Below, piece by piece: positions 1-64,000 of a DNA stretch of 64,000 nucleotides. Under the pieces are notes generated by a model that worked only from the letters and a program-made list of their open reading frames with translations, was not told the DNA's origin and ran no database searches. The position numbers and the translations under genes were made by a program. The stretch's first letter is position 1. Each line of letters opens with the position of its first letter. Source of the DNA: Membranipora membranacea (Eukaryota > Bryozoa > Gymnolaemata > Cheilostomatida > Membraniporidae); contig OU612074.1 of the NCBI GenBank assembly GCA_914767715.1, positions 10,636,062-10,700,061 of the forward strand, written 5' to 3'.

Positions 1-1590
1 ACAGGAGGTAATTGTCACACTGAAAAAAGAGAAAATGGTAACCAAGAGCATAGTGCCAAGAAAACAAAGCAGGAGCAAGTGTATTGATAAGGATTGGTTG
101 ATTTGAGAATACAATTATTTTATTGTTCACTTCAAAATTTGAAGAAATTTTAACTGTTCATCGTGCATCAGATGCCAAAGGCATTGTGATGATATTGTAC
201 TATTTGGTTTGTTTGTCTTCAATAGTCCACACACAGCACACTTTCCTAACTTCTTGATTTCAAGTTGTCATTGTTGTTTGTAAAATGAAAGCCAATAATA
301 TGTCAATCACGTAATTGATTTATGGAATAGTTTGATGGAATCAACGCTGTCATTATCTACCAGTTTAAACATTAGTAGACATACAGCTTCACGTTGTAAG
401 GCTTTTGTTTTTGTTGAGCTCACAATTATTATTCATCTTGCTACACTTTTATGGGGTTTCATTTGGCATTTATAAGTCAAGATCTACTCTGATGAAACCT
501 TCATACTTCCATAAATCTAGGTATAAATTATGGGTCTCCCCCCCCCGCTTATTTTACTGAAAATTGAAGATTGAGTGTTTTAAAGTTGAAGAAAAGATTT
601 AAATGAAAAATCTATAGAAGATTTCCCCATTTCAATTTTCAGTCGAACAACTTAGAGCTATCTATTCAAGTTTGGTCTGTTGGTTTGAACAGACAACTCC
701 ACACAACAACAAACCAAAACCCATCAGTGTTACCGATTTTGGATCACAGGATCCTGGGTTCTAGCCCTACCAGGTGCATTGTTTGTCTAGAAAAGAATGA
801 TCACCTTCATTAACTATTAAACTTGCTGGCTCAGTTCTCACATGCATTTAGGTACAGCCGTTTTGTGTCGAGTCCAGTTGTTTTGAAGATTTAAATCTGA
901 AGATTAGAGGTTTAAAATTGAAGATTGCTCTATTTTCTCTGAAGAAAATGAAGACAGCATTGTGTGCAGGGAGCCCCAATTATCAAAATTAAGTTTTGAC
1001 ATGATGTGCATATTGGCTTATTACAAAACCGTATTAGCAACAATGGCTTGGAGGGTAGTTTTGAATTTGACGATGTATCAGCAAACTGTTGGGAATAATT
1101 TCCTGGAGTCTTGGCTGAGTGACAGTGTGATAAACTACAAATGAAGTACACTTTTTCTATGCCTGAAGGTGTAGCAGTGGTTATTTTTAGATTGATGAAC
1201 ACTAACTTTATATAGCAGTCAACTGTCAACCTGTCAACACAAAAATGTTGGCACTCTAATTCAAATCTTTTCCTCTCCTATATCCAGTTTAGGCTCTTGC
1301 TATGTCACACTGAACTAAAACATTCCTGTTATGTAAAATCTATCCGCAAATCGAAGTAAGTATTGTACAACTCTAAACATCCATCTACGAATCAAGACAC
1401 TGCAGTTTCTCTTTTGTACTACTCCACTTCCCCAGATTTTGGTGGTGGCTGCTTACCCTGAGGTGGTTCATGACCAACTTGTTTCATTGCATCAGATTAA
1501 TTCCCCTGTCAAAATAAAGATGAATAATTATTTTGGTGTAGCAAGTCATCCAAGTAGAAAACGTGATTGATGAGGTTGAATATGGTTGAT
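1..1590. other. Intergenic, nothing recognised
   Basis: AT-rich sequence with a C homopolymer around 540-550 and several runs of GAAGATT-like simple sequence (about 560-620 and 880-960). Short open frames on both strands have no initiating context, splice pattern or recognisable protein similarity. I see no gene here. Confidence 0.5.
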
Positions 1591-1593
1591 TAA

Positions 1594-1691
1594 TATAAAA
1601 TGAAATGTAATATTTAGAATATTTTGGACGGTCAGGTCAAAAAGTCACACAAGAGTTTCGTTCAGCACAAGAGTTCGATCTAAAGCTAAAG
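1594..1691 (+). promoter_or_regulatory. TATA box and noncoding first exon of the small secreted-protein gene
   Basis: A TATAAAA lies at 1594-1600. About 90 bases downstream is a clean splice donor, CTAAAG followed by GTAAGC (intron from 1692). The matching acceptor is TTTTAG at 1850-1854, six bases before the ATG of the leader exon. The plan is the same as in the main family: TATA, a short noncoding exon ending in AAAG/GTAAG, then the leader exon. The transcription start, about 1625, is inferred only from TATA spacing. Confidence 0.45.
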
Positions 1692-1859
1692 GTAAGCTAG
1701 AAAAACTCTTAAAACCATAACAGTTTCTCTAGTCTACTATTGTGGGACCCATGCAGTATAATGGTGATTACATGAGCATCAGCATTTTTGGTATAACATT
1801 GAAGAGCAAAACTTGTACTGCTATTTCATCAGTATGCCTGCTTTGCCATTTTAGGTATC

Positions 1860-2584
1860 ATGCAGAAGATAGTTCTCATAGTTCTACTCTTCATATCAAT
1901 GCTAGGTGAGCTTTTAATCATCGTCTTGTTCGACCATATGATAAAAATGAGGACACACCTATTGGTATTAATTATTACTCCTGTTTATAGCTATCATAGT
2001 GACAACAAGTTTTAAGTAGATTGCAATTGAGAGTCTGAAATAGGCGGTGTACCGCTGATGTCAGATTTATCCTATACGCAACTATCATACCTCTTAAATT
2101 TACCAAAAATTAATGAATAATTGGAGTAGGGGGTTGCTTAGTTGGTTGGAGGGCTGGTCCTTCAGCATGCAAGTGTTACAGGTTGTGGGTTCGAATGTCA
2201 ATGCAGTCCATCGAATACTGGGCTTTGATTGGCCCCAAGGTGTACTCCAACCTGCTTAGGAATAGAGGGCAACCTGGTACAGAAATTGTGGCCTCGCTCT
2301 TAATGAAACAAGTATTTCCCTGCCCATGCTCTGGGATGTGGCGTGTGATATGACCATCTGATTTTAATCAACCTTTTCAATCAAGAGCTCTTAAATCTTA
2401 AGGTGGATGCCTGGCACAAGGAATGGTGGAGTACATTATCATTGTCGCCCAAGCAAGAGGACCAAGTGGCAATGATGGAAGACGAGGTGATACCCCAATG
2501 GCAGTCTCATCAGGTGGCCGCAGCATACAACTCAGAGCGATGAATGCAGAGGTTGTTTCTGTTGACCAACATGAGGGAAATTGA
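1860..2584 (+). CDS. Small secreted Gly/Arg-containing protein, two coding exons (75 aa)
   Basis: Coding exons 1860-1905 and 2403-2584. The first encodes MQKIVLIVLLFISML plus one base, a clear signal-peptide core, and stops at a G/GTGAGC donor, giving a phase-1 intron as in the main family. The second starts after an AAG acceptor, restores the frame as Gly-Gly-Cys-Leu-Ala-Gln and runs about 60 codons to TGA. Signal cleavage is likely after CLAQ or just before. The mature peptide begins with a hydrophobic stretch (MVEYIIIVAQ), followed by a Gly/Arg/Asp segment (PSGNDGRRGD). It has no sequons and no CxC. AATAAA follows at 2652-2657. The intron holds a tRNA-derived SINE. Function is unknown. It may be a distant or truncated relative of the neighbouring family, judged on gene structure rather than sequence. 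Alternatives are a chance exon pairing or a decayed gene. Confidence 0.45.
2120..2345 (+). mobile_element. tRNA-derived SINE (family A) inside an intron
   Basis: Starts with a pol III A-box-like GCTTAGTTGGTTGG, followed about 45 bases later by a B-box-like GGTTCGAATG. A tRNA-unrelated body then contains TTGGCCCCAAGG, and ATAGAGGGCAACCTGG further on. Diverged copies of the same body recur in each unit of the right-hand array (near 35135, 45825 and 56745). No clear target-site duplication was found by eye. It lies wholly in the intron of the small gene. Confidence 0.6.
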
Positions 2585-2657
2585 CAACAAAGTCACACTG
2601 AACAGCCCAGCAGATATAACTGTTTTCTGTCCTGGTGTTAAGAGCATCGTAAATAAA

Positions 2658-3986
2658 AAGCGTCAATCATGCTCAACCAACTTTATTTTATGAGTAGCAT
2701 ATGAGTATAGTCACCAATCACACACCGCATGTTAGTCATTAAGGTTTTCTTCATGTGCTGTGTACTTGGGATATTATCTCAAGGGTGGAAAAATGTTGCC
2801 AACCCGTCACAAGTACCAGTTACATGGTCAATCATGACAAATCAAATCGGAGACAACTGCCACCTTACTACATTAATAGTGCTTGAAAGCCAACTCCACA
2901 TTATTGAGTGAAATCCACTCATCTCAAACTAAATTTATCTTTTGTTTTGTTTCTTAATATTGGATTCGTTGAGTTATCGCCAGTAGGCGGGAGTTTTACA
3001 CTGTGATAGTGATCAATAGAGAGTGTCACAATGGGAGTGTGTACAAAGTTTATGCTTCAAAGTCTATAATTCCGTAACATTGGAAGTGCTTGTCAATTGT
3101 CAGCACAGTCGGTAAACCGAAGTCATCTCAAACAAAGACTTAACAGGTACAACTTTGATAGTGATCAGAGTATTGAGATTCCAAAGAAGCATTTTTCAGT
3201 CACCATGCTCTAACTCATGGTAACATCCATTTGTACTCACCGCATATTTCTCACAACAAACTATGGTTTACTAAAATACCATGTAAGATTCCGGTGAATT
3301 TCATAAACTGGTATGTAGTTTGAACCAGGGAAGAGGGAACCCCTCCCAGTCTTCCTGTTTGAACAGTGAAGATTTAAGTTGCCAAGGAAAGTAAGGAGTT
3401 GTGTGCACTCAGGACATGGGGAGAAAACTAAAAACGGAATTAAGTTAAAGTCACCAAGTGTTTCAAAATCTTAATTCTTAGATCAAGCGTGCAAAACATG
3501 CTTTGCTGTTTGAAAACTTTGCCTACAAACACTCTCATTATGGCAAGATGCCCTGGAAAGAAGAAAATCTTGATTTAGCAGGATTTATAACTTACAATGT
3601 GATATGACAAAGCGAAATCTTTCAAAATTAGCTTTAAGGAATACCAGGTTCTTCTGAATCATGGAATCAGGGAGGTACCATTTGGTTTTAAGAAACGTTG
3701 GTGTGAAATTCACAGTTTAAAAAATCTTACAAATCAATCAAATCATAAATTCTGATCCAGATGTTTTTCGACAGAATGTATTTAAATTTTGCTTTCATTT
3801 TGATACCTTTAGTATAATCCTTCTGCTTTTTTCTTGGAGTTATGTCTCTTGTTGCGCTGCTGGAAGTGGAACAAACTCTAGGTGACAGTTATTTGAAGTA
3901 AGAACTTCTTCTTGTGCTTCTCACTCAATGAAAGGCTCATGTCATAAGTCATGATAAACGCCACTTTCTAATTTTAATCAAAGTAT
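2658..3986. other. Intergenic, nothing recognised
   Basis: AT-rich sequence between the small plus-strand gene and the 3' end of gene 1. I see no open frame with a credible protein, no RNA gene and no terminal repeats. Confidence 0.4.
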
Positions 3987-4254
3987 TTTATTTAAAAAAC
4001 ACATTTTTAGAAAATTATTAAATCAGTTTGCGTTGTTCATCACACTTTTCATTAATGGAGTTAGAATCATTATAGTGTCAAAAGTCATCAAATGGCTGTT
4101 TAAATTTAATATGTGTACACAAATCATGGAAGTTAATTAATAAACGAAAAGGCAACTTATAGTAATCATTGTCACATTTTAATCTGAGCACGATCTGTTG
4201 ACCTTCTGACTGGAACATGGAGTTTATACCACCTCCGTCTCAAGCATGGTTGTT

Positions 4255-6369
4255 TCAGGCTGCAGGCTGAAGGGAAAAAAATAAGTTCATATTATTGAAA
4301 CTATGTTTAAAAAGTGGTTCTATCACCATTACCAGTAATCAGTTTGCATATAGCAAATGCGTTGGCTATGATTGTCTGGTGGATGGGAGAGGACAAATTC
4401 AAGCTTAGATGGTATCTCCGTGAAATATAGAAGAAAACTAAGAAACAATTTAGTTTAATTTTCACTATATACCCACTATGCTCCTTGTGGGTTAATGTGG
4501 GTTAAAATCGCAAGTTTGTCTCTGTGCGAAGACTAAGAAATACAGGTGCCTTAAGAGTGCGCCCGCCATATTCAGCATTGACCTGCCATGGCTCTCTTTC
4601 CTAGCCGACAACCAGGTTTGTCAGAGCCATCTCATCGGTTAGTTTGCGTATTGCATTAAAAATCTTGAATCATTTATTTATATAAACAATATTATATTCA
4701 ACTATTAATCAAAAAATTTGTCCAATTTAAGATAGAATTTTACCTGGATGTCTGGATTAATGCCCTCCACTCTAGCCTGACGATATGGTCCTCCTCTACC
4801 ATGCATTGATCGACATCTGCAGCCCCCACGGCTTTGTCGAGATCCATTGGATTCACCATCTTCTCTAGGTCCAACACCTTCACCTCCTTGTGGCCCATCA
4901 GTTCTTGTACCATTGAATCTTTGCCAATCTCCCACTGGTCGGATACCTTCTCTGATTAGTTCAATTCCCTCGTCAAGCTGGACATTACCTTCACTTTCTC
5001 CTTTTGGTCTGTGGGATCTTGTACCATTCTCTCTTCGACCATGTCCCATAACTCTCATACACCTTCTTCTTAATGCCATGAATTCACCTTCCTGCATATC
5101 TCTCTCACCGCTTAGGTGGAAGGGTCTTGTTCCATTTCCTCTTGAGTGGAAGGGTCTTGTACCATTCCCTCTTGAGTGGAAGGGTCTTGTACCATTCCCT
5201 CTTGAATGGAATGGTTTTGTACCATTTCCTCTTGGTCCATGACCATTTGGTCGCATGCCCTCTCCTCTTGGCCCCATTCCTTCACCATTCAGCATGTATT
5301 CCTCCCTATTGTGGCTAGTGCTATTTCCTCTTGGTCCATGTCCCATACGATGCATGCCATCTCTTCTTGTTCCCATTCCTTCACCAGCTCTCATATTCTC
5401 TCCACCGTCTTTGCTTGGTCCATGGCTTCTGGTACCATTTTTCATATGGCCATGTCCCATGATACGCATACATCTTCTTCTTAGTCCAATCCATTCACCT
5501 TCTGTCATATCTCCATCTCCAAAGCGTCTTGTACCATTTCCTCTTGCCTCACGTCCCATCAACCTCTGTTCCCGTCTTGACTCCATATCTTCACTTCCTC
5601 TTTGCCCAAAAGGTCTTGTTCCATTTCCTTTTGCCTCATGTCCCATCAGTCTCTGCTCCCTTCTTGACTCAATATCTTCACTTCCTCTTTGACCAAAGGG
5701 TCTTCTGCCAGGTCCACACCTACAACGTCCTCCACGCTCTCCTTCACCTCTCACTCTATCAGGACTCTCCATTGTTTGCTCTCCATCAAGTTGTAGTGCA
5801 GCAGTATTGCTTCCTGTGGCATCATTCTGTGACTCTTGGGCAGTCACGGTCAGACCTGAAAACAAATATTATTTATATTTTCAACTGTTGTTAGCTTCCG
5901 AAATTTTATATGGTGGTTTAATAAAAGGATTTACATGGGGTACCTCGAAAGTGTAATACTTTTTGTTTCACAATAAAAAATAACCAAGATAAACAATCTT
6001 ATAGCTCAATGCCTTACACTACTGATCGAAGCAATTCATGTCGCTGCTGTATTGATCAACTGTCAATATAGATAATCTGATTCCAACTCTAGCCTGAATT
6101 GTTTCATTAAAGAGGATATTTCTACATCCTTAGCTAAGCATCGAGCAAAATTTCTTCCTGGGTTTTTGGATAATGTTAGAGGAGAGACTGAGCAGCTGTG
6201 CGCCTGTTTCGCTTTTTCAAAAGACAAAACACCCTAATTAGTCCGTCCCTGATAGATTCATCAAAGGTCATTTGAAAAGTCAAGTATTGGCTAATTCAAT
6301 TTGAAAAAAAGCAATTGCAAACTCACCGATGACGACCGCCAAGAACAGGAACGCTATCAACTTATTCAT
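4255..6369 (-). CDS. Family gene 1: secreted Gly/Arg-rich six-cysteine repeat glycoprotein
   Basis: Coding exons on minus: leader 6369-6327 (MNKLIAFLFLAVVI plus one base, donor GTGAGT), main 5855-4744 (acceptor TTTTCAG, donor CAG/GTAAAA). The probable mature start is Q21 after LTVTA. About residues 20-55 are acidic to neutral. Then come CRC (59, 61), two 29-residue repeats (RPFGQRGSED...GNGT), module a with LRRRCMRIMGHG, three copies of the 10-residue HSRGNGTRPF repeat, module b with LRRRCMRVMGHG, and C-terminal CRCRSMHGRGGPY. I count 11 N-X-S/T sequons, the most in the cluster. The usual 12-residue last exon is missing. The best substitute is a pyrimidine-rich acceptor with an exon at 4266-4255 that reads Pro-Ala-Ala-stop, for about 388 aa in all. 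A minus-strand AATAAA lies at 3992-3987. The leader and main exon are secure; the last exon is doubtful. Function is unknown; it is probably an extracellular glycoprotein. Confidence 0.82.
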
Positions 6370-6726
6370 TATCTGTAATTCAGAGAAAAATACTTGTGAG
6401 CACAAATATAAAATGACTTATATCATACAGTAAAGTCATTGAATTAAAAATAATGTTTGGCTTTCCACCGATGGCCATTGCCAGAGCTTTATATATATAT
6501 TGACTTTATTTAAGATATTACTCATCATCAAGAATGTTTTGGAGATAACCAAAATTGAGGAAAGAAAAAACAAAGATGTTAATGCAATCATGCATGAGAA
6601 ATAAAGTTTGGAAGATATCACAAAATGTGAGACGGATGGACTTGATCGAATGTGAAAAGGTAAATAATTAAGTAGTGGCTATAGTGTTGTCAAAAACAGA
6701 TGTATAAGAACTAAATCTCTGTTTGA

Positions 6727-6860
6727 ACTTACCTTTGTTCCTAAATCGATTTAGTAAGCACAGTTCCCAAGACTCAGCACAAATGTGAAATTAATCTGAG
6801 ACCTTGGCCCTTTTATATGGGCGAGTTTCCATAGATATACATGCCAATCCCTTTGTTACC
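6727..6860 (-). promoter_or_regulatory. Gene 1 promoter and noncoding exon 1
   Basis: On minus: GTTACC-type motif at 6855-6860, TATA-like CCATATAAAA at 6811-6820, then a noncoding exon ending AACAAAG at 6733 with donor GTAAGT. The acceptor ATTACAG abuts the leader exon at 6372. A distal TGACGT-like block (GATGTCTTGAGATGACGTG) lies at 6930-6950. The arrangement matches the other family promoters. Confidence 0.6.
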
Positions 6861-9800
6861 AAGGGCAGGCGGTTGTTAGGCTCAGAATGAGTTTGCAGAT
6901 TTTCTGTAGACTCTACCTGGATCTGCGATTGATGTCTTGAGATGACGTGAAGGATCTATTTATGGCAATAGGGCCAACATAAATTAAGACTTAAAATCAG
7001 CTCTTTAACTAACTATCTTTGCTGTTTGGTGTCATTCTACCTGGCGTATTAAAAGGTCACGCGTAGAAGTGTTCATGTAGATATCAATTTACAACCTTGG
7101 CGAACAGCTTCAAGATTAACAATTAATGTCTTTGGTTGACGTATGTATGAACTAGTATCGGCAATGTAGGCAACTGAACTAATAAAATAATAAATAATCA
7201 GCAGTTCTTTAATCGCCATCAATGCTATCAGACAGTGTATTCTTACTATTTTTTTATGCTAGTAATCTTTTTAACAAAGCATGTTGGTATGTTAGTGTTC
7301 CCTTTCATTTGTTGTTGCGAACGGAAAACGTTTAATATATGACCAGATATTTTTGTGTTTATCGAATGGACATGAAAATGAAATATTGGTTGATTAGTTG
7401 GGTACTTTTCAAAAAATGAATAGCTTTTTGGTTTGGATAATCCCATATTAGGTAAATTTTGAGAAAATAATATCAAGATTTAGAACTATTATTCAACTGT
7501 GACCAGAGCCAGAGAAGACACATATTTTTAAATGACCATCTATAATAAAACTATCTTTTCAATTAGCATTGTTGCTGGTTATTGTTTATTCTCGCTGTAT
7601 TTTTGCAAGGGTACACATTCTACCTGACATCATGTTGTGCTATTATATTGTTGTAATATGGGGTTGCCAATAGATATTAGCCTTTTCCAAAAGTTTCAAC
7701 TGCGTGTTGTTTGGCCATAGTGTGCTTCATTCAATTGTCAATATTTATATTTTGCAGCCAATCATCAACTTTGAAGCGGAGAGATAATATCCCCTCTAGT
7801 GCACAGGTGCGAGGATCCGTTGTACTCAGGCAGCACTCAATATCGATGTCCGCAGGTAACCTTGCATCTCATATTCGAAAAGCACAGGAACATGATTTTC
7901 CTTTGGCATTTCTAGTCGACAAGAACTGGCTAGGATGAATGGATTGCCAGAACAAAATCAGAAATGACTGCTGGCGGCTTGCACCAAAGTTAAACCTCAT
8001 GGATCACAAGATAATTTCTAGTAACTGCATAAGAAAAGGTGTGCTGACATGCACAAGATACAGTTTGATTTTAACCTCTTTGATTTGTTGATCTGTTGAG
8101 CTTTAAATGTAGTGCATAGTTTCAATTTAGGAGAAAGAATTTTGGATTTAAAAAACTGGTTCTCAATGAACAATGGACACCACTGAAAGGCATTGTGAAA
8201 GTCAAATAAGACAATGATATTCACAGGGAAGCAACCACAATATATTGTATTATTCTGATGAAATTATCAAGCCTTGATTATTTTCATAATTATTCTGTGA
8301 CTATTTATTACTGAACATAATGAATCAAATGGGATTTTGTTGTGCTGTTTCTTCGCTTGTTTACTGATATTGTGATAGAATCCAGCTGAAGCAGTTTGAT
8401 ATAGGACAGCTGTGAGATTCATAGTTACTTTGAAGTTGCAGGCATTTTGACAAAATAACACCAAATTCTCATCATAAGTTTTGTCCTCAACAAATATTTA
8501 ATCCCTCCTGTTGTCAAAATTTTGGAACATGAGGGATTAGCATTGAGATCTACAAGATTAACGGCTGCAGATAATTATAGAACACATACAAAACATATAT
8601 CATATTTAATGGGATTATCAGGTTAGCTCTGACACTCAAGATGTTTATTGACGTAAGGTTAAGGTGACATAGAACTCTAAATCTATTTTTAGCTGTGATT
8701 TGTACAGTAATAACATAACATTAAGATTATCTGAATGTGTAAGTAGCATCAAAGATGTAGAAAAACTGCGTTCAGAATCAATGGGATTATCAACTTTGCT
8801 CTGACGCTCAAGATATGCCTATTGACGTAAATTTGAGGTAGCATACCTATAAAAAATCTATTTTTGATTGTGACTAGTACAGCATAAACAAATTTATATC
8901 TCAACATTTTTCAAATGAAGTAGGAACCAGTAGAGATTAAAACTGGTTAATGTAAATAAATAGGTGGCATTGCGGTCTATGCAGAAACTCGCTCAATCCA
9001 AATTGGCAATTAAGATAATATTATCCGTTTTAACTACTAACATTAAAGAAGTAGTAAAAATCACTTTGATGACAAATTCGAAAACTTTGATTTTTGGAAT
9101 ACAACTGTTGTAGTACCTGGTTGTTCTGCAAACGGCACTAATAAATCTACGTCTGCCTCTCTTGTAACAGTGGTTTGAAACATGGTCTGAATCCTGATTA
9201 ATATTTTCCACTGTTGTTAAAATACCAAATCGCTTACAGTAGGTTCTATATCACAGTTTAATCTGGTACATTAAAAAAGGATGTAAAACTGTTGACATGG
9301 CAAAGCTCACTTTCACAATATAGGTTTTGAGTCAGGCCCAGCAGAGAAATGCATGGACATGCTTTTACATAGTTTGAATATGCCTTTATCTGTTGCAACA
9401 AATGGCAGCTTTCTCGCTTTTGTTTTCTTCATTGAACCTTAATTTTAGGGGTTCTATGCACCATCTTTGCAAAGTTTTTTCCTGAGGATGAAATTGTCTA
9501 ATGTTATTTGCACTGCCATACATATACATATGTCTAGCTGAAAACCTAGCAATTGGCCAATTCACCAAGTCGGTACTTAATTCTGATCACAGAATCCTAG
9601 ATAACAAGTCAATCATATTGAGAGATTTGAAATGCAGGAGCCCATCAAAGCAATAGCATGCCCCAAATCAAGGATGACTGGCAGGTCGCAACTTTCTCAG
9701 GACAAATCACAAAGTTATAGGGAAACTTCAATTGTGTGTTATTTTCTCTGTTTGTATAGAAGACTGCAGAGCCATCAATTATTTTTTTGCAGACACAAGA

Positions 9801-10213
9801 GTCATTATCAGACTTTTTTGTTAGCACAATTCTTTCAATCTTCAATTAAACTTATTTTTTTATTTTCATGCTGCTGTCTAGGAACCACAACCATCAGTCA
9901 TTGTACATTGTAAGGCGAAATTATTTTGTAGATCGTATTGGAAAACCAACATACAGTAATTGCTAGGATGCGAGGGAAATTCTGATTCCAAAATTTGACC
10001 CTACATCTTGATTCTGTTCCTTGAGATGGTATTGTGCTGCTTCATTTAATGGCCCTTGAGTTCATACCAGCAAACAAGCACATTCTATCACAACTTTTGG
10101 TGAAATTTTACGCTAGCTTGCAGCTTTGTATATGTTTTGCTATGACTATTTTGGACCCAGATTTAACATTGAGAAGATGAGCTACTGGAAATAATTATAG
10201 AACAAAATATACA

Positions 10214-10637
10214 TTACGTATTTCAGGATTAATGAGATTATCAGGTTTGTTCTGATCCATCAGATATAGACTGACGTCAGCTTGAGGTATCAGTAGTAAT
10301 TACAGAGTTAATTAATTATAATATCCTTTCCTTGTTTAAACACAGAATGGACAGATTGAAAAACACTGAAAGGAACAATTATTCTCCATCAAATAATTAT
10401 TTGTGTGCATATATAACATATTTTTTTACGTATTTCAGGATTAATGAGATTATCAGGTTTGTTCTGATCCATCAGATATAGACTGACGTCAGCTTGAGGT
10501 ATCAGTAGTAATTACAGAGTTAATTAATTATAATATCCTTTCCTTGTTTAAACACAGAATGGACAGATTGAAAAACACTGAAAGGAACAATTATTCTCCA
10601 TCTAATAATTATTTGTGTGCATATATAACATATTTTT
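10214..10637 (+). repeat. Two-copy tandem duplication of 212 bp
   Basis: The segment starting TTACGTATTTCAGGATTAAT at 10214 is repeated from 10426 almost without change; the one clear difference is CATCAAATAA against CATCTAATAA. Each copy contains a piece of the dispersed TGACGTCAGCTTGAGGT repeat. Such identity implies a very recent duplication. Confidence 0.9.
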
Positions 10638-11374
10638 TCTTGGTTTTTGTTTTGTTTATGAGGTCAGCAAAGTGTTTTTTCTTTCTTTATAACTTATATA
10701 AAACTTCAATATAAACGTGTAATAAAAAAACACCAACTACCAAACTTCACTGCGCTAAAGTGTAGAGCAGCGTGTGTGCGTACATATAATATTGATGACA
10801 TAGCAGCTTTATTCCAATACTCAGTGTAGTTTTAAGTGCATGAAGAAAAATGTAATATATTTTTATCAGTGTAATAAAATACTATCCAGAAAAGGTAGAA
10901 TCCATTGGTTGTAAAATACTAGGTTTGCGTAAATTACGCGCTTAAGAATAACACCAAGAACTGACTTGAACAAAAGCCCAGACTTGACTGAGGCTGGTCA
11001 GAGAAATATTGAAATACAGAAATAAAGCTAACAAAATGGATAGCCAGGTAGACACTCGTACACAGCTGTGGTATAACATCGTCACAGCTCACTCATATTG
11101 TGTAAACGAGAACAACTTGCTGAATCTTTGATTTTGTAACTCATAACTCCTATTGTGTAAGCTCTGACCATAAGAAGAATGCGGCAATAAGACAAATAAG
11201 GCTAATAATGCTAATAATAATGCTAATGAAAGGCAATTCAAATGCTCGAATAAATTACTATTTGATTTTTGTAAGGTGCATTTTTAAACAGCCCTGATGA
11301 TATAAAGGGGCGAGGGAAAACAAAAGAGGTGAGTTATTTTTAGAGAGCCCTCAGCAGCGTATCACTCTGCAATA

Positions 11375-11446
11375 TTTTGGAGCATATTACTATTTTGGAG
11401 CATATTACTATTCTGGAGCATATTACTATTTTGGAGCGTATTACGT
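11375..11446 (+). repeat. Minisatellite, 18 bp unit, four copies
   Basis: Unit TTTTGGAGCATATTACTA, perfect in copies 1 and 2, with one substitution in copy 3 and two in copy 4. Confidence 0.9.
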
Positions 11447-12492
11447 CTTACTGTTTGTAGTTGACATATTCTGACCTTTTGCACAGGAAACTTTGACGGT
11501 ATGATAGAGCTTGGTTAATTTTTTACGATGACTGTTTAAATTTAATTGCACTGTTAATCAAAATAAAGTCTTAATTTAATGTCGAAAAGGCATCTCAACG
11601 ATGAGTTATTGGTAAATTTAGGTTATAGAATAACTGATAAAAGTGCAAAAAACAAATGTGCCTGACAAAGTTGAGTAACTAAACGAAACACTTTTTGTAT
11701 GGAGTTGCCCCCTTCTTTAACGGCAAGGGGCAACTCAATACAATATTAAATCAAATGATGATGAATAAAGGAGGAGTGTCGGTTCTGCTTGGGTATTTGG
11801 CCCCAAGTGGGTCGAATATGCGATTGAATACAAAGGGGCGAAAGCTAATCAGCAACAATAGGTAAAGTAATTTAGTGTAGTGAAAACTATTCTGACAGAG
11901 ACAACAGCTCGATATCGATGCTCTTCGCAGGCCTTCTGCAGGGCAGTTGCTGTTTCCCTTATATGAATGATTGTATGCAGCAGGGGAACTATGCCCAAAT
12001 CAATTTTACATTACCTACAAAATAGATTCACTCAACAAATGTCTTTGTGACATCAGCATGAATACATAGTTGCAAGAGCCTGGAACAACCCATCATATCC
12101 TTGGATGTATTCTGAAACTGGTGTTTAAATGTAGATTATTATTTTTGGTATGCGCTCAATATAAGGTAACAGAATAGAAGGGTAGAATACCTCGGGCGAG
12201 CTTATAAGCAATCTCAGGAGAGGTTTTCATTCAAGCTAAGCTAGAAGTTGTGTGGCTTTTATTTTGTTTTTGAAAAAGTCAATTAATCAGATTGTTTTTT
12301 TCTCTGTTTTGATGTTTTTGATGTGGTTGATGCATGAACACAAATCTCCATTTTTAAAACCATTTTATTGATTCCCAGGTCATATCCAAACAAGTAGTAG
12401 AAAAGATATAAGTCAATTTGAAAAGATATCATAATTAAACACATTATCAACAGAGTTATTTATAATCATAATCTTGGATTGTCATGCATTCT

Positions 12493-14389
12493 TCAGTTAG
12501 CTAGCGCCTCTGATTCTTCTGTCTGTGGTGTCTGGAATTATAAATAATACAAACATTCATGATTTTGCACTACTCATCATACTGCAAGGTATATGGTGAT
12601 TGGTGTTGGGCTCATTCATAGAGGAAAAAGTGATGTTTATATAATTGCTACAGGATATTTACTGGCCACATCAAGCAATCCAAACAATAGAAGTTTAGCA
12701 TTGGATTATAAAGAATAAAATAAGGGTCTTGGTGAAGGTCATTCCTTAGAATGATTACAAAATAAATGATAGAACTTTACCTGCATATCTGGGTTACTGC
12801 CTTCCACTCTACCCTGATGATATGGTCCTCCTCTACCATGCATTGAACGACATCTGCAGCTACCCCTGCGTCCACCTTGAGGTCTGCCAGTATTCCCATC
12901 TTCTCTAGGTCTAGCTTCACCTCCGTTGGGCCCATGGGTTCTTGTAGTATTGAATCTTTGCCAATCTCCCACTGGTCGCATACCATCTCTGATTGGTTCA
13001 AGTCCCTCGCCGAGCTCTACATTGCCTTCTCTGTCTCCATTTGGTCTGTGGGATCTTGTACCATTCCCTCTTCGCCCATGTCCCATGACTCTCATGCATC
13101 TCCTTCTTAATGCCATGAGTTCACCTTCCTGCATATCACCCTCACCGTTTAGGCGCAAGGGTCTTGTTCCATTTCCTCTTGAGTGGAAGGGTCTTGTACC
13201 ATTTCCTCTCGAATGGAAGGGTTTTGTACCATTTCCCTTTGGTCCATGACTATTTGGTCGCATACCCTCTCCTCTTGGCCCCATTCCTTCACCGTTCAGC
13301 ATGTATTCCTCTCTATTGTGGCTTGTGCTATTTCCTCTCGGTCCATGTCCCATACGATGCATGCCATCTCTTCTTGTTCCCATTCCTTCACCAGCTTCAA
13401 TATTTTCTCCTCCATCTTTGCTTGGTCCATGGCTTCTGGTACCATTTTTCATGGGGCCATGTCCCATGATTCGCATACATCTTCTCCTTAGTCCCATCCA
13501 TTCACCTTCTGTCATATCTCCATCGCCAAAACTTTTTGTACCATTTCCTCTTGCCTCATGTCCCATCAGTCTCTGTTCCCTTCTTGATTCCATATCTTCA
13601 CTGCCTCTTCGCCCAAAAGGTCTTGTACCATTTCCTCTTGCCTCATGTCCCATCAGTCTCTGCTCCCTTCTAGACTCAATATCTTCACTTCCTCTTTGAC
13701 CAAAAGGCCTTCGGCCTGGCCCACACCTACAGCGTCCTTCAAGTTCTCCTTCACCTCTCACTCTCTCAGGACCCACCATTATTTGGTCTCCATCAAGTTG
13801 AACTGCAGCTTTTTCGCTTCCTGTATGGTCATCATGTGATTCCAGTTGAGCTACGGTCAGACCTAAAAAATAAATATTTCTCAGTTCAGTATTATAATAA
13901 AATGAGTTACCTATATGCACCTACCTAGTTAAATCCAGCAATGTTGAAAAATGTTGTTGAATGCCAGTAATTACAGATGTTACTGATTGATTCAAGTTTT
14001 AGGTATCATTCTAGAATTCTAATTCAGAAACTGCTATGTGGTTTATTAAAAGCAAGTTTCTATATACTATGATTAAAATAGCACATTCTTAGTACCTTCA
14101 CATCCGAACTTTGAGTGAGAATGAGTTGAAACTTGGCCATATGTTGTAAATGAACATTTTTAAATTAAACAGAGAATTGATACCAAAAACCTGATTCCTC
14201 CACAATCACTTTAGATGATAATTCGGGCAGAGTCATCAGTGATTACTGGCATTAAACAACTATGATTCCTTCACGATCATTTAAATATAAAGGTAGTTTA
14301 TACAAGCTAAGTTATGCTGTTTCTAATAAAACAATATCAAACTCACCACTGACGACAGCCAAGAACAGGAACACTATCAGCTTATTCAT
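12493..14389 (-). CDS. Family gene 2: secreted Gly/Arg-rich six-cysteine repeat glycoprotein
   Basis: Coding exons on minus: 14389-14347 (MNKLIVFLFLAVVS plus one base), 13862-12781, and 12531-12493 (TPQTEESEALAN, stop TGA), joined by consensus donors and acceptors for 387 aa. The mature chain likely starts near LTVAQLESHDD. Order: CRCGPGRR, two 29-residue GNGT repeats, module a (LRRRCMRIMGHG), two HSRGNGTRPF repeats, module b (LRRRCMRVMGHG), then CRCRSMHGRGGPY. I count 9 sequons, including NTT in RFNTTRTH. No internal stop or frameshift is visible. Minus-strand AATAAA is at 12369-12364. It best represents the long form of the family in a complete state. Secretion is well supported; molecular function is unknown. 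Confidence 0.9.
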
Positions 14390-14585
14390 TACTTGTATCT
14401 TCTTTTATCTGTAATGCAGAAAGAACAAACTTGTTAGCCTAAATATAAAACAACTAACACCATGCAATAGATTAATGAGCCATCATAATTGAATGCCATA
14501 ATCAGAACTTTGATGAACTGAAGAAATAAGTCTGTCATGAAAAAAATCACTCCAAATGAAGGAGTTGAAAAGAGCTTATGTTAGA

Positions 14586-14714
14586 ACTCACCTGTGTTTC
14601 TTTTTTAAGTTGGAATAGATCTCAGTTCTCAAAACAAGTGTGATTGTATTCTGAGATCTGTGCCTTTTTATTGGAGCCGGTTACCATGGCCACGCTAATT
14701 CCTAGTTACCATGG
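14586..14714 (-). promoter_or_regulatory. Gene 2 promoter and noncoding exon 1
   Basis: On minus: paired GTTACCATGG motifs at 14705-14714 and 14680-14689, 25 bp apart; AATAAAAAG TATA-like box at 14664-14674; noncoding exon ending at 14592 with donor GTGAGT. Acceptor TTACAG is just before 14408, 19 bases ahead of the ATG. The distal GATGACGTGTGTATGA block is at about 14810-14836. Confidence 0.6.
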
Positions 14715-16422
14715 AGAGCCTGTTGTTAGGCTCAGAAAGAGTTTGCAGTTTTAGTGTAGACAAAAATCTATTTACATATTTTCTGGATTAACAGTTCACT
14801 ATAAGCAATTGATGTCTTTGAGATGACGTGTGTATGAAATATTATCGGCAACATCAATTAGCTATATGCCATGAATGGGATTAGACAATGTTCTTCTCAC
14901 TGACTATGTTTGCAAGGATTTCGATTCACATAAAATCCTGGAGCATACGTCATTATTGATACTGAATATACAATTGACCTCAAAATTGCTACCTAGATTT
15001 TTGCGTCGTTTTCACTTGGACATAGCATATATCAAATCTGGAAGTTAGCATCCTAATCCATTTTCAAATAATTACCCTGCGACTATTTAGGGTCAATAAA
15101 TTGAAATTTTTTTTCAAGTTATTTTGGTTTTATAAAGGGTTTGTCAGTTGGGAGCTGCCTTAGCCCAATGGATAATGGATGTGAGAGATTCCTGTGACAT
15201 TCCATGGTTGCGGTAAAGTCGGGAAGAACTTTAGGCCACTATCACTCCATGCTCCCAAGAGTCCATGGAACAAGTAACCAGCATGTTTCAAGCCAACTAC
15301 ACAAGGCCCTCTGATAAAAAGGTCCATGAATCGACTCACAGGGTAGAAACCAATAGCGAATTACCCTCAATTGTATATACTCAAAATAACATTGAGCATA
15401 AGACCAAGAGTTTACATGTTAAGTCAGGTATTTGTCAAAGCTTTGTAGAGAAAGTTATGTCTTGGGCGATTAATGATTACTGTTAGAGGAGGCACAGCAA
15501 AATTAATTTCATCATGCAACAATATCAGTATCATTTACCAGTGATTTTTTCCAAATCCAGTTTTGAATTTACCTCTTTGATTTGTTTCTACTATATGATA
15601 AATCAATATGTTTCATCGCTGGAAGTGGAAAACAGATTTTTTTTTCTGAGGGAACGTTCTCCCTGTGATGAAACCATTTGAATCACAGGAAGGTCTGACT
15701 TGTCTTTGGGAAAACTGTGTGAATAAAATGATATTTGCAGGTAAGGAACCATCTCATATTTTACTACACAGTTACTACTATACTAAATTCCTGCACTAAA
15801 TTTAATAGAGCATCAAATGGGATAGTGTTGGGGTGCCTACTTTACTCTCTGACCGGTTTTTCACAATATCCATCTCCAGCGGTAAATGTAAGGGAAGCTG
15901 GGTGATGTTGAGCTTCTTTCGCAATTGAGCTGAAGAAATGTAATGTATCTACATACATCAAATCCATATCCATAGCATAGAATATCAAACACCTCCTGCT
16001 GCAAAAGTGCTGAGTCATGGTGGAAAATAACTAAGCTCTTTGAGATAAGCGGTTGTAGATAAATATAGACCAGTAGCGAAACATAATTCAAGATTAACGG
16101 GATTAACAGCTTTATCCTGAAGCTCTATGATAAACACTGACGTAAACTTGAGGTGACAAGGAGACATTATTCTATTCTTGGCTGGGATAAGTACAGTATT
16201 AGTATCCTATTATTGTTCAAATAAAGAACATACTAACAGCAATGAAAGACATAGACAAAGTTAGGTGGCATATGGTTTTATTGTTGCTTCCAGCAATGAG
16301 ACGCCACAATAGCCTATAAGGTAGTTCGCACAAGCCTTTCTTTGTTGAACCTAACTAAGTATAAAAATAGTCCCAAATTCCATTTTCTATGGAGCCGAAT
16401 TCATGAGATTTGTGTACCAGCT

Positions 16423-16912
16423 ATGATTGATTGATTGATTTTATTTCTATCACTAACATGATATATGTTGTGAAAAGGAGGTGTTAAAAAACTGATACCC
16501 ATGATATTAAAAATGATAACAGTATAACATACATGGCTTAAAATAGGAGTGAAAAGTCTCTGAGGCTGGAGTAATTTAACATAAATTATTATACAAGTTT
16601 ATTTAGCTTGAGTGCTGCCTGGTGTAAAAAAGAATCTCTGCCCCGTGTGCTTCGGTATTTAATAGTAAGTCGTCCTGATGGGTACTTTTCAAGAAAGTCA
16701 TTTGGAAAATGTTTGTCGTCATGTATATATTGTAGTAGCAAGGTTTTAGTTTTGGCATCTATTAGATTGTCGATATCCCCAAGATCTTCAACACCTAGTT
16801 TGAGTGCCTCTTTAAAAAAATTTTGAAGTTGCTTTATTATGATTATGATTATGATTATGATTATCCTCCATGGGGAGTAGTTCGTTGATGATATGAGGAT
16901 AAACTCTACCAA
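16423..16912 (-). mobile_element. Non-LTR retrotransposon 3' remnant (LINE, CR1/L2/Jockey-like)
   Basis: A minus-strand frame (16912-16589) ends in a segment of the form YRSTRGRDSFLHQAALKLNK, like the extreme C terminus of LINE reverse transcriptases (Arg-Ser...Ser-Phe...Ala-Ala...Leu-Asn-Leu). A short untranslated tail follows and ends in a (TGAT)n tract at 16423-16440, the kind of 3' microsatellite seen on CR1/L2-like elements. The catalytic region is absent. The Ile run in the frame comes from an ATTATG microsatellite, so only the part below about 16835 is true element. Family assignment is by motif memory. Confidence 0.5.
16836..16864 (+). repeat. ATTATG microsatellite
   Basis: Nearly five perfect copies of ATTATG, bordering the LINE remnant. 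Confidence 0.9.
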
Positions 16913-17557
16913 TGTGATTTGACCTACAAATATGAAGCTGAAAGCTCAATAACCAAACATTGATGCATTATTATTAGATCCGTTACCAGACAGGCTGATA
17001 CTGAAGTTAAAGTTTGTTTATTGCCTATTTCTAATATCCATCCGTGATATGTTGATTTACAGCATCAAAATTACGGCTCAGAAGTAGAAAAATCTGAGCT
17101 CTATTAGTTCAAAAATCGCGTATAAAATTCAAAACAAAAATTTTATCTCTTGGTGGTTCTACGCTCAGGTTGAGGGTAGTTATCTATCATCGCTCAACAA
17201 GCAGATTTTCCATTTGTTTAGGGGATGGTGATCGTTGTTGGCTTTTTTGGTGAAGCATTCACTGCAAGAGTTGTGCAGAAAAGTTGTGGTTGTTGGCAGT
17301 GGCTGTGTTGTGAGATAATCCTCGAATAATAACAGGTACTTAGTTAGATACATAAATTCGTCCTCTAATAATCAAACATCAATCTGGCAAGTGTTCGATC
17401 CTTCCTATATTTTATTCACTTGACGGTATAATCTTATCTACAATTTTAAAATTAGTCCGTACAAATGGTTTCTATACATTGTTAATTTCCATGATTGTAG
17501 TTTCTAAATTAAGATCAAACAAATTAAAAGACCGGTAGAACAAAAAACTCAACCCTG

Positions 17558-17858
17558 CATGCAGGATTTAAACTTCTCAATCTGAGAGTTGCAGGTTCGA
17601 ATCCCGGTCGCTACCCATTCTGCTGAAGGAGGTGAGCTCTCCGATCAATGGCCTAGCTTGTCCACCCTTACATTATACAAGGGTGTGCTAATCAGATGAG
17701 TCGTATCATGTATCATCGATCTTGTGTTTCATGTATCTTATGTATCTTGTATCATGTATCATCGATCTTATATGTATCTATAAATGTAACATTATATTCA
17801 TGTAAAGATTGCTGGAGAGCATCTAAATAAAAAAGTGATTACAGTGATTACTTTACGT
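17558..17858 (+). mobile_element. tRNA-derived SINE (family B), copy 1, 5' end worn
   Basis: Contains AACTTCTCAATCTGAGAGTT, a B-box GGTTCGAATCC and the body CATTCTGCTGAAGGAGGTGA. Runs of ATGTATC and a tail TAAATAAAAAAGTGATTAC follow. The same order recurs at 21917-22180. The A-box region is degraded here. Confidence 0.7.
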
Positions 17859-17954
17859 CTGATAAAATCATGGTGCACAAACCACATGGAGTTAACTCCA
17901 TGAAAAAACGGTATTTGTGATTATTATTATACTGTGTTAGTTTTACCTTAGAAA

Positions 17955-18020
17955 GACAGGTGCAGACTACCTAAGAGCCTGTCGATGCATCAATAGGCTC
18001 TGAGGTAGTCTGCACCTGTC
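17955..18020. repeat. Near-perfect inverted repeat (26 bp arms, 14 bp loop)
   Basis: Arms 17955-17980 and 17995-18020, starting GACAGGTGCAGACTACCT and ending with its complement, with one mismatch. The loop contains GATGCATC. One arm resembles a stretch (GTGCAGACTACCTCAGAG) found singly in each unit of the right-hand array near 35808, 46501 and 57404. A DNA cruciform or an RNA hairpin could form; no gene is attached to it. Confidence 0.85.
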
Positions 18021-19195
18021 ACACAAAGTTCTAAGTGGTATTTAGGAAAACAAAAAAAACAATGATATTTCCAGGGAAGAGACTAGGGTAGGTTAGGTTT
18101 TACAATACAGATAAAATTATAAAGCCTAGTGTTTTTTTTAAAGCATCAAATGGGAAAGTTTTGTGGTGTTTATTTTAAAGTGTCAACGGTCTATTTTCAA
18201 GCAGCAGAAGCTGTGTGATTCGAACTTTATTCAAGCCTAAAGTAACATAGCTGAAGAATAGCGATGCATCGACATCAAAGCTGCTGTACAAATGCTGAAT
18301 CATGATGGACCAGGACTGAGATCTAGGATACACGACTGCAGATAATTATAGAACAGGTAAAAGACATTTATATCAGAATTAACCGGCTTATCAGCTTTAC
18401 TCTGACGCTCAAGATGAAAATTGACGTAAGGTTGAGGTGACATGAATACTTTATTCTATTTCTGGCTGGAATAAATACACTAATAATGAGTAAGTACCTA
18501 ATCCTTGTACAAATAGAGGATGTACTAACTGAAATTAAAGTCCAGCTTAAAACTAAAGGTTAAAAAATGGTGGTATGGAGTTGTATTGTCGCATCCAAAA
18601 GTGAAATGCATCGATAGACCACAAATATTTCACATCGATATTTCACAAACATGTCTTACAATACCTGTCGCCAGCGACGTTTTTTAGTGTCCATTCGAAC
18701 TTCATAAATTTTTGTAATGTTTATATCTATGAAATTTCTTTTGCTTTGTTTGACATAATGTATACAGATAACATGGCTGCAATGCTGGGAAAACTGCACA
18801 TATCAATAATTGGTGTTCAAGTTTATCACTAACTTGGATACCGATTGTAAGGGTAAATACATTCTATTATGGAGTTTTAGTAAATCTGCTGAAGTGTTTA
18901 TTTGGAGTTGTCATGAGCTAGCTGTCCTCTCTTCCTACATGGTGCAAAAAAAGTTTACCCATAGTAGCTCACTCATGATTTTGTGACAACCATATTGGAT
19001 GATCTCAGTTTGGACATAGTATCTTAAGTCGATGCTTGAGCACAAACGAAACATGTTCCAATTTGAATACCATTTTATTGATTCCCAGTTTCAAATCAAA
19101 AGGAGTATAATTTGAATAATAACAGTCATGTCAAAAATACATCATATTAAAATTATAAAAATAGTCATTTATAATCTTGGATTGTCAAGCGGTCT

Positions 19196-20122
19196 TTAGT
19201 TGCCTATTGTCTCTGAGTCTTCTGTCTGTGATGTCTGAAATTACAAATAATACAAATGTTGATGTTTTTCTACTACTACTGTTTTAAAATACAATTTTAC
19301 CTGCAATATATCAGGATTACTGCCTTCCACTCTACCCTCACGATATGGTCCTCCTCGACCATGCATTGATCGACATCTGCAGCCCCCCCCCCATGGCCTC
19401 GTCGAGATCCATCAAATTCACCATCTTCTCTAGGTCCACCTTCACCTCCGTTTGGCCAATGGGTTCTTGTACCATTGAATCTTTGCAAATCTCCCACTGG
19501 TTGCCTACCATCTCTGATTGGGTCAAGTCCCTCGCCGAGCTCTACATTACCTTCACTTTCTCATTTTGGTCTGTGGGATCTTGTTCCATTCCCTCTTCGT
19601 CCATGTCCCATAGCTCCCATACACCTTCTTCTTAATGCCATGAATATATCTTCCTGCTTAGCTCCCTCACTGATTAGGTTGAAGGTTTTTGTTCCATTTC
19701 CTCTTGAGTGTAAGGGTTTTGTACCATTTCTCCTTGAATGGAAGGGTTTTGTACCATTTCCTCTTGGTCCTTGACTATTTGGTCGCATGCCCTCACGGCT
19801 TGTCACCACTCCTTCACATTCAGCATGTATTCCTCTCTATTGTGGCTTGTGCTGTTTCCTCTTCCTCTTTGTCCAAAGAGTCTTGTTCCATTTCCGCTTG
19901 CCTCATGTCCCATCAGTCTCTGTTCTCGTCTTGACTCAATATCTTCACTTCCTCTTTGACCAAAGGGTCTTCGACCTGGCCCGCACCTACAGCGTCCTCC
20001 ACGCTCTCCTTCACCTCTAATTCTCTCTGGACTATCTATTGTTTGCTCTCCATTATGTTGTGATGCAGCTGTATCACTTACTGTACCATCGTTCTGTGAT
20101 TCTAGTTGAGCTATGGTCTGAC
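19196..20122 (-). pseudogene. Family gene 3: pseudogene with several independent lesions
   Basis: Remains of the main exon (20122-19301) and a last exon (19234-19196; TSQTEDSETIGN then TAA). The defects are: the main-exon acceptor CAG/GTCTG has become CATGTCAG; the middle of the protein is deleted, joining the first GNGT repeat to RGNSTSHNREEY; one base is missing after EYMLN, shifting the frame; a nonsense codon replaces a Gly in the PKGES segment (TGA at 19560-19562); and a run of nine C at 19384-19392 shifts the CRCRS segment. No leader exon or promoter is present upstream: sequence just after the exon (GTACCTCACAAATGCAATG) jumps to flank that lies beyond the promoter in gene 4 (near 25336). 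The minus-strand AATAAA (19079-19074) survives. It cannot encode a family protein as it stands. Confidence 0.92.
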
Positions 20123-20957
20123 ATGAAAACGAGTTGCTTGATAATTTCATATATGTATAATTATAAAATGGTTCACTTAGGGTACCTCACAAATGCAATG
20201 CAGCCAACATAAATTTCGATCTTCAGCTCTTCAACTACTATTATTGCTGTTTGGTGTTAATCTATCTGGCTTATAACGATGTCATGCGTAAAAGTTCTCC
20301 TGCATACATCACATTGGTAACTTGGTTAAGTGTTACCAGATTAACAATTGACGTCTTAAGTTGACTACATAAGAACTATTATTAGAGAAACAGGCAACAT
20401 GAACTAGTAAAATAATAAATGATAGCCGGTTTCCATTTACCATCGTTGCTATATGATAATATTTTTCTCATTGGTTATTTACGATAATATTCTTTAAACA
20501 AAGCATGTTCCCATGTTAGTGTTCCCTTCCATTATAGCAGTTATACTTTCAAACTGTTGTTGCAAATGGAAATAACATGAAATATACCTGGAGAATTTTG
20601 TGTTTGTAAAATGAACATGAAAATGAACGACTGGTTGATGGGTTGGATATTTCAGAGAAAATAAATAGTTATTTGGTTTTGGATGATCAAATATAAGTGA
20701 AAATTGTATCAAGATTTACCATTATTATTAAAACCTGACTAGGGCCCATAGAGACAGATCACTTTAAATGACCGTATATAATAAGACCTATCTTTTCAAT
20801 CACCATCGTTGTCGGTTATCCTTTTTTTTTCTTGCTGGGTACACATTCTTCCGGGCATCCTGCTGTGCCAATATCATATTGTAATAGTTGGTGTTGCAAA
20901 TGGATACTAGCCTTTTCCAAAGTGTAAACTACGTATTATGGCTCTAAGGGACTAAAT

Positions 20958-20965
20958 GTGCTTCA
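20958..20965. other. Empty target site matching the MITE insertion upstream of gene 4
   Basis: The uninterrupted sequence ATGTGCTTCATTAGATGG here equals the filled site near 26090-26870 with the element and one GTGCTTCA copy removed. It is a natural pre-insertion allele in a paralogous flank. Confidence 0.85.
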
Positions 20966-21916
20966 TTAGATGGTCAAGATTTATAATTAGAAGCCAATCA
21001 TCAACTTTGAAGCGGAGAGATTCTCCTCTCTAGTGTACAGGTGCTAAGACTCATTGTACTCAGGCCCCACTCTATATCCGCTGGTAACCTGGCTACTCAT
21101 ATTCAAAAAGTAGAGGAGCATGTTTTTACTGCATGCGGGATGCTCTGGTATTTTCTTGTCTCTTTGTCTCTTTCTACAAGGACCTGGCTAGGAGAATTGA
21201 GATGTCCACATGCACAAGATCCTGTTTGATTTTCACTTTTTTGATTTAGTGATTCGCAAAGCTCGGAATTGTAATGCATTGGTTATTACAGGAGCAAATT
21301 ATGGGACCAGTTTTGATTTAGGGGAAGGTTCTGCTTTCGGGAATAGTTAAAATCACTGTGAAATCAAAGTGAAAGTAAAATTCAGGCTATAATTATATAC
21401 ACATGTCCTGATTGAATCACCGATCCTAGATTACTTTTCTTTTTATTTTATCATTATTTATAATTGTAATAAATGAACCAAATGGGATGGCGTTCTGCTG
21501 TTTTTTTTTACTGCTTTACTGTCAAGGAACCAACTAAAGCAGTTGAATAAACAACTGCTTTGAGATTCAAGTTTGAAGCATTTGAACTACATGAATACTA
21601 CAACCTCTAAGTGTGTTTTGACAATAAGTCCTGTCCTCAGTCTACGTACATCGATAGGCAACATTATTTTGTTGGTAATATTCAAAAAGATTACACACAG
21701 TAATTGCTCGGATGCAAAAGAATTTTACCCTATCATCTTGATGCTGTATTTTGAGATAGATTTGCGCTGCTTCCATTTATGTTGCCCTGAAGTCATATAA
21801 AAAAAATTAAATTATATTTGTTGTGAAATTATTAACTATAGTATACGTTCTGCCAAAACAATGTTGAACCAGAATTAACAGCGGCAAGATTAACCACTTC
21901 AGATAATTATAGAATA

Positions 21917-22185
21917 GGCGGGCAGGGTGATGTAGTGGTTAGGATTCGAACTTCTCAATCTGAGATTTGCAGGTTCGAATCCAGGTCGCTACCCATTCTG
22001 CTGAAGGAGGTGAGCTCTCCGATCAATGGCTAAGCTTGCCCACCCTTACATTGTACAGGGGTGCGCTAACTAGATGAGTCATATCATGTATCATCAATCT
22101 TATATGTATCTGTATCTATATCATTATATTCACGTAAAGCTTGCTGGAGAGCAGCTAAATAAAAAGTGATTACTTTTTATAATAT
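21917..22185 (+). mobile_element. tRNA-derived SINE (family B), copy 2, fuller
   Basis: A-box TGATGTAGTGGTTAGG and B-box GGTTCGAATCC at tRNA-like spacing, the body CATTCTGCTGAAGGAGGTGA, then a tail GCTAAATAAAAAGTGATTAC. It interrupts an older dispersed repeat, so it inserted later. It is clearly the same family as 17558-17858. Confidence 0.8.
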
Positions 22186-23139
22186 ACAATAGATATTTCA
22201 GGATTGATGATGGATCATCAGTTTTTCTGGCGCTTAAGATGAATACTGACTCGATTTCTAATCAATTTACAGGCCTTCTTCAAGGCTGCTTCCCTTCTCT
22301 TCGATGATTATATGCACCAGAGAAGCTAGGCACCTAATTTGATTTTGTAATACTAACAAACTGAAAAATATACCTGACCCCTGGCTACATGTTGTAGAGT
22401 TCGGAGATGTACAGATATAGATTATCCATCCGAGTGTAGGCTCTGATTTCCTTTCACATAAAATAACTGCAAAAAGACTTTCATTTTGAGAGTCATTTTT
22501 ACCATTTTTTGTAAAAAGTGTCAGTAGCTAGATATTATTTTCTATAGTTGGTTTCTAATTCACTGAAGTTGTTATATTCCTTAATTGACTTTGAGACGAC
22601 AGCATATATACATATCTGTAAGAGCCTGAAACATACCATCATATTTGGGGGTGTATTTTGAGGTCTTAGATTGTTGATTGTTTTTTTTCCTCCTTCTCAT
22701 TTTTTAGGATAACGGATACAGTGAATATTCTAGCAACCCTGCTAGTATATAATCATAATTGGTATTTGAATTTAGCTTATCATCTCCTAGTAAGCCTCTA
22801 TTATGATTTGTATAGGATAACTGCATTAAAATGGATTAATAAGAATTCTGATGAGAGCTTTTAATTTTGATGGGTGTAAGCCAGAAATTTTGTGGTTTTC
22901 ATCTCTTTTCTACATAGTCACACAATTATATTGCATAATTTATAATCTCAGTGATCATGTTTGACCTATATGAACTGTGTGTGAACAAAACAAAATCCTC
23001 CAGTTTCAATTCCGTTTTATTGATTCCCAGTTTCATATGAAAATAAGTCAACTAAATAATGACCAATATTGCAAAGCGAGATCATATAGTAATAGTGAAC
23101 AAATGAAAGTATTGAAATAAATATAGTCATTCATCATCT

Positions 23140-24939
23140 TCAGTTGGCTATCGCTTCTGAGTCTTCTGCTTGGGGCGTCTGAAAGTTAAAAAATGGCACC
23201 AATTATGATTATGTTTTACTTAGCTAATAGCAAGGCATTTGCTGTTTTGTGATAGGTCTATTCGTTCAGGCAGACGAATAAGTGATGTTTACAACATTGA
23301 CACAGGAATCTACAACCTTCAGAAGGCTATCATGATTTTCCAAGATGTGTATGGGTTTGGTAAATTGCAGCAAACATCCTGGAGTGGGTTTTCCATAAAA
23401 TAATGATAAACATTTTCATACATTTTAAAATAAAGCTTTACCTGCATGTCTGGATTACTGTCTTCTACTTTAGCCAGACGATATGGTCCTCCTCAACCAT
23501 GCATTGATCGACATCTGCAGCCCCCGTCGCCTCCCCAAGATCCACCAATCTCACCATCTTCTCTAGGTCCACCTTCCCCTCTGTGAGTTCTTGTACCATT
23601 GAATCTTTGCCAATCACCTACTGGTCGCATACCTTCTCTGATTGGTTCAAGTTCCTCGCCGAGCTCGACATTATCTTCACTTTCTCCTTTTGGTCCATGG
23701 GATCTTGTACCATTCCCTCTTTGCCCATGTCCCATAACTCTCATACACCTTCTTCTTAATGCCATGAATTCACTTTCCTGCATATCTCCCTCAGCGCTTA
23801 GGTGGAAGGGTTTTGTTCCATTTCCTCTTGAGTGGAAGGGCCTTGTACCATTTCCTCTTGGTCCATGTCCGTTTGGTCGCATGCCCTCTCCTCTTGGCCT
23901 CATTCCTTCACCGTTCAGCATGTATTCCTCTCTATTGTGGCTTGTGGTATTTCCTCTCGGTCCATGTCCCATACGATGCATACCATCTCTTCTTGTTCCC
24001 ATTCCTTCACCAGCTTGCATATTCTCTCCACCATCTTTGCTTGGTCCATGGCTCCTGGTACCATTTTTCATTTGGCCATGTCCCATGATATGCATACATC
24101 TTCTTCTTAGTCCCATCCATTCACCTTCTGTCATATGTACATCTCCAGAGTGTCTTGTACCATTTCCTCTTACCTCAAGCCCCATCAATCTCTGTTCTCG
24201 TCTTGAATCCATATCTTCACTTCCTCTTCGCCCAAAAGGTCTTGTTCCATTTCCTCTTGCCTCATGCCCCATCAGTCTCTGCTCCCTTCTTGACTCAATA
24301 TCTTCACTCCCTCTTTGACCAAATGGTCTTCGGCCTGGTCCGCACCTACAGCGCCCTCTATGCTCTCCTTCACCTCTCACTCTCTCAGGACTCTCCAATG
24401 GTTGCTCTCCATCAACTTGAACTGCAGCTGTTTCACTTCCTGTGGCATCATTCTGCGATTCTTGGGCAGTCACGGTCAGACCTGTAAATAAATATCTTCA
24501 TATTGTCAAAGATAGTTAGCTACCTAATTTTTATGTGGGTATTATAATATAATAATTCACTTGGAGTACCGCAAAGATTTCTTAGAATAAAAAAATTACC
24601 AATACAAACGATCTCATAGTTCAAAGCCTTACAATAATGATGGATGGAATGTATGTCACTGCTGTATTGATCAATTGTCAATATAGATCAACTGATTCCA
24701 CCATCGCCTGAATGATGGTTGGATATGATAGGATATTTTCTACATTCTTAGCTCAGCATGGAAAGAAATAAAATAATTTTTTTCTACCTCGGTTTGCCTC
24801 TGTAAGGCTCTGAATAATGTTAGCTGAGAGACTAGGCGGCAGATTTTATTATTATAACAGCCAACTGAATTTAAAAAAAAGCAATAGCAAACTCACCGAG
24901 GACAGCCGCCAAGAAGAGGAACGCTATCAACTTGTTCAT
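23140..24939 (-). CDS. Family gene 4: secreted repeat glycoprotein with premature stop (343 aa)
   Basis: Coding exons on minus: leader 24939-24897 (MNKLIAFLFLAAVL plus one base), main 24481-23442, last 23178-23140 (TPQAEDSEAIAN, TGA). The frame is open from the ATG through CRCRSMHG. There a CGA Arg codon has become TGA at 23495-23493, removing the last 17 residues of the main exon and the 12 of the last exon. Splice sites and last-exon frame are still intact, so the change looks recent. The product would be 343 aa and keep all six cysteines, both 29-residue repeats, one HSRGNGTKPF repeat and 8 sequons. It may be a functional shortened form, a null allele, or a polymorphism. Minus-strand AATAAA at 23021-23016. 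Confidence 0.8.
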
Positions 24940-25093
24940 TGTCTGTAATGCAGAACGGAAAACTTGTTAGCCTAAATATAAAATGACTTATATCTTGCAG
25001 TGGAGTCATTGAAAAACAATAATGTTTGGCTTTCTATGGATTGCCATGAGCAGAAAATTGCTAGAGGGTAAGAAATAAATATATTTTGATTAA

Positions 25094-25227
25094 ACATACG
25101 TTTGTTCCTAAATCCTTATTAGTCAGAACCTAAGACTCAGCACAAATGTGATCTTATTCTGAGACCTTGGCCTTTTTATATGGGCCAGTTTCCATAGATA
25201 TACATACTAATCCCTTTGTTACCATGG
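25094..25227 (-). promoter_or_regulatory. Gene 4 promoter and noncoding exon 1
   Basis: On minus: GTTACCATGG-type motif at 25218-25227, TATA-like CCATATAAAAA at 25172-25182, noncoding exon ending AACAAAC at 25100 with donor GTATGT. The distal TGACGT-like block lies at about 25290-25313. Close to the gene 1 promoter in sequence. Confidence 0.55.
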
Positions 25228-26097
25228 GCAAGCGGTTGTTAGGCCCAGAATGAGTTTGCAGATTTTCTGTATACTCTACCTGGATCTGCAATTGATGTCT
25301 TGAGATGACGTGAATGATATTCTATTTTTGGCAATGCAGCCAACATAAATTTAGATCTTCAGCTCTTCAACTACTATCATTTCTGTTTGGTGTTTGGTGC
25401 TTATAACGATGTCATGCGTACAAGTTTTCCTGCATACATCACTTTGTTAACTTGGTTAAGTGTTACCAGATTAACAATTGATGTCTAATGTTGACGTACA
25501 TAAAAACTATCATTAGCGAAGCAGGCAACATGAACTAGTAAAATAATAAATGATCAGCCGGTTTCCATTTACCATCGTTGCTATATGATAATGTTTTTCT
25601 CATTGGTTATTTACGACAATATTCTTAAAACAAAAAATGTTTCCATGTTAGTGTTTCCTTCCATTATACCAGTTATACTTTCAAATTGTTGTTGCCAATG
25701 GAAATAACATGAAATATACCTAGAGAACTTTGTGTTTATAAAATGAACATGAAAATGAAAGACTGGTTGATGGGTTGGATATTTCTGAGAAAATAAATAG
25801 TTATTTGGTTTTGGATGATCAAATATTAGTGAAAATTGTATCAAGATTTACCATTATTATTGAAACGTGACTAGGGCCCATAGAGACAGATCACTTTAAG
25901 TGACCATATATAATAAGACCTATCTTTTTAATCACCATCGTTGTCGGTTATCCTTTTATTTTCTTGCTGGGTACACATTCTTCCTGGCATCCTGTTGTGC
26001 CAGTATCATATTGTAAAAGTTGGTGTTGCAAATGGATACTAGCCTTTTCCCAAGTGTTAACTACGTGTTATGGCTCTAAGGGACTTAATGTGCTTCA

Positions 26098-26854
26098 TAG
26101 TGATGGGCGAGTCAAGCTGGACGACTCGGTTGGCCGAGTTCGCTTAGGTCTTGGACTTGACTTGGACTTGACGAGTTTCCATTTGGTCGAGTTTGGTCGA
26201 GTTTGGTTCTGCACATGTCGGGACTACTAGCGTTGTAAATGGTAGTAGCTGGTCAAAATGTTGTCTACATGCAGACTCGAACCGGTGACTTTGTGATCAG
26301 CAGTCCACACTCTTACCCACTATGCCATGGATTTTATTTATATGAAGTCATAAGAAATTAAGACTATTATATTATGAAAATATAGTTATTAGTCATACTT
26401 TTGCTGCCATTATTAAACGGCTTACAACACTACATGAAACTGTCTTTAGGCATCTATAATTCAATAAATACTTGACAGAATTTGACGAAACTTGGTCTCA
26501 ACATAGTTCCTTTTTTCTAGGTTGTAAGTTACAAACTGATTTAAATGTACTATAAGCTGATTGGTCTAGTGATAGTGAATGAATATCCACTTTTCTTTTA
26601 TATTGTGATATCTGAAGAATGTTTGACATTTAACCAGTCCAGTCACCATTGAATGTACAAGTAGCTTGCCAGCGACCAATGTCCTCAGCTTTATCGATCT
26701 CAATCCCATGTATTATAAAATGTTGTCAGTCGTTTGGTATCTCAAATTTCTCCCTCTGGTTACGTCGCGCGAAGCCGACTCGGCTCAACTCGGTACTGGT
26801 GTGAGCCTGCTGGCTTGACTTGACTTGAGCTTTTTCAAATTTTGCCCATCACTA
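26098..26854. mobile_element. Non-autonomous hAT-type MITE, 757 bp, with 8-bp target duplication
   Basis: Ends are TAGTGATGGGC and its exact complement GCCCATCACTA. Flanks are direct repeats GTGCTTCA (26090-26097 and 26855-26862). Next to the ends are inverted runs of CAAGTC-type sequence (AGTCAAGC, TTGACTTGACTTGAG). No transposase frame. An 8-bp duplication with a short terminal repeat of this kind is typical of the hAT superfamily. The paralogous flank of gene 3 keeps the empty site at 20958-20965. Confidence 0.88.
26262..26332 (-). other. tRNA-like sequence inside the MITE
   Basis: On minus the segment reads like a tRNA body: A-box-like GGCATAGTGGGTAAGAG and B-box GGTTCGAGTC about 32 bases later, total about 70 bases. 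It may be a captured tRNA-derived piece (SINE head) rather than a working tRNA gene; a good acceptor stem is not obvious. Confidence 0.45.
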
Positions 26855-26862
26855 GTGCTTCA

Positions 26863-29508
26863 TTAGATGGTCAAGATTTATAATTAGTAGCCAATCATCA
26901 ACTTTGAAGCGGAGAGATTGTCCTCTCTAGTGTACAGGTGCTAAGACTCATTGTAGTCAGGCCCCACTCTATATCCGCTGGTAACCTGCCTACTCATATT
27001 CGAAAAGTAGAGGAGCACGTTTTTACTGCATGCGGGGTGCTCTGGTATTTTCAGTCTCTTCCACAAGGACCTGGCTAGGAGAATTGAGATGTCCACATGC
27101 ACAAGATCCTGTTTGATTTTCACTTTTTTGGTTTATTGATTCGCAAAGCTTGGAATTGTAATGTATTTGTTATTACAGGAGCAAATTATGGGACCAGTTT
27201 TATGGGACCGATTTATGGGAAGGTTCTCCTTTCGGGAATAGTTCAAATCACTGTGAAATCAAAGTGAAAGTAAAATTCAGGCTATAATAATATACACATA
27301 TTCTGATTGAATTACCCATCCTAGATTACTTTTCTTTTTATTTTATCATTATTTATTATTGTAATTAATGAACCAAATGGGATGGCGCTCTGCTGTTTTT
27401 TTTTTACTGTTTTACTGTCAAGGATCGAGCTAAAGCAGTTGAATAAACAACTGCTTTGAGATTCAAGTTTGAAGCAGTTGAACTACATGAATACTACAGG
27501 CAAAGCAAAATTATCCTCCAGATATTGAGTACCTGCAGTTGTAAAAAAACGTTATGAAGGATTATAACTGAGATCTAGAAGATGAGCTGCTGCATACAAA
27601 CATATAACAGGACTAATGGGATTAACAGCTTTGCTCTGACGCTCGAGATGATTATTGACGTAATATTGAGGTGACATAAAAACTTTAAATCTATCTTTAG
27701 TTGTTATTAGTACAGTATTAACACACAAATATCCCATCATTGTTCAAATGAATATTAGTTTGTATCATTTTTCTTTTTTTTTCCATTTATGTCACATCAT
27801 GAAAAACATTAGTAATAATTAATTGCGGCTGACAGTAAAAGTATATATATATTATAAATGAAGTAGGAACCAGCAGAGATGAAAGAGGTTCTAACGTAAA
27901 TAAATAGGTGGCACGAGGTCTACACAGCTTCCTGTGGAAACTGCTTAATCTAAATAAGCAATTAAGATAAGATTATCTGTTTTAACTTTTGGCATTATAG
28001 AAGTAGTAAAACTATTTGGTTGACAAATTAAAGAAATTGGATGCTTGCGGGGATAAAACTGTTGTGAATCCTGGTCAGTCAGCTCATGGCACTAATCAGC
28101 CTAAAGCTACCCGTCTTGTAACAGTGGTTCAACACATGATCTGAATCCTGATACAAATTATCTGATGTTGATAAAATTCATTTGCTTACAGTAGCTTCAA
28201 TATCACATTCAAAAGGATGTAAAAGTGTTGACCTGGCAGAGCTCATCTTCAAAATTATGTTGAATTTTTGAGTTAGTTCAAACAGAGGAATGCATGGAAA
28301 GGCTTTTACATATTCCATGTATGCCTTTCCCTGTTGCACCTTAATTATGCATGACCACCACAATGGCAGTTTTCTATTAAGCTTACTTTTAGGTGTTCAA
28401 TGCACCATCTTTGCAATTTTTTTAGCTGAGTTTCGAAATTTGGAACAATCCAAATGTGCTTGAGTTACCAAAGTAAAAAGTTACTGCACCCACACTGGGA
28501 AAAAGTTAGCCTCTCTAGGAAAAATGTAAATATTTTAATTGGACAGGTTTCTGGCGCTGTCGCTACGGTGTAGAGAGACTCATATCACAAAGTCGATACC
28601 CAGGCAACTTGGTTTACTGACCAATCTATAGTATCCTTTACCACGTTGGTGTTCCATTCTGATCACAAAATCCAAGAACTCAATTAAATTATAAATGGAT
28701 AGACTTGTAATGCATGAGCCCAACACGCAGTAGTCTGTCCAAAATCGCGCAGGTCAGGTGGCAACTCGCTCAGAGACAAATCACAATTTTTAGAGATACT
28801 TCAATTGTTAATGACGATACAACATACAGTAGTGCTCATTCAACTGTTCACAAAACACATGTCTTCAGCTAGAAACCATGAGTACGTCAAGCGCTGCTCC
28901 GAGGCCTCATTTTTCTCTGTTTGTGTGGATGCCGATGATTATTATTTTTCAGACACAAAATCATGCCAGAGGTTTTTTTTGATAAAAAAGTTCTTTCAGT
29001 CTTTTTTCCTTTATTTTATGTGATTTTTGAATATTTATGGGCTACTGTCTAAGAACTAAAATTGGGTCCTAAGTAAACGCAAATTGCAAGACGACATTAT
29101 TTTGTGGATAGTATTAAAAAGATCACAAAAATTGCTAAGATGAAAATTATTTTTTCAAAATTCGACCCTACCATCATGATGCTGTCCCCAGAGATGGTAT
29201 TGTGCTGCTTCCTTTAAAGTTGCCTTGAATTCATACTACCAAACAAGCAAATGATATGACAACTTGTAATGAAATTTAAGCTAGCTTTGAGCAATGGGCT
29301 ACTGCCCCGGCAAGGGGGCCGTCAGAAGGTGAGCAAGAGTCTTGGGGGCTCAGAATAGTCTACTGTATATGTTCTGCTATGACAATTGTGGGCCAGATTC
29401 GACGGTGAGAAGATTAGCCACTGCAGATAATAATAGAACATGATATACATATTTCAGGATTTATTGGATTGACAGGTTTGCTCTGATGCTTCAGATGAAG
29501 ACTGACTT
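26863..29508. other. Intergenic between genes 4 and 5, duplicated flank
   Basis: Continues the flank shared with gene 3 to about 27490, then runs parallel to 8500-10300 from the gene 1-2 interval. Dispersed GACGTAATATTGAGGTGACA-type repeats at about 27583-27690 and 29415-29530. No coding region is supported. Confidence 0.5.
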
Positions 29509-30937
29509 CAGCTTGAGGTGACATACATCGTGCAGTTTATTAATGACTAGAAAATACAGTATTAATGAAAAAACATCAAACCCTTGCTCAAATAGTGAAT
29601 GGATCGATCGAAATCCAACTAACTCTTATTTAATTTTGTGATGGATAGCAACATATATTATGGTTTGAAATCCTGAAATATTTTTGATACTGGAAAACTC
29701 ACACAGCTGAACCAAAGATCACAAACAATTACCAAATTTTATAAATATCTGGTGCCCTGTGTACACTATTGAATTTTGTTAGACATTTATATCTTTAACT
29801 ATCCTCTCATCTTTCTATGTAGGAGTATGATATAGTTTTAGATTCTTCTGAAGAGAAATCCTTGGATAATATTTGAGGATTTCTGAATACTCTATCGATT
29901 TCTTTGTAATCTTGGAATCATGATCCATACACGTGGTGTTGGATGGATTTTGTTTCCAGAAGAATTATCCACCAATATCAATAACAGTTTAGGCAAAATA
30001 TGAGCTATAATGGTACATATGGTGGATTAGAGACAATGTAGATTAATAACCCCAATAGGTTCAGTTTGAACATTGAACTTCTCTGAGAAGTATGCTACAA
30101 AGTACAGTGCCACATTGACATGAAACAGGAAAATATAGCCAAAATATAATTGAAAATATCAAAATTTCCATGTTGATGTTGAGTGAACACAAGTCTGACA
30201 GGCCAATTTTCATTCTATTTACTGACCTCCTTCAAGGCAGCTTCTGTTTTCCTTCTAATCAGTTATTGTATTCAGCAGAGAAACTAGACAATTAAATCAT
30301 TCTTTCACTACTTGGTAATGGTACTGGTACTGGTTTTGGTATTTGTTTATATTCAATTCTCTATCAAACCATGTTTCGATAACACTGAAATGTCGTGCTC
30401 GTTTTACTCAATATAAATGTTGCCATTGTTAAAAATCTGAAGAAAATCTCATTTTTGGGGATTATGAATACAGTGGAGCTCTTATCAACGCTGCTAGAAT
30501 AAATAATACATTGGTGTTTAAATTTAGCTAAGCCTCTATATAGTAGTAGGTAACTGCATTCTTATAATGGATTATCAAATGCCTCGAGCGGATTAATAAA
30601 AATTCTGATAAATGGTTTTTATTGTGATGGTCAAATTGTGGCTTCCATTTCTTTTCTACATCACCATGCAATCATATTGCATAACATATTTATCTCAGTG
30701 ATGATTTTTGACCTATATTGACCTATATTGACAATGTTTGAACACAAAACCTCCAGTTTCAAACCAATTTTATAGATTCCCAGTTTCATGTAAAAATAAT
30801 AGTCTAAGTCATAACAAATATTTCAACGTTTCATAATTTTATAATTTTTATATTTTAGTTATATAATAATCATTATAAACCAGTGAAAGTATAGTAATAA
30901 ATATAATCATTCTTAATCTTTGATTGCCAAGCAGTCA

Positions 30938-32679
30938 TCAGTTGGCTATGGTCTCTGAATCTTCTGTTTGGGGTGTCTAAAAGTAGAAATAATACCACCG
31001 ATCATGATTATATTGGTCTATCCAGTGAACTGGAAGGCGTTTGCTGATTTTTAATAGGCTTGTCCTTTTAGGCAAAAGAGAAGTGATGGTTATATAATTG
31101 ACACAGGCAACATGACAACCCCATCAGACAATTATTCTCAATGTTGCAAATTTGGCATTGGTTTTGCAAATTGCATGGATTTTTTTGAATGCATAGTGTG
31201 GGTGATTCATTACAATAAGATAAATTTATTGACACCTTTTATAATATAACTATACCTGCATATCCGGTTTACTGCCTTCCACTCGTCCCTCACGATATGG
31301 TCCACCTCTACCATGCATTGATCGACATCTGCAGCCCCCGTGGCCTTCTCGAGATCTACCAAATTCACCATCTTCTCTAGGTCCAACACCTTCACCTCCG
31401 TTTGGCCTATGGGATCTTGTACCATTGAATCTTTGCCAATCTCCAACTGGTCGCATACCATCTCTGAGTGGTCCAAGTCCCTCGCCAAGCTCGACATCAC
31501 CATCTCTTTCTCCTTTCGGTCCGTGGGATCTTGTACCATTCTCTCTTCGTCCATGTCCCATTACTCTCATACACCTTCTTCTTAATGCCATGAATTCACC
31601 CTCCTGCATATCTCCCTCTCCGCTTAGGCGTAATGGTTTTGTTCCATTTCCTCTTGAGTGAAAGGGTCTTGTACCATTTCCTCTTGAATGGAACGGTTTT
31701 GTTCCATTTCCTCTTGGTCCATGTCCATGTGATCGCAAGCCCTCTCCTCTTTGGCCCATTCCTTCCTCATTCAGTCTGTATTCCTCTCTATTTTGGCTTG
31801 TGCTATTTCCTCTTGGTCCATGTCCCATATGATGCATGCCATCTCTTCTTGTTCCCATTCCTTCACCAGCATCCATATTTTCTACTCTATCTTTGCCAGG
31901 TCTCTGGCTTCTGGTACCATTTTTCATTTGCCCATGTCCCATGATACACATACATCTTCTTCTTAGTCCCATCCATTCACCTTCTGTCATATCTCCATCC
32001 CCACTTTGGCCAAATGGTCTTGTACCATTTCCTCTTGCTTCACGTCCCATCAGTCTCTGTTCCCTTCTCGACTCAGAATCTTCACTTCCTCTGCTTCCAA
32101 AGGGTCTTCGGCCTGGTCCACACCTACAGCGTCCTCCACGCTCTCCTTCACCTCTCACTCTCTCAGGACTTTCCATTGTCTGCTCTCCATCAGGTAGAAC
32201 TGCGGCCATATCACTTCCTGTTGCATCATTCTGTGATTCTTGGGCTGTTACGGTCAGACCTTAAAACAAATACCCCCTTAATTTCAAAGATTGTTAGCTA
32301 CCTAAATTTTAGCTGATTGAGAGATGCATGACATTACCGCGCAAGTTGTAATTATTAGTCATCACAGTAAGCATCACATACAGTATTGATCAGGTGCCAA
32401 AACAGGTTATATAAGATGTTCTTTACAACCTTACATATGTGAAGAGAAACTGAAAGCAGTTTGTCTTCATGGGTGCGCCTCCGGAAGGCTAAAAGGAATA
32501 TTTGCTGAGAGATTGAGCACCCGTTTTGCTTTTGCAAATGACAATACACTCTCATTGCATGGACTTATCAAATATTATCATTTTGACAGTAAAATAGCAA
32601 ATATTGAAGATTAATTGAAAGCAATAGCAAACTTACCGATAACAGATGTCAGAAACAGGAACGTGATCAACTTATTCAT
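30938..32679 (-). CDS. Family gene 5: secreted six-cysteine repeat glycoprotein, short form
   Basis: Coding exons on minus: 32679-32637 (MNKLITFLFLTSVI plus one base, donor GTAAGT), 32259-31256 (acceptor TTTTAAG), 30976-30938 (TPQTEDSETIAN, TGA), giving 361 aa. Only one 29-residue repeat is present, ending RPFGQSGDGD instead of running into a second copy. Two HSRGNGT repeats follow. Modules a and b each carry an LRRRCM segment, and CxC pairs stand at both ends. I count 8 sequons. The usual AATAAA has changed to TATAAA on minus (30774-30769). It is head to head with gene 6, start sites about 4.2 kb apart. No lesion is seen. Function unknown. Confidence 0.88.
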
Positions 32680-32851
32680 TATCTGTAATGCAGAAAGAAG
32701 ATACTTGTTAGCCTAATTATAAAATAATTAATATCATGAGTATTGTGCAATAATAATCGAATGCCATGAGTAGAACTTTGATAAACAGAAGAAATAGTCT
32801 GTTAAGGACGAAATGACTGCCAATAAAGGAGTTAAAAAGTTTTTTATATGA

Positions 32852-32979
32852 ACTCACCTTTATTTCTTTTTGAGTATGAGCAGATGTCAGTTCTCAAAAC
32901 CAGTGTGATCATAACCTGAGATCTGGGCCCTTTTATTGGAGCCAGTTACCATGGCCACGTTAATCCCTGGTTACCATCA
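32852..32979 (-). promoter_or_regulatory. Gene 5 promoter and noncoding exon 1
   Basis: On minus: GTTACCAT-type motifs near 32970-32979 and 32945-32954, TATA-like CCAATAAAAGG at 32928-32939, noncoding exon ending at 32858 with donor GTGAGT. The distal block is weakened here to GATGAGGTGGGTATG (33039-33053), losing the TGACGT core. Confidence 0.6.
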
Positions 32980-33059
32980 GAAGCTTGTTTTTATGGTCAG
33001 TATGAGTTTGCAGTTTTGCTATTAACCATGATATCCTGAGATGAGGTGGGTATGGACTA

Positions 33060-36000
33060 TTATCGGCAACACAGACAACAATAATATAATCAGCAACAGT
33101 TCAGTTGCCGTTTTTGCAGTTAGACAGTGTTTTTCTGCATGTATTTTTTGTGTGAGGATATGACTTTACCATAGAATGCTTGTGGAAGTCGCAAGAGTCA
33201 GTGTGCACTGTGTTATTTGGGGGTTAAGTGTGTGTTAGTTGATGCTAAATATATACCTCTGATTTCTTTGCTGCTTGGAGTTATACTAGCATGAAAATCT
33301 CACAACATCTGTGGCTTGTCTCCATTTTACATCACATATATAAAGTCTGCATATCACCTGCAACCAATAGTTACAAAATGGTATTCACTGCAAGTTGGCA
33401 TCATACTAAAAAAAAATATAAAAGGTCAATAAATTGATTATTTTTCAAAAAGAATTCATTTAGGGACTGTTAGGTGGGAGCACCTTTAGCTCATTTGCTC
33501 ATCATCATATTATGTGTACTTTATGTGAGAGATTGCGGTTAAGTGAGGAAAAGCTTTTGATCACAATTTCTCCTCTGCCCCTAGCAAGTTCAATGGAACA
33601 AGTAGCCAGCATGGTTCAATGCAACTACATCATGCCTGCTGATAACAAAATCTTCTTACATGGTAGAGGCCAGTAGCGAATGACCATCCAATGTATCTTC
33701 TTGTAACAACAGGGAGCATGAGACTGCTGTAAGTTTATAACTTTAATCAGGTACTATTTTCCTCAATATATGGTTGAAGGAAAAGGAAAAGTTAAAGTTA
33801 TAAAATAAATGTCATCTTGCATCAGTGTTGGTATTATTATAGGGCTTGCATTCACCAGTCCAATGTTGTAAATTTAGTTTGATGTTTACCTCATTCTTTC
33901 ACTTTAGAATGAGTTTTTCATTTAAAACCATGAAAATCACAGGTAGTATCAAGTTGTCTTTGGATAATCCGAATCAATACAATGATATTTACAGGAGAGA
34001 AACCAGATAAAATTGTCAAGCTAAGTTTCTTGTTCTTAATAATTATAGTGAAACACCAAATGCGATCTTGTTGTGGTGTTTAATTCACTCTCTAACACTA
34101 ACACTCTCTAAGTTTTCACAAGGATCTATCTCAAACGGTAACAGAAGCTGAATAATTTTGAGCTTCTTTGGAAGAGATTGACCTGAAGTATGGCAATGCA
34201 TCTACATCAATATGATCCATATCAATTATCAGATACCTGATCGTGCAAAAATGCTGAATCATGATGGACCAGAGCTGAGATATAAGAGATGAGCGGCTGC
34301 AGATAATAATAGAACACATAAAAAACATACATCAGAATTAATGGGACTAACAGCTTTACTCTGACGCTCCAAGATGATTATCGACGTAAGGTTAAGGTGA
34401 CAAGGAGACATTATTCTATTTCTGGCTAGAAAAAGTACAGTGTTATGATTTAATCTTTAACTTGTTCAGACAGACAGTACGGATGAAGAAATTAAAGTCC
34501 AGCTTAAAACGAGAGGTTACAAAACTAGGTGGAATGGGGTTTTATTGTCGCCTGTAACATTACAGAAAAAGTCCGGGTCTATATGGGCAGCAGCCAGTTT
34601 TATGAGAACACCGTAGTAGAGGGTTTGTTGGTGCAGCCCATAATTTGTACAAAGGCATAATTTGGGTATTTAGTCCAATCCAAAACTTGGGTGAAGTGAC
34701 ATGTGTGTCATGTGCTTTATGGGACGTGTCTCACAGCACTACAAGCAGCATCTATGGTTTTGAGTGCTTTGTGACATGTCCGATACAGCACCTACCACAA
34801 ACCTGTCATCAGCAACAGTTTTAAGTGGCATCCAGGACAGCATACGGTTTTGTAATGAGCAGTGAAATGACTGGCCGTAGGCTGAAGGTGAGGCCGCGAA
34901 TGCCTGTCTCTGTTACAACTCACAAAGTATAACAATTATCACAATATGCGGTTTTTGTATTGGCTACAGTCTCGAATCCCAATTAAGAGTCCAGTCAACA
35001 TACTATGTGGGCAATGTATTTTTTTTATAATATCCTTGCGTGAGATAAGCAACATCAGGTTCTCAGCAGAACTTTTTCCCCTCAGTGCGCATCCAAATAC
35101 TGAATTATGTTTGGAAATGTGTGTAAAGAAGCCCCAGGAGTTGGCCCAAGTGGTTGAAGTGACAGAGCTGAGAGGGCAAGTGGTTTGATTTAAATATCCG
35201 CTGCACTTCATGCACTGATAGGTCGATTCTGGCCCCTAAGGTTTTTCTAACCGGATTTAGAACAAAGAGTAATTTGGGTCATTGATCGCAGCCTTGCCCT
35301 GGAGGATACCTATATTTTGCTGCCAATGTGGACTGTTGTTAACTATCTGATATGTTACAAACATTTACTCTGGTTGTTGATTTTTTAACAAGAATATCAG
35401 CCTATAAACATCTTGTTTCATTGATAAGAATAACGATATGATAGTTTGAATTCCCCTTATGCTTCTAACTCCTAATACTATACAAATACAAATATTATAC
35501 ATAGCTACACGATTTCATTGTGCTGCTTCCTTTACTGTTTCCCTGATATGAGATCAGCAACCGTCAATTGCTTTGACCAGCTTAATAAAAGTTCCTTGTC
35601 CTCCAGTTATTTGCTGGCCCTATTGACTTGCTTGACCTCTTTGAGACAACATCACCCTTTATTTAAAAGCTCCATCAGCTTCAGTCAAAAATTCACAAAC
35701 TTTAACTCAATATTTCTATATTATTTTTTTCAAGATAGTGCTTAGCGATAAAAAATCAGACATGGTGCATGACACCCATGAATTTGGAAAGCACCATAGA
35801 AAAGTGTGTGCAGACTACCTCAGAGGCTATCAATGCATCTCACTGTCAGAAGCAACAAAACACAATGTCACCTAGTTTTGTTTTTGTCTTTCATAGCTGT
35901 TGGTATGTTCTTTATTTGAAAAAGAACATGATACTAATACTGTACTTATCCCAGACAAGAATAGAATAATGTCCCTTTGCCACCTCAAATTTACCTCGCC

Positions 36001-37023
36001 AATGATCTTGGAGCGTCAGAGCAAAGCTGATAACCCCATTAATCTTTAATTATGTGGTCTATAATTATATTTAGTTGCTACTTTCCGTGATCTCAGATCT
36101 GGTCAAACATGATTCAGCAATTCTGCAGCAGGAGGTTATTGATAATCTATGATTTAAATCCTTTTGATGCGGATGCATGGCCATTCTTCAACTCCATTGT
36201 TTAATGCTGGAAAGAAGCTCAACATTGCCCAGCTTCCCTTTTTATCCGTGTAATACAATAAAATACAGTTTCTTCCCTGTAAATGTCAAAATATTGACTC
36301 GGTTTTCCCAATGAGAAGTCAGCCCTGCCTGTGATTTTCATGGTTTCACTATACAAGGAGAATCTGTCTTGGTATTTGAACCAGGGTAACAGGATAAATC
36401 AAAGAGGTAAATTTTAAACTGGATTTGGAAATATCAATATTGGACTTGTCATTTATAATGGTCACTGATACTGTTGCATGATGATTTTTTTTGCTGAGCC
36501 TTCTCCAACTGCACTCATCCATCACCCAACTTATAACGTCCTTCTACAAAGCTTTGACAAATGCCTGACTTAACATTTAAACTCACAGACATACACTTCA
36601 TGTTGCTTTAAGTAGATACAATTAAAGATCGTTTGCAGCTGGCTGCTATGCTGTGAGTAGATTGTTGAACCTTTTCCTCAGCAGCATGAAAATGGAATAA
36701 TACGTTAACTTGCAGGGCATACTATTTTGCAGTTTTCAATTGAATGTGATAAATGCATACTTGATATATGCAATCTCAAATCGAGAAAAGTCACAGACGT
36801 CACAGACTTAATTGTGAGACTCCAAGCAACAACTATGAAGTCTATAGTATATCTTTCGCATCAAATCGCGTACATTTGATTCTTTCAGCTTATACCATCA
36901 TTCTATGTGAAACGCATATCCTAGCGAAAAATGCCGTTATAAAAACACTATGTAATTGCAAAAATGGCAGCTGATAATCTGCTGATCATGTCAATGAATG
37001 TTATTTGTGTTGCCAATAATAGC
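33060..37023. other. Region between divergent genes 5 and 6
   Basis: Contains an inverted pair of diverged segments (about 34040-34450 and 35930-36270) centred between the two genes, and an old SINE-A copy at about 35130-35310. The frames here (near 34131-34328, 35518-35745 and 36768-36974) recur in the other units only because the whole block was copied. They have no protein-like features and I do not call them. Confidence 0.55.
35130..35310 (+). mobile_element. Old SINE (family A) copy in unit 1
   Basis: Diverged match to the 2120-2345 element: TTGGCCCAAGTGGTTGAAGT at the head, then GGCCCCTAAGG and AACAAAGAGTAATTTGGGTC. The pol III boxes are worn. Copies at the same place in units 2 and 3 (about 45820-46005 and 56740-56930) were duplicated with the unit. 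Confidence 0.5.
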
Positions 37024-37224
37024 TCATACACACGTCATCCCAAGACATCAATAGATTTCAAACTGCAGACAAAAACTCATTATGAGCCTAACAACAGGCT
37101 CTCCATGGTAACCAGTGATTAGTATGGCCATGGTAACTGGCTACAATAAAAGGGAGGAGGTCTCAGAATACAAGCACACTTGATTTGAGAACTGAGATCT
37201 TTTCCCACTTGCAAAGAAACAAAG
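37024..37224 (+). promoter_or_regulatory. Gene 6 promoter and noncoding exon 1
   Basis: Distal CACACGTCATCCCAAGACAT block (37029-37048), paired CCATGGTAAC at 37103-37112 and 37128-37137 (25 bp apart), TATA-like ACAATAAAAGGG at 37143-37154, noncoding exon ending AACAAAG at 37224 with donor GTGAGT. Acceptor GCATTACAG ends at 37420. Confidence 0.65.
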
Positions 37225-37439
37225 GTGAGTTAAATACTCTATTGGCAGTCGTTTATTTCACAACAGACTATTTCTTCAGTTTAGCAAAGTTTTGGTCAGT
37301 GCATTCAATAATGATGGCTCATTTCTCTACTGAATGATAAAGTTATTTTTTATGTTATTATTATAGTTACTATATCATTTATAACTTTAAGTTAACAAGT
37401 ATATTATTTCTGCATTACAGATAAGAGAAGATAAAAATT

Positions 37440-38961
37440 ATGAATAAGCTGATAGCTTTCCTGTTCTTAGCTGCCGCCAGCGGTAAGTTTGCCATTGTTT
37501 TATCTGAAACTGCGACATACAATACATCAACTGTTAGTGTGAGGCATCAAGCTATGATATCGTTTATGTTGTTCATTTCTTCTTTGTAAAAAAAGAAGAA
37601 GCTAAGTGAATCTTTTTTTATAAAAATACCCATGTATGTTGTTGTATCTTGCTAAAAGCTGAAAAATGGGAATTATGAATATATTTGTTTACAGGTCTGA
37701 CCGTAGCTCAATTAGAGTCACAGAGTGATGCAACAGGAAGCGATATAGCTGCAGTTCAACTTGATGGAGAGCAAAGAATGGATAGTCCTGAGAGAGTTAG
37801 GGGTGAAGGAGAGCATAAAGGGCGCTGTAGGTGCGGGCCTGGACGAAGACCCTTTGGTCAAAGAGGAAGTGAAGATATGGAGACAAGAAGGGAACAGAGA
37901 CTAATTGGACATGAGGCAAGAGGAAATGGAACAAGACCCTTTGGGCCAAATGGAGATGGAGATATGACAGAAGGTGAACGGATTGGACTAAGAAGAAGAT
38001 GTATGCGAATCATGGGACATGGCCAAATGAAAAATGGTACCAGAAGCCATGGACCAAGCAAAGGTGGAGAGAATATGGAAGCTGGTGAAGGAATGGGAAC
38101 AAGAAGAGATGGCATGCATCGTATGGGACATGGACCAAGAGGAAATATGACTAGCCACAATAGGGAGGAATACATGCTGAATGGTGAAGGAATGGGGCCA
38201 AGAGGAGAGGGCATGCGACCGAATGGACATGGACCAAGAAGAAATGGTACAAATCCCTTCCATTCAAGAGGCAATGGTACAAAACCATTCCATTCAAGAG
38301 GCAATGGAACAAAACCATTCCGCCTAAGCGGAGAGGGAGATATGCAAGAAAGTGAATTCATGGCATTAAGAAGAAGATGTATGAAAGTTATGGGACATGG
38401 ACGAAGAGAGAATGGTACAAGATTCCACGGACCAAAAGGAGAAAGTGAAGGTAATGTGAAGCTTGGCGAGGGACTTGAATCAAGAGATGGTATGCGACCA
38501 GTGGGAGATTGGCAAAAGGGTGAAGGTAGACCTAGAGAAGATGGGGAAATTGGCAGACCTCAAGGTGGCCACAGGGGAGGCTGCAGATGTCGATCAATGC
38601 ATGGTCGAGGAGGACCATATCGTCAGGGTAGAGTTGAAGGCAGTAGTCCAGACACGCAGGTAAGTTTATATTTTAAATATATCAAATTGTTTATTATTAT
38701 TCAATGAAGGACCTACATCAAGATTTATCATGTAATATACAGAACCAATAACAAACTTTAAAAATTGAGATACCATTATGTAGGTGTTAGATTCCCAGTG
38801 TCGATTATGTAAACATCACATGTGCCTCTGCCTGAACAAATAGGCCTGAGACAAAGCAGCAATTGCCTTGCTGTGAGCAGACTAGAACATAATCATAACT
38901 GTGGTTTTATTTATACTCTCAGGCACCCCAAACAGAAGATTCAGAGACAACATCAAACTGA
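37440..38961 (+). CDS. Family gene 6: secreted six-cysteine repeat glycoprotein, plus-strand subtype
   Basis: Coding exons 37440-37482 (MNKLIAFLFLAAAS plus one base), 37695-38659 and 38923-38961 (APQTEDSETTSN, TGA), 348 aa. Donors GTAAGT and acceptors TTACAG and TCTCAG are consensus. One 29-residue repeat, two HSRGNGTKPF repeats, both LRRRCM modules and CxC at each end. Features of the plus-strand subtype: RRNGTNPF before the 10-residue repeats, LESRDGM instead of LEPIRDGM, and loss of about 13 residues (the RFNGTR sequon) after GDWQ. One Asp is missing in SKGGEN relative to other copies. I count 7 sequons, one being NMT. AATAAA at 39098-39103. Confidence 0.9.
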
Positions 38962-39822
38962 AGACTGCTCGGCAATCAAAGAGTGTGAATGGTGATATTT
39001 AATGTTATAATTTAAATTGTTTATAGTATTTATATGATCTCCTTTCTAATGATTGTATTTTATTCAGCTTTCTTCTTTTTATATGCAACTGGCGATCAAT
39101 AAAACGGTATTGGCACTGGAGGTTGAAAGTTGATTCATTGAAATTCTAGTTGGAAATTATGCATAGCCATGCTGATTCTGAAGGCAAGAAATTAAACCAG
39201 CAGAAATTACCAGCATAAATCAATTCCATGCAAATCTGTCAACAAATTCCAAATAACTCCAATCAAGATATTTGTTTCTTTTCAATTAGTTACCTTATTA
39301 AACCGTAATAGAAACCCTGAGATGATCAGCTAAATTTAAACACCAATAATGAATGTATACAGTTATTGCTACAATGGTTCCTTCCTCCATTATCAACATG
39401 CAGGGAAACCCGGAAAAGCCATATTAAAATTAATATGTTCAATACTTTCAAAGAATTCAGAATAAATCAAAGTATATTGACACAGTGTTTCAGGCCTTTG
39501 TTACTAGTTTGTTGTTGTCACAAAGTCACTCATGGAGTTTAACACCTTCTGTGAATTGGAAACTAAATTGTAAATATGGAATGTCATAAATTGCTGAGCA
39601 ATAATATCTAGCTTACTGATTCTTCTATCAACAAATGATAATGATGAATGCATCTCACTTGGTGAATGTGAAATTTTATGGAGGGAAGTCATCATAATGT
39701 AGAGCTCCAGACTAATTTTATATTTTCAATTAATTTATATATTGCACCGCATTGTTTACAAATATTTTGACCCCAGGGCATCAAACTTTCTGATAAATGG
39801 AGAAAAAAAAACCTATCCTATC

Positions 39823-39851
39823 CCATCTCATCTCATCTCATCTCATCTCAT
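39823..39851 (+). repeat. CATCT microsatellite at a unit boundary
   Basis: Five to six copies of CATCT followed by degenerate CCCGTCCCG-type repeats. Contracted versions lie at the same place in units 2 (about 50678-50693) and 3 (about 61599-61608). Confidence 0.85.
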
Positions 39852-40881
39852 CCCGTCCCGCCCGATCCGATCCCATTCATGCGTTCACCAGCTTGAGGTG
39901 ACAAGCATCTATTAGTTCATTAATGACAGTAAGTGCAGTATTATTGGATTGACACCTGATCCTTGTTCAAATAGAGAATGGAAAGACTAAAATCCATGTA
40001 ACTACCAATCTTCGTTGCACTTGCAGAATCAAAATTGACCCATCAAGGAGCTGTCTTTTTAATTCCAGGGGTAAATATCTGGTGCCCAGCGTACAATATT
40101 GAATTATTTAAGCTATTTATATTTACAGCTATTCTTTTATCTTTCTATATAGGAGTATAACATAGCATCAGACGTTTCCGCAAACAAAACCTCGGTACAT
40201 ATTTGAGGATCTCTGAATACTCGATCAATTTCTTTGTAATCTTGGAATCATGATCCATACACGTGGTGTTGGATTGATTTTATTGCCAGAAGAATTATCC
40301 ATCAATATCACTAACAGTTGAGGCAAAATATGAGCTATAATGGTACAGATGGTAGATTGGATACAATGTAGCATAATAAACCCAATCGGTTCAGTTTGAA
40401 CATTGAACTTCTCTGAGAAGTACGCTACCAAGTACAGGGCCACATTGACCCAAAAAAAACGGTAAATATAGCCACAAAATGATTGAAAAGATCGAAATTG
40501 TTGAGAGAAAAAGCAGCTTCTGTTTTCCTTCTCATCAATAATTGTATTCAGCAGAGAAACTAGACAATTAAATCTTTTTTTCACTTCTTGGTACTGGAAC
40601 TTGGTATTTGTTTATTTTCATTTCTCTATCAAACCAAGGTTCGATAACATAGAAATTTTGTGCTCATTTTACTTAATATAAATGCTGCCGTTGTTAAAAA
40701 TCTGAAAAAAAGTTTCTTGAGCGTTTCTGGGTCCAGAATATTTCTGGTCGGTATTTGATTCATACAATATTAGCACGGGAAGATCTCTTGGGATTATTAG
40801 AACTAATGCGACTAAAAATTGGATGAAGCTGGCTTCTAGAATATATTCAGAATGTTTGGCACAGCTAGAAAAAATAATTTT

Positions 40882-40954
40882 GGGTGACTTTGAGTGACTT
40901 TGAGTGACTTTGAGTGTTTTTGAGTGATTTTGGATGACATGAGTGACTTGGAGA
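40882..40954 (+). repeat. GTGACTTTGA minisatellite
   Basis: Degenerate tandem copies of a 10-base unit GTGACTTTGA. Length varies at the matching places in units 3 (about 51754-51810) and 4 (about 62630-62693). Confidence 0.75.
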
Positions 40955-41659
40955 CCAAAGCATACATACACATCATCATATTTTTGGGTGTATTTTGAAA
41001 TCCTTGGTTGTAACACATAGTTCTAATACCATTCATTTTGTTATGCTTTTGTTGCTCTTTATTATATTTTTTGGGATTATGAATACAGTGAAGCTCCTTA
41101 ACGCTGCTAGAATAATTAATACATTGGTGTTTAAACTTTACAACTTTATTGGTGTTTTATTACTGTAAAGGCTATTTTCATCAGCCTTCCTTTAGAATTC
41201 GTCTGCTTTCCTTTCCTTTCAGTTGTGTTTTGGATGTGAAACAAAGAAGTTAGCTAAGCCTCTATGTAGTAGAAGGTAACTGCATTCTCCTAATGGATTA
41301 TCAAATGCCTCGAGCGGATTAATAAGAATTCTGATGAGTGTTTTTCATTGTGATGGCCAAATTTTGGCTTCCATTTCTTTTCTACATTACCACAAAATCA
41401 TATTGTATAACATATTTATCTCGATGATGATGTCTGACCTATATGGACTAAGTTTGAACACAAAACCTCCAGTTTCAAACCAATTTTATAGATTCCCAGT
41501 TTCATGGAAAAATAATAGTCTAATCTAAATAATAACAAATACTTCAACATTTCATAATTTTATAATTTTTATATTTTAGTTATATTTTATCAATTATAAA
41601 GCAATGAAAGTATAATAAATAAATATAGTCATTCATAATCTTTGATTGTCAAGCAGTCA

Positions 41660-43385
41660 TCAGTTGGCTATGGTCTCTGAATCTTCTGTTTTGGGTGTCT
41701 AAAAGTAGAAATAATACCACCGATCATGATTTTATTGGTCTATCCGGTCAACTGGAAGGTGTTTTGCTGATTTTTCAAAGGCTTGTCCTTTTAGGCAAAA
41801 GAGAAGTGATGGTTATATAATTGACACAGGCAACATGACAACCCCATCAGACAATCAATCTTAATGTTGCAAATTTGGCAGTGGTTTTGCAAATTGCATG
41901 ATTTTTTTTGAAGGCATGGCATGGGTGATTCATTAAAATATGATACATTTATTGAAACATTTTATAATATGACTTTACCTGCATATCCGGTTTACTGCCT
42001 TCCACTCGTCCCTCATGATATGGTCCTCCTCTACCATGCATTGATCGACATCTGCAGCCCCCGTGGCCTTCTCGAGATCTACCAAATTCACCATCTCCTC
42101 TAGGTCCAACACCTTCACCTCCGTTTGGCCTATGGGATCTTGTACCATTGAATCTTTGCCAATCTCCAACTGGTCGCATACCATCTCTGAGTGGTTCAGG
42201 TCCCTCGCCAAGCTCGACATTACCATCTCTTTCTCCTTTTGGTTCGTGGGATCTTGTACCATCCCCTCTTTGCCCATGTCCCATAACTCTCATACACCTC
42301 CTTCTTAATGCCATGAATTCACCTTCCTGCATATCTCCCTCACCGCTGAGGCGGAAGGGTCTTGTTCCATTTCCTCTTGAGTGGAAGGGTCTTGTACCAT
42401 TTCCTCTCGAATGGAAGGGTTTTGTACCATTTCCTCTTGGTCCATGTCCATTTGATCGCATGCCCTCTCCTCTTGGGCCCATTCCTTCCTCATTCAGTCT
42501 GTATTCCTCTCTATTTTGGCTTGTGCTATTTCCTCTTGGTCCATGTCCCATATGATGCATGCCATCTCTTCTTGTTCCCATTCCTTCACCATCTACCATA
42601 TTCTCTCCACCGTCTTTGCTTGGTCTATGGCTTCTGGTACCATTTTTCATTTGCCAATGTCCCATGATACGCATACATCTTCTTCTTAGTCCCATCCATT
42701 CACCTTCTGTCATATCTCCATCCCCATTTTGGCCAAATGGTCTTGTACCATTTCCTCTTGCTTCGCGTCCCTTCAGTCTCTGTTCCCTTCTCGACTCAGA
42801 ATCTTCACTTCCTCTGCGTCCAAAGGGTCTTCGGCCTGGTCCGCACCTACAGCGTCTTCCACGCTCTTCTTCACCTCTCACTCTCTCAGGACTTTCCATT
42901 GCCTGCTCTCCATCAAGTAGAACTGCGGCCGTATCACTTCCTGTTGCATCATTCTGTGATTCTTGGGCTGTTACGGTCAGACCTTAAAACAAGTACCCCC
43001 ATAATTTCAAAGATTGTTACCTAAGAGAGATGCATGACATTACCGCGCAAGTTGTAATTATAAGTTATCATATTAGGCGACAGACAGACAGTATTGATCA
43101 GGTGCCAATACAGGTTATATAAGATGTTCTTTACAACCATAGATATGTGTAGAAGAAAAACTGAAAGCAGTTTGTCTTCCTGGGTGCGCCTCCGGAAGGC
43201 TAAAAGGAATATTTGCTGAAAGATTGAGCACCCGTTTTGCTTTTGCAAATGACACTCTCATTGCATGGATTTATCAAATATTATTATTTTGACAGTAAAA
43301 TAATTAATTATAAAGATTAATTGAAAGCAATAGCAAACTTACCGATAACAGATGCCAGAAACAGGAACGTGATCAACTCATTCAT
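41660..43385 (-). CDS. Family gene 7: secreted six-cysteine repeat glycoprotein, short form
   Basis: Coding exons on minus: 43385-43343 (MNELITFLFLASVI plus one base), 42982-41979, 41698-41660 (TPKTEDSETIAN, TGA), 361 aa. The leader has Glu at position 3 in place of the usual Lys; it lowers the positive charge before the hydrophobic core and could weaken signal function. One 29-residue repeat, two HSRGNGTRPF repeats, full set of six cysteines, 7 sequons (GQRGDGTRSH has lost its Asn). TATAAA replaces AATAAA at 41490-41485 on minus. Tail to tail with gene 6 and head to head with gene 8. No frame lesion. Confidence 0.88.
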
Positions 43386-43557
43386 TATCTGTAATGCAGA
43401 AAGGAGATACTTGTAAGCCTAAATATAAAATAATTAATATCATGAGTATTGTCCAATAATAATCGAATGCCATGAATAGAACTTTGATAAACAGCAGAAA
43501 AAGTCTGTTAAGGAAGAAATGACTGCCAACAAAGGAGTTAAAAAGTTTTTTATATGA

Positions 43558-43683
43558 ACTCACCTTTATTTCTTTTTAAGTATGAACAGATGTCAGTTCT
43601 CAAAACAAGTGTGATCATAACCTGGAATCTGGGTCATTTTATTGGAGCCAATTACCATGGCCACGTTAATCCCTGGTTACCAT
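43558..43683 (-). promoter_or_regulatory. Gene 7 promoter and noncoding exon 1
   Basis: On minus: GTTACCAT at 43676-43683 and CCATGGTAAT at 43651-43660 (one base off the motif), TATA-like CCAATAAAAT at 43636-43645, noncoding exon ending at 43564 with donor GTGAGT. Confidence 0.58.
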
Positions 43684-43739
43684 TAGAACCTTGTTAGGCT
43701 CAGTATGAGTTTGCAGTTTTGCTATTAACCATGATGTCT

Positions 43740-46700
43740 TGAGATGAGGTGGGTATGAACTATTATTGGCAACACAGACAACATTAATAAATATAATCAG
43801 CAACACTTCAGTTGCCGTTTTTGCAGTTAGACAGTGTTTTTCTCATTGTTTTTTTTGTGTGAGGATATGAGTTTACCATAGAATGCTTGTGGAAGTTGCA
43901 AGGGTCAGTGTGCACTGTGTTATTTGAGGGCTAAAGTGTGTGTTAGTTGATGCTAAATACCTCTGATTTCCTTGCTGCTTGGAGTTATACTAGCATGAAA
44001 ATCTCACAATATCTGTAGCTTGTCTCCATTTTACATCACATATATAAAGTCTGCATATCACCTGCAGTCAATAATTACAAAATGGTATTCACTGCAAGTT
44101 GGCATCATACCCAAAAAAAATATAAAAGGTCAATAAATTGATTATTTTTCAAAAAGAATTCATTTAGGGACTGTTAGGTGGGAGCACCTTTAGTCCATTT
44201 GCTCATCATCGTATTATGTGTACTTTATGTGAGAGATTGCGGTTAAGTAAGGAAAACCGTTTGATCACAATTTCTCCTCTGCCCCTAGCAAGTTCAATGG
44301 AACAAGTAGCCAGCATGGTTCAATGCAACTACACCATGCCCGCTGATAACAAAATCTTCTCACATGGTAGTGGCCAGTAGCGAATGACCATCCAATGTAT
44401 CTTCTTGTAACAACAGGGAGTATGAGACTGCTGTAAGTTTATAACTTTAGTCAGGTATTATTTTCCTCAATACATGGTAGAAGGAAAAGGAAAAGTTAAA
44501 GCTTTAAAATAAATGTCATCTTGCATCAGTATTGGTATTATTATAGGGCTTGCATTCACCAGTCCAATGTTGCAAATTTAGTTTGATGTTTAGCTCATTC
44601 TTTCAATTTAGAACGAGTTTTTCATTTAAAACCATGAAAATCACAGGTAGTACTGAGTTGTCTTTGGATAATCCAAATCAATACAATGATATTTACAGGA
44701 GAGAAACCAGATAAAATTGTCAAGCTAAGTTTCTTGTTCTTAATAATTATAGTAAAACACCAAATGAGATCATGTTGTGGGGTTTAATTCACTCTCTAAC
44801 ACAAACACTCTCTAAGTTTTCACAAGGATCTATCTCAAACGGTAGCAGAAGCTGAATAATTTTGAGCTTCTTTGGAAGAGATTGACCTGAAGTATGGCAA
44901 TGCATCTACATCAATGTGATCCATATCAATTATCAGATACCTGATTGTGCAAAAATGCTGAATCATGATGGACCAGAGCTGAGATATAAGAGATGAGCGG
45001 CTGCAGATAATAATAGACCACATAAAAAACATATGTCAGAATTAATGGGATTAACAGCTTTACTCTGACCTCCAAGATGAATATTGACGTAAGGTTAAGG
45101 TGACAAGGAAACATTATTCTATTTCTGGCTAGAAAAAGTACAGTGTTATGATTTAATCTTTAACTTGTTAAGACAGACAGTACGATGAAGAAATTAAAGT
45201 CCAGCTTAAAACGAGAGGTTACAAAACTAGGTGGAATGGAGTTTCATTGCCACCTGTAACATTACAGAAAAAGTCCAGGTCTATATGGGCAGCAGCCAGT
45301 TTCATGAGAACCATGTAGTAGAGGGTTTGTTGGTGCAGCCCATAATTTGTACAAAGGCATACTTTGGGTATTTAGTCCAATCCAAAACTTGGGTGAAGTG
45401 ACATGTGTGTCATGTGCTTTATGGGACATGTCTCACAGCACTATAAGCAGCATTTATGGTTTTGAGTGCTTTGTGACATGTCCGATACAGCACCTACCAC
45501 AAACCCGTCACCAGCAACAGTTTTTAGTGCCATCCAGAACAGCATACAATTTTGTAATGAGCAGTGAAATGGCTGGCCGTAGGCTGAAGGTGAGGCTGCG
45601 AACGCCTGTCTCTGTTACAAATCACAAAGTATAACAATTATCACAATATGCGGTTTTTGTATTGGCCACAGTCTCGAATCCCAATTTAGAGTCCAGTCAA
45701 CATACTATGTGGGCAATGTATTTTTTTGATAATATCCTTGCCTGAGATTAGCAACATCAGGTTCTCAGCAGAACTTTTTCCCCTCAGTGCGCATCCAAAT
45801 ACTGAATTATGTTTGGAAATGTGTGTAAAGAAGCCCCAAGAGTTGGCCCAAGTGGTTGAAGTGCCAGAGCTTAGAGGGCAAGTGGTTTCATTTCAATATC
45901 CGCTGCACTTCATGAAGTGATGGCTTGATTATGGCCCCTAAGGCTTGTCTAGCCGGATTTAGAACAAAGAGTAATTTGGGTCAGTCATTGCAGCCTTGCC
46001 GAGGAGGATACCTATATTTTGCTGCCAATGTGGACTGTTGTTAACTATCTGATATCTGTTACAAACGTTTACTTTGATTGTTGATTTTCTAACAAGAATA
46101 TCAACCTATAAACATCATGTTTCATTGATAAGAATAACGATATGATAGTTTGAATTCCCCTTATGCTTCTTAATCCTTGTAAAAATATTATACATAGCTA
46201 CATGATTTCATTGTGCTGCTTCCTTTACTTTTTCCCTGATAAGAGATCAGCAACCGTCAATTGCTTTGACCAGGTTAAAAAAAGTTTCTTGTCCTCCAGT
46301 TATTTGCTGGCCCTATTGACTTGCTTGACCTCTTTGAGACAACATCACCATTTTTTTAAAAGCTCCATCAGCTTCAGTCAAAAATTCACAAACTTTAACT
46401 CAATATTTCTTTATTATTTTTTTAAAGATAGTGCTTAGCGATAAATAATCAGACATGGTGCATGACACCCATGAATTTGGAAAGCACCATAGAAAAGTGT
46501 GTGCAGACTACCTCAGAGACTATCAATGCATCTCACTGTCAGAAGCAACAAAACACAATGTCACCTAGTTTTGTTTTCGACTTTCATAGCTGTTGGTATG
46601 TTCTTTATTTGAAAAAGAATAGGATACTAATACTGTACTTATCCCAGACAAGAATAGAATAATGTCCCTTTGCCACCTCAAATTTACCTCGACAATGATC

Positions 46701-47860
46701 TTGGAGCGTCAGAGCAAAGCTGATAACCCCATTAATCTTTAATTATGTGGTCTATAATTATATTTAGTTGCTACTTTCCGTGATCTCAGATCTGGTCCAA
46801 CATGATTCAGCAATTCTGCAGCAGGAGGTTATTGATAATCTATGATGTAGATCCTTTTGATGTGGATGCATGGCCATTCTTCAACTCCATTGTTAAATGC
46901 TGGAAAGAAGCTCAACATTGCCCAGCTTCCCTAACATTCACCGCTTCAGATAGATCTTTGTAAAACATCAAGCAGAGAGTAAATCAAGTTAGAACTACAG
47001 CACTATTCCATTTGATGCTTTACTATATTAAGAGCGGGAAACTAGGCTTGACAATTTTATCCGTGTAATACAATAAATAATACAGTTTCTTCCCTGTAAA
47101 TGTCAAAATATTGACTCGGTTTTCCCAATGAGAAGTCAGCTCTGCCTGTGATTTCCATGGTTTCACTATACAAGGAGAATCATTCCTTACAAAAGAGTCT
47201 GTCTTGGTATTTGCACCAGGGTAACAGGATAAATCAAAGAGGTAATTTTTAAACTGAATTTGGAAATTTCAATATTGGAATAGTCATTTAAACCGTTACT
47301 GATACTGTTGCATGATGATATTATTTTTGCTGAGCCTTCTCTCACTGCACTCATCCATCACCCAACTCAAAACGTCCTTCTACAAAGCTTTGACAAATGC
47401 CTGACTTAACATTTAAACTCACAGACATACACTTCATGTTGCTTTAAGTAGATACAATTAAAGATCGTTCGCAGCTGGCTGCTATGCTGTGAGTAGATTG
47501 TTGAACCTTTTCATCAGCAGCATGAAAATGGAATAATATGTTAACTTGCAGGGCATACTATTTTGCAGTTTTCAATTGAATGTGATAAATGTATACTTAA
47601 TATATGCAATCTCAAATCGAGAAAAGTCACAGACGTTGCTCAATTGTGAGACTCCAAGCAACAACTATGAATTCTATAGTATATCTTTCGCATCAAATGG
47701 CGTACATTTGATTCTTTCAGCTTATACCATCATTCTATGTGAAACGCATATCTTAGCAAAAAATGCTGTGAGAAAAACACTATGTAATTGCAAAAATGGC
47801 AGCTGATAATCTGCTGACCATGTCAATTAATGTTGCTTGTGTTGCCAATGATAGCTCATA
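43740..47860. other. Region between divergent genes 7 and 8
   Basis: Copy of the 33060-37023 block, with the inverted segments and the old SINE-A copy (about 45820-46005). An extra stretch at about 46929-47060 is missing from unit 1 but present in unit 3. No coding region is supported. Confidence 0.55.
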
Positions 47861-47861
47861 C

Positions 47862-48056
47862 ACACGTCATCCAAAGATATCAATAGATTTCAAACTGCAG
47901 ACGAAAACTCATTATGAGCCTAACAACAGGCTCTCCATGGTAACCAGGAATTAACATGGCTATGGTAACTGGCTACAATAAAAGGGAGGAGGTCTCAGAA
48001 TACAAGCACACTTGTTTTGAGAACTGAGATCTTTTCCCACTTGCAAAGAAACAAAG
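47862..48056 (+). promoter_or_regulatory. Gene 8 promoter and noncoding exon 1
   Basis: Distal CACACGTCATCC (47862-47873), CCATGGTAAC at 47935-47944 and the one-base variant CTATGGTAAC at 47960-47969, 25 bp apart, ACAATAAAAGGG at 47975-47986, noncoding exon ending at 48056 with donor GTGAGT. Confidence 0.63.
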
Positions 48057-48252
48057 GTGAGTTAAATACTCTATTGGCAGTCGTTTATTTCTCAACAGAC
48101 TATTTCTTCAGTTTCATTCAATAATGATGGCTCATTTCTCTACTGAATGATAAAGTTATTTTTTATGTTATTATTATAGTTACTATATCATTTATAACTT
48201 TAAGTTAACAAGTATATTATTTCTGCATTACAGACAAGAGAAGATACAAATT

Positions 48253-49807
48253 ATGAATAAGCTGATAGCTTTAATGTTCTTGGCTGCCGTCAGCGGTAAG
48301 TTTGCCATTGTTTGATTCGAAACTGCGACATACAATGCATCAACTGTTAGTGTGAGGCATCAAGCTATGAGATCGTTTATGTTGGTCATTTCTTCTTTGT
48401 AAAAAAAGAAGAAGCTAAGTGAATCCTTTTTTATAAAAATACCCGTGTATGTTGTTGTATCTTGCTAAAAGCTGAAAAATGGGAATTATGAATATATTTG
48501 AATACAGGTCTGACCGTAGCTCAATTAGAGTCACAGAGTGATGCAACAGGAAGCGATATAGCTGCAGTTCAACTTGATGGAGAGCAAAGAATGGATAGTC
48601 CTGAGAGAATTAGAGGTGAAGGAGAGCATAGAGGGCGCTGTAGGTGCGGGCCTGGGCGAAGACCCTTTGGTCAAAGAGGAAGTGAAGATATGGAGTCAAG
48701 AAGGGAACAGAGACTAATGGGACATGAGGCAAGAGGAAACGGAACAAGACCCTTTGGGCCAAATGGAGATGGAGATATGACAGAAGTTGAATGGATTGGA
48801 CTGAGAAGAAGATGTATGCGAATCATGGGACATGGCCAAAGTAAAAATGGTACCAGAAGCCATGGACCAAGCAAAGACGGTGGAGAGAATATGGAAGCTG
48901 GTGAAGGAATGGGAACAAGAAGAGATGGCATGCATCGTATGGGACATGGACCAAGAGGAAATAGCACTAGCCACAATAGGGAGGAGTACATGCTGAATGG
49001 TGAAGAAATGGGGCCAAGAGGAGAGGGCATGCGACCAAATGGACATGGACCAAGGAGAAATGGTACAAATCCCTTCCATTCAAGAGGCAATGGTACAAAA
49101 CCATTCCATTCAAGAGGCAATGGAACAAAACCATTCCATTCAAGAGGCAATGGAACAAAACCATTCCGCCTAAGCGGAGAGGGAGATATGCAAGAAAGTG
49201 AATTCATGGCATTAAGAAGAAGATGTATGAAAGTTATGGGACATGGACGAAGAGAGAATGGTACAAGAATCCACGGACCAAAAGGGGAAAGTGAAGGTAA
49301 TGTGAAGCTTGGCGAGGGACTTGAATCAAGAGATGGTATGAGACCAGTGGGAGATTGGCAAAAAGGTGAAGGTAGACCTAGAGAAGATGGAGAAATTGGC
49401 AGACCTCAAGGTGGCTACAGGGGAGGCTGCAGATGTCGATCAATGCATGGTCGAGGAGGACCATATCGTCAGGGTAGAGTTGAAGGCAGTAATCCAGACA
49501 CGCAGGTAAATTTATATTTTAAATATATGAAATTGTTTATTATTATTGAATGAAGGACCTACATCAAGATGTATCATGTAATATACAAAACCAATAACAA
49601 ACTTTAAAAATTGAGACACCATTATGTAGGTGTTAGATTCCCAGTGTCGATTATGTTAACATCACATGTGCCTCTGCCTGAACAAATAGGCCTGTGACAA
49701 AGCAGCAATTGCCTTGCTGTGAGCAGACTAGAACATAATCATAACTGTGGTTTTATTTATACTCTCAGGCACCCCAAACAGAAGATTCAGAGACAACATC
49801 AAACTGA
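48253..49807 (+). CDS. Family gene 8: secreted six-cysteine repeat glycoprotein, plus-strand subtype
   Basis: Coding exons 48253-48295 (MNKLIALMFLAAVS plus one base), 48508-49505 and 49769-49807 (APQTEDSETTSN, TGA), 359 aa. It has three HSRGNGTKPF repeats where gene 6 has two. It carries SKDGGEN and the plus-subtype marks (RRNGTNPF, LESRDGM, no RFNGTR block). The donor after the main exon is GTAAAT, slightly weaker than the GTAAGT of genes 6 and 10. I count 8 sequons. AATAAA at 49944-49949. Near twin of gene 10; they differ by scattered substitutions such as GQSKNGT against GQMKNGT. Complete and apparently functional. Confidence 0.9.
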
Positions 49808-49949
49808 AGACCGCTCGACATTCAAAGAGTGTGACTGGCTATATTTAATGTTATAATTTCAATTGTTTATAGTATTTATATGATCTCTTTTCTAATGATT
49901 GTATTTTATTCAGCTTTCTTCTTATTATTTGCAACTGGCGATCAATAAA

Positions 49950-52363
49950 ATGGTATTTGAACTGGAGGTTGCAAGTTGATTGATTGAAATTCTACTTGGA
50001 AATTATGCATAGCCATGGTGATTCTGAAGACAAGAAATTAAATCAGCAGAATTTACCAGCATAAATCAATTCCATGAAAATCCGCCAACAAATTTTAAAT
50101 AAATCCAATCAAGATATTTGTTTCATTTCAATAAGTTACCTTATTAACCGTAATAGAAACCCTGAGATGATCAGCTAAATTTAAACACCAATAATGAATG
50201 TCTACAGTTATCGCTACAATGGTTCCTTCCTCCATTATCAACATACAGGGAAACCAGGAAAAGCCATATTAAAATTAAGATGTTCGATACTTTCAAAGAA
50301 TTCAGAATGAATCCAAGTATATTGACACAGTGTTTCAGGCCTTTGTTACTAGGTTGTTGTTGTCACAAAGTCACTCATGGAGTTTAACACTTTCTGTGAA
50401 TTGGAAACTAAATTGTAAATATGGATTGTCATAAATTGCTGAGCAATATTATCTAGCTTACTGATTATTCTAATAACAACAAATGATAATGATGAATGCA
50501 TCTCACTTGTTGAATGTGAAATTTTATGGAGGGAAATCATCATGATGTAGAGCTCCAGACCAATTTTATATTTACAATTAATTTATATATTGCACCGCAT
50601 TGTTTATAAATATTTTCACCATATGGCATCAAACTTTCTGATATATGGAGAAAAAAATAAAACCTATCCTATCCAATCTCATCTCAACTCATCCCGTCCC
50701 GCCCCATCCAATCCCGTTCATGCCTTCACCAGCTTGAGGTGACAAACATCTATTAGTTCATTAATGACAGCAAGTGCAGTATTATTGGATTGACACCTGA
50801 TCCTTGTTCAAATAGAGAATGGAATGCCTAAAATCCATGTAACTACCAAACTTCGTTGCACTTGCAGAATCAAAATTGACCCATCAAGGAGCTGTCTTTT
50901 TAATTCCAGGGGTAAATATCTGGTGCCCAGCGTACAATATTGAATTATTCAAGCTATTTATATTTACAGCTATTCTTTTATCTTTCTATATAGGAGTACA
51001 ACATAGCATCAGACTTTTCTGCAAACAAAACCTCGGTACATATTTGAGGATTTCTGAATACTCTATCGATTTCTTTGTAATCATGGAATCATGATACATA
51101 CACATGGTGTTGGGTGGATTTGATTTCCAGAAGAATTATCCACCAATATCACTAACAGTTTAGGCAAAATATGAGCTATAATGGTACAAATGGTAGATTG
51201 GATACAATCTAGCATAATACACCCAATCGGTTCAGTTTGAACATTGAACTTCTCTGAGAAGTACAGGGCCACATTGACCAAAAAAAAACAAGTAAATATA
51301 GCCAAGAAATGATTGAAAAGATCGAAATTGCCCTGTTGGTGTTGAGAAAACACTAGTCTGACAAGCCAATTTGCATCGTATATATTGACCTCCTTCAAAG
51401 CAGCTTCTGTTTTCCTTCTTATCAATAATTGTATTCAGCAGAAAAACTAGACAATTAAATCTTTTTTTCACTTCTTGGTACTGGAACTTGGTAATTGTTT
51501 ATTTTCATTTCTCTATCAAACCAAGGTTCGATAACATAGAAATTTTGTGCTCATTTTACTTAATATAAATGCTGCCGTTGTTAAAAATCTGAAAAAAAGT
51601 TTCTTTAGCGTTTCTGGGTCCGGAATATTTCTGATCAGTATTTGATTCATAAAATATTAGCACGGCAAGATCATCAAAACTAATGCGACTAAACAGTGGA
51701 TGAAGCTGGCTTCTAGAAATATATTCAGAATGTTTGGCACAGCTAGAAAAAATAACTTTGAGTGATTTTGAGTGTTTTTGAGTAATTTTGGATGACTTTG
51801 AGTGACTTGGAGACAAAAACATAAAGACACATAATCATATTTTTGGGTGTATTTTGAAATCCTTGGTTGTAATATATAGTTTTAATACCATTCATAATTC
51901 TATTACCATTCATTTTGTTATGTGTTTTTTGCCCTTTATTTCATTTTTGGGGATTATCAATACAGTGAAGCTCCTAATAACGCTGCTAGAAAAATTAATA
52001 CATTGGTGCTTTAACTTTACAACTTTATTGGTGTTTTATTATTGTAAAGGCTCTTTTCATTGGCCTTCCTTTAGTATTCATCTGCTTTCCTTTCCTTTCA
52101 TTTGTGTTTTGGATGTGAAACCAAGAAGTTTGCTAAGCCTCTATCTAGTAGAAGGTAACTGCATTCTTATAATGGATTATCAAATGCCTCGAGCGGATTA
52201 ATAAGAATTCTGATGAGTGTATTTTGTTGTGATAGTCAAATTGTGGCTTCCATTTCTTTTCTACATTACCACACAATCATATTGTATAACATATTCATCT
52301 CGATGATGATGTCTGACCTATATGGACTAAGTTTGAACACAAAACCTCCAGTTTCAAACCAAT
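49950..52363. other. Region between convergent genes 8 and 9
   Basis: Shared 3' flanks and unit boundary; nearly identical to 60872 onward in the next unit. No gene called. Confidence 0.5.
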
Positions 52364-52532
52364 TTTATAGATTCCCAGTTTCATGTAAAAATAATAGTCT
52401 AAGTCATAACAAATATTTCAACGTTTCATAATTTTATAATTTTTATATTTTAGTTATATAACAATCATTATAAACCAGTGAAAGTATAGTAATAAATATA
52501 ATCATTCTTAATCTTTGATTGCCAAGCAGTCA

Positions 52533-54275
52533 TCAGTTGGCTATGGTCTCTGAATCTTCTGTTTGGGGTGTCTAAAAGTAGAAATAATACCATCGATCAT
52601 GATTATATTGGTCTATCCAGTCAACTGGAGGGCGTTTGCTGATATTTAATAGGCTTGTCCTTTTAGGCAAAAGAAAAGTGATGGTTATATAATTGACACA
52701 GGCAACATGACAACCACATCAGACAATTAATCTCAATGTTTCAAATTTGGCATTGGTTTTGCAAATTGCATGGATTTTTTTCTAAATGCATAGTGTGGGT
52801 GATTCATTAAAATAAGATAAATTTATTGAAACATTTCATAATATAACTTTACCTGCATATCCGGTTTACTGCCTTCCACTCGTCCCTCACGATATGGTCC
52901 TCCTCTACCATGCATTGATCGACATCCGCAGCCCCCGTGGCCTTCTCGAGATCTACCAAATTCACCATCTTCTCTAGGTCCAACACCTTCACCTCCGTTT
53001 GGCCTATGGGATCTTGTACCGTTGAATCTTTGCCAATCTCCCATTGGTCGTATACCATCTCTGACTGGTTCAAGTCCCTCGCTCAGCTCGACATCACCAT
53101 CTCTTTCTCCTTTTGATCCATGGGATCTTGTACCATCCCCTCTTCGCCCATGTCCCATAACTCTCATACAACTCCTTCTTAATGCCATGAATTCACTTTC
53201 CTGCATATCTCCCTCACCGCTTAGGCGGAATGGTCTTGTTCCATTTCCTCTTGAGTGGAAGGGTCTTGTACCATTTCCTCTCGAATGGAACGGTTTTGTT
53301 CCATTTCCTCTTGGTCCATGTCCATTTGATCGCATGCCCTCTCCTCTTTGGCCTATTCCTTCCCCATTCAGTCTGTATTCCTCTCTATTTTGGCTTGTGC
53401 TATTTCCTCTTGGTCCATGTCCCATACGATGCATGCCATCTCTTCTTGTTCCCATTCCTTCACCAGCTTCCATATTTTCTACTCCATCTTTGCTTGGTCT
53501 ATGGCTTCTGGTACCATTTTTCATTTGCCCATGTCCCATGATACGCATACATCTTCTTCTTAGTCCCATCCATTCACCTTCTGTCATATCTCCATCCCCA
53601 TTTTGGCCAAATGGTCTTGTACCATTTCCTCTTGCTTCACGTCCCATCAGTCTCTGTTCCCTTCTCGACTCAGAATCTTCACTTCCTCTGCGTCCAAAGG
53701 GTCTTCGACCTGGTCCGCACCTACAGCGTCCTCCACGCTCTCCTTCACCTCTCACTCTCTCAGGACTATCCATTGTCTGCTCTCCATCAAGTAGAACTGC
53801 GTCCATATCACTTCCTGTTGCATCATTCTGTGATTCTTGAGCTGTTACGGTCAGACCTTAAAACAAATACCCCCGAAATTTCAAAGATTGTTAGCTACCT
53901 AAATTTAAGCTGATTGAGAGATGCATGACATTACCGCGCAAGTTGTAATTATTAGTCATCACAGTAGGCATCACATACAGTATTGATCAGGTGCCAATAC
54001 AGGTTATATATGATGTTCTTTACAACCTTAGATATTTGTAGAAGAAAAACTGAAAGCAGTTAGTCTTCATGAGTGCGCCTCCGGAAGGCTAAAAGGAATA
54101 TTTGCTGAGAGATTGTGCACCCGTTTTGCTTTTGCAAATGACAATACACTCTCATTGCATGGATTTATCAAATATTATTATTTTGATAGTAAAATAGCAA
54201 ATATTGAAGATTAATAGAAATAGCAAACTTACCGATAACAGATGCCAGAAACAGGAACGTGATCAACTTATTCAT
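52533..54275 (-). CDS. Family gene 9: secreted repeat glycoprotein, short form
   Basis: Coding exons on minus: 54275-54233 (MNKLITFLFLASVI plus one base), 53856-52853, 52571-52533 (TPQTEDSETIAN, TGA), 361 aa. Organisation as genes 5 and 7, with one 29-residue repeat and two HSRGNGTRPF repeats. Changes of note: the C-terminal CxC pair reads CGCRSMHG in place of CRCRSMHG, and module b reads LRRSCMRVMGHG. All six cysteines remain. I count 7 sequons, with the Asn of the RGNGTRSH sequon changed to Asp. TATAAA instead of AATAAA at 52369-52364. No frame lesion. Confidence 0.88.
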
Positions 54276-54447
54276 TATCTGTAATGCAGAAATGAGATAC
54301 TTGTTAGCCTGAATATAAAATAATTTATATCATGAGTATTGTGCAATAATAATCGAATGCCATGAGTAGAACTTTGATAAACAGAAGAAATAGTCTGTTA
54401 AGGACGAAATGACTGCCAATAAAGGAGTTAAAAAGTGTTTTATTTGA

Positions 54448-54573
54448 ACTCACCTTTATTTCTTTATCAGTATGAACAAATGTCAGTTCTCAAAACAAGT
54501 GTGATCATAACCTGAGATCTGGGCCTTTTTATTGGAGCCAGTTACCATGGCCACGTTAATCCCTGGTTCCCAT
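54448..54573 (-). promoter_or_regulatory. Gene 9 promoter and noncoding exon 1
   Basis: On minus: CCATGGTAAC at 54541-54550, a degraded partner (ATGGGAAC) near 54566-54573, TATA-like CCAATAAAAA at 54527-54536, noncoding exon ending at 54454 with donor GTGAGT. Confidence 0.58.
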
Positions 54574-54639
54574 CAGAAGCTTATTGTTAGGCTCAGTATG
54601 AGTTTGCAGTTTTGCTATTAACCATGATGCCCTGAGATG

Positions 54640-57600
54640 AGGTGGGTATGAACTATTTTCGGCAACACAGACAACAATAATATAATCAGCAATACTTCAG
54701 TTGCCGTTTTTGCAGTTAGACAGTGTTTTTCTCAATGTTTTTTTTGTGTGAGGATATGACTTTACCATAGAATGCTTGTGGGAGTCGCAAGGGTCAGTGT
54801 GCACTGTGTTATTTGAGGGCTAAAGTGTGTGTTAATTGATGCTAGATATATACCTCTGATTTCTTTGCTGCTTGGAGTTATACTAGCATGAAAATTTCAC
54901 AACATCTGTGGCTTGTCTCCATTTTACATCGCATATATAAAGTCTGCATATCACCTGCAATCAATAGTTACAAAATGGTATTCACTGCAAGTTGGCATCA
55001 TACTCAAAGAAAAATATAAAAGGTCAATAAATTGATTATTTTTCAAAAAGAATTCATTTAGGGTCTGATAGGTGGGAGCACCTTTAGCTCATTTGCTCAT
55101 CATCGTATTATGTGTACTTCATGTGAGAGATTGCGGTTAAGTAAGGTAAAGCTTTTGATCACAATTTTTCCTCTGCCCCTAGCAAGTTCAATGGAACAAG
55201 TAGCCAGCATGGTTCAATGCAACTACACCATGCCCGCTGATAACAAAATCTTCTCACATGGTAGTGGCCAGTAGCGAATGACCATCCAATGCATCTTCTT
55301 GTAACAACAGGGAGTATGAGACTGCTGTAAGTTTATAAATTTAGTCAGGTATCATTGTCCTCAATACATGGTTGAAGGAAAAGGAAAAGTTAAAGTTATA
55401 AAATGCAGGAGAAAATTAATGTCATTTTGCATCAGTATTAGTATTATTATAGGGCTTGCAATCACCAGTCCAATGTTGCAAATTTAGTTTGATGTTTACC
55501 TCATTCTTTCACTTTAGAATGAGGTTATCATTTAAAATCATGAAAATCACAGGTAGTACTGAGTTGTCTTTGGATAATCCGAATCAATACAATGGTATTT
55601 ACAGGAGAGAAACCAGATAAAATTGTCAAGCTAAGTTTCTTGTTCTTAATAATTATAGTAAAACAGCAAATGAGATCATGTTGTGGTGTTTAATTCACTG
55701 TCTAACACTAACACTCTCTAAGTTTTCACAAGGATCTATCTCAAACGGTAACAGAAGCTGAATAACTTTGAGCTTCTTTGGGAGAGATTGACCTGAAGTA
55801 TGGCAATGCATCTACATCAATGTGATCCATATCAATTATCAGATACCTGATTGTGCAAAAATGCTGAATCATGATGGACCAGAGCTGAGATATAAGAGAT
55901 GAGCGGCTGCAGATAATAATAGAACACATAAAAAACATACATCAGAATTAATGGGACTTACAGCTTTACTCTGACGCTCCAAGATGAATATTGACGTAAG
56001 GTTAAGGTGACCAGGAGACATTATTCTATTACTGGCTAGAAAAAGTACAGTGTCATGATTTAATCTTTAACTTGTTCAGACAGACAGTACGGATGAAGAA
56101 ATTAAAGTCCAGCTTAAAACGAGAGGTTACAAAACTAGGTGGAATGGGGTTTCATTGTCGCCTGTAACATTACAGAAAAAGTCCAGGTCTATATGGGCAG
56201 CAGCCAGTTTTATGAGAGCATCGTAGTAGAGGGTTTGTTAGGGCAGCCCATAATTTGTACAAAGGCATACTTTGGGTATTTAGTCCAATCCAAAACTTTG
56301 GTGAAGTGACATGTGTGGCATGTGCTTTATGGGACATGTCTCACAGCACTACAAGCAGCATCTATGGTTTTGAGTGCTTTGTGACATGTCCGATACAGCA
56401 CCTACCACAAACCTGTCAACAGCAACAGTTTTAAGTGCCATCCAAAACAGCATACAGTTTTGTAATGAGCAGTGAAATGACTGGCCGTAGGCTAAAGGTG
56501 AGGCTGCGAATGCCTGTCTCTGTTACAACTCACAAAATATAACAATTATCACAATATGCGGTTTTTGTATTGGCCACAGTCTCAAACCTCAATTTAGAGT
56601 CCAGTCAACATACTATGTGGGCAATGTATTTTTTTGATAATATCCTTGCGTGAGATAAGAAACATCAGGTTCTCAGTAGAACTTTTTCCGCTCAGTGCGC
56701 ATCCAAATACTGAATTATGTTTGAAAATGTGTGTAAAGAAGCCCCAGGAGTTGGCCCAAGTGGTTGTAGAGCCATAGCTTTGAGGGCAAGCGGTTTGATT
56801 TTCAAAATCCGCTGCACTTCATGCACTGATGGGTCGATTATGGTCCCTAAGGCTTGTCTAACCGGATTTAGAACAAAGAGTAATTTGGGTCAGTCATCGC
56901 AACCTTGCCCTGGAGGATACCTATATTTTGCTGCCAATGTGGACTGTTGTTAACTATCTGATATGCTACAAACGTTTACTCTGGTTGTTGATTTTCTAAC
57001 AAGAATATCGACCTATAAAAATATTGTTTCATTGATAAGAATAACGATATGATAGTTTGAATTCCCCTTATGCTTCTAACTTCTTTTACAAATATAATAC
57101 ATAGCTACACGATTTCATCGTGCTGCTTCCTTAACTGTTTCCCTGATATGAGATCAGCAACCGACAATTGCTTTGACCAGCTGAAAAAAAGTTTCTCATT
57201 CTCAAGTTATTTGCTGGCCCTATTGACTTGCTTGACCTCTTTGAGACAACATCACCCTATATTTAAAAGCTCCATCAGCTTCAGTCAAAAATTCAAAAAC
57301 TTTAACTCAATATTTCTATGTTATTCTTTTTAAGATAGTGCTTGGCGATAAATCAGACGTGGTGCATGAAACCCATGAATTTGGAAAGCACCATAGAAAA
57401 TCGTGTGCAGACTACCTCAGAGACTATCAATGCATATCGCGGTCAGAAGCAACAAAACTCCATGTCACCTAGTTTTGCTTTTGTCTTTCATAGCTGTTGG
57501 TATGTTCTTTATTTGAAAAAGAATAGGATACTAATACTGTACTTATCCCAGACAAGAATAGAATAATGTCCTTTTGTCACCTCAAATTTGCCTCGACAAT

Positions 57601-58757
57601 TATCTTTGAGCTTCAGAGCAAAGCTGTTTACCCCATTAATCTTTAATTATGTGTTCTATAATTATATTTAGTTGCTACTCTCCGTGATCTCAGATCTGGT
57701 CCAACATGATTCAGCATTTCTGCAGCAGGAGGTTATTGATAATCTATGATGTAGATCCTTTTGATGTGGATGCATGGCCATTCTTCAACTCCATTGTTTA
57801 ATGCTGGAAAGAAGCTCAACATTGCCCAGCTTCCCTTACATTCGCCGCTTCAGATAGATCTTTGTAAAACATCAAGCAGAGAGTAAATCAAGTTAGCACT
57901 ATAGCACTATTCCATTTGATGCTTTACTATATTAAGAGCAGGAAACTAGGCTTGACAATTTTATCCGTGTAATACAATATAATACAGTTACTCCCCTGTA
58001 AATATCAAAATATTGACTCGGTTTTCCCAATGAGAAGTCAGCCCTGCCTGTGATTTTCATGGTTTCACTATACAAGGAGAAACATTCCTTTACAAAAAAA
58101 TCTGTCTTGGTATTTGAACCAGGATAACATGATAAATCAAAGAGGTAAATTTTAAACTGGATTTGGAAATCTCAATATTGGAATAGTCATTTATACTGTC
58201 ACTGATACTGTTGCATGATGATATTTATTTTGCTGAGCCTTCTCCAACTGCACTCATTTATCACCCAACTCATAACGTCCTTCTGCAAAGCTTTGAAAAA
58301 TGCCTGACTTAACATTTAAACTCACAGACATACACTTCATGTTGCTTCAAGTAGGTACAATTAAAGATCGTTTGCAGCTGGCAACTATGCTGTGAGTAGA
58401 TTGTTGAACCTTTTCATCAGTAGCATGAAAATGGAATAATACGTTGACTTGCAGGGCATACTATTTTGCAGTTTTCAATATAATGTGATAAATTCATACT
58501 TGATATATGCAATCTCAAATCGAGAAAAGTCACAGACGTTGCTTAATTGTGAGACTCCAAGCAACAACTATGAAGTCTATAGTATATCTTTCGCATCAAA
58601 TGGTGTACATTTGATTCTTTCAGATTATACCATCATTCTATGTGAAACGCATATCCTAGCGAAAAATGCCGTGATAAAAACACTATGTAATTGCAAAAAT
58701 GGCAGCTGATAATCTGCTGATCATGTCAATGAATGTTATTTGTGTTGCCAATAATAG
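54640..58757. other. Region between divergent genes 9 and 10
   Basis: Third copy of the inter-pair block, with the inverted segments and old SINE-A (about 56740-56930). No coding region is supported. Confidence 0.55.
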
Positions 58758-58959
58758 CTCATACACACGCCATCCCAAGACATCAATAGAGTTCAAACTG
58801 CAGACGAAAACTCATTATGAGCCTAACAACAGGCTCTCCATGGTAACCAGTGATTAGTACGGCCATGGTAACTGGCTACAATAAAAGGGAGGAGGTCTCA
58901 GAATACAAGCACACTTGTTTTGAGAACTGAGATCTTTTCCCACTTGCAAAGAAACAAAG
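58758..58959 (+). promoter_or_regulatory. Gene 10 promoter and noncoding exon 1
   Basis: The distal block reads CACACGCCATCCCAAGACAT, with the CGTCA core changed to CGCCA. Paired CCATGGTAAC at 58838-58847 and 58863-58872 (25 bp), ACAATAAAAGGG at 58878-58889, noncoding exon ending at 58959 with donor GTGAGT. Confidence 0.63.
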
Positions 58960-59174
58960 GTGAGTTAAATACTCTATTGGCAGTCGTTTATTTCTCAACA
59001 GACTATTTCTTCAGTTTAGCAAAGTTTTGCTCAGTGCATTCAATAATGATGGCTCATTTCTCTACTGAATGATAAAGTTATTTTTTATGTTATTATTATA
59101 GTTACTATATCATTTATAACTTTAAGTTAACAAGTATATTATTTCTGCATTACAGATAAGAGAAGATACAAATT

Positions 59175-60729
59175 ATGATTAAGCTGATAGTGTTCCTGTT
59201 CTTGGCTGCCGTCAGCGGTAAGTTTGCCATCGTTTTATTTGAAACTGCGACATACATTTCATCAACTGTTAGTGTGAGGCATCAAGCTATGAGATCGTTT
59301 ATGTTGGTCATTTCTTCTTTGTAAAAAAAGAAGAAGCTTAGTGAATCCTTTTTTATAAAAATACTCATGTATGTTGTTGTATCTTGCTAAAAGCTGAAAA
59401 ATCGGAATTATGAATATATTTGATTACAGGTCTGACCGTAGCTCAATTAGAGTCACAGAGTGATGCAACAGGAAGCGATATAGCTGCAGTTCAACCTGAT
59501 GGAGAGCAAAGAATGGATAGTCCTGAGAGAATTAGAGGTGAAGGAGAGCATAGAGGGCGCTGTAGGTGCGGGCCTGGACGAAGACCCTTTGGTCAAAGAG
59601 GAAGTGAAGATATGGAGTCAAGAAGGGAACAGAGACTAATGGGACATGAGGCAAGAGGAAACGGAACAAGACCCTTTGGGCCAAATGGAGATGGAGATAT
59701 GACAGAAGTTGAATGGATTGGACTGAGAAGAAGATGTATGCGAATCATGGGACATGGCCAAATGAAAAATGGTACCAGAAGCCCTGGACCAAGCGAAGAC
59801 GGTGGAGAGAATATGGAAGCTGGTGAAGGAATGGGAACAAGAAGAGATGGCATGCATCGTATGGGACATGGACCAAGAGGAAATAGCACTAGCCACAATA
59901 GGGAGGAGTACATGCTGAATGGTGCAGGAATGGGGCCAAGAGGAGAGGGCATGCGACCAAATGGACATGGACCAAGAAGAAATGGTACAAATCCCTTCCA
60001 TTCAAGAGGCAATGGTACAAAACCATTCCATTCAAGAGGCAATGGAACAAAACCATTCTATTCAAGAGGCAATGGAACAAAACCATTCCGCCTAAGCGGA
60101 GAGGGAGATATGCCAGAAAGTGAATTCATGGCATTAAGAAGAAGATGTATGAAAGTTATGGGACATGGACGAAGAGAGAATGGTACAAGATTCCACGGAC
60201 CAAAAGGAGAAAGTGAAGGTAATGTGAAGCTTGGCGAGGGACTTGAATCAAGAGATGGTATGCGACCAGTGGGAGATTGGCAAAAAGGTGAAGGTAGACC
60301 TAGAGAAGATGGAGAAATTGGCAGACCTCAAGGTGGCCACAGGGGAGGCTGCAGATGTCGATCAATGCATGGTCGAGGAGGACCATATCGTGAGGGTAGA
60401 GTTGAAGGCAGTAATCCAGACACGCAGGTAAGTTTATATTTTAAATATATCAAATTGTTTATTATTATTAAATGAAGGACCTACATCAAGATTTATCATG
60501 TAATATACAAAACTAATAACAAACTTTAAAAGTTGAGATTCCATTATGTAGGTGTTAGATTCCCAGTGTCGATTATGTAAACATCACATGTGCCTCTGCC
60601 TGAACAAATAGGCCTGAGACAAAGCAGCAATTGCCTTGCTGTGAGCAGACTAGAACATAATCATAACTGTGGTTTTATTTATACTCTCAGGCACCCCAAA
60701 CAGAAGATTCAGAGACAACATCAAACTGA
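59175..60729 (+). CDS. Family gene 10: secreted six-cysteine repeat glycoprotein, plus-strand subtype
   Basis: Coding exons 59175-59217 (MIKLIVFLFLAAVS plus one base), 59430-60427 and 60691-60729 (APQTEDSETTSN, TGA), 359 aa. Three HSRGNGTKPF-type repeats, one with Tyr (PFYSRGNGT). Plus-subtype marks as in genes 6 and 8. Substitutions against gene 8 include Q-to-P in the acidic start (VQPDGEQ), SPGPSEDGG for SHGPSKDGG, LNGAGMG for LNGEEMG and MPESEF for MQESEF. I count 8 sequons. All splice sites are consensus. AATAAA at 60866-60871. Complete. Confidence 0.9.
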
Positions 60730-60871
60730 GGACCGCTGGACAATCAAAGAGTGTGAATGGCTATATTTAATGTTATAATTTCAATTGTTTATAGTATTTA
60801 TATGATCTCCTTTCTAATGATTGTGTTTTATTCAGCTTTCTTCTTTTTATTTGCAACTGGCGATCAATAAA

Positions 60872-63240
60872 ACGGTTTTGGCACTGGAGGTTGCAAGTTG
60901 ATTGATTGAAATTCTACTTGGAAAGTATGCATAGCCATGCTGATTCTGAAGACAAGAAATTAAATCAACAGAATATACCAGCATAAATCAATTCCATGAA
61001 AATCTGTCAACAAATTTCAAATAAATCCAATCAAGATATTTGTTTCATTTCAATTGGTTACCTTATTAAACCGTAATAGAAACCCTGAGATGATCAGCTA
61101 AATTTAAACACCAATAATGAATGTCTACAGTTATTGCTACAATGGTCCTTCCTCCATTATCAACATGCAGGGAAACCAGGAAAAGCCATAGTAAAATTAA
61201 TATGTTCGATACTTTCAAAGAATTCAGAATAAATCCAAGTATATTGACACAGTGTTTCAGGCCTTTGTTACTAGGTTGTTGGTGTCACAAAGTCACTCAT
61301 GGAGTTTAACACCTTCTGTGAATTGGAAACTAAATTGTAAATATTGATTGTCATAAATTGCTGAGCAATATTATCTAGCTTACTGATTATTCTAATAACA
61401 ACAAATGATAATGATGAATGCATCTCACTTGTTGAATGTGAAATTTTATGGAGGGAAATCATCATGATGTAGAGCTCCAGACCAATTTTATATTTACAAT
61501 TAATTTATATATTGCACCGCATTGTTTATAAATATTTTCACCATATGGCATCAAACTTTCTGATATATGGAGAAAAAAATAAAACCTATCCTATCCAATC
61601 TCATCTCATCCCGTCCCGCCCCATCCAATCCCATTCATGCCTTCACCAGCTTGAGGTGACAAACGTCTATTAGTTCATTAATGACAGCAGAGAATGGAAT
61701 GCCTAAAATCCATGTAACTACCAAACTTCGTTGCACTTGCAGAATCAAAATTGACCCATCAAGGAGCTGTCTTTTTAATTCCAGGGGTAAATATCTGGTG
61801 CCCAGCGTACAATATTGAATTATTCAAGCTATTTATATTTACAGCTATTCTTTTATCTTTCTATATAGGAGTACAACATAGCATCAGACTTTTCTGCAAA
61901 CAAAACCTCGGTACATATTTGAGGATTTCTGAATACTCTATCGATTTCTTTGTAATCATGGAATCATGATACATACACATGGTGTTGGGTGGATTTGATT
62001 TCCAGAAGAATTATCCACCAATATCACTAACAGTTTAGGCAAAATATGAGCTATAATGGTACAAATGGTAGATTGGATACAATCTAGCATAATACACCCA
62101 ATCGGTTCAGTTTGAACATTGAACTTCTCTGAGAAGTACAAGGCCACATTGACCAAAAAAAACAAGTAAATATAGCCAAGAAATGATTGAAAAGATCGAA
62201 ATTGCCCTGTTGATGTTGAGAAAACACTAGTCTGACAAGCCAATTTGCATTGTATATATTGACCTCCTTCAAAGCAGCTTCTGTTTTCCTTCTTATCAAT
62301 AATTGTATTCAGCAGAAAAACTAGACAATTAAATCGTTTTTTCACTTCTTGGTACTGGAACTTGGTATTTGTTTATTTTCATTTCTCTATCAAACCAAGG
62401 TTCGATAACATAGAAATTTTGTGCTCATTTTACTTAATATAAATGCTGCCGTTGTTAAAAATCTGAAAAAAAGTTTCCATAGCGTTTCTGGGTCCGGAAT
62501 ATTTCTGATCAGTATTTGATTCATAAAATATTAGCACGGCAAGATCATCAAAACTAATGCGACTAAACAGTGGATGAAGCTGGCTTCTAGAAATATATTC
62601 AGAATGTTTGGCACAGCTAGAAAAAATAACTTTGAGTGATTTTGAGTGTTTTTGAGTAATTTTGGATGACTTTGAGTGACTTTGAGTGACTTGGAGACAA
62701 AAACATAAAAACACATCATCATATTTTTGGGTGTATTTTGAAATCCTTGGTTGTAATATATAGTTTTAATACCATTCATAATTCTATTACCATTCATTTT
62801 GTTATGTGTTTTTTGCCCTTTATTTCATTTTTGGGGATTATCAATACAGTGAAGCTCCTAATAACGCTGCTAGAATAATTAATACATTGGTGCTTTAACT
62901 TTACAACATTATTGGTGTTTTATTATTGTAAAGGCTCTTTTCATTGGCCTTCCTTTAGTATTCATCTGCTTTCCTTTCCTTTCATTTGTGCTTTGGATGT
63001 GAAACCAATAAGTTTGCTAAGCCTCTATCTAGTAGAAGGTAACTGCATTCTTATAATGGATTATCAAATGTCTCGAGAGGATTAATAAGAATTCTGATAA
63101 GTGTATTTTATTGTGATAGTCAAATTGTGGCTTCCATTTCTTTTCTACATTACCACACAATCATATTGTATAACATATTTATCTCGATGATGATGTCTGA
63201 CCTATATGGACTAAGTTTGAACACAAAACCTCCAGTTTCA
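60872..63240. other. Region between convergent genes 10 and 11
   Basis: Near-exact copy of the stretch between genes 8 and 9, apart from a short loss around 61688 and microsatellite changes. Minus-strand frame at 62345-61956 (129 codons) noted under findings. Confidence 0.5.
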
Positions 63241-64000
63241 AACCAATTTTATAGATTCCCAGTTTCATGGAAAAATAATAGTCTAAATAATCACAAATAC
63301 TTCACAACATTTCATAATTTTATAATTTTAATATTTTAGTTATATTTTATTAATTATAAACCAATGAAAGTATAATAATAAATATAGTCATTCATAATCT
63401 TTGATTGTCAAGCAGTCATCAGTTGGCTATGGTCTCTGAATCTTCTGTTTGGGGTGTCTAAAAGTAGAAATAATACCATCGATCATGATTATATTATTCT
63501 ATCCAGTCAACTGGAGGGCGTTTGCTGATTTTTAATAGGCTTATCCTATTAGGCAGAAGAGAAAGTGATGGTTATAAAATTGACACAGGCAACCTGACAA
63601 CTCCATCAGACAATTAATCTCAATGTTGCAAATTTGGCATTGGTTTTGCAAATTGCATGAATTGGTGTGGGTGATTCATTAAAAGAATGATAAATTCATT
63701 GATACATTTTATGATATAACTTTACCTGCATATCCGGTTTACTGCCTTCCACTCGTCCCTCACGATATGGTCCTCCTCTACCATGCATTGATCGACATCT
63801 GCAGCCCCCGTGGCCTTCTCGAGATCTACCAAATTCACCATCTTCTCTAGGTCCAACACTTTCACCTCCAATTGGCCTATGTGATCTTGTACCATTGAAT
63901 CTTTGCCAATCTCCCACTGGTCGCATACCATCTCTGAATGGTTCAAGTCCCTCGCTAAGCTCGACATTACCATCTCTTTCTCCTTTTGGTCCTTGGGATC
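61647..64000. repeat. Segmental duplication unit 4 (partial)
   Basis: The left 2.35 kb of a fourth unit, cut by the window edge. It is most like unit 3. Confidence 0.85.
63419..64000 (-). CDS. Family gene 11, 3' part only (cut by window edge)
   Basis: Last exon 63457-63419 (TPQTEDSETIAN, TGA) and the 3' end of the main exon from 63726 to the window edge, with donor CAG/GTAAAG. The visible frame covers the end of module b (RDGMRPVGDWQRFNGTR), then GREDG-type linker and CRCRSMHGRGGPYREGRVEG. It follows the short minus-strand form of genes 5, 7 and 9, with small differences (RPIGGESVG). Open throughout what can be seen. The 5' exons and promoter lie outside. Confidence 0.85.

Follow-up and report, generated by a model that had tools for sequence, protein, structure and literature searches.

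Array and gene structure

Chromosome 10 of the bryozoan Membranipora membranacea carries a tandem array of genes, eleven copies of which lie inside the window (the whole 64-kb stretch of DNA analyzed here). Nine copies are intact (g1, g2, g5-g10 and g11, the last of which spans the window end, with its leader outside), one is truncated (g4) and one is a pseudogene (g3). A search of the organism's own genome gave 19 exon-level matches that resolve into 12 genes, all at C10:10640772-10706539; the twelfth copy, g12, is found 5 kb beyond the window end. The eleven-member tandem family of six-cysteine, sequon-rich proteins with a hydrophobic leader, as proposed in a preliminary description of this DNA, is thus real.

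The genes consist of a non-coding TATA-type exon, a 43-nt leader exon, a main exon of ~1 kb and a short last exon. The leader exon, with a GT donor and an AG acceptor, is present in 11 of the 12 genes, and in the same 11 the intron behind the leader is in phase 1 and the one behind the main exon in phase 0. An (A/T)PQTEDSE-like end of the last exon, with small changes, is found in nine of the ten leader-bearing genes other than g1, and g12 has a close variant. Exon structure, phases and last exons had been described as common to all eleven members; a leader exon was looked for in g3 and not found, and the predicted last exon of g1 is unrelated to those of the other members.

Eight of the window genes are on the reverse strand. 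g1 (4224..6369, 396 aa) has its leader at 6327-6369, the main exon at 4744-5855 and the aberrant last exon, also a prediction, with coding part 4224-4259; its TATA is ~450 nt upstream of the ATG. g2 (12493..14389, 387 aa) consists of leader 14347-14389, main exon 12781-13862 and last coding part 12493-12531. Of the pseudogene g3 (19199..20117) there are main exon remnants at 19283-20117, with frame breaks, and a last-exon remnant at 19199-19228. In g4 (23140..24939; leader 24897-24939, main exon 23442-24481, last exon 23178 down to ~23140), a TGA in frame at 23493-23495 cuts the product just past the last CxC. The 361-aa genes g5 (30938..32679; leader 32637-32679, main exon 31256-32259, last coding part 30938-30976), g7 (41660..43385; 43343-43385, 41979-42982 and 41660-41698, respectively) and g9 (52533..54275; 54233-54275, 52853-53856 and 52533-52571) follow. 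The in-window part of g11 (63419..64000, 385 aa in full) comprises the last coding part, 63419-63457, and the main exon from 63726, which continues beyond the window up to 64801, with the leader at 65333-65375.

The forward-strand genes are g6 (37440..38961, 348 aa; leader 37440-37482, main exon 37695-38659, last coding part 38923-38961), g8 (48253..49807, 359 aa; 48253-48295, 48508-49505 and 49769-49807) and g10 (59175..60729, 359 aa; 59175-59217, 59430-60427 and 60691-60729). Signals around g6 include ATAAAAGGG at 37146, the end of the non-coding exon at ~37224 and AATAAA at 39098.

Promoter block, duplication and transcription

A shared promoter block is exemplified by g6 (37074..37151, forward strand), where AACTCAT..TGAGCCTAACAACAGGCT is accompanied by two ATGGTAAC sites 25 bp apart and by ATAAAA. 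Matches to a 47-base promoter pattern are also present upstream of g2, g5, g7, g8, g9 and g10. From 30719 to 63161 the DNA is organized as tandem copies of a 10.7-10.9-kb unit, each with a divergent gene pair (g5/g6, g7/g8 and g9/g10). Among the 20 repeat families listed out of 25, blocks of 300 nt from this unit are 67-100% alike to their reference, mostly at least 93%. Tandem duplication, partly of divergent pairs, probably gave rise to the copies. It should be noted that the promoter alignment, the trees and the repeats search of 34 kb are descriptive only. The non-coding TATA exon, the duplicated divergent pair of ~10.8 kb and the cluster outside the window are additions to the preliminary description.

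A search of the protein database gave a single match, P0001, which is a spliced family product containing both predicted junctions and is closest to g8 (346 of 359 residues identical). Transcription of one or more members is thus probable, and a family devoid of spliced transcripts, a case that the preliminary description had raised, is not what was found.

Protein sequence features

Six cysteines, arranged as CxC, RRRC, RRRC and CxC with small flanking changes, are kept in all 11 leader-bearing genes; g5 (7 Cys) has one more. Between the two CxC termini sit the repeat units, two of which each have a single Cys. The unit, RR..MR.MGHG....NGTR, occurs in five or six diverged copies per protein, most with an N-glycosylation sequon. 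In g1 it is found 6 times, against a maximum of 2 in 5000 shuffles, although the search pattern was itself derived from the sequence. Mature proteins have 7-11 sequons each; g8 has 8, whereas 5000 shuffles of it average 1.7 and never exceed 7, their maximum. The calculated pI of the family is 9.1-10.5. Overall, Gly makes up 20.1% and His 4.2% of the composition, and by eye no separate His-rich region is evident of the kind that follows the Gly-rich one in sea-urchin Transformer (185/333) proteins. Tyr amounts to only 0.6% in the window's branch, which therefore has little of a usual cross-linking residue. As read from these features, the family consists of secreted, basic repeat glycoproteins with predicted glycosylation.

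The proteins are probably disordered, as judged from an AlphaFold2 model with a mean pLDDT of 39.5 and 0 residues at 70 or above, made from a shallow alignment (A1) of 10 rows: eight window genes, g12 and P0001, with g3, g4 and g11 excluded. On the same values a folded domain was dropped as a candidate.

No significant Pfam match was found for the family, with two proteins or subsequently with ten members; the best match among the ten was DUF826, in one of them, at E 0.3. Two proteins searched against NCBIfam (bacterial and archaeal families) gave nothing significant. The same is true of PDB, where one search returned no match and another returned three TRIM2 chains at E 1.2-1.3, which are attributed to chance. 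The earlier statement that the family could not be matched to a named one agrees with these results. Searches of plasmid DNA, phages (by protein), viral contigs and bacterial and archaeal genomes also revealed nothing significant.

A secretion of mucus or glands without a structural task, e.g., of the feeding tentacles or the larva, would be compatible with the hydrophobic leader, the sequons and the likely disorder; however, nothing speaks specifically in its favor, and this role is considered quite unlikely.

Selection and variation

dN/dS is below 1 in all 55 gene pairs, with a mean of 0.32, and coding divergence is about equal to or below intron divergence. Diversifying selection is rejected on these dN/dS values together with the comparison with introns and intergenic DNA, and the earlier suggestion of a diversifying family is not supported. 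The mosaic comes down to a 26-aa indel, a 10-aa repeat, small indels and an 11-aa stretch that g6, g8 and g10 lack, with the parts in a fixed order. Purifying selection suggests that dosage and conservation of the product, not variety, account for the retention of the copies.

These results bear on two alternative functions. The main one is that the products are secreted immune effectors, cationic, glycosylated and cysteine-linked, which would bind microbes on the colony surface and would be Transformer-like in action although unrelated. The tandem array with its shared leader and variable repeat number, the basic pI and the RGD found in g7 and g9 are consistent with such a role. However, dN/dS and the absence of a clear excess of coding divergence argue against it, and in g7 and g9 the RGD falls at residue 253, a position taken by a sequon in the sibling genes. 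A cationic amphipathic antimicrobial helix was also rejected, as there is no excess over shuffles: the best helical moment of g8 was reached by 269 of 300 shuffles, and that of the neighboring gene nbE by 249 of 300. An immune role is rated as unlikely; were it correct, the locus would be an example, from beyond sea urchins, of repeat effectors encoded in a cluster.

The many sequons, the repeats and the tandem copies would also suit glycoproteins of the egg coat or of reproduction in general. Egg-coat proteins commonly show fast coding change, however, and no sign of this is given by dN/dS; nor was a significant Pfam domain found. This role is distinctly improbable.

Comparison with Transformer genes

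The preliminary description had suggested an independent or highly diverged counterpart of the sea-urchin Transformer (Trf, 185/333) genes, and had stated that Trf proteins are without cysteine. The likeness lies in the tight cluster, the leader with one large Gly/Arg-rich repeat exon, the Gly-rich secreted product and the possible glycosylation sites, as far as the cited passages describe them (PMC8634487, PMC5491942, PMC8268236). However, Trf is reported only from echinoids (PMC8268236), whereas the present host is a bryozoan. In the host's mitochondrial contig, the invariant Lys of COX1 (in STNHKDIG) is encoded by AAA, which does not fit the echinoderm code. The Trf gene is described as having two exons, for the leader and the mature protein (PMC8634487, PMC5491942, PMC8268236), whereas three coding exons and one non-coding exon are found here. 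The bryozoan family further differs in its fixed part order, its conserved Cys and its dN/dS below 1, and the Trf trait of presence or absence of mosaic elements with strong diversity is not seen in it. Kinship with Trf is rejected on host lineage and exon number, Trf being compared by description only, and its probability is practically nil.

The wider leader-exon cluster

Some 24 genes, spread over ~285 kb, make up a larger cluster, and the window array forms a single branch of it. Neighboring genes retain the leader exon, but their main exons are different Arg/Gly/Met/Tyr-rich repeats, e.g., RGMRSYGYGPSRGMGQ. A leader scan of 274 kb gave 20 matches, 11 from the window family and 9 from neighbors, and the phase-1 junction from leader to main exon was read in six of the eight neighbors tried. 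Two strict leader patterns have 10 and 8 matches in the entire genome (339 Mb), all at 10.547-10.831 Mb of chromosome 10, with 0 matches in the reversed control. Similarity between main exons and those of the neighbors is modest: of 18 comparisons, 9 have a real score above that of every one of 200 residue shuffles (none of them with nbG, nbH or nbI), and z ranges from -0.5 to 6.9, values that residue shuffles overstate for repeat sequences. Repeats of unrelated origin might have become attached to the common leader.

One neighbor alone, nbA, matches the Noelin N-terminal domain (PF12308), with a whole-protein score of 29.4 bits (Pfam cut-off 25) and E 9e-07, although no single stretch passes by itself. 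The two are alike in a CxC-type motif (GECICTVAKPI). PF12308 was not found in the window's family in the Pfam search.

Possible role as a structural matrix

The favored explanation, with a probability of roughly one half, is that the family provides a secreted structural matrix in high dose, in a cuticle, hinge or attachment layer. Such a role had been named earlier as an alternative, and in our view it may suit the wider cluster better. The zooid would secrete large amounts of these proteins into one of its extracellular layers; candidates are the cuticle, the layer of attachment to kelp, and the organic matrix in the calcified wall with its flexible hinges. Cationic, glycosylated chains may be linked there via the terminal CxC and the central Cys residues.

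Many mineral-binding proteins are acidic, and the basic character of the family, unlike theirs, counts against a matrix role. So do the low Tyr content of the window's branch and the modest likeness of its main exons to those of the neighbors. Mollusc shell framework families, which are lineage-restricted repeat matrix proteins of lophotrochozoans, resemble the family in the signal peptide, the low-complexity, Gly-rich basic repeats and the tandem clusters; the window's branch, likened to them by description only, differs in having sequon-bearing MGHG units and CxC termini.

Membranipora, a kelp specialist, is described as having calcified walls with flexible hinges in the passage cited (PMC10290214). 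Bryozoan skeletons are argued, in the part of the source cited, to have evolved secondarily, after the loss of several biomineralization genes common to brachiopods and molluscs (PMC9484238). Beyond the matrix role itself, a more speculative proposal, rather unlikely as a whole, is that a secretory gene complex specific to bryozoans occupies the ~285 kb, and that a single leader exon with its splice frame was coupled there repeatedly to new repeat exons. Its products would make up the organic matrix of a skeleton that evolved independently and has flexible hinges, with the window family as the cysteine- and glycan-bearing cross-linking part. For the matrix of this skeleton, in a calcifying bryozoan with flexible hinges, the secreted repeat proteins clustered at this one locus offer a concrete set of candidate genes.

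Structure and products of the family genes

The window corresponds to C10:10636062-10700061. A search of the Membranipora genome (339.3 Mb in 18 contigs) found 12 family genes, all inside C10:10640772-10706539, and a leader exon is present in 11 of them. The layout is a non-coding first exon, a leader exon, a main exon and a short last exon. An ATAAAA-type box precedes the non-coding first exon in 10 of the 11 genes of the promoter alignment, and separately in g1, the first gene of the array; the donor of this exon was located by pattern in 9 of 11 genes. The leader exon has 43 coding nt (that of g1 reads MNKLIAFLFLAVVI|G), the main exon 965-1112 nt, and the coding part of the last exon is in most genes 39 nt with the stop. 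The last-exon junction of g12, TTTCAG|AAATCACAG, was read by eye and agrees with the other members.

The signal peptide, about 20 residues ending in TVTA or LTVA before Q, was placed by eye, and figures for the mature proteins depend on this cut. Those of the 11 leader-bearing genes have 323-376 aa (the shortest being the truncated g4), a pI of 9.1-10.5 and a composition of 20.1% Gly, 15.4% Arg and 5.9% Met. They carry 7-11 sequons each, and 6 Cys in 10 of 11, with 7 in g5. Thus the shared exon structure and the sequon-rich, six-cysteine character given in the preliminary description are upheld. Prediction suggests that the proteins are disordered.

A recurring unit, RR..(M/R)R.MGH....NGTR, carries most of the sequons; a strict pattern detects 3-6 units in each protein and a loose one 5-6. 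Both RRRC modules are Cys-bearing versions of this unit. The pattern, picked after the sequence was seen, matches g1 6 times, against 0.016 times on average and at most 2 times in 5000 shuffles. Members vary by a 26-aa indel, the number of GNGT(R/K)PFHSR repeats and small indels, with the order of parts fixed; an 11-aa stretch is missing in g6, g8 and g10.

Evidence of expression

Only one of 1078 candidates in a protein database search was a match. This protein, P0001, has 359 aa and comes from a 1227-base JGI contig. It is identical to spliced g8 at 346 of 359 positions and spans both predicted junctions, AAVSG|LTV and DTQ|APQTEDSETTSN. Since g8 has introns of 212 and 263 nt, the contig is most simply read as a transcript, although it may be a processed copy; P0001 has no exact counterpart among the genes of the Membranipora genome. 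An absence of spliced transcripts, named beforehand as counting against the family, is thus not borne out.

Selection, duplication and possible function

The family had been suggested as a possible diversifying one, which the data do not support. dN/dS (Nei-Gojobori) is below 1 in all 55 pairs of the 11 leader-bearing genes (mean 0.32, median 0.30); the highest value, 0.89 for g8/g10, is calculated from only 16 and 5 changes. In 6 pairs of recent copies, divergence is 1.6-5.0% for main exons and 1.9-9.0% for introns; the DNA separating the two genes of a divergent pair differs by 4.6-5.5%. Of 12 comparisons with introns, 2 show a slight excess in the main exon (g5/g9 intron 1, g6/g10 intron 2), and the main exon of g5/g7 slightly exceeds the intergenic DNA of the same units (5.0% against 4.6%). 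The main exon being mostly at or below intron and intergenic divergence, there is therefore no clear acceleration of the coding part. Positive selection may act at a few sites.

The pairs g5/g6, g7/g8 and g9/g10 are successive copies of a 10.7-10.9-kb unit, each one divergent pair, and g11/g12 are arranged likewise further right. Two related open frames lie within duplicated units at window 40225-40611 and 61956-62372 (minus strand); a Pfam search gave sub-threshold matches only for the former and none for the latter.

None of the libraries searched gives the family a name. The proteins would be produced in quantity for an extracellular layer, as purifying selection, repeats, sequons, terminal cysteines and many similar copies fit such a product. 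We give this structural role a probability of about one half; an immune role is the main rival. The genome paper describes calcified walls with flexible hinges and a kelp habitat (PMC10290214), to which the extracellular-layer role could, by inference from the biology of the host, be linked.

Promoter block

A block defined by sequence pattern, at window 14666-14743, 32931-32977, 37074-37151, 43637-43683, 47906-47983, 54527-54604 and 58809-58886, carries a TATA-like box and a pair of ATGGTAAC sites spaced by about 25 bp. The ATGGTAAC site is reminiscent of an RFX X-box half-site. The window has 10 copies of CCATGGTAAC against 0.10 expected, always upstream of family leaders, and elsewhere in 234 kb there are only two, upstream of g11 and g12. 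This conservation is partly due to descent of the copies. Exact CCATGGTAAC was not found upstream of the neighbour genes on the right; CCATGGAACA and CCATGGTACA shortly precede the TATA box of two of these, nbD and nbE.

The wider chromosome 10 cluster

A generic leader scan (ATG plus 13 codons, then G|GTRAG, with a hydrophobic core) of C10:10566062-10840061 (274 kb) gave 20 matches, the 11 family leaders and 9 on the right, which were assigned to neighbour genes. The main exon continues in the same phase in 6 of 8 neighbours tried (nbB, nbD, nbE, nbF, nbH and nbI; for example MQRLIISLLFTTVI|GLCLAHG); for nbA and nbG the automatic model took an early acceptor, and nbX lay outside these eight. 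Neighbour main exons contain repeats such as RGMRQMEHGPTYRMHPRE, RQWGYGQRED and RGMRSYGYGPSRGMGQ. In nbC, which has a repeat main exon, a leader was looked for and not found, and the leader at 10826056 leads into a broken frame. Two leader patterns gave 10 and 8 matches in the whole genome, all within C10:10547639-10830934, and reversed controls none; the patterns are strict, the first recovering 4 of 11 family leaders, so that diverged members elsewhere could escape. For one match, at 10547671, a related main exon lies on the left, split into two pieces. The cluster comprises about 24 genes, pseudogenes counted, as read outside 10551062-10566061 and up to 10840061.

The mature parts of the neighbours resemble the window family only in part. 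SW z ranges from -0.5 to 6.9 in 18 comparisons (9 neighbours, without nbX), 9 of which score above all 200 residue shuffles, against -0.6 to 0.1 for two unrelated left-flank ORFs. nbA (C10:10747307-10749146) has four GECICT...CG..CCxC repeats, each a six-cysteine module; its Noelin-1 match reaches 29.4 bits (cut-off 25), with no individual stretch passing alone. Neighbours in C10:10780535-10831934 show a recurring basic segment, KLKSRVDVILRSLKF, within Arg/Gly/Met/Tyr repeats; tested in nbE alone, this segment has a helical moment no greater than shuffles give.

Host genome and mitochondrion

The genome paper gives 339.4 Mb, 11 chromosomes, 21 scaffolds and a 14.7-kb mitochondrial genome with a table GC of 34 (PMC10290214). 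Contig C18 is the mitochondrial genome (14,741 bp, GC 34.0%). Its gene order is rearranged and both strands are used; genes named by eye from translations are CYTB, COX2, ND3, ND5, COX1, ND2, ND4L and ND4 on the minus strand, and ND1 and ATP6 on the plus strand. In COX1 the codon at the invariant Lys in STNHKDIG is AAA, and AGR stands at sites such as KIFSWL, at which other animals carry Ser; therefore the code is an invertebrate one, not that of echinoderms or ascidians. Judged by eye, the unplaced 10.3-kb contig C17 contains Ty1/copia-like retroelements repeated in tandem, with long open reading frames.

The expected animal telomere repeat is TTAGGG. No CCCCAAA array was seen at the starts of C6, C7 and C10, and the C2 start reads N. 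Long CCCCAAA arrays, i.e., (TTTGGGG)n, stand at the starts of C1, C3, C4 and C5 (four of seven among C1-C7); at its other end, C1 shows just 3 copies.
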